Below, piece after piece: positions 1 to 64,000 of a DNA stretch of 64,000 nucleotides. Below the pieces are notes generated by a model. It was given only the letters and a program-made list of their open reading frames with translations. It was not told where the DNA came from and made no database searches. A program made the position numbers and the translations under genes. Position 1 is the stretch's first letter, and the number at the start of each line of letters is the position of its first letter. The DNA is from Chitinophaga sedimenti (GTDB lineage: Bacteria > Bacteroidota > Bacteroidia > Chitinophagales > Chitinophagaceae), in the NCBI RefSeq assembly GCF_023156195.1, contig NZ_JAKUKA010000001.1:6139501-6203500 (forward strand), read 5' to 3'.

Positions 1-747
1 GATTATCCTGAACTGCCTGTGCACATGATGGAGGTATACCTCATAGAGGCCGGGCCCAGGCTGCTCGCGGCGATGAGCGAAAAGTCATCCAGGAAAACGG
101 AAGAAGGCCTGCGTAAACTCGGGGTGAAGGTAATGACGAATACGGCGGTTAAGAATTATGACGGTACGGTGTTAACGCTGGGTAACGGCGAAACGCTGCG
201 GTCACAGTCGCTGTTATGGTCGGCGGGTGTAAAAGGCGTGCCGGTAGGCGGTTTGGCCCCGGATACCATGATCCCGAACGGGCGTATCATCGTGAACGAA
301 TTTAACCAGGTGCAGGGATTGCAGAACGTGTATGCGATCGGTGATGCCGCACAGCTGGCGAACGATGAGCGTTTCCCGAAAGGCTACCCGATGGTGGCGC
401 AGGTAGCGTCGCAGCAGGGCAAAAACCTGGGACATAACATCATCAGGCAGATAAAGGGGAAGGCGATGCAGCCTTTTAAATACAAAGACCTTGGCAGCAT
501 GGCTACGATCGGTCGTCACCGGGCGGTGGCGGAGTTCCTGGGATTAAAGCTGGGCGGTTACTTTGCCTGGATCGTTTGGATGATCGTGCACCTGTTAAAC
601 CTGATGGGCTTCCGTAACAAGATGGTGGTGTTCATCAACTGGGCGTACCGTTACCTCACGTATGACCGCGGTACCCGCATTATCATTAAACGCGGGGCGG
701 CGAACATCGTAAAACTAAGGCAGTCGATAGACACGCCGGTACAATAA
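1..747 (+). CDS. ndh: Type II NADH dehydrogenase (NDH-2), 5'-truncated by window edge
   Basis: This is the C-terminal part of a single-subunit NADH:quinone oxidoreductase, which passes electrons from NADH via FAD to the quinone pool at the inner face of the cytoplasmic membrane. The frame is open from base 1, so the true start lies upstream. The visible part has the second half of the dinucleotide fold (LLWSAGVKG) and the FAD-binding AIGDAA motif near the middle. It ends with the hydrophobic membrane-anchoring segment around YFAWIVWMIVHLL, typical of NDH-2 and absent from soluble reductases. It converges on the DUF5103 gene, with a shared hairpin terminator right after the stop. Family assignment is confident. 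Quinone type cannot be read from the sequence. Confidence 0.9.
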   Translation, partial: DYPELPVHMMEVYLIEAGPRLLAAMSEKSSRKTEEGLRKLGVKVMTNTAVKNYDGTVLTLGNGETLRSQSLLWSAGVKGVPVGGLAPDTMIPNGRIIVNEFNQVQGLQNVYAIGDAAQLANDERFPKGYPMVAQVASQQGKNLGHNIIRQIKGKAMQPFKYKDLGSMATIGRHRAVAEFLGLKLGGYFAWIVWMIVHLLNLMGFRNKMVVFINWAYRYLTYDRGTRIIIKRGAANIVKLRQSIDTPVQ

Positions 748-784
748 AAAAGGAGGGCCGATACATCATCGGCCCTCCTTTTTT
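746..784. terminator. Bidirectional intrinsic terminator
   Basis: There is a perfect 17-bp inverted repeat (746-762 with 768-784) around a 5-nt loop. It has an A-run on one side and a T-run on the other, so it works in both directions. It sits between the convergent ndh and DUF5103 genes and overlaps both stop codons. Confidence 0.92.
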
Positions 785-2069
785 ATTTCCTGTTTTTTAA
801 AGAATTCATTTGCATGACCCCGACCAGCTCATCGGCCCGCCCGCCAAGGGAGCGGTAATACACCAACACGGTGTAGTTGTTCTCTGCCTCCCACCAGTTG
901 CCTTCTGTATTTTCTGTATCGAGTTTACCATTGGTGGTACGGTCAATGAGGCCGTAGATGTAATTATAAAAGCCTTGTTTAAGGAACAGGCTGCCTTCGT
1001 ATGCGCGGCGTTCACCGTTATATTTCAGGCGGTTTTCTTCGTTGCATTCGTAGTTCGTTAGTTCGCCGAACAGGTACAAGTCGTACCCGGCGTACGGTTC
1101 CGGCGATGGATAAGTAAACTTCACGGTCGCGTAATCACCTTCGGTATTTACATCATAGTTATCCAGCATAATGGGCTGAAAGCGGCCGTTGATATCGCCA
1201 ATGTAGAAGTAGCGGCCGTTGCCCCGTTCGGGATCGGGTTGCGCGTATACTACGGTACCGGTTTTCATGTAATCGGTATGCGCCACCCGCTCTGTCTGCA
1301 GGCGAAGGCTGCGCAGGTCGATCCAGCGCCATTCTTTGCCGGCGGGGAACTGCACGTCGTTTTCTGCGTTGTATTCCAGTACATCTCCCTTAATGAACAT
1401 CGGCTTGATACCAGTGATGGCATTATCCCAACGATAATTCTGCATCACCACGACCTTTACCTGGTTAAACGGGTTGTTTACGTTCAGGGCCTTTACGTTA
1501 ATGGTGAAGTTTATCTTCTGGTGTGTTTTATATGTTTTGGGATTGATGGGCGTGGAGATGAAACCACCGGTGGAGGCTTTCATGTCTACCACCATAAACC
1601 GCCGCGTAAACGCCATTTGCGTGGTGTCGCTGTTAAGATAAACACGCAGGATGTAGTTGCCCGATTTCACCGGCGTACAGTTACTGTTCGGCAGGTCGAG
1701 CGTGTAGTGCGTATACCGTTGCAGCGTCATGCGGGAGAACGTGGAGTTCTGTATCCTGCTTTCCGAGAAACCGCGCAGGTAGTCGAACGTATTGTAGTTG
1801 GAGCGGGTCCAGTCGGCATTGCAATGCACGATGGTGTAGTTGTATGTTTTCACATCAGCGTCCAGGTCATCGAAACTGAGCTGCAGCCTTTCGCCGCTGT
1901 TCAGGGTAATGATGGGCATGGAAAGCAGATCGCCGGCACGGGTGAATTTCACCGTACGGATGTTTTTCATATATACGTGATCGGGCGTTTGCACGTCTGC
2001 CTGGGCTTTTACGGCCTGGGAACAAAACAGCAGCGCGCTAATGCATATGTTCAGCAAAGTTGTTCTCAT
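783..2069 (-). CDS. DUF5103 / type IX secretion system plug-family protein
   Basis: This is a secreted protein of 428 residues with a Sec signal peptide (residues 1 to about 23, ending KAQA). Then comes an N-terminal beta-domain containing HCNADWTRS, characteristic of DUF5103, and a C-terminal half with FGELTNY and IYGL motifs. The family is annotated as type IX secretion plug protein because a member was found occluding the SprA translocon in Flavobacterium. T9SS exports adhesins and hydrolases across the outer membrane of Bacteroidota. The gene is full length and has no obvious lesion. The serine hydrolase gene lies about 28 bp upstream on the same strand, so co-transcription is likely. The plug role here is inferred by family only. 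Confidence 0.8.
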   Translation of the reverse strand: MRTTLLNICISALLFCSQAVKAQADVQTPDHVYMKNIRTVKFTRAGDLLSMPIITLNSGERLQLSFDDLDADVKTYNYTIVHCNADWTRSNYNTFDYLRGFSESRIQNSTFSRMTLQRYTHYTLDLPNSNCTPVKSGNYILRVYLNSDTTQMAFTRRFMVVDMKASTGGFISTPINPKTYKTHQKINFTINVKALNVNNPFNQVKVVVMQNYRWDNAITGIKPMFIKGDVLEYNAENDVQFPAGKEWRWIDLRSLRLQTERVAHTDYMKTGTVVYAQPDPERGNGRYFYIGDINGRFQPIMLDNYDVNTEGDYATVKFTYPSPEPYAGYDLYLFGELTNYECNEENRLKYNGERRAYEGSLFLKQGFYNYIYGLIDRTTNGKLDTENTEGNWWEAENNYTVLVYYRSLGGRADELVGVMQMNSLKNRK

Positions 2070-2096
2070 AAGCTAATTAACGCGCTTAAGGTACGA

Positions 2097-3612
2097 TTAT
2101 TTGAGCAGTTTGTCCAGCGCCTGGCGGCCCTCTTCGTTTTTAGGGTTCAGTTCCAGGAGCGGCGGTACATGCTGATGGCATCGTCGCGGCGGCCACTTTC
2201 GCGCAATGCTTCGCCGTAGCTGTCGTACGTGTTAAAATCATCGGGGGCAATGAAAGTATTCAACTTAAACGTTTCCAGCGATAACTGCTGATGATCTTTG
2301 AACGAAGCGAAGTAAAGAAAATCATATCCCAGCCGGTTCATCTCCCGGTAGTTGAAAAAATAATTCGCTGTATCGGCCCTTGCCGCCTGCAATACCGCCG
2401 CTGCATGGTTGGCATCGCCCTGCTGCAGGGCGCGGGCATAAGCCCTTACGGCAGATCGCTTATGTTCCAGCGGCATCGTAGCCCGGCCGTTCAGCAGGTA
2501 AAAGGCGGACGTCACAATATCGCCAAAGCGGCTTTCGCCGTTGATAAAGGCAACAATGGTCTGCGAGGGTTGCAGGTGATGGAAGTAGAAGGTCGCCATA
2601 CCGAACTTAAACCCGCCATGGCCCACGCTTTTACCAAAACCGGGTTGTTCAAATATCTCCCAGCCCATGCCGTAGTGTCCTTCTCCCTCGCCCAACATGG
2701 TATCCATGTGTTCCGTGTGTACTTTACCGTTATTTAATTTGATGGGTGTAAGCGCCTCTTCCATGCTGCTTTTGCGGAGCAGGCGGCCGCCGAAGAAGGC
2801 GGCATCGAATAGCAACATATCGGCCGTGGTGCTGATGATATTGCTGGAGCCGTAAGCTGCCTGGTTGTTGTACTCCGAGTACCGGAAACGTTTTACTTCA
2901 CTTGCGGGGATGTAATCTTCGTTATACATCACCGGCAGCACCTGGTGCACCGCGCGGGCAGTATCGTTCCAGTTGCTGCTGCCATAAATGGCGAGGTAGG
3001 TGTTTTGCATCCCGGCGGGACGAAAAATATGTTGTTCCAGGTAGCGGGCAAATGGCTGGCGCGTGATCTTTTCCACGATCATCGCGGCCAGCATATACCC
3101 GGTGTTGCAGTAGCGGAATTCCTCGCCCGGCTTAAAGTACAGCGGTTTGTTCCATTGCTGCAACAAGGGGAGCAGGATCGCATTGGTGATGACGGTGTCG
3201 GGGTTTAAGCGGATGGCTGCATCGGTGAGTTCTAAATTAGGAAGGCCGGAAGTATGCGTCAGCAAATGGCGGATGCTGACGCCCTGGAAAGGGAACTCCG
3301 GCAGATATTTTTGTACGGCGTCGTCCAGCTGCAATTTGCCTTTATCACGCAATTGCAGGATGGCGGTAGACGTAAATATTTTAGATATGGAAGCAAGGTT
3401 GAAGCGGGTTTGCGGGTGGTTGCGCTTTTGCAGCCGGTAATCTGCAAAACCGCCGCTGAACTGGTACACCATTTTACTGTTCATCGCCATTGCGAGGTTG
3501 CCGGGGTACAACTGGTAACGGGCAACCGAATCAAAATAGGCCGGCGGAAGCAGTTCTGGGCTTTTAATTGCGTGGTGGCCACGAATAACAAAGCAAGGGA
3601 AAGTGTTTTCAT
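2097..3612 (-). CDS. Secreted serine hydrolase (class C beta-lactamase/DD-peptidase fold), two apparent frameshifts
   Basis: This is a periplasmic penicillin-binding-fold hydrolase of about 505 residues once frames are restored. The catalytic SISK (SxxK) is near residue 75, followed by the YCN tyrosine motif and VGHGGF in place of the KTG box. A C-terminal extension looks like a TPR repeat. The chosen ATG gives a signal peptide (MKTLSLALLF..., ending KAQ). A base is missing just after it at about 3556 (CCAGG read as CCAG). A second base is missing at about 2153 (CCCTGG read as CCTGG) and cuts off the last 17 or so residues, ending LLK. Without these repairs the frame starts upstream in a TTG with no signal. 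Substrate may be peptidoglycan peptides, esters or beta-lactams and is not decided by the motifs. Confidence 0.78.
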
Positions 3613-3725
3613 ACCGCAATATTACCCGCTTTAGCAGCAGCCTGCGGGCGGAAGTGACTAACCGGGACAAAGGTGGGACGAGCATCGGGAACAATGTTAC
3701 GGGCCGTAATCCCCGAAATTTTCTT

Positions 3726-3733
3726 TAGGTTTG
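3726..3733 (+). promoter_or_regulatory. Bacteroidota -7 promoter element (TAGGTTTG)
   Basis: TAGGTTTG matches the TAnnTTTG -7 consensus. It lies about 20 bp before the ATG chosen for the LolC/E-type permease, which argues against the more upstream TTG/GTG starts. No clear -33 TTTG is seen. Confidence 0.4.
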
Positions 3734-3752
3734 GTGCGTGTAAATATTATTC

Positions 3753-4982
3753 ATGCAGGTTTCGTTTTTATCGCCCGGCGTATTGCGTTTAACAAGGCTT
3801 CGTCTTTTTCACGGTTCATTATTACCATTGCGATGGTGGCCACCGCCATCAGCGTAGCCGTGATGATACTGGCCACAGCGCTGGTCAGCGGTTTTCAGCA
3901 AACCATCCAGGATAAGATTTTCAGCTTCTGGGGCCACCTGCACGTAAACCAGTATCAGCCCAATGCGAGTCCGCTTACGGACCAGGTACCCATCTTCAAC
4001 GATGGCAACTTCCGGAAAAGGTACTGGCCATGCCGGGGTGGCAGCCATTAATTCTTTCGCCACCAAATCTGTACTGGTAAAGGCCGGCGCCGATATCGAG
4101 GGCATGATTTTTAAGGGGGTGGATAAAGATTATAACTGGAAAACGATCCAGTCCTTTTTACTCGAAGGCCGCCTGATCCGCTATACCGACAGCGCCTATG
4201 CGCCCGAAGTGCTCATATCGGCCACCACTGCCAGTTTGCTTAAATTAAAACTCAACGACGCCATCGTGGTCTATTTCGTGCGTGGCGACGGATTACCGCC
4301 CCGGGCGCGTAAACTCACCATATGCGGTATTTATAAAACGGGTATCGAAGAATACGATAAAACCTATTTTCTCGGAGATCTGCAACTGATCCGCAAACTG
4401 AACGATTGGGACGGCGACCAGATTGGTGGTTATGAAGTATTCCTGAAGGATTATAAAAATATGGATGCTACCAGCGATGCTATCCTGGATATGTTGCCGC
4501 AGGAGCAGACCGTGCGTTCCATGCGCGAAGTATATCCCAACATCTTCGACTGGCTGGCGTTGCAGAATAAAAACGAGATCATTATCCTCATCATCATGAC
4601 CATCGTGGCCGTGATCAATATGGTCACCGCCATCCTTATCCTCATCCTGGAAAGGACAAATATGGTGGGCATCCTGAAAGCGCTGGGCATGCGCAATACG
4701 TCGCTGCAACAGATTTTCGTGTTCCAGAGCGGTTACATTGTACTGGTAGGTGTGTTGCTGGGTAATATATTGGGGCTGGGACTCGCGTTCCTTCAACTGC
4801 AAACAGGCTTCTTCAAACTCCCGGAGGAGTCGTATTACATGACAACAGCGCCGATCTCCCTGCACTGGGGAAAGATCGTATTTATCAACCTGGCCACCAT
4901 CCTGATTTGCGTGGCGATACTGTTTATTCCCTCTGTATTGATACGGAAGATTGTACCGGTGAAGGCGATCCAGTTTAAATAA
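3753..4982 (+). CDS. LolC/LolE-like ABC transporter permease (FtsX family), frameshifted
   Basis: This is an inner-membrane permease of about 410 residues. It has one N-terminal membrane helix (FIITIAMVATAISVAVMIL), a large periplasmic domain, then three C-terminal helices typical of FtsX/LolE (IIILIIMTIVAVINMVTAIL with the ILERTNMVGILKALGM coupling segment, then two more). Such proteins extract lipoproteins from the inner membrane or drive other mechanotransmission steps with an ATPase, which is not next door. The two long frames overlap wrongly. Restoring CCTGG at 4012 and 4033 (both read CCGG) gives continuous NFLEKVLAMPGVAAIN. A T is probably also missing near 3763, joining ATG CAG to FIARRIAFNK. 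The 3' end overlaps the convergent TrmH gene by 8 bp. Confidence 0.75.
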
Positions 4983-5706
4983 GCAACCTGCCGCAGATAA
5001 TCCCCGTGGCCACGCCCGCATTCAATGACTCGGCGCCGCCGAGCCGGGGGATCGTGATCTTATGGCTGCATAGAGCAATGATCTCGTCGCTCAGTCCGCG
5101 CGATTCATTACCGATAAGAATAACACCCTCTGAAATTTTGCCGAAGCCGGCGATATTGTCGCCATGCAGTGTAGCGGCATAAGAGGGCACTTTGCCCAGC
5201 AGTGGGGCCAGTTCGGCGGTCATCACTTTTACGCGGCTGATACTACCCATGGTGGATTGTACGGTTTTGGCGTTATAAGCGTCTACACAGTCGGGCGAGC
5301 AAATGACCTGTGGAATGCCAAACCAGTCGGCTATACGAATAATGGTGCCCAGGTTGCCCGGGTCCTGCACGGTTTCCAGCATCAGGCTGATGCGGCCTTC
5401 CAGTACGGGTGTTTCGGCCACGGGTATCTTAACAATGGCCAAAGCGCCATTGGGGGTGGAGAGGGAAGAAAGTTGTTTCAGCGTGGCTTCGTCTACCTCG
5501 TTTATATCGGCGCCGGTAGCCTGTTCTGCCAGTGCACGGTGTTCGCTGAGCCAATTACGGGTGGCATATACGGCTAATACGGGTTGTTTGGCCTGTAGTA
5601 GCTCCTGCACGATTTTATCGCCTTCCGCTACAAAGTGGCCGAATTTTTGACGGTTTTTTTTTAGCTGTAATGATTGAATATATTTAATTTGCGCCTTTGA
5701 CAACAT
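4975..5706 (-). CDS. TrmH/SpoU-family RNA 2'-O-methyltransferase
   Basis: This is a cytoplasmic S-adenosylmethionine-dependent ribose methyltransferase of 243 residues, full length. It has an N-terminal L30e-like substrate-binding domain (KFGHFVAEGDK). The SPOUT catalytic domain follows, with motif 1 QDPGNLGTIIR, motif 2 ILIGNESRGLS and motif 3 IPRLGGAESLNAGVA forming the trefoil knot. The exact RNA target (23S rRNA or tRNA) cannot be told from the sequence. It is divergent from the TamL gene, a pairing I recall as frequent in Bacteroidota. No lesion is seen. Confidence 0.9.
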   Translation of the reverse strand: MLSKAQIKYIQSLQLKKNRQKFGHFVAEGDKIVQELLQAKQPVLAVYATRNWLSEHRALAEQATGADINEVDEATLKQLSSLSTPNGALAIVKIPVAETPVLEGRISLMLETVQDPGNLGTIIRIADWFGIPQVICSPDCVDAYNAKTVQSTMGSISRVKVMTAELAPLLGKVPSYAATLHGDNIAGFGKISEGVILIGNESRGLSDEIIALCSHKITIPRLGGAESLNAGVATGIICGRLLI

Positions 5707-5797
5707 AGGGTCAAACCTACATGAATTACTTCATTCGGCCAAGCCGGGGAGTTATTGCCGGACAGGAAACTACAAACTAAGCTAATATTGATTGCAA

Positions 5798-8233
5798 GTG
5801 CAGAAAACGTTCAACTCCGCATACCACCTTTTTACTTCATGCCTGTTGATCTGTGCCTGCCTGTTTATCAGCGCCTGTTCCAATACCAAATATCTCCAAA
5901 AAGACCAGCAGCTGTTTGTAGGCAGCGAGGTTAAAATAAACGGAGATATCACCTCCGCAGAAAAGCAGGATATAAAAAGCGCCCTATCTTCCAAATCACT
6001 CATGATGCAGCAGCCCAATACGAAGTTTTTGGGCATGCGCACCCGTGTGTGGCTGTACAACCAGAAATACAACGAAAAGAAATCTAACTGGTTCTGGAAC
6101 CTCGTACTGGCGCCCCGTAACCTGGAGGAGCCTGCGATTTACGACTCTTCCAAAACCCGGGAAGCCACGGACCGTATGGCTACCTACCTGCACAACCAGG
6201 GTTTCTTTTACGCGCAGGTGAGTTCAGAAGAAGAAGTGAAGAACCGCAAAGTGACCCTTAAATACAACGTGAATACCGGGCGCAATTTCGTGATCGATAA
6301 AGTAACGTTCGTGATCCCCGACACGGCGGTACGGGAAGTGGTGCTACAAAACCAGGCGCTTTCGCTTGTAAAGAAGAACACGGTGTACAAAGGTGAAACC
6401 TTGAACGCCGAACGCGAACGGCTTACCAGGGTGCTGCGCAATGCAGGTTACTACAAGTTTCAGCGCGACCTCATTGAGTTCGAAGTAGACACGCTTAACA
6501 AGTCGCTTTTCAAAAACGCCCTCAATCCCTTTGAGAACCTTACCGGTATTTTCAATAGCAGCCGCGGACAGAATAAACTCACGCTGGACGTGGAAGTGCG
6601 GGTAAATAAACCGCTGGATTCCAACAGCACCGCCGATAAATTGTATTTCATCGACAGCATTTACGTATACCCCGACCTGCCGCTGAACGGTAACCTGAAC
6701 GACACGGCCCTCAAAGAAACCCAGCGCCGCTCCTTCACCGTGCGTTCCTACAGCGATAACCTTCGTCCCGGTGTACTGGCTCGTTCTATTTTGCTCAGGC
6801 CTGGTAACAAGTACTCGATCGACAACTACAACGGCACTATCAATAAACTGTACGACCTGAACCTGTTCCAGTTCATCACCCTGCAATACCGCGAGCGGCA
6901 GGACAGCCTTCACAAACTCGACGTATACCTGCAAATGACGCAGAAGAAGAAACAGGAGCTGGGAGTAAATGCGGATGTAACCACGAGTTCCGATTACTTT
7001 GTAGGTAGCAGCTTATCTCGCTCAACTACCGCAATTATAACATTAACCGTGCAGCGAATGAGCTGCAGGTAAGCCTTAAGGGTGGTGTGGAAGTCGTGCG
7101 TAACAATGGCCAGTTCGCGTTGCAGACGAGGGAATACGGTATTGAAGGCAACTTTACTTTTCCTCGTTTCATCACGCCGTTCTTTACGGTGCGGCCGAGC
7201 AATCGTTCTACCGCCAAAACCAGGGTGAGTGCGGGTTTTAGCTCCATTTCCCGTGTAGAGAAGTTTGTGATTTCGACTTTGTCGTCCAGCTTCGGGTACG
7301 ATTGGAACGAATCTATTTACAAGCGCTGGCTGGTGCGCCCGATCACGTTAAACTATGTTGGGACGGAGCTGACGAAGGTGTTCCGCGATTCGGTGGTGAA
7401 CCTGAGCCCTTACCTGGTACGCAGCTTTGAGCCGGCATTTATCGGCGGTGAGTCGTTCACTTTCTTATACACCAATAACGACGCATTGCACACCCGCCGC
7501 AACTCTTTCCTGCGGGTGAATTTCGAGGAATCGGGTTTGTGGTTAAAGGGACTGAACAGCTTGATCTACGAGGTGTCCAGCAAGCGCACAAGCCTTGAAA
7601 AGGGCACCAACGTAAAAATATCGCAGTTCGTGAAACTGGATGCCGACTACCGCATTTACTGGAATCGCCCGAGAGCCTCCACGGTGGCGCGGGCGTATGT
7701 GGGGGTGGGTTTGCCTTACGGGAAGTCCGATGTATTACCTTACATCCGCCAGTATACGTCGGGTGGACCTAACAGCATCCGTGCCTGGCGTTTGCGTACG
7801 CTTGGGCCGGGCTCTTATGTAGATACTTCTGCCACGGCAGCGATTTTCCCCGATCAAACGGGCGACATGAAACTGGAGGCCAACCTCGAATACCGCTTCG
7901 ATATCTTACGCCTGTTCGGGGGCACCATCAACCTGAAAGGTGCTACCTTCCGGATATGGGTAATATCTGGATGCTGAAAAAAGACACCGTGCGTACCGGG
8001 GCGGAATTCAAATTCAATAAACTGTACAATGACCGGCAATAGGCACCGGCGCCGGTTTACGCCTCGATTTCTCCTTCTTTATTGTGCGGTTCGACTGGGG
8101 ACTGCCACTTAAAAAGCCGTTTAGGGCCGATGCGGCAGACAAGAGCTGGTACATCACTAAATGGGACCTTGGCAGCGGCAGCTGGCGCAAGGAAAACGTG
8201 ATCTGGAACGTGGCGATCGGCTATCCGTTCTAG
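5798..8233 (+). CDS. tamL: TamL-like lipidated BamA/TamA-family outer-membrane protein, frameshifted
   Basis: This is an Omp85-superfamily protein of about 812 residues. It starts with a lipoprotein signal (FISAC, Cys near residue 27), then POTRA-like repeats (GFFYAQV, NAGYYKF and LFQFITLQYRER regions). A 16-strand barrel follows with the RAWR lid-loop motif (near 7780) and the terminal aromatic residue (IGYPF). A lipid anchor on a TamA-type protein is the feature of Bacteroidota TamL, which with TamB is thought to aid outer-membrane assembly. Three lesions break the frame: near 7015 (nature unclear), 7950 and 8033 (both CCTGG read as CCGG). Repairing them yields one frame to 8233. A GTG at 5798 is preferred; the TTG at 5792 is also possible. 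Confidence 0.82.
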
Positions 8234-8235
8234 CC

Positions 8236-8260
8236 AAAAAAGCAGGCACTGTGGCCTGCG
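8236..8260 (-). terminator. Intrinsic terminator of truB
   Basis: GCAGGC and GCCTGC form a 6-bp stem around a 6-nt loop, followed on the minus strand by six T. It lies directly after the truB stop codon. Confidence 0.75.
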
Positions 8261-8938
8261 CTATCCTTTCATCTTTGTAATAAAATCCTGCATGTCATAA
8301 GCGTCTGATAACCTGAACTCGCCAATCCGCGTGCGGACCAGGGAGCTCATATATCCCCCGCAACCGACGGCTGCGCCAAAATCATTGGCCAGTGAGCGGA
8401 TGTAGGTGCCGGTGCTGCATACCACCCGGAAACTTACCACTGGCAATGCTACTGCCGTGATCTCAAACTCCTTGATGAACACTTTGCGCGGTTCCACCTT
8501 TACTTCTACACCCTTACGCGCCAGTTCGTAGATCGGTTTGCCGTTTTGCTTAATGGCAGAATGAATCGGCGGCAACTGTTGCTGTTCGCCGGTAAAGCGG
8601 TTCGCTATTTCCTGTAAAGCGGCCTGGTCCAGTTCCGGCACCGGCTTAAAATCGGTGGGTTCAGATTCCAGGTCAAAGGTAGGCGTAGTGGCGCCCAGCG
8701 TAAATGTGCCGGTATATTCCTTTTCCTGCGCCTGGTATTCGTTGATTTTCTTGGTCATTTTACCGGTGCAGCAGATCAAAAGGCCCGTTGCCAGCGGATC
8801 CAGCGTGCCGGCATGGCCGGTTTTAGCCCTGGTGGTATTCCGCACCTTGGCCACCACGTCGAAAGAAGTCCAGTTCAGCGGTTTGTTAATCAGTACCACC
8901 TGTCCCTCCTGAAAAATATTCTTTTCGGTTTGTTCCAT
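8261..8938 (-). CDS. truB: tRNA pseudouridine(55) synthase TruB
   Basis: This enzyme isomerises U55 in the T-loop of elongator tRNAs to pseudouridine. It has 225 residues, as expected for the short bacterial form lacking a full PUA domain. It shows the TruB signature GHAGTLDPLATG with catalytic Asp47, the KEYTGTFTLG substrate strand, PPIHSAIKQNGKPIYELAR, and CSTGTYIRSLANDFG. The ATG is followed by a good N-terminus and no lesion is seen. It ends in its own hairpin terminator. The upstream neighbour on the same strand is 290 bp away, so truB probably has its own promoter. Confidence 0.95.
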   Translation of the reverse strand: MEQTEKNIFQEGQVVLINKPLNWTSFDVVAKVRNTTRAKTGHAGTLDPLATGLLICCTGKMTKKINEYQAQEKEYTGTFTLGATTPTFDLESEPTDFKPVPELDQAALQEIANRFTGEQQQLPPIHSAIKQNGKPIYELARKGVEVKVEPRKVFIKEFEITAVALPVVSFRVVCSTGTYIRSLANDFGAAVGCGGYMSSLVRTRIGEFRLSDAYDMQDFITKMKG

Positions 8939-9075
8939 CGCGCAAAGATATTGGGAAAAAATAAGAATGGAGCCAGCTTTGAGGTGCTATTGGACCGCCG
9001 TCACTTACTTCAGGCCGGCTTATCGCTGTTGAGCTTTTTTGTGTGTGCTGTTTCGAAAGCATTTTTTCTTCACGG

Positions 9076-9116
9076 AAAGGGCAGGGAAAGGGCAGTTAAA
9101 GGGCAGGCAAAGGGCC
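9076..9116 (+). repeat. Four tandem 11-bp direct repeats (AAAGGGCAGnn)
   Basis: AAAGGGCAG recurs at 9076, 9087 and 9098, with a partial copy at 9109, in an exact 11-bp period (about one helical turn). It lies in the gap between the MFS gene and truB, upstream of truB. No other function is visible. Confidence 0.8.
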
Positions 9117-9229
9117 TGGGTGGCTTCCACCTTGCTTTTGAGTGGCCTCATTCTTTGGAGATGCCTGGTTTTACTGTGGTTTCGGGAAGGTTCAATTCGC
9201 CAAAAGCGGCCAGGATGCATAAAGGATCC

Positions 9230-10379
9230 TTATTGCTTCCGCCGCCTGGCCATTACAGTGATCATCAATCCGAGCAATGCTATCAACCCGAAGGAAATCC
9301 GAAGGCCAAATGCATGGGCGATAAAACCGATAACCGGGGGCCTAACAAGAAGCCCGGGAAGCCAATGCTGGACACAGCCGCAATGGCCATACTCGGGCTC
9401 ATCGTTTTAGAACGGCCCGCTTCGCTGTACAACAGGGGCACCACGGCAGAAACGCCGAGTCCTACTAAAAAGAAGCCGATAATGCCCATCATCACCGTTG
9501 GGAAAATGGCAGACAATAACAAGCCCGAGGCGGTGATGATGCCGCTTAAACTTAAAATGCCCATGATCCCGATGCGGCGCGATAGCCAATCGCCGGTAAA
9601 GCGCCCGGTGGTGGTGGCTACCGTAAATGCGGAAAAGCCGAGCGCTACCTGTTCCGGCGCGCTTTGAATGGTTTTGGCGAAGTATACCGTACTCCAGTCG
9701 TACATCGTGCCTTCACTGATCATACAGCAAAAGGCGATAACACCCAGGCCGAGCAGTGATTTATCGGGTTTTACGAAAATGGGTTGTTTGCCAGATACCG
9801 GCGCTTCGGGCGGGAGGGTGGAACTGGCATTGGTAGCCCAGAGCAAAACGCCGGCGCCGGCTACAAAAAGGAAGTGATATAACGGGTCGACATGAAATTT
9901 GATCATCAGGCTGCCTACGTTGGCGCCCACCAGCCCCGCCAGGCTCCAGATGCCGTGAAACGACGACATGATCGTTTGCCCGAACATCCGCTCTACGCTT
10001 ACAGCACGGGTGTTTACGGCAATGTTGCCCAGGTTGCCCACAAACCCGAAGATGAACAGCGCCAGGACCAGCAGTGCGATGTTCGGCGCAAGGCCCAACA
10101 TCGGCAGCATTAACGCATAGCCGAGGCATGCGATGGACAGGAGTCGCTGGCTGCCCAGGCGGTTAGTGAGCCAGCCGGCAATCACTAACGAAAGGCCCAG
10201 TCCACACGGAATGGCGAGGAAAATAAGGCCCAATGCTCCTTCCCCTACGTCCATTTTACGTTGGATATCTGCCACACGGGAGCCCCAGCTTGAAAAGCAG
10301 AGCCCCATAAAAAGAAGAATGCGCTTACGGCGATCCGTGCACGCCATTTTCCGGTAGATGGTAGAACAGTTTGTGTCAT
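9230..10379 (-). CDS. MFS transporter (YbjJ-like), frameshifted at both ends
   Basis: This is a major facilitator superfamily membrane carrier of about 383 residues with 12 predicted helices. The first helix has FSSWGSRVADIQRKM, the motif of the YbjJ/fucose-permease-like branch. Further on is GRFTGDWLSRRIGIMG between helices 8 and 9. The start is ATG at 10379 (MTQTVLPSTGKW). One T is missing from a run near 10310 (FFF to MGLCF) and one C from a C6 run near 9330 (LLGPPVIGFIAHAFGLRI). The repaired end is MARRRKQ. The gene follows the nitronate monooxygenase by 7 bp, probably as one operon with ribE. Substrate is unknown. Confidence 0.75.
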
Positions 10380-10386
10380 GCGTTAT

Positions 10387-11380
10387 TTAAAACCGGGCCG
10401 ATATGGCGCCGAGACTCTGGCGGTATTCTGTAATCAATCTGTCAATAATTTCCTTTACACTTGTAATGTCTTCGACAAAAGCCACGCTTTGCCCCGCACT
10501 CCACAATTGATGATAGGAGCCGGGTTTCACGGCTTTTTCCAGTCCCTTCATACCCCGCACCTGTACGAGCATCTTGAAATACTTGCGGGTACGGGGTTCT
10601 TCGATAAATAGCGTTCGAACCAGTTTTGCTTATAACCCATCTTTTGGGCCACGGGCGTGTTGATGATATTGCAGGGCGTGCCGGAAATACGTTCCGTAAG
10701 CACAATGTCTTCCATCCCGTAGTCGACGATCGCATTTTTATATTCGTTGCTGACGGTTGCCTCCGTGCTGGCGATGAAGCGGGTACCGATAGATACACCC
10801 GCCGCACCCAGTACCATAGCGCTGGCCATTTGCTGCCCGGTAGCGATGCCGCCGGCGGCGATCACCATCTTATCGGGGAACGCGCGCTGCAACATGGGTA
10901 CCAGCACGTGCATAGGATAGGGGCCCGCGTGGCCGCCCGCCCCCGAAGATACCGCGATGAAACCGTCGCATCCCATATCCGCGGCCTTTTGGGCATGCAC
11001 CAGGTTGGTTACGTCGCATAAAACCGTGGCGCCGTAGGTGCGTGCTGCGTCGATCACCGGTTTCGGATTCCCGAGGGAGGTGATGTACAGGGGCACCTTT
11101 GCAGCTGTACAAACTGCCGGTGTTGCTGGAACAAGGGATTCGTTTTTTGTACAATGATGTTTACACCATAGGTACCGCCGGGATGTTGCGCCAGGTGTTG
11201 GTTCAGGCGTGCCAGTACTGCTGCCAGTTCGCCTTCCTTCCGGAAGTTGAGGGTGGGGAAGGTGGCAGCTACCCCGCAGGCTATCCCGGCTTTGGTCATG
11301 GCCTCATTGCTCACCAGGAACATGGGCGCCATGATTAGCGGATGCTGTATGTTCAGTTTCGCGGTTAGTTGGGTTTGCAT
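10387..11380 (-). CDS. Nitronate monooxygenase / FMN-dependent 2-nitropropane dioxygenase-like, frameshifted
   Basis: This is a cytoplasmic FMN-binding TIM-barrel oxidoreductase of about 331 residues in the NMO/FabK superfamily. It starts HPLIMAPMFLVSNEAM and has the SSGAGGHAGPYP loop carrying the family histidine. The phosphate-binding AAGGIATGQQMASAM and GVSIGTRF segments follow. The frame breaks at 11117 (minus-strand CCTGG read as CCGG, restoring QQHLAVCTAAKVPLY) and near 10580 (a C lost, restoring RKYFKMLVQVRGMKGLEKA). It is tightly spaced after ribE (18 bp), which would supply flavin precursor. The natural substrate is not known; detoxification of alkyl nitronates is the family activity. 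Confidence 0.82.
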
Positions 11381-11398
11381 ATATATATGACGTTGCGG

Positions 11399-11989
11399 CT
11401 ATTTCCGTACTTCCAGCTGCCGGGCAACATATTTGCCCAGGATGTCGAATTCCAGGTTCACGATATCGGAAACTTCCGGGTGCTGCATATTGGTGTGTTC
11501 GTAAGTATAGGGAATGATGGCTACGGAGAACTCACTTTCCGTAACATCAAACACCGTAAGACTGATACCGTTGAGACAGATGGAACCCTTTTCGACCATT
11601 AATCCGGCGAAAGCGTCGGGGTATCCGATGCGGTACAGCCAGCTGCCGTTTTGTGCTGTTACGGCCAGGCAGGAGCCGGTGCCATCAACATGGCCCTGTA
11701 CAATGTGCCCGTCTATCCGCTGGTTCAGGACCATGGCGCGCTCCAGGTTTACCTGGTGGCCCACCTTCAGCAGGGCGAGGTTTGTTTTCTGCAGCGTTTC
11801 CTTAACAGCAATGATGGTATAGGCATCTGCTGTTACCGAAGTTACCGTAAGGCACACCCCGTTATGCGACACGCTCTGATCTATCTTTAACTCGGTGGCC
11901 AGCGTGCTCTGGATGGTAAATTCCAGGTTGTCTCCCTGTTTGTCGATCGCCGTTACTTGTCCTAATGTTTCTATAATACCGGTAAACAT
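11399..11989 (-). CDS. ribE: Riboflavin synthase alpha chain
   Basis: This enzyme dismutates two 6,7-dimethyl-8-ribityllumazine molecules to riboflavin and a pyrimidine. It has 196 residues made of two lumazine-binding barrels. The invariant MFTGIIE start was chosen over an in-frame ATG 48 bp upstream. NGVCLTV and HIVQGHVDG lie in barrel one, and NGISLTV with IIPYTYEHTN in barrel two. It is first of a probable minus-strand operon with the FMN enzyme and the MFS carrier. No lesion is seen. Confidence 0.93.
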   Translation of the reverse strand: MFTGIIETLGQVTAIDKQGDNLEFTIQSTLATELKIDQSVSHNGVCLTVTSVTADAYTIIAVKETLQKTNLALLKVGHQVNLERAMVLNQRIDGHIVQGHVDGTGSCLAVTAQNGSWLYRIGYPDAFAGLMVEKGSICLNGISLTVFDVTESEFSVAIIPYTYEHTNMQHPEVSDIVNLEFDILGKYVARQLEVRK

Positions 11990-12101
11990 ATGCCGTGATA
12001 GCTTAAATTTGTCCACGAATTTCGGATATAATTTCAATTAATGCAGCCGTGGGCGGGCGGACAGGCGAGGGGGAAGGAGGTGAGAATATTTTTTTAAGAC
12101 G

Positions 12102-12133
12102 TTTTGTGAATATTGAAATTAATCCTATCTTTG
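12102..12133 (+). promoter_or_regulatory. Promoter of rpsU (TTTTG-N19-TATCTTTG)
   Basis: A TTTTG at 12102 and TATCTTTG at 12126-12133 are separated by 19 bp, a good Bacteroidota primary-sigma promoter. It is followed by GCCATCC, which recurs at other translation-gene promoters in this window. Confidence 0.75.
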
Positions 12134-12165
12134 CCATCCTTAAAAACACAAAATTGGAGTAATTT

Positions 12166-12363
12166 ATGTTAATTATCGATAGCAAAGACTGCGAAAACAT
12201 AGACAAAGCGCTTAAAAAGTACAAGAAGAAATTTGAGAAAGCCCGTGTTCTGCTGCAACTCAGAACTCGTCAGTCTTTCACGAAGCCGTCTGTGAAACGT
12301 CGCAACGAAATGCTGAAAGCTGTATACAAACAACAGCTTGCAAGCGGTAAATTTGACGTTTAA
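12166..12363 (+). CDS. rpsU: Ribosomal protein bS21
   Basis: This small basic protein of the 30S subunit has 65 residues, close to the usual length. It shows the RRNEMLKA segment and a Lys/Arg-rich body. The short leader after the promoter has no Shine-Dalgarno site, as usual in this phylum. It opens the long translation cluster, followed by a recombinase and hpf. Confidence 0.93.
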   Translation: MLIIDSKDCENIDKALKKYKKKFEKARVLLQLRTRQSFTKPSVKRRNEMLKAVYKQQLASGKFDV

Positions 12364-12389
12364 TCAGAACTGATTCACTTCTTATATAG

Positions 12390-12434
12390 AAATTGATGAT
12401 TGTAAGGTTTTTATAACTTTGCAGTCATCAATTT
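12390..12434 (+). terminator. Inverted repeat with T-run after rpsU, enclosing a promoter -7 element
   Basis: AAATTGATGA (12390-12399) and its complement (12425-12434) form a 10-bp stem followed by a T-run, acting as the rpsU terminator. The loop contains TAACTTTG (12414-12421), a -7 element placed to start xerC. Terminator and promoter thus overlap. Confidence 0.6.
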
Positions 12435-12438
12435 TTTT

Positions 12439-13371
12439 GTGTTGACCGGATCATATTCATCTTACACCGAATCCTTTCTTTCCTGGCTGGCGCTGGAGAA
12501 GCGGTATTCTCCTCATACCGTTACCGCTTACGAAGAAGATCTTCGCCAGTTTTTCACTTTCCTGGAACAAACGTACGGTAACATACCCCTCACCGACATT
12601 CACCACAGCTATATCCGCTCGTGGCTGGCCGGCGCTATACAGGGCCGCGAAGGCAAGCCCGCGTCGGCGCGTACCGTAACCCGTAAAATATCTTCCCTTA
12701 AATCATTTTTCAAGTTTGCACTAAAGCAGCAGTGGGTGCGGCAGAGTGTGATGGTAAAAATTACTGCGCCGAAAGTCAACAAAAGGCTGCCCCTTTTTGT
12801 AGAGGAAAGAGGTATGCAGGCCATTGCGCAGGAAGGCACTACAGCGGCGCCGCTATTTACACCCGACCTGGAGGGAGATATGTGCCGGTTGATGATTGAT
12901 ATATTGTACCAGACGGGCATCCGGTTATCGGAGCTCATTTCACTGAAAGACAGGCAGGTAGATGCGTACCAGCGAACCATTAAAGTGCTTGGTAAAGGCA
13001 ATAAGGAGCGGATCATTCCGATCAGCCCGCAGTTGCTGGAGCGGGTAAAAGCCTACCGCGAACGTAAGGCGCGGGAGCTGGAAACGTACGACAGTGATGT
13101 TTTACTCGTAAATGCGAAAGGAAAGAAGTTATACCCGAAGTATGTTTACAATGTAGTTAAAGCGGTTTTAAGCCAGGTTACCACGATTGAAAAGCGGAGT
13201 CCTCACATTTTACGTCACACGTTCGCCACTCACCTCACCAATGCCGGCGCCGACCTGAACGCGGTAAAGGAGCTGCTGGGGCATAGTAGCCTGGCCGCAA
13301 CGCAGGTGTATACCCACAATACTATCGATCGATTAAAGGAGATACACAGCAAGGCACATCCCAAGGCATAG
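12439..13371 (+). CDS. xerC: Tyrosine recombinase, XerC/XerD-like
   Basis: This is a cytoplasmic site-specific recombinase of 310 residues, normal for Xer proteins that resolve chromosome dimers at dif with FtsK. The N-terminal SAM-like core-binding domain spans residues 5-105. The catalytic domain carries Arg162 (TGIRLSE), Lys186 (GKGNK), His256 and Arg259 (HILRHTF), His282 (LGHSS) and the nucleophile Tyr291 (TQVYTH), so all residues are present. The GTG start at 12439 is 18 bp after the -7 element. The position between rpsU and hpf is a stable housekeeping context, not that of a mobile integrase. XerC versus XerD cannot be separated firmly. Confidence 0.88.
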   Translation: MLTGSYSSYTESFLSWLALEKRYSPHTVTAYEEDLRQFFTFLEQTYGNIPLTDIHHSYIRSWLAGAIQGREGKPASARTVTRKISSLKSFFKFALKQQWVRQSVMVKITAPKVNKRLPLFVEERGMQAIAQEGTTAAPLFTPDLEGDMCRLMIDILYQTGIRLSELISLKDRQVDAYQRTIKVLGKGNKERIIPISPQLLERVKAYRERKARELETYDSDVLLVNAKGKKLYPKYVYNVVKAVLSQVTTIEKRSPHILRHTFATHLTNAGADLNAVKELLGHSSLAATQVYTHNTIDRLKEIHSKAHPKA

Positions 13372-13592
13372 ATAAATAGCGTAAACCTTTACTGACGTCG
13401 GTCAATAAAAGACTGGTCTGCTTCAGTAACTGCTGATTCCTATCAGTTTTAACAAAATATTTTACCTAAAAGGTGCGAATGATATCAAAGTTTCATAAAT
13501 TAGTAATGAAGTTCTTTTGATAAAAAATACGCCTATGATATGAGCACTACACACTCGTAATTAGATTTTTAAATATTTTAAAAAAAAGTGCT

Positions 13593-13892
13593 ATGAATCT
13601 TCAAATCCAAACAGTGCGTTTCGATGCTGACGCAAAACTTGTAGATCATGTGAATAAGAAAGTACAGAAATTAGCCACCTTTTACGACCGTATAGTTAGT
13701 GTGGAGGTTTACCTGAAACTGGATAATATAGCGCACCAGATCAAGGATAAGATTGCAGAAATTAAAGTGCATGTTCCCCGTCATGATTTCTTTGTAAAAC
13801 ACGAGTCTAAATCATTTGAAGAATCGTTCGATCTCGCCTTTGCTTCTCTCGTTAATCAGTTGAAAAAACAAAAAGAGAAGAATTTTCATTAA
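13593..13892 (+). CDS. hpf: Ribosome hibernation promoting factor, short form
   Basis: This ribosome-associated HPF/YfiA-family protein has 99 residues. It binds the decoding region of 30S subunits in slow growth and helps inactivate or protect ribosomes. The beta-alpha-beta-beta-beta-alpha fold is visible (LQIQTVRF, LVDHVNKKVQKLATFY, FFVKHESKSFEESFDLAFASLVNQLKK). It lacks the C-terminal dimerisation domain of the long form. About 220 bp of AT-rich DNA precede it, where I see no convincing promoter. No lesion is seen. Confidence 0.9.
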   Translation: MNLQIQTVRFDADAKLVDHVNKKVQKLATFYDRIVSVEVYLKLDNIAHQIKDKIAEIKVHVPRHDFFVKHESKSFEESFDLAFASLVNQLKKQKEKNFH

Positions 13893-13905
13893 TTCCTGAA
13901 AAATA

Positions 13906-13937
13906 TTTTGAAGTTAAAAATCACTTTACTACCTTTG
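13906..13937 (+). promoter_or_regulatory. Promoter of the tRNA-tuf operon, distal (TTTTG-N19-TACCTTTG)
   Basis: TTTTG at 13906 and TACCTTTG at 13930-13937 are separated by 19 bp. GCCATCC follows as at rpsU. The -7 element lies in the left arm of the inverted repeat described next. Confidence 0.65.
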
Positions 13938-13977
13938 CCATCCCATCCGAAAAAGGGGTGGGTAAAGGTAGTAAAGT
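13923..13977. repeat. Long inverted repeat overlapping the tRNA-tuf promoter
   Basis: A perfect 14-bp inverted repeat (13923-13936 with 13964-13977) continues inward by further pairs. It holds the TACCTTTG promoter element in one arm. It may terminate hpf, act as an operator, or fold the new transcript's 5' end. It lacks a long T-run. Confidence 0.75.
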
Positions 13978-14044
13978 TCTTTGCTGTAGGGCGTTTTAGC
14001 CGAAATTATCGGACTAAAACAAGCGCAAAAAAAGTAAAAAAATA

Positions 14045-14076
14045 TTTGTTTCTTAACGAGATTAACTTTTACTTTG
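14045..14076 (+). promoter_or_regulatory. Second promoter of the tRNA-tuf operon (TTTG-N20-TTACTTTG)
   Basis: TTTG at 14045 and TTACTTTG at 14069-14076 are separated by 20 bp. The -7 element has one mismatch to TAnnTTTG. It is about 65 bp upstream of the first tRNA. Confidence 0.45.
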
Positions 14077-14140
14077 CGCTCTCTTTCAGAAACAAAGTAT
14101 TACACTTTGCATCTTTTAGAAATAAGATTAAAATGAGACT

Positions 14141-14214
14141 GCCAGCATAGCTCAGTTGGCCAGAGCTACTGATTTGTAATCAGTGGGTCGGGGGTTCGAA
14201 TCCCTCTGCTGGCT
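14141..14214 (+). tRNA. tRNA-Thr (anticodon TGT)
   Basis: This is a full cloverleaf. The acceptor arm GCCAGCA pairs with TGCTGGC, the anticodon loop reads TTTGTAA, and the T-loop is GTTCGAATC. CCA is not encoded. It is first of four tRNAs upstream of tuf, in the same order as thrU-tyrU-glyT-thrT-tufB in Escherichia coli. Confidence 0.93.
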
Positions 14215-14298
14215 CATTAATTTTCCGGGTAAGGGCACTGCTTGAAGAAACAGGGTTGATAGACGGGGAGATAACGAGTAACAAGGTTAAGATTTTAG

Positions 14299-14381
14299 GG
14301 GCAGGTTCCAGAGCGGCCAAATGGGGCGGACTGTAAATCCGCTGTCTTTCGACTTCAGAGGTTCGAATCCTCTCCTGCCCA
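14299..14381 (+). tRNA. tRNA-Tyr (anticodon GTA)
   Basis: This class II tRNA has a long variable arm. The acceptor GGGCAGG pairs with CCTGCCC, the anticodon loop is CTGTAAA and the T-loop is GTTCGAATC. It is second in the tRNA-tuf operon. Confidence 0.93.
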
Positions 14382-14492
14382 CATCTGCTTTTTGTTCCGC
14401 TTTTGTCAACAGGGGCGGAACTTACTTGTGTAACGAATTGTTCTTTGTACATGTTTATAAGTTTACGGATGTAAACAAAATAAACGAAACAT

Positions 14493-14565
14493 GCGGGAGT
14501 AGCTCAGTTGGTAGAGCGACAGCCTTCCAAGCTGTAGGTCGCGGGTTCGAACCTCGTCTCCCGCT
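14493..14565 (+). tRNA. tRNA-Gly (anticodon TCC)
   Basis: The acceptor GCGGGAG pairs with CTCCCGC. The anticodon loop is CTTCCAA and the T-loop GTTCGAACC. It is third in the tRNA-tuf operon. Confidence 0.93.
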
Positions 14566-14631
14566 CTGTAAGAATTTGGAATGCGGGTTTGGATGAGTGT
14601 TATCAGTTATTGCATTAAGCTTCCTTTTCAT

Positions 14632-14703
<72 letters not shown>

Positions 14704-14779
14704 CATTTTGTCTATAGGTTAGTCGGAAAACGGTTACAATAAATAAATCATTCTCCTTCTCTATTAAGACTTTAACTAA

Positions 14780-14856
14780 GCGGTTGTAGCTCAATGGAAG
14801 AGCAGAAAGGGGGAAGAGCCCTCTTTAGGTCGTGAGTTCAATTCTCACCAGGCGCT
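14780..14856 (+). ncRNA. Degenerate tRNA-like element in the tuf leader
   Basis: About 70 bp before the tuf start is a 77-nt tRNA mimic. It has an acceptor-like GCGGTTG with partly matching CAGGCGC, and a D-arm (GCTC...GAGC). The T-arm AGGTCGTGAGTTCAATTCTCA is nearly identical to that of tRNA-Thr(GGT); 20 bases from AGGTC onward are shared. The anticodon arm is wrong for decoding: an imperfect purine-rich stem with a loop lacking U33 and a readable anticodon. It is probably a decayed tRNA copy, or an EF-Tu-binding leader element. CCAGG in the acceptor strand could hide a base-calling error. Confidence 0.55.
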
Positions 14857-14926
14857 CAAGTTTGTAAAACAGTTTCAAAACAACTATCAATACAATCTTT
14901 ACAAACCATCTTAAAAAGAAAATACA

Positions 14927-16114
<1,188 letters not shown>

Positions 16115-16168
16115 TCAACCTTTTCTGCTCTTACAAGAAGAGACTGACAGAAAAAGTTTGAAAAATAT

Positions 16169-16213
16169 AGTTGCAAAGTACTTTAGTATTCATACTTTGA
16201 GTACTTTGCAACT
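16169..16213. repeat. 14-bp perfect inverted repeat between tuf and tRNA-Trp
   Basis: AGTTGCAAAGTACT (16169-16182) and its complement (16200-16213) enclose a 17-nt loop that contains ATACTTTG. It ends 4 bp before tRNA-Trp. It may be a tuf terminator, an RNA-processing hairpin or a promoter-containing element. Confidence 0.75.
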
Positions 16214-16217
16214 TTCT

Positions 16218-16288
16218 ACGGGCATAGTTCAATGGTAGAATAGAGGTCTCCAAAACCTTTGATCAGGGTTCGAATCCTTGTGCCCGTG
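16218..16288 (+). tRNA. tRNA-Trp (anticodon CCA)
   Basis: The acceptor ACGGGCA pairs with TGCCCGT. The anticodon loop is CTCCAAA and the T-loop GTTCGAATC. It sits between tuf and secE, its usual place in many bacteria. Confidence 0.94.
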
Positions 16289-16329
16289 CAACCTAACGGA
16301 ATTGTAGATAAAACAAAATTTATCCGGCA

Positions 16330-16521
16330 ATGAACAAAATCAGAACTTATTTCCGCGAATCGTATCATGAGCTGGTACACAAGGTGTCCTGGCCTACCTG
16401 GCAGGAACTGCAGTCATCTACGATGATCGTACTCATTGCTACAATTCTTATTACTTTATTAGTTTGGGGTATGGACAGTGCTGCGCACGTTGTACTCACC
16501 CAGTACTATAAATTATTCTAA
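16330..16521 (+). CDS. secE: Preprotein translocase subunit SecE
   Basis: This small clamp subunit of the SecYEG channel has 63 residues with one membrane helix (MIVLIATILITLLVWGM). It is preceded by the conserved amphipathic segment ELVHKVSWPTWQELQSST. Length and position (tRNA-Trp, secE, nusG) are standard. It is separated from nusG by 2 bp. Confidence 0.95.
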   Translation: MNKIRTYFRESYHELVHKVSWPTWQELQSSTMIVLIATILITLLVWGMDSAAHVVLTQYYKLF

Positions 16522-16523
16522 AA

Positions 16524-17093
16524 ATGGATGCAGTAAATACCCCTTCTTCCCCGGAAACAAAATGGTACGTGCTGCGTGTAGTTAGTGGCAAAGAAAAAAA
16601 GGTAAAAGAATATCTGGATATCGAAGTACGCCGGTCTGACTGGGGCAACGTTATCTCACAGATTTTCCTTCCCGTTGAAAAGGTTTACAAAGTGCAGGCT
16701 GGTAAAAAGGTGATGCGCGAAAAGAACTTCTACCCGGGTTATGTCATGATCGAAGCGATAGACGGCAAAATGACCGATGAGGTAATTCAGTCGATCCGCA
16801 ACGTTTCCGGTGTTATTCACTTCCTGGGTAAAGAAAAACCCATCGCATTGCGTAAATCGGAAGTCAATAAAATGCTTGGTAAAGTAGATGAACTGTCCGA
16901 CCAGGGGCTGACCATGAGCGAACCTTTCATCGTAGGCGAAACGATCAAAATCATCGACGGCCCGTTCAACGATTTCAACGGTGTTATCGAAGAGGTGATC
17001 GAAGACAAGAAGAAACTGAAAGTAACAGTAAAGATCTTCGGTCGTGCTACACCAGTAGAGCTGAACTTCATGCAAGTAGAAAAGATTGCTTAA
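16524..17093 (+). CDS. nusG: Transcription termination/antitermination factor NusG
   Basis: This RNA-polymerase-associated elongation factor has 189 residues. The NGN domain (KWYVLRVVSGKEKKVKEYL ... NFYPGYVMIE) is followed by a C-terminal KOW domain (FIVGETIKIIDGPFNDFNGVIEEV). It is full length. Unlike in most bacteria it is not followed at once by rplK: a strong terminator and about 4.4 kb of extra genes come between. Confidence 0.96.
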   Translation: MDAVNTPSSPETKWYVLRVVSGKEKKVKEYLDIEVRRSDWGNVISQIFLPVEKVYKVQAGKKVMREKNFYPGYVMIEAIDGKMTDEVIQSIRNVSGVIHFLGKEKPIALRKSEVNKMLGKVDELSDQGLTMSEPFIVGETIKIIDGPFNDFNGVIEEVIEDKKKLKVTVKIFGRATPVELNFMQVEKIA

Positions 17094-17115
17094 CTTTTTT
17101 TGAGATATGTTTGGA

Positions 17116-17142
17116 GGGCTGTCCGCAAGGATGGCCCTTTTG
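17116..17142 (+). terminator. Intrinsic terminator after nusG
   Basis: There is a 9-bp stem (two G-U pairs) with a GCAA tetraloop, followed by TTTTGTTTT. It uncouples secE-nusG from the genes downstream. Confidence 0.9.
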
Positions 17143-17186
17143 TTTTATTGAGAATTTTAGTTGCATTGAATGTTGTAAATTCGGAT

Positions 17187-17357
17187 ATGATTACAAAAGC
17201 GAGTTATGAACGAATAATGAAGGCGCTGGAGGAGCAACGGAAGTTGATCCGGAAGTCGCCTGAGTATAGACGGCAATTGCTTGAGGAACTTGGTATTGCC
17301 GATCTGTTTTACGATGATGCGCCTGCACCAAAAAAGAAGAACACAAAAAAACGTTAA
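17187..17357 (+). CDS. Small basic/acidic protein, putative partner of the ART-like protein
   Basis: This protein of 56 residues begins MITKASYERIMKAL. It is helical, with a central RKSPEYRRQLLEELGI segment and a Lys-rich tail (KKKNTKKR). Nothing in it identifies a known enzyme. It lies 56 bp before the ADP-ribosyltransferase-like gene on the same strand. The size, the SPEYRRQLLEELGI-like helix and the order small-then-toxin are what one expects of an antitoxin, but that is inference. A longer upstream start would run into the nusG terminator, so the ATG is preferred. Confidence 0.5.
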   Translation: MITKASYERIMKALEEQRKLIRKSPEYRRQLLEELGIADLFYDDAPAPKKKNTKKR

Positions 17358-17413
17358 CCCGTTAGTAAGAAAGCCTAGCCCCTTCTCCTGCTCCGGACCA
17401 TTAAAGTTTGTTA

Positions 17414-18031
17414 ATGGCTATGCTTTATTCTGCAGATCCCGGATTAATACTCGGTTTTCATGGATGTGATGCACGCGTGATGCGGGCGGTCGCATTGCGC
17501 AACATACAGCTCCGATCCAGCAGCAATGACTGGGATTGGCTGGGACATGGTATCTACTTTTGGCAGAACAATTATGAGCGGGCGTTGGATTATGCCCGCC
17601 ACCCACCCCCAGGTGTAAGTGTTCATGAACCAGCCGCAATAGGTGCAGTGATTAGTCTGGGACATTGTCTCGATTTGTCGGACAAACGATGGATAGACCT
17701 CGTCAGGGATTCTTATAATAATCTGCGCACCGAAAAGCGCGATGCAGGAGCGCATTTACCTGTTAACCTGAATCCTCGGGGATCACGCTGGCAAAGCGAC
17801 AGGATTATCCGCCGCCTCGACTGCGCCGTCATCAGTAACATCCACCGCCTGATATCGCTGGCCGGCGAACAACCCTTCGACTCCGTCCGCGGCATCTTTC
17901 ATGAAGGTCGCCGCCTGTACAAAGGTGCTGGCTTTCACGACAAAACCCACGTACAGTTATGCATCCGAAATCCTAATTGTATTAAAGGCTATTTTGTACC
18001 ACGCGAAGAAGAACCCTGGTCGCCACCATAA
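17414..18031 (+). CDS. ADP-ribosyltransferase-like protein, putative toxin
   Basis: This is a soluble protein of about 205 residues without signal or membrane segment. It has an N-terminal GFHGCD, then DWLGHGIYFWQNNYERALDYA, an IGAVISLGHCLDLSD strand, and a C-terminal IFHEGRRLYKGAGFHDKTHVQLCIRN followed by IKGYFVPRE. The His (FHG), Tyr (GIYFW) and Glu (FHEG) fit the H-Y-E pattern of diphtheria-toxin-type/PARP-like ADP-ribosyltransferases such as DUF3990. This is a fold guess from motif order, not a proven match. An upstream small gene may encode an antitoxin. ATG at 17420 is an alternative start. Confidence 0.45.
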   Translation: MAMLYSADPGLILGFHGCDARVMRAVALRNIQLRSSSNDWDWLGHGIYFWQNNYERALDYARHPPPGVSVHEPAAIGAVISLGHCLDLSDKRWIDLVRDSYNNLRTEKRDAGAHLPVNLNPRGSRWQSDRIIRRLDCAVISNIHRLISLAGEQPFDSVRGIFHEGRRLYKGAGFHDKTHVQLCIRNPNCIKGYFVPREEEPWSPP

Positions 18032-18113
18032 TTCAGTTAACTGCTCATTTTCAGGCAGATAGCAAAATTTTACTTATTTTAGTATAAATTATTGCTTACC
18101 CCAAAACGCTTTT

Positions 18114-21100
18114 ATGCTAACCCCGGTATCCTTCATGCGGAAGCGGAGCGCCATTGTGTTGATGGTGATTTTGTGTATCCTGGGCGCCGCATTTTCCATC
18201 TATTATTTCCACTACGTGCCTGGAAACAGGCAACGGTTACACCGCTATGGGTTTACCACACTGGAACGTATCAGTGAAAATATCATAGCGCGTAATAAAG
18301 ACCTGGCGCAGTTATTCAGCAATGAGCGGCTTGTTACGCGTGCACTCGCGAATATTGGCGGAGAGTGTGTGGCAGACAATACAACAACGCCCGGACTTAC
18401 AGCAGACCATCGCTTTAGCTACCGACGTGATAAAGATAGTTTGTGCAAAGTGAATACAAAGGCGGTATTGTCGCCCATTCTCAGCTTCCGGCACGAGTTG
18501 TTTAGTCACTACCTGCTGTTGTATAAAACAGGCAGCAGTACTACGCTGGCCTATGCAGATGATGGGCTGGGCGCCGATGCACAGGTGGCGGCGGATAGTC
18601 TCGGGGCATTAACCAACAGGCATCCGTTTGCCCAGATCTCCACGGTATCACTGAACGGCGAAACCTATCAACTGTTTACGCATCCCTTTTTACTCGGCGA
18701 GCAGCAAATGGTGTTATGTGGATTGGTGCCCAACAGCAATTACGACAGCCGCCTGCGCGATATCCCCATATCATTTATATACCCGTTGGTAATCTTATTG
18801 ATTTTCGTGCTGATCTGCCTGCCCTTTGCCCGCGTGTACCTCATTGGCCGCGGCGAGCGTACCGGGTTTGGCGACGCACTCGGCATCGCGGTATCTGTAT
18901 TCATCGGGATGGCACTCACCGCCACCATCGTTATACAGGTGCTGTTACTGTCCAGCGGCAACCAGCGCGCGGAAGCACAAATGGCTACACTGTCGGACAG
19001 TATTAAACATGACTTCCATGCAGAATTGCAGTTGATGTATAATAAGCTAAAGGCGATCGACCAGTTGCCGGATTCGCTGTTGCGGAGCCAGCGCGGTACG
19101 GCGCCTTACACGATTACCGTGGCAAACAAGGGAACACTCCGCCATTACCGCGATCCGTTGCCCGGCTTTTTTAATTACGACCGGGTATTCTGGGGCGACA
19201 GGGAAGGACGGCAGGCGATTTTTGCGAACAGTGGTTGGGGAGCAAATGTGTCGTCTAATGTAAATCTGAACGACCGGCAATACTATCGCTACTTCCGTTT
19301 ACGGGAACCTTCATCTGAAGAAGCCGACTTTTGGGTAGAAACCGTGAACAGCTGGGCGCTGGGCGACTTCCGTCTGAACATGGCTATACGCAGCAGGCGC
19401 CCGGATATGGTTACCGCCGTAATGTCATCACGCATGTACTCAGTTACCAATGTGATCATGCCACCCGGTTACCAGTTCTGCCTGATCAATGCGGAAGGGG
19501 ATGTGATCCTCCATTCGCAGGAGGCCCGCAGCCTGAAGGAAAATATCCTGGAAGAATCGGGCAACAGCCGTGAACTGCGGGAAGCCATCTCCAGCCGGCA
19601 GAACGCGAAGATCCGCAACATACAATGTTATGGTGCTAATCATACCTTGTTCATTCATGCGCTCAGCGGACTCCCTTACTATCTCGTTATTTTGCACGAC
19701 AGCAATTATATAGTACCACTGAACATGCGCATCCTGCTATTCGCGCTGATGTTTACCACTTTGTTATGTGCGTTCATCCTCGGTATGCTGTTCTTATTGC
19801 GTTCAGGTACCCTGCGTATTTCCTGGCTGTTCCCGGTGATGCGGTATTTCTCATGGGCAGTGCCGCGGCCCTCCATGTTGCGGTTGTACGATTTCGGGAG
19901 CATTTTCCTGCTGATTTATATGCTGCTGTTATTGTTCCCGAATATTCATTCCGATCCCGGCCGGCAGTTCAGTAATGACCACACCACGTTAGTGCTGGTG
20001 ATGCTGGCGCCCATCAATGCCATGCTGGTACTGCACGTGTACCGGCTGCGTTACTGGAGCCGGAGAGCCGCTGTCCCGGCGAACGCCGCCGCCGCCGCCG
20101 TTATATTTTATGGCCGCTGGTTCTTGGTGTCCTGTGTGCATGCATGATGGTGCGTCTGACCGGTTTGCCCGGCGGCGTACCTGCAGGGCGGGTGGGCCTG
20201 TACCAGCTCGGGATCAGCTTATTGATGTTATGGCTGTGGAAAGACCGGTTAAAGAAAAACTGGGTGGAAAACCCGGAAGCGCATGTCATCAAAAGGGCGC
20301 CAGCCTCCTGGCTATACCGTTACTCCATGTTTGTGATGCTGCTCGCGCTGTTCTTTTCCGCTATGCCGGTGAGCATTTTCACCTGGTTTGCACATAGCCA
20401 TGAATTAACGCAGGCGGTAAAAAAACAGCAGTTGTTTATGGCAAAACGATTTAACGAACGTCTGCCTGCCGTGATGGAGCAGGTTAAAAATACGTATAAC
20501 GGCCGCCTGGATACGATTAACAGGGCGTACAACAGCTGGTTATACCGGCAAGGCATATACGGTGTTTGTGAAGATCAGTTTACCGGGGTGAGGCTATCGC
20601 CCGGGCAGGTAAAAAAATGCTAGGCCGCGGCAGCGCTACCGTATTGAACCGGCGTATCTCGCAGGACTTTTACCTTTCAGTAGCCGATCTGCTCAGTTCC
20701 GCTTATTACGATCCGATCAAGTTTCCCGCGCTGAAGGCGGAGTCGTCCGATGGGGCCTGGTTCTGGCTGATGGACGATAAACAGCGGCGTATCGATTTCT
20801 ATATGAAGGAAAAGCCCGTTATTGCCGATTCCACCACGGCCAGCCGTATGCTGTACATCAATTCCACGCCGGGGCCTCGTTACTATGTGATCGGCCGGCA
20901 GGGTCCCGCGCTGATACTTATCCTGATCGTACTTTGTATACTGGGCGGTATGTTCAGCCTGTTCAGCAGCACGGTGTCACGCCTTTTCCTTTTGCGCTTT
21001 ATCAGGGTGGAGGATTTTAAGGCCAGTAACAGCCTGGCCGAAAACCCCAACATCTATAAAATGGAGAAAGAAGTGCTGGACGAGCTGGAAGCGCGCCGTG

Positions 21101-21528
21101 GCGAGTTTGAGGCCGACTGGGAACTGTGCTCCCGTGAAGAATGCCTGGTGCTGATGGATTTGGCGCATGACGGATTGGTGAATTACAACAATACCCGCGA
21201 GTTGAAATCGCTGATAGCGAGGCAACTGGTTATATATGAAGATGAGCAGTTCATGATCGTCGACTATGCGTTCCGCCGCTTCCTGGTGGAAAAGCGCCGT
21301 GCGGGAGAAGAAGCTGCGTTGCGCAAGAAAGTGAAATCCACCAGCGTATGGGAAGCGCTGCGCACGCCGCTGCTGATTACCGTGATGGCCATTGCCATTT
21401 TTATATTCCTGACGCAGGACGAAGTATCGCGCAAGATCGGTGCACTGATAACAACGGCGAGCACGGCGCTACCGTTACTTACGCGCTTATTATGGGCGCG
21501 CGCGGATAAGCCGGCGGGGGATGCGTGA
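18114..21528 (+). CDS. Very large multi-pass membrane protein with Cache-like sensor domain, no known output domain, frameshifted
   Basis: Once two missing bases are restored (in the GCC-repeat tract near 20070-20100, and an A from the A-run at 20610), this is one protein of about 1,138 residues. It has a single N-terminal helix and an extracytoplasmic domain with few similarities. Two helices and a second periplasmic domain follow, with Cache/PAS-like GYQFCLINAEGDVILHSQEAR. Then come a cluster of about six helices, a third periplasmic domain, another helix, a cytoplasmic segment (ECLVLMDLAHDGLVNYNN...) resembling a winged helix, and two final helices. I see no kinase, GGDEF, HAMP or methyl-accepting domain. 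I do not recognise the family. It sits in the nusG-rplK insertion, beside the ART-like gene. Confidence 0.6.
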
Positions 21529-21671
21529 AAAAAAAGGAGATGATACCCTTCAGCGGCGGAATGGGTATTAAACCAAGCGCGTACTTGGAAAATGTTGGGT
21601 ATTTCCGTAAATTTGCAATGCTATTGTAAAAATCCACCCATTTAGCAAAAAGGATGCCGGGACACAAAATC

Positions 21672-21704
21672 TTTTTGTGAATTTATTAAATATACCTACC
21701 TTTG
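21672..21704 (+). promoter_or_regulatory. Promoter of the rplK operon (TTTTTG-N19-TACCTTTG)
   Basis: TTTTTG at 21672 and TACCTTTG at 21697-21704 are separated by 19 bp, followed by CATCCCC. This gives the rplKAJL-rpoBC operon its own start after the insertion. Confidence 0.78.
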
Positions 21705-21713
21705 CATCCCCGT

Positions 21714-21764
21714 AAAAGGTCTTTTGAAGACTTTTTCGACTTGGGAGTGGCCGTTAAAAGCCAC
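21714..21764 (+). promoter_or_regulatory. Structured rplK leader: attenuator-like hairpin and possible L1 target
   Basis: GTCTT/AAGAC with flanking A and T runs forms a terminator-like hairpin (21714-21736). A second hairpin, GTGGC/GCCAC (21747-21764), follows GGGAG, reminiscent of L1-binding leaders. L1 autogenously represses the rplK-rplA mRNA in several bacteria. The assignment here rests on position and shape only. Confidence 0.4.
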
Positions 21765-21790
21765 GTTTTCACCAAATTAAAACTCAAATA

Positions 21791-22233
21791 ATGGCAAAAG
21801 AGATCGCAACGTACGTGAAATTGCAGGTTAAAGGCGGCCAGGCCAACCCTGCACCTCCGATTGGTCCTGCATTAGGTTCCAAAGGTGTGAACATCATGGA
21901 GTTCTGCAAACAGTTCAATGCCCGCACCCAGGATAAAATGGGTAAAGTGTTGCCTGTTGTGCTGACTGTTTACACTGACAAATCTTTCGACTTCGTAATC
22001 AAAACTCCTCCGGCTGCCGTACAGCTGCTGGAAGTCGCCAAAATTCAGTCTGGTTCTAAAGAACCTAACCGTAGCAAGGTGGGCAAAGTTTCTGGACTAA
22101 CATCGAAGCTATTGCAAAAGACAAAATGCCCGATCTGAACTGCTTCACACTGGAAAGCGCTATGAAAATGGTAGCTGGTACAGCTCGCAGCATGGGTATC
22201 ACTGTTGATGGTAAAGCTCCCTGGGAGAACTAA
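21791..22233 (+). CDS. rplK: Ribosomal protein uL11, one frameshift
   Basis: This 50S protein of the GTPase-associated centre binds 23S rRNA and is needed for stringent factor activation. About 147 residues are expected. The first 100 codons read perfectly ([24 protein letters not shown]). A base is missing at 22092 (TCCTGG read as TCTGG). Restoring it gives [21 protein letters not shown] and the conserved [12 protein letters not shown] end. An essential single-copy gene cannot be broken here, so this is most likely a read error. It is the first gene of the L11 operon. Confidence 0.93.
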
Positions 22234-22261
22234 TTGTCTAATCCTTTAAAAAACAGAAAAA

Positions 22262-22951
22262 ATGGCAACGAAGAAAAGAAAGATTGCTGACGCGAAGGTG
22301 GACAAAAACAAACAATACAGCCTGAAAGAAGCTGCCACCCTTGTTAAAGACATCAACACTACTAAATTCGACAGCTCTGTCGATTTACATATCCGCTTAG
22401 GCGTTGATCCTAAGAAAGCTGACCAGGCTATCCGTGGTTCCGTAACGCTTCCCCACGGTACTGGTAAAACCAAACGCGTACTGGTACTGTGTACTCCTGA
22501 CAAGGAGGCCGATGCTAAAGGCGCTGGTGCAGATTTCGTAGGTCTGGATGAGTTTATTTCCAAAATCGAGTCTGGCTGGACCGATGTAGACGTTATCGTT
22601 GCTACACCGTCTGTAATGCCTAAGATCGGTAAACTGGGTAAAATTCTCGGTCCCCGCAACCTGATGCCGAACCCTAAAACAGGTACTGTAACGAACGATG
22701 TTGCAGCTGCTGTTAACGAGGTTAAAGGCGGTAAAATCACCTTTAAAGTGGATAAAGCTGGTATCATTCACGCTTCTATCGGTCGTGTTTCCTTCACTGC
22801 AGAGAAAATCGAGCAGAACTCACAGGAACTGATCAACGCGCTGATCCGCCTGAAACCTTCTACTGCTAAAGGTACTTACCTGAAAGGTTTGTCCATGGCT
22901 GCTACAATGAGCCCTGGTATTGCAATTGACACTAAATCTGTTCAAAACTAA
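22262..22951 (+). CDS. rplA: Ribosomal protein uL1
   Basis: This 50S stalk protein and translational repressor of its own operon has 229 residues and is complete. It carries the L1 signature [16 protein letters not shown] and the [19 protein letters not shown] region. The gene follows rplK by 28 bp. Lesion-free. Confidence 0.96.
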
Positions 22952-23028
22952 TTGATTAGGTCAGTATCGGAACGAGCGCTGGAAACAGTAGAGTAGGACC
23001 GACGATCATCAATACCAAACAAAAAGCT
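22952..23028 (+). promoter_or_regulatory. Candidate L10-leader between rplA and rplJ
   Basis: The 77-nt spacer has nested complementary segments (GGTC/GACC and TCGG/CCGA) around a CAGTAGAGTAGG purine-rich side. This is the position where L10(L12)4 binds its mRNA in other bacteria. The structure was judged by eye only. Confidence 0.35.
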
Positions 23029-23568
23029 ATGAACAAAGAACAAAAAAATGATGTGATCGAGCTGCTGAAAAGCAAGTTCACTCAATATAACAACTTCTAC
23101 ATCACCAATACCGAGTCGCTGAGCGTTGAGCAGATCAACAACCTGCGCAGGACTTGTTTCGACAAACAGGTGGAAATGAAGGTGGCTAAAAACACCCTCA
23201 TTAAGAAAGCCCCGGAGTCACTGGACAGCGAAAAATACACTGGCGTTTACGAAGCGCTGCATGGTGTAACTGCCCTGATGTTCTCTGACAGCCCGAAAGA
23301 GCCTGCATTGATCATCTCTGCATTCCGCAAAGCAAATGCTAAACTGGAAAAACCTGTACTGAAAGCTGCATTCGTAGCTGACGAGGTTTACCTGGGCGAC
23401 AACCAGCTGGTGGCGCTGACCAACATCAAAACCAAGAACGAGCTCATTGGCGAAGTACTGGGTCTGTTGCAATCTCCTGCAAAACGCGTTATCGCTGCCC
23501 TGCTCGAGAAAGGCAAGAAAGAAGAAGGTGGCGCCGTTGCAGAAGCAGAAGCTCCTGCAGCCGAGTAG
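23029..23568 (+). CDS. rplJ: Ribosomal protein uL10
   Basis: This base of the L7/L12 stalk on the 50S subunit has 179 residues. The N-terminal rRNA-binding domain (NFYITNTESLSVEQINNLRR ... KVAKNTLIKKA) is followed by a C-terminal helix that docks L12 dimers. The Ala/Glu-rich tail EAEAPAAE is typical for the phylum. Lesion-free. Confidence 0.95.
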   Translation: MNKEQKNDVIELLKSKFTQYNNFYITNTESLSVEQINNLRRTCFDKQVEMKVAKNTLIKKAPESLDSEKYTGVYEALHGVTALMFSDSPKEPALIISAFRKANAKLEKPVLKAAFVADEVYLGDNQLVALTNIKTKNELIGEVLGLLQSPAKRVIAALLEKGKKEEGGAVAEAEAPAAE

Positions 23569-23680
23569 TTACCGGGGCCGCGGCCTGATGAGGGCAACGG
23601 CTTACAACATTGGCTTCCAAGTCAAAATATAAATTTTCGTTTTTAACAACATTTACAAAACATTACAAAAAATACATAAA

Positions 23681-24055
23681 ATGGCAGACGTAAAATCTTT
23701 AGCCGAACAATTAGTAGGCCTGACTGTTAAGGAAGTGCAGGAACTCGCAGACGTTCTGAAGAACGAATATGGTATTGAACCTGCTGCTGCTGCAGTTGTT
23801 GTAGCTGCTGGTGGTGGCGACGGCGGTGCTGCTGCTGAAGAAAAAACTTCTTTCAACGTTATCCTGAAAGCTGCTGGTGCTAGCAAACTGAACGTTGTGA
23901 AAGTGGTAAAAGATCTGACTGGCCTCGGTCTGAAAGAAGCTAAAGAACTGGTAGACGGTGCTCCGAAAGCAGTTAAAGAAGGCGTAAACAAGGCAGAAGC
24001 AGAAGATCTGAAAGCCAAGCTCACAGAAGCTGGTGCTGAAGTAGAAATTCAGTAA
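23681..24055 (+). CDS. rplL: Ribosomal protein bL12
   Basis: This flexible stalk protein recruits translation GTPases and has 124 residues. The N-terminal dimerisation domain is followed by an Ala/Gly hinge ([21 protein letters not shown]). The C-terminal factor-binding domain has [31 protein letters not shown]. High codon bias; no lesion. Confidence 0.96.
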
Positions 24056-24083
24056 TTCTTTGCTTAACGAGATACATCTTATA

Positions 24084-24116
24084 AAGGTCAAAAGTGCTTC
24101 TGGCACTTTTGGCCTT
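24084..24116 (+). terminator. rplL-rpoB intercistronic hairpin (attenuator)
   Basis: A 14-bp stem (one G-U pair) with a 5-nt loop has no long T-run after it. It sits where many bacteria have a partial terminator that lowers rpoBC relative to rplJL. Confidence 0.65.
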
Positions 24117-24275
24117 ATTCCCTTTGGGAATGTGTCTTTTTCGAGGGTCAAAAGGGGGAATTTACACATCGTGAATTGACGTTCGAGGGTTGGAAACACA
24201 TCTTTGGATGTATTTTGGCAAAGAATCCTTAATTTCCCCTAATCTTACAAGTCATATTAACTGCTAACTACGAAT

Positions 24276-27200
24276 ATGTCTCTAAAAAAAAGCCCAAACT
24301 AGCGAAAGAGTAAATTTTGGAAAGATCAAACAAGTTGCTGAGACACCGGATCTGTTGGCTATCCAAATCCAATCTTTCAAGGATTTCTTCCAATTAGAAA
24401 CCACACCAGACAAGCGTAACAACGAAGGCCTTTTCAAAGTATTTAAAGAGAATTTCCCGATTACTGATACCAGAAATATCTTTAACCTGGAGTTCCTTGA
24501 CTATTTCGTAGATCCTCCGCGTTACACGATCGAAGAGTGTATCGAACGTGGTCTTACATATTCCGTGCCGTTGAAAGCCAAACTGCGTTTGAGCTGTAAC
24601 GACGAAGAGCACGTGGATTTCCAGACTATCGTACAGGATGTGTTTCTGGGCAATATTCCATACATGACCCCAAGGGGTACCTTCGTGATCAATGGCGCTG
24701 AGCGTGTAGTTGTTTCCCAGCTGCATCGTTCTCCTGGTGTATTCTTTGGTCAATCCGTGCATCCTAACGGCACCAAGATCTACTCTGCAAGGGTGATCCC
24801 TTTCAAAGGCGCCTGGATGGAGTTTGCGACAGACATCAACAACGTGATGTACGCGTACATCGACCGTAAGAAGAAATTCCCGGTTACCACGTTGCTGAGG
24901 GCTATTGGCTACGAAACCGATAAAGACATCCTCCAGCTCTTCGGCATGGCGGATGAGGTGAAGGCAGACAAGAAAAGCCTTGAGAAATATGCCGGCAAAA
25001 AGCTGGCTGCCCGTGTGTTGAGAAGCTGGGTAGAAGATTTCGTGGATGAAGACACCGGCGAGGTGGTGAGCATCGAAAGGAATGAAATCATGCTGGAGCG
25101 CGATTCCATCTGGACGAAGCCAACATCGAAACCATCGTGGATATGGACGTGAAATCTGTTTTCGTGCAGAAAGAAGAAGTGAGCGGCGATTTCTCCATCA
25201 TCTACAACACATTAAATAAGGATACATCGAACTCCGAGCTGGAAGCCGTTCAGCACATCTACCGCCAGCTGCGCGGTGCCGATGCGCCGGATGATGAAAC
25301 AGCAAGGGGCATCATTGATAAATTGTTCTTCTCCGACAAGCGTTATGACCTCGGTGATGTAGGCCGTTATAAGATCAACAGGAAACTGGGTCTGCCTACG
25401 CCGCTGGACATGAAAGTGCTGACGAAAGACGACATCATTTCCATCATCAAATACCGGTACAACTCACCAACGGTAAGGCCGAGATCGACGATATCGATCA
25501 CCTGTCTAACCGCCGGGTACGTACGTGGGCGAACAGCTGTACGCTCAGTTTGGTGTGGGCCTGGCCCGTATGGCGCGTACCATCCGTGAAAGGATGAACG
25601 TAAGGGATAACGAGGTGTTTACACCGGTAGACCTGATTAACGCGAGAACACTGTCTTCCGTAATCAACTCCTTCTTCGGTACTTCACAGTTGTCTCAGTT
25701 CTGGACCAGACCAACCCGCTGTCGGAAATCACGCACAAACGTCGTATCTCCGCACTCGGACCCGGTGGTCTGAGCCGTGAGCGTGCAGGCTTTGAGGTGC
25801 GTGACGTACACTACTCCCACTACGGTCGTTTGTGTACCATCGAAACACCGGAAGGTCCGAACATCGGTCTGATCTCCACCCTGTGCGTACACGCGATGGT
25901 AAATGAGATGGGCTTTATCGAAACTCCATACCGCAAGGTAAAAGACGGTAAAGTAGACATGCATAAAGTGGAATACCTGAGCGCCGAGGAAGAGGACAGC
26001 GTGAAAATCGCACAGGCCAACGCTCCCCTGGACGAAAAAGGTTTATTCGTAAATGATAAAGTGAAATCCCGCGAAACCGGTGATTTCCCGATCCTCGATA
26101 AAGACGAAGTTGAATACATGGACGTTGCTCCGAACCAGATCGTAGGTTTGAGCGCATCCCTGATTCCGTTCCTCGAGCACGATGACGCCAACCGTGCGTT
26201 GATGGGATCGAACATGCAACGCCAGGCAGTTCCGCTGATCGCACCGCAGGTGCCGATCGTAGGTACAGGTCTGGAAGCGAAAGCTGCCCGCGACAGCCGT
26301 CTGCAGATCACTGCTGAAGGTAAAGGTGTGGTAGAATTCGTAGATGCAAACGAAATTCACGTTCGCTACGAGCGCGACGAGATGCAGAAGCTGGTAAGCT
26401 TCGAGGACGATCTGAAGATCTACCGACTCACCAAATTCGTGAAAACGAACCAGAGCACCTGTATCAACTTACGTCCCGCAGTGAAGAAAGGACAGCGCCG
26501 GAATTTGGTGACTTCCTGACCGAAGGTTATGCTACCCGTGGTGGTGAGCTGGCCCTGGGCCGTAACCTGAAAGTGGCGTTCATGCCATGGAAGGGGTACA
26601 ACTTCGAGGATGCGATCGTAATCTCTGAGCGTGTTGCTAAAGAAGACTGGTTTACTTCTATTCATATCGATGAGTATGAACTGGAAGTACGCGATACTAA
26701 ACTGGGTGAAGAAGAACTGACCCCGGATATCCCGAACGTGAGCGAAGAGGCTACCAAAGACCTCGACCAGAACGGTATCATCCGTGTTGGTGCGCACATT
26801 AAAGAAGGTGATATCCTGATCGGTAAAATCACTCCGCGTGGTGAGTCTGATCCTTCTCCGGAAGAAAAACTGTTAAGAGCAATCTTCGGTGATAAAGCTT
26901 CCGATGCGAAAGATGCTTCCCTGAAGGCGCCCCCTCTACTGAAGGTGTGGTGATCGACAAGAAACTGTTCTCTCGTGCCAAGAAAGATAAGAACTCTAAA
27001 ACACGTGAAAAAGCATCGCTGGAAAAACTGGAAAAAGTTCACCAGAAGAACGAAGAAGACCTGATGGAAGTGTTGATGGGTAAACTGTTAACGCTGCTGA
27101 AAGATAAAACTTCACAGGGTGTGAGCAACACTTACGGTGAGGTGATCATCTCCAAGGGCTCTAAGTTCTCTCAGAAGAACCTGACCAACATCGATTTCCA

Positions 27201-28080
27201 GAATGTGCATCCGCTGGGCTGGACAACAGACGACCAGACGAATGAGCAGATCAACATCCTGCTGCATAACTACAATATCAAGTATAACGAAGAGCTGGGC
27301 CGTTACAAACGTGAGAAATTCAACATTTCTATCGGTGACGAGTTACCTGCAGGTGTACTGAAACTGGCGAAGGTTTACCTGGCCAGCAAACGTAAACTGA
27401 AAGTAGGTGATAAGATGGCGGGCCGCCACGGTAACAAGGGTATTGTTGCGAAAATTGTGCGTGATGAAGACATGCCGTTCCTGGAAGATGGTTCACCGGT
27501 AGATATCGTACTGAACCCGCTGGGTGTACCTTCGCGTATGAACCTCGGTCAGATTTACGAAACTGTACTGGGTTGGGCTGGTCAGAAACTGGGTGTGCGT
27601 TTCGCTACACCGATTTTCGACGGTGCTACTACCGAGGAAATTGCAGATTACATTACAGAGGCTAAATTGCCTAGCTTCGGCCATACTTACCTGAGCGACG
27701 GTGAAACCGGCGAGCGCTTCCACCAGAAGGCTACCGTAGGTATCATCTACATGCTCAAACTGAGCCACATGGTGGACGACAAAATGCACGCCCGTTCAAT
27801 CGGACCCTACTCTCTCATCACGCAACAGCCGCTGGGTGGTAAAGCCCAATTCGGTGGTCAGCGTTTCGGTGAGATGGAAGTATGGGCACTGGAAGCGTAC
27901 GGTGCATCCAACATCCTCCAGGAGTTGCTCACTATCAAGTCCGATGACATTGTTGGACGTGCAAAAGCATACGAATCTATCGTTAAAGGCGATAACATTC
28001 CGAAAGCCGGCGTACCTGAGTCCTTCAACGTATTGATCCACGAGCTGCGTGGTCTCGGTCTTGATCTGAAATTCGAATAG
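24276..28080 (+). CDS. rpoB: RNA polymerase beta subunit, about eight base losses
   Basis: This catalytic subunit of RNA polymerase is about 1,270 residues when repaired, normal for the phylum. The ATG is followed by an A-run one base short and a second loss near 24308, hiding the N-terminus. Further losses at 25110, 25454, 25701 and 26498 are all CCTGG read as CTGG or CCGG. Another is near 25520, and one is a C or T at 26935. The repaired text gives conserved blocks such as [49 protein letters not shown] and the C-terminal [20 protein letters not shown]. It is the sole rpoB and essential, so true inactivation is excluded. The rifampicin-pocket segment lies around 25690-25760, where a lesion also falls. 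Confidence 0.95.
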
Positions 28081-28168
28081 TTGAATTATAACGGCCGGCG
28101 GAAGTAACATTCCGCTGGCTGTCTATATAATCGTTCAACTATTTCTTCCTAGAATTTTCTTTAAATAA

Positions 28169-32468
<4,300 letters not shown>

Positions 32469-32504
32469 TGTTTTTTCCGACTCAAACGAGTAATGATAGA
32501 GAAG

Positions 32505-32533
32505 AAAAGGGAAGCGTTCAGCTTCTTTTTTTT
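32505..32533 (+). terminator. Intrinsic terminator after rpoC
   Basis: The hairpin GAAGC/GCTTC has a 5-nt loop and is followed by a run of eight T. It ends the rplK-rpoC operon. Confidence 0.85.
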
Positions 32534-32655
32534 ATTTTACGATATCAAGAAGTATCATAGCGGTAATAAATATCGCGACTTAACCCTCATTTATCCCAAA
32601 ACATTTTTTGCTATACTATCAAATGGCTATTTTTCGAAAAATTTATAGCAACGTC

Positions 32656-33659
32656 ATGAAAAAAAGCCTTTTACTGGCCACTGTATTAATGCCTTTAGCG
32701 ATGCAGACACAAGCGCAGTTAAAACTGGACAACTATCTTATCCCGACCGGCAAAGCCGGCGCCACGGTGGGTAAAGTTATCGCGGGCGGAAAAGCCTCCA
32801 TCAGCAGCGATACTTCCGGTTTGTTCACCATTGAGAAGAATGTGCTCAAACTGAAAAAGAATAAAGCCCTTCCCCCAGGCGCGTTTAAGTTCGATGTGGC
32901 GATTGCTGCCGGCAGCGAAAAAGGTACATTCACGCTGGTAAAGGATGAATTCCATCAAAATAAAGTAGTAGCACACCGTGGCGCGTGGAAAAATCAGCCA
33001 GGCAGCCAGAACTCTTTATCATCTCTGAAAGATGCGATCAAACTGGGTTGCGCGGGTTCTGAATTTGATGTTTGGTTGTCATCAGATGAAAAACTGGTAT
33101 TATCGCACGATCCGGAAATTGGTGGTAAAGTGGTGGAGAAAACACCGCTGGCCGAACTGCAAACCATTCAGCTGGATAACGGTGACCGCGTACCTACGTT
33201 GGAGGAATACCTGAATGAAGGCATGCAGCAGAACGGTACTAAGCTGGTTTTGGAATTGAAGCCGTCTAAAATAAGCAAAGAGCGCGGACAGCAGCTGGCT
33301 GCCGCTGCGGTGGAAATGGTGCGTGCTAAAAAGGCGCAGGGCTGGATTTTGTATATCAGCTTCGATTATGATATTCTGAAAAAGTACTGGAATTGGATCC
33401 CTATGCAAAGGTGGCTTACCTGAACGGTGAAAAATCGCCCGCACAGCTGAAAGCTGATAAAATGTGGGGATTTGACTACCAATTCGGCGTGGTGAGCAAA
33501 GACCTTAACATGATAAAAGATGCGCACAGTAAAGGCATTACCGTAAACGTATGGACCGTCAATAAACCCGAGCAAATGGACGAATTTCTGGCTGCCGGCG
33601 TGGATTTCCTGACGACCGACGAGCCTGAACTGGCGTTGGAAAAAGTAAAAAACAAGTAA
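32656..33659 (+). CDS. Secreted glycerophosphodiester phosphodiesterase family protein, one frameshift
   Basis: This is a periplasmic or exported GDPD of about 334 residues. It hydrolyses glycerophosphodiesters such as deacylated phospholipids. The start with a signal peptide (MKKSLLLATVLMPLAMQTQA) is preferred to an in-frame upstream start. Residues 22-95 form an extra beta-domain. The TIM barrel follows with AHRG at 106-109, EFD at 136-138 and SHDPEI near 150. The usual PEN segment reads GSQNS, so the metal-ligand Glu is replaced by Gln, which may alter activity. A G is missing near 33388 (DILKKVLELDPYAK restored). Confidence 0.8.
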
Positions 33660-33683
33660 GCATAAATGCCAGCAACGGTTAAG

Positions 33684-33740
33684 ATGCCGCGCTTGAAAAG
33701 ATTGTTAATAACGCTCTTTTCAAGCCCTAAGCGGCATTTT
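33684..33740 (+). terminator. Long intrinsic terminator after the GDPD gene
   Basis: Two nested inverted repeats (ATGCCGC/GCGGCAT and TTGAAAAG/CTTTTCAA) are followed by TTTT. They separate the GDPD gene from the OmpH-like gene. Confidence 0.75.
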
Positions 33741-33815
33741 AACCTTTTTTATTATTTCAAAAACCTTATTTTAGCCACTCAAAATATTTTTCAGGGTCAA
33801 AACCTACCTCTTAAC

Positions 33816-34430
33816 ATGATTATTCATCAACAAATTGTGAAAAACGGACTTTTACTGGTGGCTATTGCCGGCTTCATGGCATCGTGCCAGCCGAAGAACA
33901 ACGCTGCTACTCCCGCTGCTGGTTCAGATAAAGCGGCTAATGGCGCTGAAGGCGGTGCTGGTTTTAAGATTGCGTACGTAGACCTTGACTCCACGGAAGC
34001 GCATTACGAATATTTTAAAGAGAAGAAGTCAGAACTGGAAAAACAGCAGGAACTCATAGAGAACGAACTGAAGGCGAAAGCGAGGGTTTTACAGAACGAA
34101 GTAGCCGCACTGCAACAACGTGCGCAAAGCGGCCAATTGAGCCAGGTAGAAGGCCAGAATGCAGAACGAGACCTGATGCAGAAAAACCAGCAACTGGAGC
34201 TTACCCGCCAGCAGAAGCAACAGGCTTACATGCAGCAGGAAGCGCAGTTTAACGACGATCTGCAGAAAAGACTGGACGACTTTTTACAGACTATCAACAA
34301 AGGTCGTTACGCGTACATCTTCTCTTACCGCAAAGGTGCGAGCAACATTCTTTATAAAGATACCCAGTACGATATTACCGCTGAAGTGATCAAAGGCCTG
34401 AACGAATTAGGCACTGGCGCTAAGAAATAA
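33816..34430 (+). CDS. OmpH/Skp-family lipoprotein chaperone
   Basis: This is a periplasm-facing lipoprotein of 204 residues. The lipobox puts the lipidated Cys at residue 24 (FMASC). A low-complexity Ala/Gly linker follows, then the Skp core: KIAYVDLDST, a long coiled coil (residues 70-150, rich in Gln/Glu/Lys) and YAYIFSYRKGASNILYKD. Skp holds unfolded outer-membrane proteins for BAM. A lipid anchor is common in Bacteroidota versions. The ATG at 33816 was chosen because it starts the lipoprotein signal. Confidence 0.85.
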   Translation: MIIHQQIVKNGLLLVAIAGFMASCQPKNNAATPAAGSDKAANGAEGGAGFKIAYVDLDSTEAHYEYFKEKKSELEKQQELIENELKAKARVLQNEVAALQQRAQSGQLSQVEGQNAERDLMQKNQQLELTRQQKQQAYMQQEAQFNDDLQKRLDDFLQTINKGRYAYIFSYRKGASNILYKDTQYDITAEVIKGLNELGTGAKK

Positions 34431-34454
34431 CCAATAACGCACTGAAAAATACGG

Positions 34455-34484
34455 TCCCGGTACAGAAATGTGCCGGGATTTTTC
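34455..34484 (+). terminator. Intrinsic terminator after the OmpH-like gene
   Basis: TCCCGGTAC and GTGCCGGGA form a 9-bp stem with a 6-nt loop, followed by a T-rich tail. Confidence 0.85.
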
Positions 34485-34561
34485 TTTTTTAGCCTGATAG
34501 GATATATTTGATTTTTTATGCCTACTTTGAATCCCAATCATACCTTTTTCAATCAACATTC

Positions 34562-35990
34562 ATGTCTTCTATCAACCAGAACGAAACCGCATCCTTTAAG
34601 CCCAGTTTAGGCCTGCTGGATGCAACCATGATCGTGGCCGGCTCCATGATCGGCTCCGGTATCTTCATTGTATCTTCCGAAATAGCGCGTAGCGTTGGCT
34701 CCGCAGGTTGGCTGATGGCCATGTGGGTACTTACCGGTGTGGTAACGCTCATCGCAGCCCTCAGTTACGGCGAGTTATCGGGTATGTTCCCTAAAGCGGG
34801 CGGACAGTACGTATACCTGCGCGAAGCTTACAATCCTTTTATCGCTTTCCTGTTCGGCTGGACCCAGTTCGGCGTGATTCAGGCAGGCACTATTGCCGCC
34901 GTGGCCGTGGCGTTTGCAAAATACACCGCGTACTTGTGGCCGGGTGTGAGCGAAAACAATATCCTGTTGGACTTTGGCTGGCTGAAGATTACCGGCGCAC
35001 AATTGCTGGCTGTTGCATCGGTGATCCTGCTTACGTTTATCAATACACGCGGTGTTAAAGGCGGAAAGATCATCCAGACCGTTTTCACTATAACCAAACT
35101 TGCTTCCCTTTTCGGGTTGATCATATTCGGCCTGTTGCTGGGTGCAAAAGCGGAGATATGGAACGCAAACTGGCAGAACGCCTGGACTGCACAATCGCTC
35201 AGCCTCGACGCAGCCGGCGGCCTTACCACGGCGGCTTTAGGCGGCCTTGCACTGATGGGCGCCATTTCTGTATCCATGAAAGGCTCCCTGTTCAGCAGCG
35301 ACGCCACGGAACAACGTGACCTTCATCGCCGCGGAAATTAAAAATCCGAATAAGAACATTGGTCGCGCGCTGTTTCTCGGTACATTGATCGTTACCATTA
35401 TTTACGTGGCGGCGAATATCATGTACCTGGCGGTGGTGCCATTTAACGAAATCGCCTTCGCACCGCTGGATCGTGTTGGTGTGGTGGCTGCTGAGAAAAT
35501 ATTCGGTGGTATTGGACCCCATGTGATTGCGATCATGATTATGATCTCCACCTTCGGTTGCAATAACGGCCTGATCTTAGCCGGTGCACGTATCTATTAC
35601 ACCATGGCGGAAGACAAATTGTTTTTCAAGAAAGCAGGGGAGTTGAATAAACACAGCGTTCCGGCATTTGGCCTGTGGGTACAATGTATCTGGACCTGTG
35701 TACTGTGTTTGACCGGCCGTTATGGCGATCTGCTGGCGATGGTAATATTCGGCGTACTGGTGTTTTACATCCTGACGATTGCAGGCATCTTTATCCTCCG
35801 TAAAAAACAACCCGATGCGCCACGTCCGTACAAGGCATTCGGTTACCCGGTATTGCCCGCGCTGTATATCGTGGTGGCATTTTCGCTGGCGGTACTGCTG
35901 CTCATTTTCGAAAGCAGCTTTGCGGTGGCCGGTTTGGGCATTATCTTGCTGGGAATTCCTTTGTATTACCTTGCGAAGAAAGCGGCTTAA
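34562..35990 (+). CDS. APC-family amino acid permease, one frameshift
   Basis: This inner-membrane secondary transporter of about 475 residues has 12 predicted helices. The unwound helix 1 motif GSMIGSGIFI is near residue 24, followed by GGQYVYLREAYNPF and CNNGLILAGARIYYTMAEDK, as in LAT/SLC7-type exchangers. The frame shifts at 35304, where CCTGG has become CCACGG (one base gained). Repair gives SSDAWNNVTFIAAEIKNPNKNIGRAL. The upstream TTG-type start was rejected in favour of ATG at 34562. The substrate is probably a neutral amino acid but is not decided by the sequence. Confidence 0.85.
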
Positions 35991-36011
35991 AGCCACTGCT
36001 ATAAATAATTT

Positions 36012-36046
36012 AAAGGCCTGCCGCAACATAACGGCAGGCCTTTTTT
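36012..36046 (+). terminator. Intrinsic terminator after the permease gene
   Basis: A perfect 12-bp stem (36012-36023 with 36032-36043) with an 8-nt loop and a T6 tail. Confidence 0.92.
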
Positions 36047-36434
36047 ATGCGCGTCTTTTCATGACAAAAAAATATCCGGACTGCATGACCGCCGCAGTAA
36101 GCTTTCCGAAATTTGGGCAAGAACCCTGAATGAATAGTGAATGAATTGATCGGAAAAGACACTATGTTAACTTTAAAAAGAGCGAGGACACAGCTATGAA
36201 TGCTTAACCCGAAATTCTTCTGAAAGGACTTGTTTTTCTATATATATACTTGTTTCGCAACTATTTAGCCAATGGCGGCGAAACCCAGGTTATAGGAGGG
36301 CCGTTTCTCTTAAATTTTCCTATAAAAATTTTTGGGAAAGCCCTCTTTAGAGAACCATTAAAAGCCTACACAATTGCATTCTCGAACATTCACATGATTT
36401 TACAATAAGCGCAAGGTTTCCACTTTGCGCTTTT
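36047..36434 (+). other. 388-bp gene-free region with possible structured RNA
   Basis: No convincing protein frame lies here. The region is AT-rich. Two crossing complementary pairs, 36294-36301 with 36340-36347 and 36305-36310 with 36349-36354, could form an H-type pseudoknot. It ends in a hairpin with a plus-strand T-run, although the upstream gene already has its own terminator. A small plus-strand RNA is therefore possible. Only pairing by eye supports this. Confidence 0.35.
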
Positions 36435-36436
36435 TT
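36407..36436 (+). terminator. Plus-strand intrinsic terminator without an assigned gene
   Basis: AAGCGCAA and TTGCGCTT form an 8-bp stem, followed by T6 on the plus strand. On the minus strand the 3' side is not T-rich. It directly abuts the stop of the convergent gene. Confidence 0.75.
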
Positions 36437-37049
36437 ATTCATTGTGTTTCGCGATGTTGTCATGCACCCACTGGGTCAGGGCTTCCGGGCTTAATGGCTC
36501 GCCGTTGTCATCCGGGCGGCTGTAGGTGGCGCGGCCGAGGTCGTAAGGCTTACTATCGCTCGTAAAAGGGCCCACTACGCCGAGTATCCAGCCTGCCTGC
36601 GATCCTTTTTTAGGTGGATGTACACGGTATTTAAACACCTCGTAATAAATAATGTCTGTCTGGCTGGCATCACTCACGGGCACCCGTTCGAGATAGGTGA
36701 TTTCATCGGGTGCGGCACCGAGCGCCATCGGGAATTCGAGCCAGGTGGCGAGCTGGCTTTCGGCCGAATACCTGATCGTATTATAGGCCGCCGGAAATAG
36801 CGAAAGCCGGCCGGTATCGCGCAGCAGTTCGTATAAAGCCTGCCGCGTCGCAATATTTTCCGCGTAGGGGAGTACATCCTGTTCGGCGATCGGTTCGTTG
36901 TTTTTCAGCTTGTCGAGCAGCGGGGCAAATCGCTCCAGCTGGCGTTGAATGTAATCGGTGCCTTCTTCCTGATGATGCCTTTTACGGATAACGTAAAGGA
37001 TGATGAACAGCAGGATGACGGATGCGGCGATGCCTAAATACAATAACAT
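36435..37049 (-). CDS. Membrane-anchored hypothetical protein
   Basis: This protein of 204 residues has one N-terminal helix (LYLGIAASVILLFIILYVI), a basic stop-transfer (RKRHHQEE) and a cytoplasmic domain. That domain begins with a predicted helical part (YIQRQLERFAPLLDKL) and continues with an alpha/beta part. I do not recognise the family. The gene stands alone, with no lesion and ordinary codon use. It converges on the gene-free region. Confidence 0.65.
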   Translation of the reverse strand: MLLYLGIAASVILLFIILYVIRKRHHQEEGTDYIQRQLERFAPLLDKLKNNEPIAEQDVLPYAENIATRQALYELLRDTGRLSLFPAAYNTIRYSAESQLATWLEFPMALGAAPDEITYLERVPVSDASQTDIIYYEVFKYRVHPPKKGSQAGWILGVVGPFTSDSKPYDLGRATYSRPDDNGEPLSPEALTQWVHDNIAKHNE

Positions 37050-37267
37050 AAAAATCGATGGATTAAGAGTGTGAAAGTAAGATTTTTATATGGGGTGGGA
37101 GAGATGAGGTTATCCAATGTAAATGAATTATTACCGTGCCGGGTACTGAATTTAATATATCCACCGGCAACCGCGCCGATAGTGTTATCGAGGTAAGTCT
37201 GCCCAATATTAATGATCCCGTGGTGTAGGGTTATCAGACATATTGAAGGGCATGTTATCCCAGCGCG

Positions 37268-37287
37268 AAGGTAAATGTTACCTTTTT
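37268..37287 (+). terminator. Short terminator-like hairpin upstream of DUF4254
   Basis: AAGGTAA, ATG loop, TTACCTT and then TTT. It lies in the 255-bp gap upstream of the DUF4254 gene. TACATTTG (37293-37300), a -7-like element, follows but is only 4 bp from the start codon, so its role is unclear. Confidence 0.4.
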
Positions 37288-37304
37288 GTGGTTACATTTG
37301 CTGC

Positions 37305-37907
37305 ATGTTTACAGAACTGTGTTACCAGACATTTGTCCGCAGCATTGCGGATTATCACCTGACCAACGACGTTTACAGTCAGGTAGCCAATCCTTTTGAA
37401 AAATCCACTATTGAGCACCTTTTGTACGCCAAAAACTGGATCGATACTGTACAGTGGCACCTGGAAGACATTATCCGCGATCCGAAAATAGACCCGGTAA
37501 AAGCGCTCGAAATCAAACGCTGGATCGACCGTTCCAACCAGGAGCGTACGGATATGGTGGAGTACACTGACAGCTATTTCCTGGAAAAATATAAAAATGT
37601 AATTCCGCAGCCCGACGCCAGCATTAATACGGAGAGCCCGGCCTGGGCAATTGACCGCCTGTCGATCCTCGCGCTCAAAATATACCATATGCAGGAAGAG
37701 GCCACCCGCGCAGATGCTACGGAAGAGCACCGGGCTGCCTGTCAGCGTAAGCTCGACGTACTCCTGGAGCAACGCCGCGACCTGTCGACTGCTATCGAAG
37801 AACTGTTGAACGACATTCAGCTGGGCCGTAAATACATGAAAGTGTATAAGCAGATGAAAATGTACAACGATCCATCCCTGAACCCGGTATTGTACGCGCA
37901 GAAATAA
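37305..37907 (+). CDS. DUF4254 family protein
   Basis: This soluble, mostly helical protein of 200 residues includes YQTFVRSIADYHLTNDVYSQVANPF. Family members in Bacteroidota are regularly encoded next to a glycosyltransferase 9, as here, where the stop and next start overlap (TAATG). A role in surface polysaccharide or lipid-A-core assembly is inferred from this pairing; no activity is known to me. Full length and without lesion. Confidence 0.82.
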   Translation: MFTELCYQTFVRSIADYHLTNDVYSQVANPFEKSTIEHLLYAKNWIDTVQWHLEDIIRDPKIDPVKALEIKRWIDRSNQERTDMVEYTDSYFLEKYKNVIPQPDASINTESPAWAIDRLSILALKIYHMQEEATRADATEEHRAACQRKLDVLLEQRRDLSTAIEELLNDIQLGRKYMKVYKQMKMYNDPSLNPVLYAQK

Positions 37908-38903
37908 TGCCTGGAAAGATAAAAACCATACTGGCCATACGGTTTTCCGCCCTCGGCGATGCTGCCATGACCATCCCGGTAATGCAGCAGGTGCTGGCGG
38001 CGCAGCCGGACCTGGAAATCGTATTTGTGAGCAATCGCAACTGGGAAGCGCTTTGCCGCGATATACCCCGTCTGCACTTTTATCCCGCCGAACTGAAAGG
38101 GGCGCACAAAGGCCTAAAAGGCCTGTACCGCCTGTTCCGTGAAATTCGGAAAGTCCACCGTATTGACGCGGTGGCCGACTTACACAACGTATTACGCTCA
38201 AAAGTGGTACGTACGCTGTTTCGCTTAACGGGCGTGCCGGTGCGCAGCATCGACAAGGGCCGGGACGAAAAAAGGCGCTCACACGGAAAGAAAACAAAGA
38301 ATTGCGGCAGCTGACGACCACCGTGGAGCGGTATGCCACCGTTTTCAGGCAGCTGGGGCTACATTGCACATTGGATGCTGTGGGGGAGAAGCGCCCGCAT
38401 GAAGGCAAAAAACGTATCGGCATTGCTCCTTTTGCTACTTACCGCGAAAAAATGTACCCGATTGAAAAGATGGAGCGGGTCATTGCTGCTTTATCCGGAA
38501 AAGCGGAAGTGCTGTTGTTTGGCGGTGGAAAGAACGAAGTAGCCATGTTAAACGACATTGGCGCCCGTTACCCCGGCGTACAGGTGATCGCCGGAAAATA
38601 CGGCCTTAAAGACGAATTAACGGTGATCCGCGACACGGATGTGATGGTGAGCATGGATTCGGCGAATATGCACCTTGCGTCGTTGTTTGCGGTGCCTGTG
38701 GTATCTGTATGGGGGCTACCCATCCATATGCAGGATTTATGGGATATGGACAGCGCGAATCGAATGCGGTGCAGGTAGATTTGTATTGCAGGCCCTGTTC
38801 GGTGTTCGGAAATAAACCCTGTTACCGCGGCGATCATGCATGCATGGAAAACATCAGTCCGGACGTAATTGTGCGGCAGGTGGAAAAGATTTGTGGGTTA
38901 TAA
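37907..38903 (+). CDS. Glycosyltransferase family 9 (heptosyltransferase-like), two frameshifts
   Basis: This cytoplasmic, membrane-associated GT-B enzyme has about 332 residues. It likely transfers a sugar from an ADP- or other nucleotide donor to an LPS-core-type acceptor. Visible motifs are ILAIRFSALGDAAMTIPV at the N-terminus, IGIAPFATYREKMYP in the middle and SMDSANMHLASLFAVPVVSVWGATHP near the donor site. An A is missing from the run near 38270 and a G from the run near 38713. Repair gives the end YCRPCSVFGNKPCYRGDHACMENISPD. It overlaps DUF4254 by one base, so the two are co-translated. Confidence 0.85.
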
Positions 38904-38940
38904 TCCTTTGTGGTGGCGGATTTGAAAACTTCTTAAAAGT

Positions 38941-38973
38941 TTTTTTTGTAGAAATGAAAAAAGTATAATTTTG
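38941..38973 (+). promoter_or_regulatory. Promoter of tRNA-Gln (TTTG-N17-TAATTTTG)
   Basis: TTTTTTTG is followed 17 bp later by TAATTTTG (38966-38973), then CCATCCC. The last element is shared with the rpsU and tRNA-tuf promoters. Confidence 0.6.
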
Positions 38974-38989
38974 CCATCCCGTTAAACGA

Positions 38990-39060
38990 TGTCCTATAGT
39001 ATAATGGTAGTACGACAGATTTTGGTTCTGTTTGTCTTGGTTCGAATCCAGGTAGGACAA
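38990..39060 (+). tRNA. tRNA-Gln (anticodon TTG)
   Basis: The acceptor TGTCCTA pairs with TAGGACA. The anticodon loop is TTTTGGT and the T-loop GTTCGAATC. It is a single-gene unit with its own promoter and terminator. Confidence 0.93.
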
Positions 39061-39070
39061 CAAACGACGT

Positions 39071-39098
39071 AAGGCCCGCTCTTAGAGCGGGTCTTTTT
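39071..39098 (+). terminator. Intrinsic terminator after tRNA-Gln
   Basis: CCCGCTC/GAGCGGG with a TTA loop plus flanking pairs, followed by TTTTT. Confidence 0.88.
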
Positions 39099-39124
39099 AT
39101 TTGGTTTGAATCCAGTCCGCTGCG

Positions 39125-39493
39125 TTAATAAACATCACGATCCTCCCACCCCCGCATCCGGGCGGCGCCTGCCCCAAAACGACCTTTTACAAGGAAGAAC
39201 GTACCGGTCACGATCACCATATAAGTGATGAATAGCCAGCTATAGTCGGTATAGAACGTTCGGGCTACGTAACCAATGTGCGGCCTGCGGCTGAGCGGAT
39301 GCTCGGTTTGCCCGTAATCCGTACCCCGCACATAGATATCATAACGGTCGTTCAGGATATTGGTGAAACTTACTTCTACGCTTGACATAAGGCCGGTTGC
39401 CGTAACATCTTTCGGGACGTAACTCAAACCAACAAAACAGGCCATGAAAAACAGGGAGGACGAAATCAGCAATAATAAAATACTCCTCAGCAT
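39125..39493 (-). CDS. Small membrane protein of unknown function
   Basis: This protein of 122 residues has two membrane helices, one N-terminal (ILLLLISSSLFFMACFVGL) and one C-terminal (LFITYMVIVTGTFFLV). They flank an extracytoplasmic beta-rich loop of about 60 residues (VTATGLMSSVEVSFTNILND...). I do not recognise the family. It stands alone between tRNA-Gln and the divergent AraC-type gene. Confidence 0.6.
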   Translation of the reverse strand: MLRSILLLLISSSLFFMACFVGLSYVPKDVTATGLMSSVEVSFTNILNDRYDIYVRGTDYGQTEHPLSRRPHIGYVARTFYTDYSWLFITYMVIVTGTFFLVKGRFGAGAARMRGWEDRDVY

Positions 39494-39627
39494 ATATTTT
39501 TCTTTACTGATAAAGTTAATTCATTGGCCGAACTTTTGAACCCGGATTATTGTACCAGCGCCTCCGCATCGCTAGTACAGGATTTTAGGATATTTTTCTA
39601 TTTTTAAGCGGGTAAATTGAACTTCTA

Positions 39628-39635
39628 TAAATTTG
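39628..39635 (+). promoter_or_regulatory. Bacteroidota -7 element (TAAATTTG)
   Basis: TAAATTTG lies 9 bp before the ATG of the membrane AraC regulator, giving a very short leader. No clear -33 TTTG is seen. Confidence 0.4.
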
Positions 39636-39644
39636 GGGGCAAAC

Positions 39645-40776
39645 ATGTTCGCGTTAAATATCTGTCTGGCGATTAATCTGATTATTTTATTTATTGCTTT
39701 CTTCTTCCGAAAAAACAATACGCTTCCTAATAAAGTACTAGCGCTTATTTTGCTGGATACGGCCATCTCGTTTCTTGGCAATGCCTCCATTACAGGCGGT
39801 TTCTTTAAGGAGTTTCCCTACCTGTTTTTCCTTTCCTGGTGCACTTCCTCTTTTTTGGCCCCTTGTTTTTTACTTATACCTGCCTGTTAACAGGTGCTCA
39901 TATCAGTCTGAAACATCCGATTTGGATCAGCGGACTGCTGATTTGTGCTTTCGGGATATCCTTCCCGGTAACCTACCTGATGCTGCCCGTCGCAGACCGG
40001 GCTGATTTTGCCTTGTCCCTGCTGCGGGAGCCATTGCCCTGGCAAATGACGGTCATTAATATTACTGGAATGCTGACGATCTGGGCGGGAACGGTGGCGT
40101 CGGCGGTTAAAATCGTGCGGTACAAAAAGCGCCTGGTCACCACGTTATCCAATCTGGAGAAAACCAAGCTGACCTACGTCACCCGGTTCGCGATCCCGGG
40201 GATTGTTCTTACTGCGGCTACTACGGTGTTGTACTGGTGTTGCCGCAATACCAGGTAGAGTATTTGTACCTGCCGTGTCTCATCACTTTTATCTATTTTT
40301 TTATCCTGTTCTATACTTTTCGGCATCATGCGATCTTTACCACAGAAACCTATGGGCAATTTCTGAGGGACACGCTGCCGGCCAGCGAGGAGATGGTCGT
40401 TAGCGAAGAGCAACTGGCCGAGGTGCCGAAAACGGAGTTGGAGCTGCTGGCGCAGGATATCGAAGTCTTTCTCAGGCAATCCGGGATCTACACTAATCCC
40501 GATCTTTCGATTAATATATTGGCCAGGGAAATGGGAAAGAAAACCGAGGAGGTATCTGCCGCGATCAACAAGGTGATCAATAAAAGCTTTTTTGATCTGG
40601 TCAATGAAAAAAGGGTGGAGAAGGCCAAGGAACTTTTAGACAGCAAAGTGAATGAATTGACCATTGAAGCCATCGCTTATGAGGCCGGATTTAATAGCCG
40701 GGCATCTTTTTACCGGGCCTTTAAGAAATATACCTCCCTTACTCCGTCCGCTTACGTGGAGCAGTCGCACAGTTAG
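39645..40776 (+). CDS. Membrane-bound AraC-type transcriptional regulator, two frameshifts
   Basis: This protein of about 377 residues has an N-terminal half of six or seven membrane helices. A C-terminal AraC DNA-binding domain carries both helix-turn-helix units (LSINILAREMGKKTEEVSAAIN; TIEAIAYEAGFNSRASFYRAFKKYTSLTPSAYV). Such 7TM-AraC proteins are common in Bacteroidota and presumably sense a membrane or extracellular cue directly. One base is missing near 39845 and one at 40234 (CCTGG read as CTGG, restoring VLYLVLPQYQVEYLYLP). It is followed by three lipoprotein genes on the same strand that it may control; this is inference from position. Confidence 0.8.
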
Positions 40777-40904
40777 TTAAGTAGTTATTTATCAGTTAGT
40801 TAGTGTTTTTGTGAGACAGGTTTACTGCCCGTTGAGACAACGTTTATTCTTTCCTGTGATGTTTTTGCAGTTGTTTTGGCGGCAGACTAAATGCAGCTTA
40901 CTCT

Positions 40905-41437
40905 ATGAAGTGCGAACGATTTTTAATACTTGTCGTATCCCTTACCTGCCTGTTCGTATCATGTAAAAAAGACGACGATGGTAACAAAAAGACGCCGGCC
41001 AGGAATACCGGCATGTAACGCCCAACGACAATCTCGGCCCCGAAGTTTACCGGTTAAAAACGCTGGGGCTCCGGACAAACGTACAACAGGTGCTCGAGGC
41101 TCAAAGCGAAGATAATCCCGCCGGAGGAATGCGCGGCATCAGTAGTGCCATCACCCTGTATTTTACAACAATAGGACCGCCGCCAACCGGTACTTACAAG
41201 GTAACGTCGCTGGATAAACTAAAGAATGCTGACCAGGTTGCCGTGTATGTCCAAACATATGGCGATCCCCGAACAGGTGGCAATATCACCGGCTGGCTAT
41301 CGCAGGAGGGCAGTAGGCAAACGATCTCCTATACATTCGAGAACGGCAAAGCAGGCGCCATATTTAAAGACATTGTTATCAAACAGGGTGGAAGCGGCGC
41401 CACCATGGGCACCGTATCAGCCAACATCAGCCAGTAA
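40905..41437 (+). CDS. Putative lipoprotein, one frameshift
   Basis: This protein of about 177 residues has a lipobox (LFVSC, Cys about 20) followed by a charged tether KKDDDGNKK. The frame breaks at 41008, where CCTGG is read CCGG. Repair gives NTWHVTPNDNLGPEVYRL and runs to the stop. The mature domain looks beta-rich (GISSAITLYFTTIG, GTYKVTSLD, AVYVQTYGDPRTGG). No family is recognised. It is first of three lipoprotein genes 15-36 bp apart, likely co-transcribed. Confidence 0.68.
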
Positions 41438-41473
41438 TTAGACTATCTATTTATCTTATAACCTTCATGTAAC

Positions 41474-42829
41474 ATGAAAAGGATTACCTATGCCCTGTTT
41501 TCGCTGCTGGTCGTAGCAACGGGGGCCTGTACCAAAACAAAAGACGCGGACAAAAAAGGAGAAGGTGCATCGGGCCCGCTTATCAGCGCATCGTCCGGCT
41601 GGAAAAAGGTGGGCGCCATTCCCTTCATCGGCGCGGTTACGGGGTTCGAAGGCTCGCAGGCCATTACGCCTTATGACCTGTCTGTGGTCGATAATCAGCT
41701 GGCGTTATTGTACAGCGAAGACTATAAATTGACGGCGGTGCAGGGTACAAAGCCCTATAAGGTCAGGTTTACACCCGGATCGGCTATTCCGGCCAGCACG
41801 CCTTTGCAGAGAGGCGGTTATTCATTTTGTTATAGTTCAAGGTTCATTCCCGGTAGTTTTAACACGGTTTATATGAAACTGGAAGGCAGTTCTTATTCGT
41901 GTTTTATTTATACTGATGACGCGGGACCGATAGCCGGCAGCAATACGGGGTGGATAACGCCTGCGATTAGACCGATCAACTGGTATCCCGATGGTGGATT
42001 GACGATGACCGTCGCCGGCGGAAATAAGCAGGCTTATGTGATTTCTTACAAGTTTCCTAATACAGGAAATTTTGCAGTGGCCGAAAACGTGTGGCGCCTC
42101 GATCCGGCCACCTGGAGAGCGTACGATGGCCTGCGGCTTTCGGACGGTACTACAAACCAGTTTCTCGTTTCGGTCGAGGGGTCTAAAGTGTATTTCTCAA
42201 TATTGAAGAATAACCCCGACTTTGTATCTACAACAGGCATGGACCCGAGTTTTTTTACCGTGATGAAACAGGAGATGCCCGGACTGGATGCTGCTAATTT
42301 TACCAGTGCGAACATGATTATCGCGAGTACGGTGGTCAACGATAAATATACGGTACTGGTAGGCGAAAATGCGCCCGGAAACTACCTCGGTTTCAATAAG
42401 GTGCATTGTTACCAATGGCAGAAAGGGGCTACGCAGTTTACTAAACTCTATGGTAATATCGCCCTTCCTGAAGATGTGGGACGCAATTTTATGAGCAGGG
42501 ATGCTATCGGCACGAGGCCCCTGGAAGGTTCGGGAGCTGCCGTTAAGTTCACCCCGGATGGCACTGCCTATATGTTGTATGATTATTCCCCCTCCAATTA
42601 TGTTCAAAACGACAAGTACACCGCATTGGCCATCATTAATGCAGGCGGTGTAAAAATAACAGGTAAATATTCGGCCTCCGATCCCGGTGGTCTGTATGAC
42701 CAGATCGGCCTGGCCGTTTGCCAATACTTCGACGGCGCTTATTACGCGGTGGTCTACCAGAAAAGAGAGATTGTGTTTACGATTAAAGATCCGCGGTTCA
42801 GGCTGGAAATTGTAAAACTTGTGCCTTAA
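41474..42829 (+). CDS. Putative lipoprotein, beta-propeller-like
   Basis: This protein of 451 residues has a lipobox (VATGAC, Cys 19) and a Lys/Asp tether. The mature part is beta-strand rich with regularly spaced aromatic/Gly turns, suggestive of a propeller, but no blade motif can be fixed by eye. No enzyme motif is visible. It sits in the middle of a three-gene lipoprotein unit and is intact. Confidence 0.65.
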   Translation: MKRITYALFSLLVVATGACTKTKDADKKGEGASGPLISASSGWKKVGAIPFIGAVTGFEGSQAITPYDLSVVDNQLALLYSEDYKLTAVQGTKPYKVRFTPGSAIPASTPLQRGGYSFCYSSRFIPGSFNTVYMKLEGSSYSCFIYTDDAGPIAGSNTGWITPAIRPINWYPDGGLTMTVAGGNKQAYVISYKFPNTGNFAVAENVWRLDPATWRAYDGLRLSDGTTNQFLVSVEGSKVYFSILKNNPDFVSTTGMDPSFFTVMKQEMPGLDAANFTSANMIIASTVVNDKYTVLVGENAPGNYLGFNKVHCYQWQKGATQFTKLYGNIALPEDVGRNFMSRDAIGTRPLEGSGAAVKFTPDGTAYMLYDYSPSNYVQNDKYTALAIINAGGVKITGKYSASDPGGLYDQIGLAVCQYFDGAYYAVVYQKREIVFTIKDPRFRLEIVKLVP

Positions 42830-42844
42830 CGTTAAAATTTATTT

Positions 42845-43242
42845 ATGAGCAAATTGATATTTACGGCGCTGACAGCTGTTATTGTCACGTGCATGGTATC
42901 CTGCGCAAAGGAGACGGAAGAGCGTCCATCGAAAACGTCCATCAATAATACTACCTGGCAGGCCGAGGTTACGGTTACCGGTAATGTAGTTACGCAAAAC
43001 ATATTTGAGTTCTCTAATAACGGCGCTTATTTTGCCTGGCGGCCGGCTGGTGCGCCCAGTTTTACCGGCACTGGGCGCAGAACGGAACAACGGTAAATTT
43101 CATTTTTAAGGAAACAACTGCCAGCGGGAATTATTTCTGGGATAATACAGGAACCCTGAGTGCTGATGGTACTGCATTTACCGGCACCATGCAACGAAGG
43201 GGACAACAGGGATCAGGTACTTTTACAGCAAAAAAATTATAA
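42845..43242 (+). CDS. Small lipoprotein, lipocalin-like, one frameshift
   Basis: This protein of about 132 residues has a lipobox (CMVSC, Cys 20). The mature domain begins NNTTWQAEVTV and continues through repeated strand-turn units (FEFSNNGAYFAW, GTVNFIF-like, GTLSADGTAFTGTM). This is the pattern of small lipocalin/META-like Bacteroidota lipoproteins. A base is lost at 43071 (ACCTGG read as ACTGG), which truncates the frame. Repair restores FTGTWAQNGTTVNF and the end GTFTAKKL. Function unknown. Confidence 0.65.
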
Positions 43243-43260
43243 CCCGTGTGTGCTGGCCCC

Positions 43261-43300
43261 AGGACTGACCCGGAAACTTGTTTTACGGGTCGGTCCTTTT
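43261..43300 (+). terminator. Intrinsic terminator after the lipoprotein genes
   Basis: A 12-bp stem (one T-G pair) with a 13-nt loop, then TTTT. Confidence 0.85.
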
Positions 43301-43335
43301 GCTTTTGATCTTCTATGCATGCCGGGCATCTGACT

Positions 43336-43364
43336 AAAAAAGGCGCCCCGTCCGGAGCGCCCTT
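43336..43364 (-). terminator. Minus-strand terminator
   Basis: A GC-rich hairpin (GGCGC/GCGCC core) with a T-run on the minus strand, just after the coiled-coil gene. Confidence 0.75.
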
Positions 43365-43369
43365 CTTAT

Positions 43370-43907
43370 TTATGATTTCAGCTCTTCGGCTTGTTCTTTA
43401 ATCTCCTGTTTCAGGTCTGCCAGTTCTTCCTTCATATCGTCCTCCAGTTCTTTGATCCCGGCTTTCAGCTCTTTCCGGGCCTGTTTACGCTCTTTTTTGG
43501 TTTCGTATTCTTCAGCAGCATAGTCCTTTTTCAGGTCACTTACCTCCAGTTCAAACTCCATACGTTTGGCGATTGCCTGCATATCGTAGCTGCCCAGCAC
43601 TGCTTTTCTTGCAAACGCAAGGGCATCCTGGTTCGGATCTTTCAGGTAATCTTTGATGATAACCATGTAGTCCACCATAGCTTTCTTAAAAGCTTTCATG
43701 GTTTTTCGGATACCCCGGTACTGCCAGCGGGAAATTCGCTTTATCCAGGTTTTCGAGTGCCAGCAAGGCTGTGTCCAGCTGCGCTTTCGGCATATCTTTC
43801 AGCCTGGAAACAAGGGCGGTCGGATTGGTGGGGTCAAAAGAGAAGTTCTGGGCAAAGGCAGTCAGGCTCATGCAGGCCATTAACAAGAAGGAGAGAAACG
43901 TTTTCAT
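43370..43907 (-). CDS. Secreted coiled-coil protein of unknown function, one frameshift
   Basis: This protein of about 178 residues has a signal peptide (MKTFLSFLLMACMSLTAFAQ). The rest is almost entirely helical, ending in a highly charged coiled coil (EEYETKKERKQARKELKAG...). The two frames overlap. An extra base near 43713 (CCTGG read as CCGGGG) explains the break and gives AVPGIRKTMKAFKKAM. No family recognised. It is monocistronic, with its own terminator. Confidence 0.6.
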
Positions 43908-43985
43908 CTGGGTTGATAAATTTAGTGTGATAAGTGTTGTTTATAAGGAAGACGACGCTGCTCAGGATTTGTTACAGAATTTTTC

Positions 43986-44058
43986 AAAAAAACACAAGGC
44001 CGGGAAAAGGAGAAGGCATAGTCCACTGATTAATGCCAAATATCCTTCTACCAGCCTT
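43986..44058 (-). terminator. Terminator of the pectin operon
   Basis: AAGGC/GCCTT outside and GGCAT/ATGCC inside form a branched hairpin with a T7 run on the minus strand, downstream of the DUF4861 gene. Confidence 0.6.
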
Positions 44059-44077
44059 GCGGGGAAGTTGGATAATT

Positions 44078-45331
44078 TTATTCTTCGATGGTTACTTTCA
44101 CCTCTGCAGATACCTGTTTGCCCAGGTTTAACACATACTGGCGGAAGTACGCCGAGTCGGCAAACTTCTCACTCAGTTCCCAGGCGGCAACTGCATAATA
44201 TTCCACCGGCTTATCGGTAATACTCATTTTTGCAAGGTAACAGCTGGTCAGCTGCCTGCCCGCCGGCGCCTTTATGAAGCCTGGTAGCGGTCGTTCGGCA
44301 GCAGTAATGCTAGTCCGATCAGCCACTCTTTATTATAACCATGTCTTTCATGAGAGATCAGCGCCGTCCATTTGTCGTTCACCTTTACTTCACGGGGCTC
44401 ATTTACTGCGTTGATGTTAGGGATGCTGATCACCAGTTGCTCGCCCTTTTTGCATTGCTCACTTTTACTTCATTATGATAGGCGTACATACCCGGCCAGA
44501 TGCTCACGTTCTCTTCCAGACCATATCCCTGCCAGTTTTCGTAACGGAGGCGCAGCGCGGATTTCACCGGTCCTTCGGCAGTTATCTTTAAAGTTGTTTT
44601 CTCTATATTATTGATGCTGTCGTTCGCGGTAATCCCCAAACGCAATGCGCCGGTGTCGGTCAGTAAGCCTACGCCGCCAATGCCGGCAGAATTGCCTACT
44701 GCCAGGGGATCGCGGCCCCAGGCGGCCATGGTGTGGTAGTTGTCTTCCACCGCGCCGTCGGCATTTATGCCCACGTTTTCCGGTGTAATGCCTGGCGTGA
44801 GTTTACCGAAGAGGTCTTTCGCGTTGCGGCCATCGAGGTAATGGCGGAAGCCTACTTTATCATTTTCCCAGGAAGGGCCATCTGTCTGGTATTTCTGGAA
44901 GCCCTGCGCTTTGGGCATGTCCTGCCTTTCCACCGTTTCGCTGAGTGCGGGCTTTACCGGGCTGGTCGCCGATTCTCTTTTCCCAAACCTTACACTGGTG
45001 CGGGTAAGGTAGGCTGGCTGATCTTTTATCCATCCCAACGTATAATCAGCAGTCGCGTTCGCAGGAAGGTTCACTACGAAAAAAGTTCGTCCCACTGCCC
45101 GTCTCCGTCCATATCATTCAGCTGCGAAGCCACCGTATCGCCGGTAGGGGATATCACCAGCGGGAATTGTTCGCCCAAAGGCTGCGTTTTAATGCTGCTC
45201 CCGGCGATGCTGATGGGTTTATCGGTCAGTTCAACGGGCGAAGTGTTCTCGAGCTTAATATGCGCCTGTTTCGCAGTATTACAGGAAGCCGCCGCCAGGG
45301 TTGCCAGCAGCAGGGGCAGGGTATATTTCAT
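44078..45331 (-). CDS. DUF4861 family lipoprotein of the pectin locus, three frameshifts
   Basis: This lipoprotein of about 418 residues (lipobox AAASC, Cys 17) belongs to DUF4861, a family regularly found with GH105 and pectin or ulvan lyases. It has HIKLENTSPVELTDKPI at the start of the mature domain and DNYHTMAAWGRDPLAVGNSAGIGGVGL in the centre. Losses lie at a T-run near 45080 (DELFFVVNLP restored), an A-run near 44455 (SNAKKGEQLV) and a C next to CCAGG at 44280 (RYPGFIKAPAG). It is last gene of the GH105-PL22-DUF4861 operon, facing the periplasm or outer membrane. Its activity is unknown. Confidence 0.8.
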
Positions 45332-45359
45332 GAGTGGAACGTTTAGGTAAGTAAGATAG

Positions 45360-46683
45360 TTATTTTTATACCGTTTCAGCCAGGCTTCTGGTACGGGAAT
45401 AATGCAGATGTTCATCGAGCGGCCGTCTGCCGAAAGCATGGCCGACTGTATCTGTATCTTTGTCCCATCCGGGCTCATCGTAGGATGAGGATGATCTGCC
45501 GCCGTGGTTTTGTGACCTGTTGAGAGCAACAGCATTTCCCGGGTATGGCGGTCTATCAGGTAGATGTTCCTGCCAAAGTCATCGCCCACGGCCCAGTGAC
45601 CGTCCGGCGAACCGCTCACGTGCCAAAGGCCGCTGCCGCTTTTGGTCTGCCCCGCTATCTCCACCTCGCGTGTGCGGATGTTAACGATCGCCAGTCCTGT
45701 CGGTTTTTCCCGCGTGCCCGAAGGGCCCCATGCGGCTTCCTGTCCCGGGTTGGCGCCTTCCACGGCAGTACCTTCCCCTACTTCTTTATTACCGGAAGGA
45801 ATTTTACGATGTCCCATGATGGCAAAAGCCACTTCGTCTTTCGTGATCACCGCCTCATGCGTTACCCACTCGTACGGCGCTTCGGGATACAACGGGCGCA
45901 GGCCGCTGCCGTCGCGCTGAACGATCCAGGTACGCTGCGGCGACTTACCGCCGGTTTCCCAGCAGAACACGATCTCCCCGCCCGCCAGGGATTGGTCTGG
46001 ATATGTCCTACCTGGAACGGCACGGCCACCACGTGTTTTACCTCTCCGGTGTGCACGTTCATGGCGGCAATACCCGATGGACCTGCGCCCATATTCCGCG
46101 GGCCGAAAGCCGCTTCTATTTTCGTACCCGGCGTAATGCGGCGGGCCGCTTCTTCTTTACCAATACGGAAATACACCCAGTCTTCATCACCATCCAGCGC
46201 AAGGTCGCCGCTGGCGCCTATTTCCGGGGGCGGCGAACCGCATACACGCTGATAGGCTCCGGTGGGTTGCAGTTTACCGGCTTTGCTGTCTTTGAACAAA
46301 CGCGCCAAATCTACTTCTACAATTTCTACCAGCTTTTCCTTGTTGCGCATGAAATAGAGTTTCATGCTGTTGCGGGCTACGTTCAGCATGCCGGTGTAAC
46401 CGCCTTCGGTTACCTGCACAAGGTCGCCTGTTTTTTCATGTACCGCCATGGCCTCGCCTTTTACGCGGTTCGAACGGAAAATGAGCCATTGGCCGTCGGA
46501 CGTCCATTGGTTGTGGGTTTGATAGATTTTGGAATCGCCGGCGGGCGTGCTGGTTAAAAACGTGAGCGTGGTGCCGGTCACCGGGTCTTTCATCACTTTC
46601 CGTTCCGGCGGGAAACGCCGTCCGATCTGCGCCTGCGCAGTCATGGCCAGCAGCAGCAACGCGAGGGTGGAGGTAGCTTTCAT
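45360..46683 (-). CDS. Oligogalacturonate lyase, polysaccharide lyase family 22, two frameshifts
   Basis: This periplasmic enzyme of about 441 residues has a signal peptide (MKATSTLALLLLAMTAQAQ). It beta-eliminates short oligogalacturonides to 4-deoxy-L-threo-5-hexosulose uronate. The seven-bladed propeller shows HNQWTSDGQWLIFRSNR, HIQTNPWRAGEIVFCWETGG and the histidine-bearing HPHPTMSPDG that bind the metal in PL22. A G is missing near 45980 and an A near 45362. The second loss hides the stop (LKRYKK then TAA) and would otherwise fuse it to DUF4861. The GH105 gene lies 5 bp upstream. Confidence 0.88.
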
Positions 46684-46688
46684 ACCGT

Positions 46689-48022
46689 TTATTTTTTCAT
46701 TTGTACGGAACTGTCATTGATCTCGAAGGGATGTAAGCCCAGCATGCGGTAGATTTCCGCACCGGCTAACAACACCGGGCCATAACCATGCGCCGCGAAA
46801 TTGCTGATCGGGCGGTAATAGTAAAACGCCGGATCGAAGCCCATGCCGGTGCCCACGCAGGTACCTTCTACCTGTCCGTTAGCGGCTACCTTGGAGCTTA
46901 CGGCGTTCCAGGCCAGCAGGGCCATAGGACCATAGGCTTTCGGGTGCAGCCAGCCTTTATTGATGGCGCGGGCGATGCAGTAGGCGTAAATAGCAGTAGC
47001 GGAGGTTTCGAGGTAACTGTCGTTGCGGTCTAACAACTGGTGCCAGAAGCCTGTTTTGTCCGGCGCTCGGCCAGTCCGGCGGCATGGCGGGCCAGGGTAT
47101 TTAAAATCTCGGTGCGGCCTTCATGGTTTTCCGGAAGGGCATCGAGTATTTCGATCATGGTCATAATGGCCCAGCCGTTCGCACGGGCCCAGTGGAATTG
47201 CGGATGCGGCTCCATGTCCTGCACCCAGCCGTGCATGAACAGGCCACGTTCTTTGTTGAACATGCGGGCGCTGAACTGGCGGAACTGCTTCACGGCTTCA
47301 TCGTAATATTTCTTATCGCCCGTCAGCTGGCCCATTTGCATAATAGCTGGCAGGCTCATATACAGGTCGTCCAGCCAGAGGGTGTTGGGCTGGGGACGGT
47401 TGCGCGCCAGGGTGCCGTCTGTTAAACGGAACTCTTTTGTCATGATGTAATGCAGGAAATTATCGACCATCGGGCGCACCGTAGCATTATCGGCGCCTGC
47501 GCGGATCGCTTTGATCATGGAGGCGGCGAGGGAACCGGCGTCGTCCAGTGCATGGGGTTCCATTACAGAACGAACTGGCGTACTGTTAGCGGGCTGTCCC
47601 TTGTACTTTTTCACTACATCTCCCAGGAAATTGACGCGCTTAATCGTATAAGCAGTATACCGTTTATCACCAGTGGCGGCGCCTGCTTCGAGCATGCCGG
47701 TGTAGGTAACACCCCATTCATAGCTGGTAAGCCGGAAGTCACCGGGCTGAAATATAGTATTAGGCCCGGCTTTGGCGATGTCTACTTTCTCTTTGCTCGT
47801 TTTGTCCGTGAGCTGTGCGGGGGTAACCCCGTCGAGGTAAGTGTATACCCGGTCCAGTACGGCTTTCACTTTCTCCGGGGTTGTTTCGCCGTAGGGCGTT
47901 ACATAATCGGGTTTAGTGAGGTGCAGGGGAGCCGTGACGTCGTTGCCTTTTCCGCTTACATACTGGGCTTGCGCCGGTAGTGCGAATGCCACTAAAATCA
48001 AAGGCAGGAAGCTATTTTTCAT
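46689..48022 (-). CDS. GH105 unsaturated rhamnogalacturonyl/galacturonyl hydrolase, one frameshift
   Basis: This secreted enzyme of about 444 residues has a signal peptide (MKNSFLPLILVAFALPAQAQ). Its (alpha/alpha)6 barrel removes the unsaturated uronic acid from the non-reducing end of pectin lyase products. Visible are WLDDLYMSLPAIMQMG with the catalytic Asp, WARANGWAIMTMIEILDALP, and after repair GFWHQLLDRNDSYLETSATAIYAYCIARAINKGWL. A base is missing at 47060 (minus-strand CCTGG read as CCGG, restoring ERLDKTGFWHQ). It is first gene of the minus-strand pectin operon, divergent from susC. Confidence 0.9.
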
Positions 48023-48255
48023 ATCGATGGAAATTGGAAATTATGTTGATGTGTTTTATTTCATAACGCGATATAATGGCAATATATTCATTCTTTCTCT
48101 TCCGGCATCCTGTACTTACATGTACCAGTAAACTCAACGTAATTGTCATGGCTACACTTAATCGTTAAGCAGGATGGAGCAGGACACTCGGTAATTTTAT
48201 CGTAGCTAATTTACCAGTACGAATTCCAAAGTTCTTTATTTAAACTCCACGCTAT
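48023..48255. promoter_or_regulatory. Divergent control region of the pectin locus
   Basis: This 233-bp AT-rich gap lies between the outward-reading GH105 and SusC genes, so both promoters must be here. I see a repeated ACCAGTA (near 48122 and 48212), but no good TAnnTTTG element on either strand. No regulator gene is adjacent. Confidence 0.5.
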
Positions 48256-51200
48256 ATGACTCCCAAACTGATACGGTGGCGGAACAAGTTATTGTTGCTT
48301 GTACTGGCCATCCTTACCACTCATTCCATATTTGCGCAGACCACAGTAACCGGCAAAGTAACCGACGAAAGAGGCGCTCCCCTTGAAGGCGCCACGATTC
48401 AACAGAAAGGAACTCCACTAAACACAGTGACAAAAAAGACGGTACATTTTCACTCGCAGGCGTTACTGCATCTTCCGTCATTGTAACGTTTGTTGGCTAC
48501 GAAACAAAAGAAGTAACATTAACAGGACAAGCATTAAGTATTTCCATGGAACTCAGTGCCAGCGCGCTGCAGGACGTAGTAGTCGTTGGGTATGGCAGTC
48601 GCCGTAAAGGCGATGTAACCGGCGCGGTAGCTTCCGTTAGTGAAGTAAAAATCCGCGAGGTGCCTACGACCAACATTACACAGGCATTACAGGGCCGTAT
48701 TCCGGGCCTGGTGGCCACACCATCGTCGTTCCGTCCCGGTTCCGGCGGCACCATCCGTATTCGCGGTAACCGCTCACTGGTGGCTACGAACGATCCGCTC
48801 GTGGTGGTGGATGGTATTCCTATTGCCTCCAGCATCAACGACCTGAACCCGCTCGATATTGAAAGCATCGATGTGCTGAAAGATGCTTCGGCCACCGCCA
48901 TTTATGGCTCGCGTGGCGCCAACGGCGTTATCCGGTAACGACTAAAAAGGGGAAGGCCGGCAAGGTAACAGTCGAATACGATGGAAAGGTATCGTTTGAT
49001 AACCTTATTCGTCCGCTGACGGTATTTAATCCCGGCGAGTTTGCAGACATGCGTCGCCAGGCTTACTTCGCGTCACGGTCTTACAACACTTCGCTAAGTG
49101 CGGCCACACCCGCCAATCCAAATTACTATTTCCCGGACCCGCGCATCGACTCGGTACTGTTTGGCGCGCGGCTGGACTATTATACCTGGCAGAACGTAGC
49201 TAATGGCTATACGTGGATCGACCGTTCGCGCAACATTGCGGCCAAGCGCGCTACCACGGAAGAGGAGAAAACGCAGCTCAAAAACCTGGGACTGGCGATC
49301 TTAGACAGTGTGGCGATTTATGATCCATCTAAAGTAACCGGTTACAACTGGCAGAACAATGGCCTGGAAACCGGCATCACCAATAACCACAACATTACCG
49401 TACGCGGTGGTACCGATAAGTTCAAAGGCTCGTTCAGCGGTGGTTATTTCAGCCAGAAGGGCATTGAAACGGGCCAGGACTATACCCGTTATTCCTTCAA
49501 CCTGAGTACAGATGTAAAACCGCATGAGTACGTGAACTTTGGTGGTGGTGTCCTGTATTCGTTCGCCATCCAGAATACCGGCGCTACGGTGTACCGCGGC
49601 GCATCGGGGCAGCTGCCGATCGCACAGCCTTACGATTCTACGGGTACGTTTCTATTGACACCCGGCAACGATGCCAACATCGTTAACCCGCTGAACGATG
49701 TAAATACGATCATCAACGAAACCCGCATCAACCGCGTGATCCCGAACGTATTCGGGGAAGTGCAGCTGCTGAAAGGCCTGAAGCTGCGCGCTGCGGCGAA
49801 TATTGATATGTCCAGTGTAATCATTGGTGGATTTAGTGGTTCGGTGTCATCGTCACGGGCGGGCGGCACGGCTACGGCCTCGTACACGACGCGTAATTAT
49901 TTTACCTGGTCGGCACAAAACTTCCTGACCTATGATACGCGCATTGGTGCGAAACATTCGCTGAATGCCATGGTGGGACAGGAGTTCGTAAAGAACCGGT
50001 TCGAAGAACAGGCGGTGTCGGCAGATCAGTTGATTTACGAAAGCCAGAAATGGCATTCGTTGCAGAATAATTCGGCTACCACCCCTAACCAGGCGCAGGG
50101 CCAGTTTACGGAGTCACAGAACTGGTCGTATTTCGGGAGGATCAACTATGGTTATGACGACCGTTACCTGGTTACCTTCAACGTACGTGACGACTGGTCA
50201 TCTGTATTACCGGCGGGCAACCAGCACCGGTATTCCCATCGGGAGCGGTTTCCTGGCGCATCAACCAGGAGAAGTTTATGGCTTCCGTTTCTGGATCGAT
50301 AACCTGAAGCTGCGGCTGGGGTATGGGCAGGTAGGCAATGCCGGTATTAGTCCTTACCTGGCAGGCGGTACACTCACGCGTACGCCTTATAACTACGGTC
50401 CCGGCGCTGCGCAGGGATATGCGCCAAGTACTTTACCACTTGATATTACCTGGGAAAAAACGAACTCGGCTAACCTCGGTATCGACTTCGGGTTCCTGAA
50501 GAATAGAATTAATGGTACGATCGATCTGTATCAGACCAAAAGCAACCAGATATTGAGCAAACGGTTGCCCTCCACCAGTGGCTTTTCAAGCGTACAGGTA
50601 AATGTAGGGGAGGTGGAAAATAAAGGGATCGAACTGAGTTTATCCACTTTAAATATTGCGAAGCCAGATTTCAGCTGGAGCACCGATATCATTTTTGGTG
50701 TGAACGAAGAATCGATCAACCGCCTGGAAACAAAGGCAGATAACATTGCAAGCCAGTGGTTTATCGGGCAGCCGTTGAGCGTTTATTATGACTACAAATT
50801 TATGGGCGTGTTCCAGTATGCGGATACGGTGAAAGGTGGCATCCTGAAAGACTATTTCTGGACCAAGCCAGGTAACCGCACTAATGCCGCTTACCAACCG
50901 GGACGCGCGTATGTGGCGGACCTCAATGGGGATACGGCCATTACGGAGCTGGACAAAATAGTGTTGGGTTCACATAACCCGAAGTGGACGGCGAGCATCA
51001 GCAACACGTTTACCTACAAAGACTTTGAGCTGAATGTATTCATTTACGCCCGCCAGGGATCGCTGATCCGCGAGATGCGCCCGAACCTGAACGGTCGTTA
51101 TCAATCTTATAAAGTGGATTACTGGTCGCCCACCAATCCATCTAACCAGTACGCACAACCCAATAACACGATCGACATCCAGCAATATTGGCAGGCGATG

Positions 51201-51464
51201 GGCTTCCGCGACGGTTCGTTCGTACGTGTGCGCAACATTTCGCTCACGTACCGGTTACCGCGTAAACTGCTGGATCACTGGAAGATACCCAGTTTATCGG
51301 CCTACGTAAATGTGTTGAACCCTTTCCTGTTCAGCGAATACAAAACCGCCGACCCGGAAACCGTGCCGTACCTGAGTTCTTACCCGACCAGTTCTACGAG
51401 TGGCCCCGGCCCCAGCTCGTTTAACTACCGCAGTTTCCTGGTTGGTGTGCGTTTAGGACTTTAA
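48256..51464 (+). CDS. SusC-like TonB-dependent outer-membrane transporter, four frameshifts
   Basis: This outer-membrane importer of about 1,070 residues would take up pectin oligosaccharides using TonB energy. It has a signal peptide and a carboxypeptidase-like domain (TTVTGKVTDERGAPLEGATI). Then comes the plug (VVVVGYGSRRKGDVTGAV; RIRGNRSL; DPLVVVDGIPI; SIDVLKDASATAIYGSRGANGVI), then a 22-strand barrel ending FLVGVRLGL. Losses are an A near 48433, CCTGG read as CCGG at 48932 (GVILVTTKKGK restored), a T near 50245 and CCTGG read as CTGG at 50291 (SVSWIDNLKLRLGYGQVGNAG). It is followed by susD after 22 bp. Substrate is inferred from the divergent pectin enzymes. Confidence 0.9.
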
Positions 51465-51486
51465 TCCATCTTTTAAAAAATCAGTT

Positions 51487-53513
51487 ATGAAAACATATTT
51501 CCTGTTGATGCTTTGCGTGGTAAGCGTGCTGTGTGGCTGCAAACAGTTCGTGGAAGAGAAGTTAACGAGTACCCTTACTTACGACTATTATAAAACGGAC
51601 CAGGGGCTCGAAGACCTGGTGAAATCGGCTTATCAGAATACGCGTTACAAATATGAAAACGAACAGGCGTACGCGTTATGGAACTTTGGTACAGATGAAT
51701 TCCGGCTCGGAGATCAGTTCAACTATAGCTTTTATAATACTTACGATCCCTCGTTCCTGAACCCGGCGCAAGGCTTGCTGGACGGGCTGTGGACGAATAA
51801 CTACTACGGCATTAACCGCTGTAACCTGGGCATCCAGTACATTCCGCTGTATAACAATCCTGCTTCGCGCACGCTGGCAACGGAGCAGGCGAAAACCCAG
51901 CGTATTGCGGAGTTGCGGTTTCTGCGTGCATATTATTATTTCCAGATGGTGCAGCAGTTTGGTGGTATTCCGCTGGTAACGCAGGGCTCTACCACGGCAA
52001 ACAGTGACTTCCCGAAGTCGAGTGTGGCGGATGTGTACAAGCTGATTATATCCGACCTGCGGTTCGCGGCTGAGAACCTTGCTCCGCTTACCTCTGATTT
52101 AGGACGGGCAACGAGAGGCGCGGCACAACACTTCCTTGCCAAAGCTTATTTAACACGCGGCAGCGCGGTAACCGAGCAACGTGGCCAGCTGCCGACGGAT
52201 ATGGACAGTGCGGCTTATTACGCCGACCTCGTGATTAACTCCGGCAACTACATCCTCGAACCCGACTATATGAACCTCTGGCGCGGCGTGTATCCCAAAG
52301 GATACCCGAACGTAGTAACGCCGCCTGTGGGTGTTAACGGCGATCCTCCCTACAATACGAACTACGCGAGCGGTGTGAACGCGGTAGACTACGCGGAGTT
52401 CACGATTCAGCAGGCGAGTAAAGAGATTATTTTTGCGGCGCAGTTCAGCAACATTTCCAGTTTGAACAGCAGCAGCGGTAACCGTGCGCACCTGTTTTAT
52501 GTGATGCAGTATGACGGTGGTATTGCCGGACTGGTAAGGAACGTGGATAACTTTAACATGCGGCCCTACAGGCGTTTGCGTCCAACCGATTACACGATCG
52601 ACCTGTATGATAGAAAAAATGATTCGCGTTTTTATAAGAGCTTTCGAACGGTGTATTACCGCAACAACGGTTCCTCTACCGCGGCAGACAATGCAATTCC
52701 GAAGTTTACAGCAACGGATGCGCCCACGCCGGCGCTTGTAGGTAAGCCAAGATATGGCAATGGCGACACGGCCGCCCTGTTCATCGTCAACGATAAAAAT
52801 ACCACGCTGACTGCGGCGGAACTGGCCAATACCAGGCGTTTCCGCTTTAACACCTATGCACGGTATTACCGCAACGCGGGTGGTACACTGGTAGAAGGTA
52901 CCGGTAATAACAAGTATCTCTCGCTTGTAAAGCATCTTGATCCCGTGCGGCAAACGCCGAACTATAACGAGGAGCGTGGCGTGCGTAACGGCACCCTGGC
53001 GCGGCTCGGCGAAACGTACCTCATCGCGGCCGAAGCGTATGGCCGTAAAGGTGATTATGCTAAAGCACTTTTTATATTAATGAAGTGCGTAAGCGTGCGG
53101 CCTATCGCAACGGGGAGTTTAAGAACCCTGCGTTCTGGCAGGTGCATGGCGGCACACCCGGCGACGTGAATAATACGATTGCTGAGATGACGGCCACCGA
53201 TATATTGTTCACGACGAATGCGCCGAGCGAGCAGTATCCTGCAGGCGTGGCCAGTACGGCCGACCGGTTCATTCACTTTATGCTGAATGAGCGTACCCGT
53301 GAACTGTGTGGTGAGTTTTACCGTTGGGAAGATTTAGTGCGGACAGAAACGCTGCTTTCGCGTACGGTCCTGTTTAATGCCGATGCTACCAATATTGAAC
53401 CGTACCATAAACTGCGCCCTATTCCATCGTTGCAGATCGACGCGACAACGGTGAACGGGAAGCCGATGACGGCAGAGGAGAAGGCTGCATACCAGAATCC
53501 TGGCTATAATTAG
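51487..53513 (+). CDS. SusD/RagB-like glycan-binding lipoprotein, one frameshift
   Basis: This surface lipoprotein of about 675 residues has its lipobox at CGC (Cys 18). It forms the lid on SusC and captures oligosaccharides. TPR-rich SusD features are seen: AELRFLRAYYYFQMVQQFGGIPLVT, AAQHFLAKAYLTRG and the C-terminal RTRELCGEFYRWEDLVRTE with NPGYN at the end. A T is missing near 53072 (ALFYINEVRKRAAYRNG restored). It is longer than usual SusD proteins, with an insertion between residues 250 and 450. A strong terminator follows. Confidence 0.9.
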
Positions 53514-53540
53514 TAGTTTGGTTGATAACGTAAGGATAAA

Positions 53541-53568
53541 CGCCGCGGCTTCGTGCCGCGGCGTTTTT
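53541..53568. terminator. Bidirectional terminator after susD
   Basis: CGCCGCGGC/GCCGCGGCG with a 5-nt loop, A-run before and T5 after. It serves susD and the convergent thioredoxin gene. Confidence 0.92.
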
Positions 53569-53569
53569 A

Positions 53570-54736
53570 TTAGCGTTGAACGAACTTCGAGATTTTCTTT
53601 TCCAGGTCGCCTTCGCTGTAACCCACCCATGATTCGAGCAGTACACCTTCGGGCGAAATAATGATGTAGTGGGGGATACCGGTTACGCCGTAATTGGCGG
53701 CGAGGCCCGCCATGCCTTTACCGTCACTGAGGTTGGTCCAGTCCATTTTAACATGGGCGGTTGCTGCTTTCCAGGTTTCCTCACTCTGGTCCAGGCTCAG
53801 GCTGATCACGGCAAGATTGGCGGGGGCGCTTTCGTGGAGCTTTTTCAGTTCGGGCATAGCGGCGATGCAGGGGCCGCAGCCAATGCTCCAGAAATCGATG
53901 AGCAGGTATTTGCCTTTAAAGTCGGCCAGTTGATGTTTCTTGCCGGCAAGGTCTTTCAGCTCTGTGTCGGCCATCTTTTCACCTACCTTTACAACTACCG
54001 GCGGGTAAAGATATGACGCGATCTCTTGCCCTTAACGCTGCTCTTTTCGGCAGCGGGTAATGCATCGTACAGTTGCTTTGTGCGAACGAGCAATGTGGTG
54101 TCTTTACTATATTTTGAGAAGCGTGCGCGTTCATACAACACCCCCATCCAGTAATCGCTGTGTTGTTTGGCGGCTGCGAGTTGCGTGAGCTGGTCGCGTG
54201 CGATGATATCATTAATCGAATCCTGCAGGCCGCGCAGGGAATCGAGGCTTTTCTTAAGTGCGGGGCGTGTCTCTTTGTCTGCCTGGCGTATCTTTTCAAA
54301 CAGTATACGGTCCTGCACTGAAAGCTCCCGGTACACGTCTATATGGCGGCGGCTGTAGTTCATGAATCGCTGCTGATCTTTCTGTTGCGGAATATCGCTC
54401 TTTACTGTCCATGATTTCAGCAAAGGGCCTTTGCCGGAAATGAGGATACGGCTGCCGGGTTTCGCCCATATTTCGAGCCACTGCGAAGGAAAACCTTCGC
54501 CCTCACCGGTGATGGCGAGTGCCGTACGCTTCTGCAGTACCGGTGAACCGGAACTTGCCGTTACGCACGGTGTCTGTGCCGATACCTTTAAGCAGGCTGC
54601 CTTCGTTTTGCAGGAGGCGGATGACGGCACTGTCGGGCAGGCCGCTTACGTGTCCTTCGATGATATATGATTGCTGGCAGAATGCAGCGGGACTAACGCT
54701 GCATAACAGGAGCAGCAGGAAAGTAATAGATTTCAT
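53570..54736 (-). CDS. TlpA/ResA-like thiol-disulfide oxidoreductase with DUF4369 N-terminus, frameshifted
   Basis: This exported protein of about 389 residues has a signal peptide (FLLLLLCSVSPAAFC) and a DUF4369-like beta-domain (YIIEGHVSGLPDSAVIRLL; FPSQWLEIWAKPGSRI). A helical linker leads to a thioredoxin fold with WSIGCGPCIAAMPEL (CGPC active site) and cis-Pro GIPHYI. It reduces or isomerises disulfides in the periplasm. The frame breaks near 54550, possibly two CCTGG sites read CCGG, and near 54005, where a T is lost. Such proteins are abundant and of unknown specific target in the phylum. Confidence 0.82.
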
Positions 54737-54811
54737 GCACGGAAATTAATAGCATTAAAGCTAATCATTCGACCGATATAATAACTTTCCGAGTTAAAAA
54801 TCGTTCTTCCG

Positions 54812-54856
54812 GATAAAGCAAAGCCGCGCTGTGCAACAGTGCGGCTTTGCTTTATC
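54812..54856 (-). terminator. Long hairpin terminator after the phosphodiesterase gene
   Basis: A perfect 16-bp inverted repeat (54812-54827 with 54841-54856) extends inward by further pairs. TTT lies within the stem end on either strand. Confidence 0.75.
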
Positions 54857-54868
54857 AACATAAAAATA

Positions 54869-56211
54869 CTATTTACCAAGTACGCCGCCCAGCAGCACAC
54901 CGTCGCCGGCGGGCATATCGAGTTTCAGCAACTGGCTGATCAGTGGGGCGATGTCTACCAGGCCCATTTGCGGAACTACTGCGCCTTTCTTAATGCCTTT
55001 ACCGAAAGCAACGAAGCCGGTCTGGATTTCCTTAAAGTCGGGGAAGAAGCCGTGTGTTCCGCCTTTGCCTGCACGCAGGAATTCGCCGCTAGTTGCGCCG
55101 GTGAACGCATACCCCTGTTCGCTGGCCAGGCCAAGCGTTGCGGTGGGATCGGCGCCGATAGCGTCCATCTCTTCGCGGGTTTTGATTTTAAAAGTAGCCT
55201 GTTGTGCGGCTGGCAGGCTTTTCAGTAGCTGCAATACCTTTTCTTTCGTTTTGATATCGTTTTTATCCTTCAGTTGGAGGAAAGCGCCGCCGCCACAAGG
55301 GTGAAAGTAGGCCTTCCATTCATTGGGCTTTTCGGGATTGTACAGGCCGGCCTTTACCAGCAGTACGTTCGGCGCCAGGTTGCCGTGAATGTCTACGAAG
55401 CCATGATCGCCGGTAACAATAAAGGTGGTGTTTTCTGCAATACCCGCTTTCATGGCCGCCTCTCGGATTACTTTCACTGCATTGTCTACATTGGCTACCG
55501 CTGCGCGTACCTTGTCGCCATCGCGGCCCTGCTCGTGTTCGAAGTGGTCTACCATTACCAGGTGAACCGCCAGCAGGTTGGGCTTGTATTTGCGGATCAT
55601 ATAACTGCTGATGCGCGCGAGGTTCTGGTCGATCGTCAGGTAGTTGTCGTTCCAGTCGTCTTCGCTGAGTTTGCCCACCGCATTTTGTTCCAGCTCTTCG
55701 AAGAGGCTGGCGGGTGTGGTGTTTTCTTTTAACGCCTGGTTGGTGATGCGCTTCGCACCTTTAGCGGCGGGCAGGTACCAATATTCCGGGAAATTATAGG
55801 TAGCGGGACTGTTAAAAGAGACCGGCCAGTAAATAGAAGCGGAGGTTAACCCTTTTAACTTCGCCTGGCTGAAAATGGTGGGTACCTTGATGGTATTATA
55901 GTCCCATATCCATTTACCGGTTACGCCGGTTGGCTCTGAGGGCGTGTTATAGAAAATACCATGTTTCAGTGGTTTTACACCGGTAATGATGGAGGTGTGC
56001 GAGGGATAGGTAACGGTCGGGAATACGCCGTTTACACCATCTGCGTATGCACCTTCGGCCATGGCCTGGCGGAGGTTTACCATGTTCCGGGAGGCATCTT
56101 TGTAAAATTCTGGTCTTAAACCATCAATACTGATCAGGATGACGTGTTGTTCTGGGCGTTGGCTGCTTGCAGCAGTACGAGCGCGCCGAGGGCGAGGATA
56201 AGCTTTTTCAT
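54869..56211 (-). CDS. Exported nucleotide pyrophosphatase/phosphodiesterase (alkaline phosphatase superfamily), one frameshift
   Basis: This periplasmic enzyme of about 447 residues has a signal peptide (MKKLILALGALVLLQAANAQ). The binuclear metal site is shown by LISIDGLRPEF, the nucleophile Thr in VFPTVTYPSHTSIITG, MVDHFEHEQG and TGDHGFVDIHG. A His in KGGTHGFFPDF completes it. It resembles type I phosphodiesterase/NPP enzymes that cleave nucleotides or phosphodiesters outside the cell. An A is missing near 56150, just after the signal peptide (QNKHVILISIDG restored), so the shorter internal start is not real. Confidence 0.88.
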
Positions 56212-56786
56212 TCTTGAAAACATTTGTCGAGGCGCGAATGTCCGTATTTCGTGGGCGGGATGTATGGGGAGGGGCGTGAAGTTTAGGTTAAGTTTCGGGG
56301 GAAGTGTATGTATACATGGTTTTGGATGGATGTGTGGTAGGTGTATACATGGCGAAGGACGGCCTTGTTGTGGTTGGGACGTAGGTGCATACAAGGTCCA
56401 GGGTGACTATCTCTTTATCGGTTGGCTGGTGTGTACATGTCCCAGGGTGACTATGTCCATCTTATTAGTCAGGTGGGTAGCAGGTAGATAAGAGGTAGAT
56501 AGTATTAATATAGCAGGTAGATCACCTCATACTCCGCTCATGACGTGGACTTACTCCCCATGTGCCACGGAGTCTCCGCGGACGCAACGCGGAAGCGTCG
56601 CGGCAGTGCAGTTCATGCAAGACGGAGGCACTGTTCACGCAAAACGGAGGCATTATACTTTTTAAACGGGGAAAACGCGGACGCAAACATCAACGAAAAC
56701 GGGAGAGAAACGACATTTCGGAAGGTATATACACGACGATGCAGCCCAAAGCGTCGCTGCGATGGGCAAAAAAATCAGGAGCTCAG
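56212..56786. repeat. 575-bp gene-free region with degenerate direct repeats
   Basis: This gap is G/T-rich on the plus strand. Variants of GTGTATACATGG occur near 56305, 56340, 56383 and 56430, spaced about 35-47 bp. CAGGGTGACTAT occurs twice (near 56399, 56444) and AGGTAGAT three times (56480-56528). Two 22-bp units with GCAAnACGGAGGCA follow in tandem near 56607-56652. No convincing protein or RNA gene is seen. The function is unknown. Confidence 0.6.
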
Positions 56787-57590
56787 CTAACCGGGATTAC
56801 TACTCACGAAGCCGTTAAAAGGCCTTGGCGCCGGTACATAGTTATACACCACTTCAGAGGTATAACCTGTAGCCCTTATCCTGCCTTCTTTTTTCGCAGG
56901 TACTACAGCAATGATATCCACCGCATTGAGTTGGCGGAAGCCTGTGGGGCGTAGTTTGTTTTCAAACAGTTTGCAGGCGCTGGCTTCGAGCAGTACAATA
57001 GCCGTAGCACCGTTGCGGGAGGGGATGGTAAGGCATAAGGGCTGTGCAGCCTCTTCGCGGGTAAGCGTCACTGTTTCACTGCACTCGGTTTTGCAGATAC
57101 CCAGCCCGAAGTCAGGGAATAGGGCAATAGCGCGGAAGCGTACATGTTGTATGTCGTCGCCGAATTGTTTCAGGGGATCGATTACCGTCACAGACAGGCT
57201 GCCGTCAAAGCAGCGTTGTACGGCAGTCTGGGGCCGCACCTCCGCATACTTATTAAAACGCATGCGCGTAAGCTGTTGCAGGTTACCGGTCTTCACCACA
57301 CGCCTGCCAGCCTTGTGGTCCCAGTCTGCCCGGATAACCGACAGCATAGCGCTGGTCAGCCTGTTGCCGAAGGTGCCGTCTTTACGAAGCGATACTTCGC
57401 CCTCAATAGCCTGCCTGATTATACGCGCCGAAGCGCTGGCCGTTCCAAAGTCTTTGGCGGCATGCCGGGTAGCCGGCGTCTGGTCTACGAATGCTGGGGC
57501 GGTCCTGGTATAATACTTTCCTTTCATGTAGTAGCCAATCACACCGCCCATCTTTCCCGTAAACTGGAAAAGTCCGTGTTGAATAGCCAT
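56787..57590 (-). CDS. Hypothetical protein, MAIQHG-type
   Basis: This soluble protein of 267 residues has no signal peptide. It starts MAIQHGLFQFTGKMGGVIGYYMKGKYYTRT, with the mid-region DGTFGNRLTSAMLSVIRADWDHK and a beta-rich C-terminal half. I believe similar proteins with this opening recur in Chitinophaga genomes, but I know no function. It lies alone beside the repeat-rich gap, and Ala/Thr-rich segments near residues 37-60 are unusual. No lesion is apparent. Confidence 0.55.
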   Translation of the reverse strand: MAIQHGLFQFTGKMGGVIGYYMKGKYYTRTAPAFVDQTPATRHAAKDFGTASASARIIRQAIEGEVSLRKDGTFGNRLTSAMLSVIRADWDHKAGRRVVKTGNLQQLTRMRFNKYAEVRPQTAVQRCFDGSLSVTVIDPLKQFGDDIQHVRFRAIALFPDFGLGICKTECSETVTLTREEAAQPLCLTIPSRNGATAIVLLEASACKLFENKLRPTGFRQLNAVDIIAVVPAKKEGRIRATGYTSEVVYNYVPAPRPFNGFVSSNPG

Positions 57591-57712
57591 AATTTGCTGG
57601 TTTTAGTGTGTAGTATATTAACAAACAGCCATTTATAAAGTTTAAAGGAGATAATATATTTTTACGTGAATATATTATAGGCTGATTCGTTCGCTTGGCA
57701 GGAACATTTTTA

Positions 57713-57720
57713 TATATTTG
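57713..57720 (+). promoter_or_regulatory. Bacteroidota -7 element (TATATTTG)
   Basis: TATATTTG is an exact TAnnTTTG match, 16 bp before the chosen ATG of the immunity-like gene. A weak TTG lies 15 bp upstream of it. Confidence 0.5.
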
Positions 57721-57736
57721 TCTTAACCTGATGCCT

Positions 57737-58150
57737 ATGAGTACCTACATCGATAACACCATCGAAACTTTAGAGAACAAAATATGGGAATACAAGAAGT
57801 TCCCGACTATCCTCATCGAAACCTGCCACAACGCCCGTAAAAAGAAGATTAAGGATTTGTCGCTCAACGAACTGCGCACCCTGTTGCAGCAGGACATCGG
57901 TGTGCCCTACATCCTGCCCTCTGTGATGGAAATACTGGAAAAAGACCTCCTGGCCGACTCCCGCTTTTACCCGGGCGACCTCCTCCTGGCCGCTATATCT
58001 ATGTCTGACCGCACCTGGAAGCAGCACACTGAAACGGGCATGCGTTTAAAAGCCCTGCTCGACGATGCCGTGCAGCGGGAAGACTGGCGGGTGAACAGTA
58101 AAATCCAGGATGCGGTAGAACGCTTCCGGAACGCGCGGGTATTAGCTTAA
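57737..58150 (+). CDS. Contact-dependent inhibition immunity-like protein (CdiI_3 type), orphan
   Basis: This small soluble protein of 137 residues matches the pattern of CDI immunity proteins of the CdiI_3 family. It has an LSLNELRTLLQQDIGVPYILP segment, then ILEKDLLADSRFYPGDLLLAAI followed by an aromatic residue. Immunity proteins bind and neutralise the toxic C-terminus of a cognate CdiA or other polymorphic toxin. No toxin, RHS or CdiA/B gene is in this window, so it is an orphan here. ATG 57737 is chosen; 57731 is also possible. It overlaps the convergent oxidase gene by 9 bp. Confidence 0.65.
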   Translation: MSTYIDNTIETLENKIWEYKKFPTILIETCHNARKKKIKDLSLNELRTLLQQDIGVPYILPSVMEILEKDLLADSRFYPGDLLLAAISMSDRTWKQHTETGMRLKALLDDAVQREDWRVNSKIQDAVERFRNARVLA

Positions 58151-59483
58151 ACCCAGCCTGCGCCCGATATTGGAGCTGAATTTCGTGTAAGGATCATACT
58201 TGTGCTTTACCTCCAGCCACTCGGTGTACTGGGGGTACATCGCTTTAAACATACCTTCGGCCAGCAGTGCATCTTTACCCAGGTACAGCCTGCCGCCCGC
58301 TGCCAGTACTCTCGCATCGAGCTTGGGCGTAAATTCAAACAGTTTTTTGGTTACCGGGAAGTCGATCGCCGTGGTATAACCTTTAAAGGGGAACGATAAC
58401 AGTCCCTGCCCATCGCCCATTTTCTTAAACACGTTCAGGAACGGAGTACAACCACTGTCGGCAATCATGTGCAGGATCTCTGTGAGCACCTGTTTGCCAT
58501 TGGTTTCGGGAATCACGAACTGGTACTGCACAAATCCTCTTTTACCATAACCCCTGTTCCAATTATTGATCGCATCCAACGGGAAAAAGAATTTCTCGTA
58601 GTGGATAAACTCTTTGGGAGAGTTCTGTACAAATGCGATCACGCGGTTCAGTACGCGTACGGTGAGGTTGTTCAGTGTAAAGTTAGGCATGAAAAACGGC
58701 ACCGACAGTTTACTGGCTGGGTGCAGCTTCAGGGGATCATTTTTTAATTTCTCAGGGAGATCGGCCAGTTTGGCGGCGTTACCCAATGTAAGCACGCCGC
58801 TGCCGGTTTTGCTGCCTTTCGCCGGGCATCTATCCAGGCCACGGAGTAGTTATACTCGTGGTCGTAAGTGTCCAGGGCCTCCAGCATGTGGTCCAGGTTT
58901 TTATTTTGATCGACTTCTGTTTAAAGTAAGTCGTTTCTATTTTTCTCAGTTTGATGCGGGCAGTGAGGATCACGCCGAGCAATCCCAGTCCGCCGAAGTT
59001 AGCCCAGAACAGGTCCGGGTGTTCATCGCGCGAAGCCGTAACAATACGGCCATCCGCGAGCAGGATGTTAAACGACAATACACAGTTTACAAACGAGCCA
59101 TCGGTATGGTGCGCTTTACCGTGAATATCGTTGGCAATGGCGCCGCCAATGGTCACGAACTTTGTACCGGGACAAATCATCGGCAGCCAGCCTTTGGGGG
59201 CAAAGGCGGTAATGATTTCCTCGAGGCTGGCGCCCGCACCGCATTCAAGGATGCCTTCCTGCTCATTCCAGTCCATGAAATAGTTCATATGCGTGCAATC
59301 GCCCACGAAGTTGTGGTCGTTGATGGCCTGATCGCCATAACTGCGACCCAGGCCGCGGGGCACCAGGTTGTACTGCTCAAGCGCCTGCTGCACGTCGCCC
59401 GCGCTGCGGATGGAGCCTGTGAAAGATTCAACTACCGGGTAATTCCCCCAACCTGTAACTTTTTCCGTTTTATGAACTGGCAT
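58142..59483 (-). CDS. FAD-binding oxidase, DprE1-like, two frameshifts
   Basis: This flavoprotein of about 447 residues is in the vanillyl-alcohol-oxidase superfamily. It has TGWGNYPVVES, the FAD-pyrophosphate loop PRGLGRSYGDQA, CPGTKFVTIGGAIANDIHGKAHH and a C-terminal substrate domain (FFPLDAINNWNRGYGKRGFVQYQFV). This resembles DprE1, which oxidises decaprenyl-phosphoryl-ribose in mycobacteria; here the substrate is unknown and DprE2 is not adjacent. An A is missing near 58905 and CCTGG is read CCGG at 58822 (DALAKGSKTGSGVL restored). ATG at 59483 is preferred because a -7 element at 59505-59512 lies upstream of it. Confidence 0.8.
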
Positions 59484-59504
59484 AGCGATATCGCAAAAAT
59501 TTCT

Positions 59505-59512
59505 CAAATATA
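59505..59512 (-). promoter_or_regulatory. Bacteroidota -7 element for the DprE1-like gene (TATATTTG)
   Basis: On the minus strand TATATTTG follows a TTG by 21 bp. It sits about 22 bp before the chosen ATG and excludes the upstream TTG start. Confidence 0.5.
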
Positions 59513-59616
59513 CTGTGAGTTAGGCGTAAAACACAACATGCGCACATGATGTTTGTCATATCGCTTGGCACGGTCTTTCGGATACAGTAGACCTGTAACC
59601 TTTAAACAATCAGAAT

Positions 59617-60018
59617 ATGCCAAACAATACAACCACCACCGAAGTAGCACAGAAACTGTTGATAATAGAGGATGAAGGCGAGATGTGCCTGCTTATTAAC
59701 CTGCTGCTCGATGGCCGCAAAATGGAGGTAGAACACGTAAAAACCATTGCCGATGCTGTAGAATATTTTCAACAGAAAACGCCTTCGGTAGTACTGCTCG
59801 ATAACCGCCTGCCAGATGGTTACGGGCTCGATTTTATCGGGTATATCAATGATAATTCCCCCGAAACCCGCATTATCATGATTTCGGGTATGGACGCGGC
59901 GGCGAAAGACGTAGCGCTGGAAAACGGGGCCGACATCTTCCTGGAAAAACCGTTTACCCGTACGCAGCTTTGCCAGGCTATTAACGACCTGATGGAAGCA
60001 GAAATTTTTCCTTGCTAA
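59617..60018 (+). CDS. Single-domain response regulator
   Basis: This CheY-like receiver protein of 133 residues has no output domain. Acidic Glu18/Asp19 (IIEDE), phospho-acceptor Asp62 (LLDNRLPDG), Ser90 (MIS) and Lys111 (LEKPF) are all present. It probably shuttles phosphate or binds a partner. No histidine kinase lies in the window. It is followed by a long hairpin, then an AraC regulator gene. Confidence 0.88.
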   Translation: MPNNTTTTEVAQKLLIIEDEGEMCLLINLLLDGRKMEVEHVKTIADAVEYFQQKTPSVVLLDNRLPDGYGLDFIGYINDNSPETRIIMISGMDAAAKDVALENGADIFLEKPFTRTQLCQAINDLMEAEIFPC

Positions 60019-60023
60019 ATAGA

Positions 60024-60072
60024 TTAGCGAAATATCGCTAAACCCCTTCCGAGGTTGGTGATATTTCGCTAA
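60024..60072. repeat. 13-bp perfect inverted repeat after the response regulator
   Basis: TTAGCGAAATATC (60024-60036) and its complement (60060-60072) enclose a 23-nt spacer that itself pairs AACC/GGTT. It is followed by T-rich sequence. It may be a terminator or an operator for the AraC gene 40 bp downstream. Confidence 0.75.
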
Positions 60073-60112
60073 TTATTCCCTCTTGATTCTTCTCTTTTAG
60101 TTTGATAATCAG

Positions 60113-61013
60113 ATGCTTATAAACCCGGCATCTGAATTGCAAAAGGCTATGCGATCTATACAAGGAAAGCATATGCATTACGAGACCATTCATCAGCAAT
60201 TTCAATTATTTTCCCTGGAGAGCAATGGCGCGCTGCCGTTGCTGGACGACCATGAACCCCGGCGGCTCGAACACTTTGAGTTGCTATGGTGCAAGTCTGC
60301 CGGCGGCCAGGTGCAGGCCGATGCCTGGACGGGCGACGTAACCGCACAGCAATTGTTTGTACTGGCGCCCGGTCAGCTCCGTCGTTTTCAGCTGGCGCCC
60401 GGCGCTACGGGTTACTACATCAGCTTTTCCCCCGACTTTTTATACGTCAGCAATCACCTCAAAGAAATAGCGGGACTGCTGGAACAACACCACATGAACA
60501 TGCGCGCGCTGACGCTGCCGGTAACCGAAGCGCTCGGTGAAGACCTGGAAGATGTGGTCCGCAAGATGAAAAAGAGTACTACAGCAACAACCGCCTGCGC
60601 ACAGAATTACTCACCGAGCTGCTGAGCATGATGATGATTTACCTGTCGCGCGGCACGGATGCCGTAACCCCATCGGCCGTAGTAACCCGCGATGGCGAAC
60701 TGACGATTCGCTTCCGGCAATTGCTGAAAAAGCAATTCCTGACGAAAAAGAAAGTGGCCGATTATGCGTCGGCGTTACTTGTTACCCCTAACTACCTGAA
60801 CACCTCCGTAAAAAAGTAACGGGTTTTACGGCCAGCCACCACATACAACAGCAGATCATTAACGAAGCAAAGCGGCAGCTGTTATCTTCCAACGGAAGTA
60901 TGAAGGAGATTGCTTTCTACCTGGGGTTTGATAACATCGCGCACTTTTCGAAATACTTCAAAACGAAGACGGGGATTAATTTTACGAGTTTCAGGAATGG
61001 AGCGGTCGGGTAG
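60113..61013 (+). CDS. AraC-family transcriptional regulator, two frameshifts
   Basis: This protein of about 300 residues has an N-terminal cupin-like sensor (ELLWCKSAGGQVQAD ... LFVLAPGQLRRFQLAPGATGYYISFSPDFL). A C-terminal AraC domain carries KVADYASALLVTPNYLNTSVKKVTG and GSMKEIAFYLGFDNIAHFSKYFKTKTGINFTSF. A G is missing near 60572 (KKEYYSNNRLRTELLTELL restored) and an A near 60817. No ligand is suggested. The neighbouring AraC gene belongs to a different subfamily, so they are not a recent duplication. Confidence 0.85.
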
Positions 61014-61037
61014 TTGCCGGCATATTATCTTCGGGTC

Positions 61038-61853
61038 ATGAACGCACCTGCCGCCCTGCGAGCCCTTTACATGCCCGTACAACCAACCGTCACCGCTTCC
61101 GATAACGCCGTGTCCTACATGGAGGTGGCGCCGGATAGGCACCTGTGCAATTACATCTATTGTTACTGGCAATTAAAAACCACGCAGCCGCTGGATACGC
61201 CGTTCGTGTACCGTGTCGTAGCAGACGGGTGCATCGATGTATTCTTTGAACCGGGACATACAAGCGAGCAGTTCGTCATGGGCTTCTGCCGGCAGTACAC
61301 CGAGTTTATACTGGAACCGCAGTTCCATTATGCCGGTATCCGTTTTCTGCCTACCATCTTCCCGCAATTATTCCAGGTAGATGCGGCCCTGCTGAGTAAC
61401 AAAGCGACGCCGCTTGAATCGCTCCTGCCGCACATGGCAGCGTTTATCCGGGAGCGTATCGCACCCTCCGCCACACTGCCCGATATCAAATCGGTGCTAG
61501 ATCATTATTTCCTGCTGATGTTAAAAGATGTCCGCTTCAACGACGATCCCCGCCTGTATGAAGCCCTCTCGCGCATCCTCGAAACCTGCGGCGTGCTCGA
61601 CGTGGAAAAGGACACGGATACCGGCATCAGTGCCCGGCAGTTGCGGCGGCTGTTCCGGTTCTATGTAGGCGATTCGCCGAAGATCTTCAGCAAAGTAGTA
61701 CGTTTTCAACATATCCTCCGGGCAAAACCTTCCAGCCAGAGCCTGCGGCAGAATAAGCTGTTTTTTGATGCGGGCTATTATGACCAGGCGCACTTCATTA
61801 AAGAGTTCCGGAACTTTTACGGCGTCACTCCTTCAAAGGCATTCGGGCGTTAA
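61038..61853 (+). CDS. AraC-family regulator with DUF6597-like N-terminus
   Basis: This protein of 271 residues from ATG at 61038 has an N-terminal domain RHLCNYIYCYWQLKTT ... RVVADGCIDVFFEPG ... FCRQYTEFILEPQFHYAGIRFLPTIFP, the pattern of DUF6597 sensors. The C-terminal helix-turn-helix domain has SARQLRRLFRFYVGDSPKIFSKVVRFQHIL and LFFDAGYYDQAHFIKEFRNFYGVTPSKAF. It is intact. It starts 24 bp after the preceding AraC gene, so the two could be co-transcribed. The VOC protein gene downstream is a plausible target. Confidence 0.85.
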   Translation: MNAPAALRALYMPVQPTVTASDNAVSYMEVAPDRHLCNYIYCYWQLKTTQPLDTPFVYRVVADGCIDVFFEPGHTSEQFVMGFCRQYTEFILEPQFHYAGIRFLPTIFPQLFQVDAALLSNKATPLESLLPHMAAFIRERIAPSATLPDIKSVLDHYFLLMLKDVRFNDDPRLYEALSRILETCGVLDVEKDTDTGISARQLRRLFRFYVGDSPKIFSKVVRFQHILRAKPSSQSLRQNKLFFDAGYYDQAHFIKEFRNFYGVTPSKAFGR

Positions 61854-61905
61854 AGTTGTCCGATTTTTACAATGTTCCGCGGCGGCATTGGCCGACCTTT
61901 GAAGG

Positions 61906-61975
61906 ATGAAATCCATATGCTTCCACTGCCTGCTGCTGCTGATCGTTACCGCAGCGCAGGCGCAAAAAAAGGACC
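61906..61975 (+). other. Signal-peptide-coding segment upstream of the VOC gene
   Basis: ATG at 61906 opens a clear signal peptide (MKSICFHCLLLLIVTAAQAQ), but the frame then misses the VOC frame by one. Either a lesion in the A7 run separates a secreted N-terminus from the VOC domain, or this is a remnant. VOC proteins starting MKLNAGIIT also occur alone, so the link is unproved. Confidence 0.4.
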
Positions 61976-62353
61976 ATGAAACTGAATGCAGGCATCATTA
62001 CCCGCGAGATAGCGGCTACTAAAAAGTTCTATACAGAAGTACTTCAATTCGGCGTTACGTTCGAAAATGAATTCTATTTACTGCTCCATACACCGGACAA
62101 ATCGGCGGAGCTGAGCTTCCTGCTGCCCGGGCATCCTTCACAGCAACCGCTGTTTCACAAAGCGTTTAAGGGCGAAGGTGTGTATCTTACCATCGAGGTA
62201 GAAGCGGTAGATAAGCTGTACGCGGAGATCAAAAAGAAAGGTATTCCCATCGCCATTGAACTGCGCGATGAACCCTGGGGCGACCGCCACTTCGCGATCG
62301 TTGATCCTAACGGGGTGGGTATTGATATAGTGCGGTATCAGCCGCAATCATAA
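61976..62353 (+). CDS. VOC-superfamily (glyoxalase/bleomycin-resistance-like) protein
   Basis: This single VOC module of 125 residues starts MKLNAGIITREIAATKKFYTEVLQFGVTF. It has ELSFLLPGH and ends DRHFAIVDPNGVGIDIVRY, the typical betaalphabetabetabeta repeat pair. These proteins dimerise and bind metals or small hydrophobic ligands. The specific role is not determinable. It follows an AraC regulator and ends at a strong bidirectional terminator. Confidence 0.85.
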   Translation: MKLNAGIITREIAATKKFYTEVLQFGVTFENEFYLLLHTPDKSAELSFLLPGHPSQQPLFHKAFKGEGVYLTIEVEAVDKLYAEIKKKGIPIAIELRDEPWGDRHFAIVDPNGVGIDIVRYQPQS

Positions 62354-62390
62354 CAAAGCGGCTGCCCGGACGGGGCAGCCGCTTTGTTTT
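62354..62390. terminator. Bidirectional terminator
   Basis: A perfect 14-bp inverted repeat (62354-62367 with 62373-62386) with a 5-nt loop and T4, between the VOC and DUF1275 genes. Confidence 0.92.
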
Positions 62391-63063
62391 ATTCTTTTCT
62401 TCCCAGCGGAAAGAAGGCTACGCACATTAAGAGGAGCAACACGCCGGGTGCGGCTACTGCGCCCAGTCCCACACGTTGGGCGAGCAGGCCGCCGCACAGG
62501 CAGCCCCCGAGAAAGCCGCCGAGGGTGAACGATTGTTTCTTCACGGCCGCTATCACGCCGGTATCGAACTTAGTACGCAGTCCTGTTTCCAGGTCCAGCG
62601 CCAGCTGCGTTACGTTGCCCGTCATAATGGTGGTGGGACCATAGGTTTCCTTTGTAAATAACCTGCTGAATGCGTTCTGCAGGCCCATGGCGAATACCAG
62701 TACCATGGCAATGCTGAACAGCGCGGCAGGATGCATGGCGGCTGCCTGTTCCAGCGCGAGTACTGCCAGGCCGCAGGCGAGCATCAACACTCCTTCCACG
62801 ATAAGAACCGTGTAGCGGTTGGCCGCGTGCGCAATAATGCGCCCGCCCGTCACCACGGCTAAAATGAACACGGGAAACGATAACAGTTTGATCCACGCGC
62901 TGCTTTCGGCCCGGTGCACCACATCGTACGCAAATACAATGAAGTTGCCGGTTACATGCGCCGAAAACAATTCATCCGCCGCCACGAAGGTGGCGGTATC
63001 GCAAAAGCCCGCACAAAAAGTCAGCAGCACGGTGATATACCGGATGGTGTTTGACTGTTCCAT
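62389..63063 (-). CDS. DUF1275 (YoaK-family) membrane protein
   Basis: This inner-membrane protein of 224 residues has about six helices. It contains the family features TFCAGFCDTATFVAADELFSAHVTGNFIV and GLQNAFSRLFTKETYGPTTIMTGNVTQLA, an internal repeat in which both halves carry a TGN motif. A transport role is suspected but not known. It lies 6 bp after dps in a probable minus-strand operon DoxX-Dps-DUF1275. No lesion is seen. Confidence 0.88.
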   Translation of the reverse strand: MEQSNTIRYITVLLTFCAGFCDTATFVAADELFSAHVTGNFIVFAYDVVHRAESSAWIKLLSFPVFILAVVTGGRIIAHAANRYTVLIVEGVLMLACGLAVLALEQAAAMHPAALFSIAMVLVFAMGLQNAFSRLFTKETYGPTTIMTGNVTQLALDLETGLRTKFDTGVIAAVKKQSFTLGGFLGGCLCGGLLAQRVGLGAVAAPGVLLLLMCVAFFPLGRKE

Positions 63064-63069
63064 ACGCCG

Positions 63070-63543
63070 CTATTTTAAATGGGCCCTTAACATCCAGGCC
63101 ATTTTCTCATGCGCTTCCATCAGTCCGGTGATGAAATCGCTGGTACCAGTATCTTTCAGATCATTCGCAAAACGATTGATGTTTTCGCGCAGCTTGATGA
63201 TAAGTGCCTCATGGTCTTCCAGCAGGTGGCGGATAAAAGCCTCTGAAGTGTTACCATCGGGGAATCTTTCTGAAAAGTGCGTCAGGCGAAGGTATTCGTG
63301 CAGCGTAGCGGGCGCATAGTGACCAAGGAAACGGATGCGTTCTGCTACGGAATCCATGATCTCATCCAGCTCTTCGTACTGTTTTTCGAAGAAAAGGTGT
63401 TTGTTGTAAAAGTCCGCTCCTTCAATATTCCAGTGTGCTGCGCGGGTTTTCGCATACAGCATGAATTCGTCGGCCAGGATGGCGTTGAGGGTGTGCGACA
63501 CCGCCGCCAGGTTTTCTTCCGAAATGCCAATGTGTGGTTGCAT
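63070..63543 (-). CDS. dps: Dps-family ferritin-like protein
   Basis: This protein of 157 residues assembles into 12-mers that oxidise ferrous iron with peroxide, store it and often shield DNA. The ferroxidase-site pattern is visible: His37 and Trp38 in AAHWNIEG, His49, and the acidic ligands in FEKQYEELDEIMD. No long basic N-terminal tail is present, so DNA binding is uncertain. Regulation by OxyR or PerR is common, but I see no defined site. It lies 12 bp after the DoxX gene. Confidence 0.9.
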   Translation of the reverse strand: MQPHIGISEENLAAVSHTLNAILADEFMLYAKTRAAHWNIEGADFYNKHLFFEKQYEELDEIMDSVAERIRFLGHYAPATLHEYLRLTHFSERFPDGNTSEAFIRHLLEDHEALIIKLRENINRFANDLKDTGTSDFITGLMEAHEKMAWMLRAHLK

Positions 63544-63555
63544 ATGTTTATTGAT

Positions 63556-63972
63556 TTAATAGATTGAAAAATATTCATCGAAGGAGCGCGCGCCCGGTCC
63601 CAGTACGGCTACCAGTAAAAAACAGAGGGTGTACACGTAAGGTACATCGCGCACCTCAACCGGATCGTTACGATGCACCACGAAATAGCCAACCGCTGTT
63701 ACCCCAATAGTGGGCCACACCACGAGGCGTGTACCCAAACCCAGTATCACGAACAGTGGCACCACGGTATCCGCGAACGTGGCCATCAGCTGGTTAAGCG
63801 CGGGAGGAAGACCCAGGGGGTTCGGTACAACCTCTTTCTCTCCCTTAAATTTCTTTAATCCGTGCACGCGGAACAGCTCCACGGCCAGCAGTACGCGGAA
63901 CACGAGCATGGCCCAGTTATTCGCGTTATTACCGAGATCGGAATGCAACAGCGTCTTTATCAGCTCCATCAT
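63556..63972 (-). CDS. DoxX-family membrane protein
   Basis: This protein of 138 residues has four predicted helices. It shows the DoxX pattern (NNWAMLVFRVLLAVELFRVHGLKKF; FADTVVPLFVILGLGTRLVVWPTIG; YTLCFLLVAVLGPGARSFD). DoxX-like proteins act in membrane redox or oxidative-stress responses, which fits with dps downstream. The start shown (MMELIK) has two adjacent ATGs. The window ends soon after, so an upstream operon gene cannot be excluded. Confidence 0.85.
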   Translation of the reverse strand: MMELIKTLLHSDLGNNANNWAMLVFRVLLAVELFRVHGLKKFKGEKEVVPNPLGLPPALNQLMATFADTVVPLFVILGLGTRLVVWPTIGVTAVGYFVVHRNDPVEVRDVPYVYTLCFLLVAVLGPGARSFDEYFSIY

Positions 63973-64000
63973 CTTATTGATTTAGAAGGCGAAACAGGAG

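Follow-up and report, generated by a model that had tools for sequence, protein, structure and literature searches.

Consensus errors at CCAGG/CCTGG (CCWGG) are known from a Dcm-methylated strain read with default nanopore models, in which about 70% of consensus errors fell at this motif, with homopolymers next, and were attributed to methylated DNA being read by models without such training (parts of Wick et al. 2019, PMC6591954). The same error classes are employed in PMC6984161, ONT mismatches have been linked to modification in Listeria (PMC10687267) and m5C motifs are obtainable by RIMS-seq (PMC8565308), each as given in the sections of these papers drawn on here. Loci that combine a C5-methyltransferase gene with HK-like/paraMORC ATPase and response regulator-like genes are also known, in the portions used here of Bellieny-Rabelo et al. 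2021 (PMC8011034), the main text of which does not mention CCWGG. CCWGG itself has been reported as the DISARM modification motif in excerpts of two reviews (PMC11676413, PMC12926258), and an excerpt of PMC9142583 gives another motif for the C5 enzyme of Serratia DISARM. Here, we describe a public assembly of Chitinophaga sedimenti in which, with a probability of roughly 0.88, the frameshifts are unpolished long-read consensus errors and the CCWGG class among them comes from modified cytosine in the source DNA.

Assembly, references and counting

The window is the whole stretch of 64,000 nt that was analysed, positions 6139501-6203500 of contig C1 of the assembly (G000; 6.42 Mb, 3 contigs, completeness 80.49%). 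Profile matches in it to a T9SS plug protein, to TamL and to SusC/SusD are indicative of Bacteroidota.

Lesions were called by codon-wise alignment of intact reading frames of the relative G015 to the assembly, tolerating one-base frameshifts; identity between the two is 92% along the 8.1-kb rpoB-rpoC region and 79% across all aligned genes. The window set comprised 36 genes (14226 codons), a G015 open reading frame on a tRNA cluster (14412-14688) having been left out before any counts. The 360 kb adjoining the window (270 genes), which were not visible to the model that wrote an earlier note on this DNA, served as held-out set, and G088 served as a second, independent reference for the window and its flanks (125 genes). 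Counting was done in reference coordinates, as the reference sites of each strand-folded 5-mer (512 classes) that overlap a frameshift; no assembly sequence was restored before counting, and the test is independent of any presumed correct text. A reciprocal control, in which the assembly's own open reading frames were compared with G015, was invalid, as their fragments mirror the assembly's own lesions (158 kept 'frameshifts'), and third-genome controls were used in its place.

Frameshifts and their absence from relatives

Compared with G015, the window contains 45 frameshifts, 34 of which have well-aligned flanks, the other 11 being removed; in the held-out 360 kb, 218 of 278 were kept and 60 removed. 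With G088 as reference, 107 were kept in the window and flanks together, and in the stretches covered by both references 87 of the 95 lesions called with G015 were found again. The earlier note, made from the letters of the window, had described many genes as split by single-base changes, and this holds: of the 36 genes in the window that have a homologue in G015, 20 carry at least one frameshift (17 after the flank filter), and 18 of the 21 lesion positions that it named lie within 6 nt of frameshifts called separately with G015 and with G088 (no flank filter). Three named positions fall at about 39.1-44.09 kb, which has no counterpart among the nine relatives searched. The lesions are distributed as follows, 'both references' meaning G015 and G088.

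3963..8230, + strand: two conserved genes, the second TamL-like; lesions near 4012, 4033, 7950 and 8033, CCGG each, both references
10390..11445, - strand: conserved gene; lesion near 11117, CCGG for reference CCTGG, both references
21791..22230, + strand: conserved gene; lesion near 22092, CTGG for reference CCTGG, both references
24286..28077, + strand: rpoB; 7 frameshifts, including near 25110, 25454, 25701 and 26498 (CCGG/CTGG words)
28175..32465, + strand: rpoC (NCBIfam); 4 frameshifts, near 28543, 28665, 29145 (CCGG) and 31873 (CCGTGG)
34562..35987, + strand: conserved gene; insertion-type lesion near 35304, CCACGG for reference CCTGG, both references
39100..44090, no strand: region absent from the nine relatives searched; contains the named sites 40234, 41008 and 43071
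46692..48040, - strand: conserved gene; lesion near 47060, both references
48256..51461, + strand: SusC/RagA-like gene (profile match on a fragment); lesions near 48932, 50228 and 50291
58145..59483, - strand: conserved gene; one lesion near 58822 with a CCGG word, another near 58904 at an A run, both references

The TamL match (NCBIfam, within 3963..8230) lies below the curated cut-off and was obtained on a fragment, and rpoB was named by synteny, length and the adjoining rpoC.

Frameshifts of good quality number 32 in 13641 codons here, compared with 3 in 28156 codons of four clean relatives; the control genomes G088 and G071 have 11 in 45148 and 1 in 32292 codons, respectively. In rpoB and rpoC together, there are 11 frameshifts here and none in 33 other genomes of the genus (the reference G015 not counted), all 33 of which cover rpoC in full, with rpoB covered in full in 22, over about 450-461 codons in 10 and over 17 codons in 1. 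The rpoB and rpoC frameshifts are therefore sequencing errors rather than mutations. Real pseudogenes were likewise rejected, on the rpoB/rpoC comparison together with the frameshift densities of the clean relatives.

Enrichment at CCWGG and the homopolymer class

In the window, CCAGG/CCTGG has the lowest p of the 512 classes with G015 as reference (11/191 sites, base rate 0.7%, p 1.7e-7), followed by CCCCC/GGGGG, which has the higher rate (4/19 sites). In the held-out 360 kb, CCWGG (50/1065 sites, p 7.5e-25) is second to A5/T5 (78/1359 sites), while the comparison motifs CCCGG and GG(A/T)CC are hit at 6/494 and 1/198 sites; with G088 as reference, over the window and flanks, CCWGG ranks first again (29/533, p 4.6e-16; A5/T5 27/525). 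Altogether, the aligned genes have 1263 CCWGG sites in the reference, of which 61 (4.8%) overlap an indel. The same procedure with G015 as reference found no CCWGG lesion in the clean genomes, at 531 sites in G088 and 372 in G071. The concentration of indels at CCWGG that the earlier note had put forward is thus reproduced in the window, in sequence it had not seen and with a second reference, and counting against homologous genes, which it had proposed as a check, finds the lesions unevenly spread over 5-mers.

The words left at these sites also follow the description given there, namely loss of the middle base or of one C as the usual outcome. Among deletions with CCWGG in the reference, the nine in the window comprise seven losses of the middle base and two of a C, and the 40 held-out ones 25 of the middle base, 10 of a C, 3 of a G and 2 others. 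The two base gains that had been noticed, CCGTGG and CCACGG, are the two kept insertions of the window, and CCACGG is found again among the held-out insertions, in 4 of all 30 and in 4 of the 11 with CCWGG in the reference.

The statement that the lesions choose 'one 5-mer' was too strong, since runs of four or more bases are an equally common cause, with 13 of 34 frameshifts in the window and 112 of 218 held-out. The other window frameshifts have CCWGG in the reference (11), CCGG in the assembly (4 more), a C-W-GG or CC-W-G word without a run (4) or neither (2); for the held-out set the figures are 51, 27, 8 (other C-W-GG words) and 20. Errors in homopolymer length, the partner class expected of long-read consensus errors, thus accompany those at CCWGG.

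Over-representation of the motif itself was considered separately: the window has 224 CCWGG where dinucleotide shuffles predict 109, but over 424 kb a Markov expectation of maximal order does not uphold the excess (observed/expected 0.96 for CCAGG and 0.91 for CCTGG, inside the 0.73-1.15 of five relatives).

Substitutions at CCWGG

A further class, absent from the earlier note, consists of substitutions of the middle base of CCWGG to G/C. In ungapped alignment, CCWGG of G015 is read as CCSGG in the assembly 124 times and the reverse is seen 26 times, the largest W-to-S ratio among 136 contexts. There is a general A/T-to-G/C excess relative to G015 (14422 against 10201), and the G+C content of the genome exceeds that of G015. 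At non-wobble centres, the change is found 46 times at CCWGG, against 2 in reverse, compared with 848 against 716 in other contexts (Fisher p 2.9e-10). Expressed as a rate, this is 46/539 at CCWGG against 862/35315 elsewhere with G015 as reference (p 1e-12), with a weaker excess for the closer reference G088 (11/231 against 356/17362, p 0.009). In a three-way comparison, sites at which only the assembly differs number 5/151 for CCWGG and 70/9539 for other contexts (p 0.006), and G088 differs alone at no CCWGG site. Control comparisons gave 4/245 at CCWGG against 373/16690 elsewhere (G015 to G088), 5/113 against 262/8472 (G015 to the clean genome G071, a similar rate) and 0/97 against 177/7324 (G088 to G071); four clean relatives show 3/145 CCWGG substitutions, compared with 46/535 here (p 0.006). 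The support for a substitution class is thus weaker than that for the indels, and its size, about 3-8%, is uncertain.

Candidate methyltransferases

The earlier note proposed searching the genome for a cytosine methyltransferase acting on CCWGG. This search yields two C5-cytosine methyltransferase genes (PF00145; L075 and L076), one of them adjoining a Vsr gene, for which specificity for CCWGG is putative; PF01555, which represents N4/N6 enzymes, has no match in the genome.

L075 is on the contig of the window, at 524 kb, and overlaps by 4 nt a Vsr gene (TIGR00632, 140.8 bits, cut-off 97.85; PDB 1cw0, E 3.8e-34). Downstream of it are two GHKL ATPase genes (HATPase_c_3 and HATPase_c) and then a response-regulator-like gene, the match of which is below cut-off. 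Compared with the intact 422-aa enzyme of G071, L075 is 84% identical over 417 of 422 codons, and its reading frame shifts three times, once at a CTGG word, once at an A run and once at a C run, which are the same error classes as elsewhere in the assembly; judged on sequence, the methyltransferase is probably intact in the cell. At E 1e-15, a match of the L075 type is found in 23 of 198 genomes, this one and G071, G013 and G064 of the same genus included, and none in G015. The intact homologue has 45 PDB matches, with HaeIII and DNMT1 foremost, which do not settle specificity.

L076, at 5.68 Mb, encodes 406 aa and is open throughout (dcm superfamily, 106.9 bits, cut-off 100.65). Its proximity to a relaxase-like gene (match below the curated cut-off) and a YWFCY gene suggests that it belongs to an integrative element.

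G071 was considered as a test of the link between enzyme and motif and offers no support. It encodes the 84% identical enzyme yet lacks CCWGG lesions, as expected of a polished assembly, and is too clean to be informative; among the relatives none was found with both the same enzyme and the same type of assembly.

Origin of the errors

The errors are present at these positions of the assembly and absent from its relatives, and methylation is the best explanation of the CCWGG class; the modification, the platform and the enzyme alike are inferred. The source assembly would be an unpolished long-read consensus, most likely from Oxford Nanopore, with two main error classes, one-base runs and CC(A/T)GG. 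A C of CCWGG would be modified, judging by the error footprint, and by analogy with Dcm this would most likely be the inner one, as 5-methylcytosine. The modification would alter the pore signal of both strands, whereupon the basecaller would drop the middle base or one C, write CCSGG, or write CCACGG/CCGTGG. The mark may be made by the Vsr-adjoining C5-methyltransferase, as with dcm-vsr in E. coli. Failure of the basecaller at a modified cytosine, as proposed in the earlier note, is supported by the lesions in essential genes, their absence in relatives, the homopolymer class and the low completeness of a genome in 3 contigs, and the Dcm-like modification suggested there is made plausible by the Vsr and C5-cytosine methyltransferase genes of the same genome.

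To our knowledge, default basecaller models have no particular weakness at CCWGG when it is unmodified, and it is improbable that the motif is unmodified here and the errors stem from the model itself. Such a reading draws on methylation being deduced from the error footprint and on a Dcm-positive-trained model having lowered consensus quality outside the Enterobacteriaceae (mean -1.64 in qscore), but the same parts of PMC6591954 tie CCAGG/CCTGG errors to methylated DNA under untrained models, and the genome does encode C5-methyltransferases and Vsr. That the frameshifts are real mutations of a decaying or hypermutable genome, perhaps with a mechanism that directs mutation to methylated CCWGG, would accord with lesions found reproducibly at one motif and with the presence of a Vsr locus, but eleven frameshifts in rpoB and rpoC are incompatible with life and the homopolymer class is a familiar class of sequencing error. 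In addition, deamination and Vsr repair yield C-to-T changes rather than one-base losses; the probability of this reading is close to nil.

Within the preferred reading, that of modified CCWGG misread in long reads, the enzyme behind the mark could be a different one from the Vsr-linked L075, either the 406-aa C5 enzyme, which is open along its length and above the dcm superfamily cut-off, or an enzyme of another class. This is a real possibility that we rate clearly below even odds: no N4/N6 enzyme of the PF01555 type was found in the genome, and the Vsr linkage favours L075, by analogy only.

Many genes that appear broken in the assembly are probably unbroken, gene calls from it are predictably unreliable and its gene list needs checking. 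At a further few per cent of CCWGG sites, a miscall seems to change the amino acid without being visible to frame checks.

Comparison with known systems

As in E. coli dcm-vsr, a C5-cytosine methyltransferase gene adjoins one for a Vsr mismatch endonuclease. Unlike there, vsr is upstream, two genes for GHKL ATPases and one that is response-regulator-like lie downstream, and the intact homologue matches PDB 3lx6 and 3me5, which we take to be Dcm proteins, over residues 4-217 only.

The best PADLOC match is DrmMII (PDLC02649; E 5e-56 and 1.2e-46 for two fragments, 2.8e-169 for the full-length homologue). DISARM membership was rejected, as the marker DrmB (PF09369) has no match in the genome, compared with 8 positive genomes among 14 controls; the other neighbours scanned at the locus have no DISARM match in PADLOC either. 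Since the DISARM C5 enzyme of Serratia modifies another motif and DrmB is missing, the DrmMII label for L075 is a lead and no assignment.

The gene order comes closer to the loci of PMC8011034, with Vsr, C5-methyltransferase, HATPase_c_3, HATPase_c and response-regulator-like genes consecutive, and differs in that vsr is upstream of the methyltransferase here, whereas in the parts of that paper used it is mostly downstream of the RR-like gene. A tentative wider reading, to which we give slightly less than an even chance, is that in Bacteroidota CCWGG is methylated by a DrmMII-like C5-methyltransferase that is linked to Vsr and belongs to a widespread locus outside DISARM, which would make it an independently assembled counterpart of dcm-vsr. 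If true, the error spectrum of a public assembly reveals the specificity of an enzyme, and unpolished public genomes could yield the motifs of further C5 enzymes in the same way, with no need of raw signal.

Compared with the parts of Wick et al. used here, the motif is identical, the homopolymer partner class is the same and both concern consensus sequence; there, however, Dcm-methylated Klebsiella was measured with reads and a reference, whereas here the modification is worked out backwards from a Chitinophaga assembly alone. With held-out sequence and clean-genome controls, base modification can be deduced from an assembly in this way, which is useful where the raw signal was never deposited; the kind of error is already known, and the finding is an ordinary one with practical use.

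A tRNA-like element upstream of tuf

The EF-Tu gene tuf, which begins at window position 14927, lies immediately 3' of an element that resembles a tRNA:

14780-14926, + strand: tRNA-like element between tRNA-Thr(GGT) and tuf (Rfam tRNA model, 42.8 bits)

Of 30 tuf loci in the genus, including the one studied here, a motif search recovered this element upstream of the gene in 27, with 24 distinct sequences, and it reached the Rfam tRNA threshold in 17 of the 20 loci scanned. The D-arm and T-arm are conserved, with all five T-stem pairs formed in 27/27, and the anticodon arm varies in length from 22 to 34 nt. Between the element and the start codon there is also an inverted repeat, GTTTGTAA...TTTACAAAC, again in 27/27. 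ARAGORN, which made no call for the element in the window, calls it in 14 of 30 loci, as Cys, Leu, Phe, Tyr, Stop or without an identity. The element looks like a tRNA mimic within the tuf mRNA leader. Possibly, EF-Tu itself binds the mimic, and the gene would then be autoregulated. Among the papers listed by a brief literature search, none described such an arrangement.

Two stretches of the window and two methyltransferase loci

For the approximately 5 kb at window positions 39100-44090, no counterpart was found in the 9 relatives searched; it contains a fragment of an AraC-type regulator and a 451-aa ORF, for which a Pfam search gave no match. The stretch at 17094-21583 is missing at the syntenic position of the reference relative G015 (a blastn gap) and holds ORFs of 207, 677, 159 and 303 aa, none of the four with a Pfam match.

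Elsewhere on the contig, L076 (near 5.68 Mb) encodes the second C5-methyltransferase (406 aa) close to relaxase-like and YWFCY genes, and this methyltransferase is possibly carried by an integrative element. At L075 (near 524 kb; locus positions 9129-13168), the gene row comprises Vsr, a DrmMII-like C5-methyltransferase, HATPase_c_3, HATPase_c and a response-regulator-like gene. Among the plasmid relatives listed, the Acinetobacter and Campylobacter matches have annotated ATP-binding or response-regulator genes at the match.
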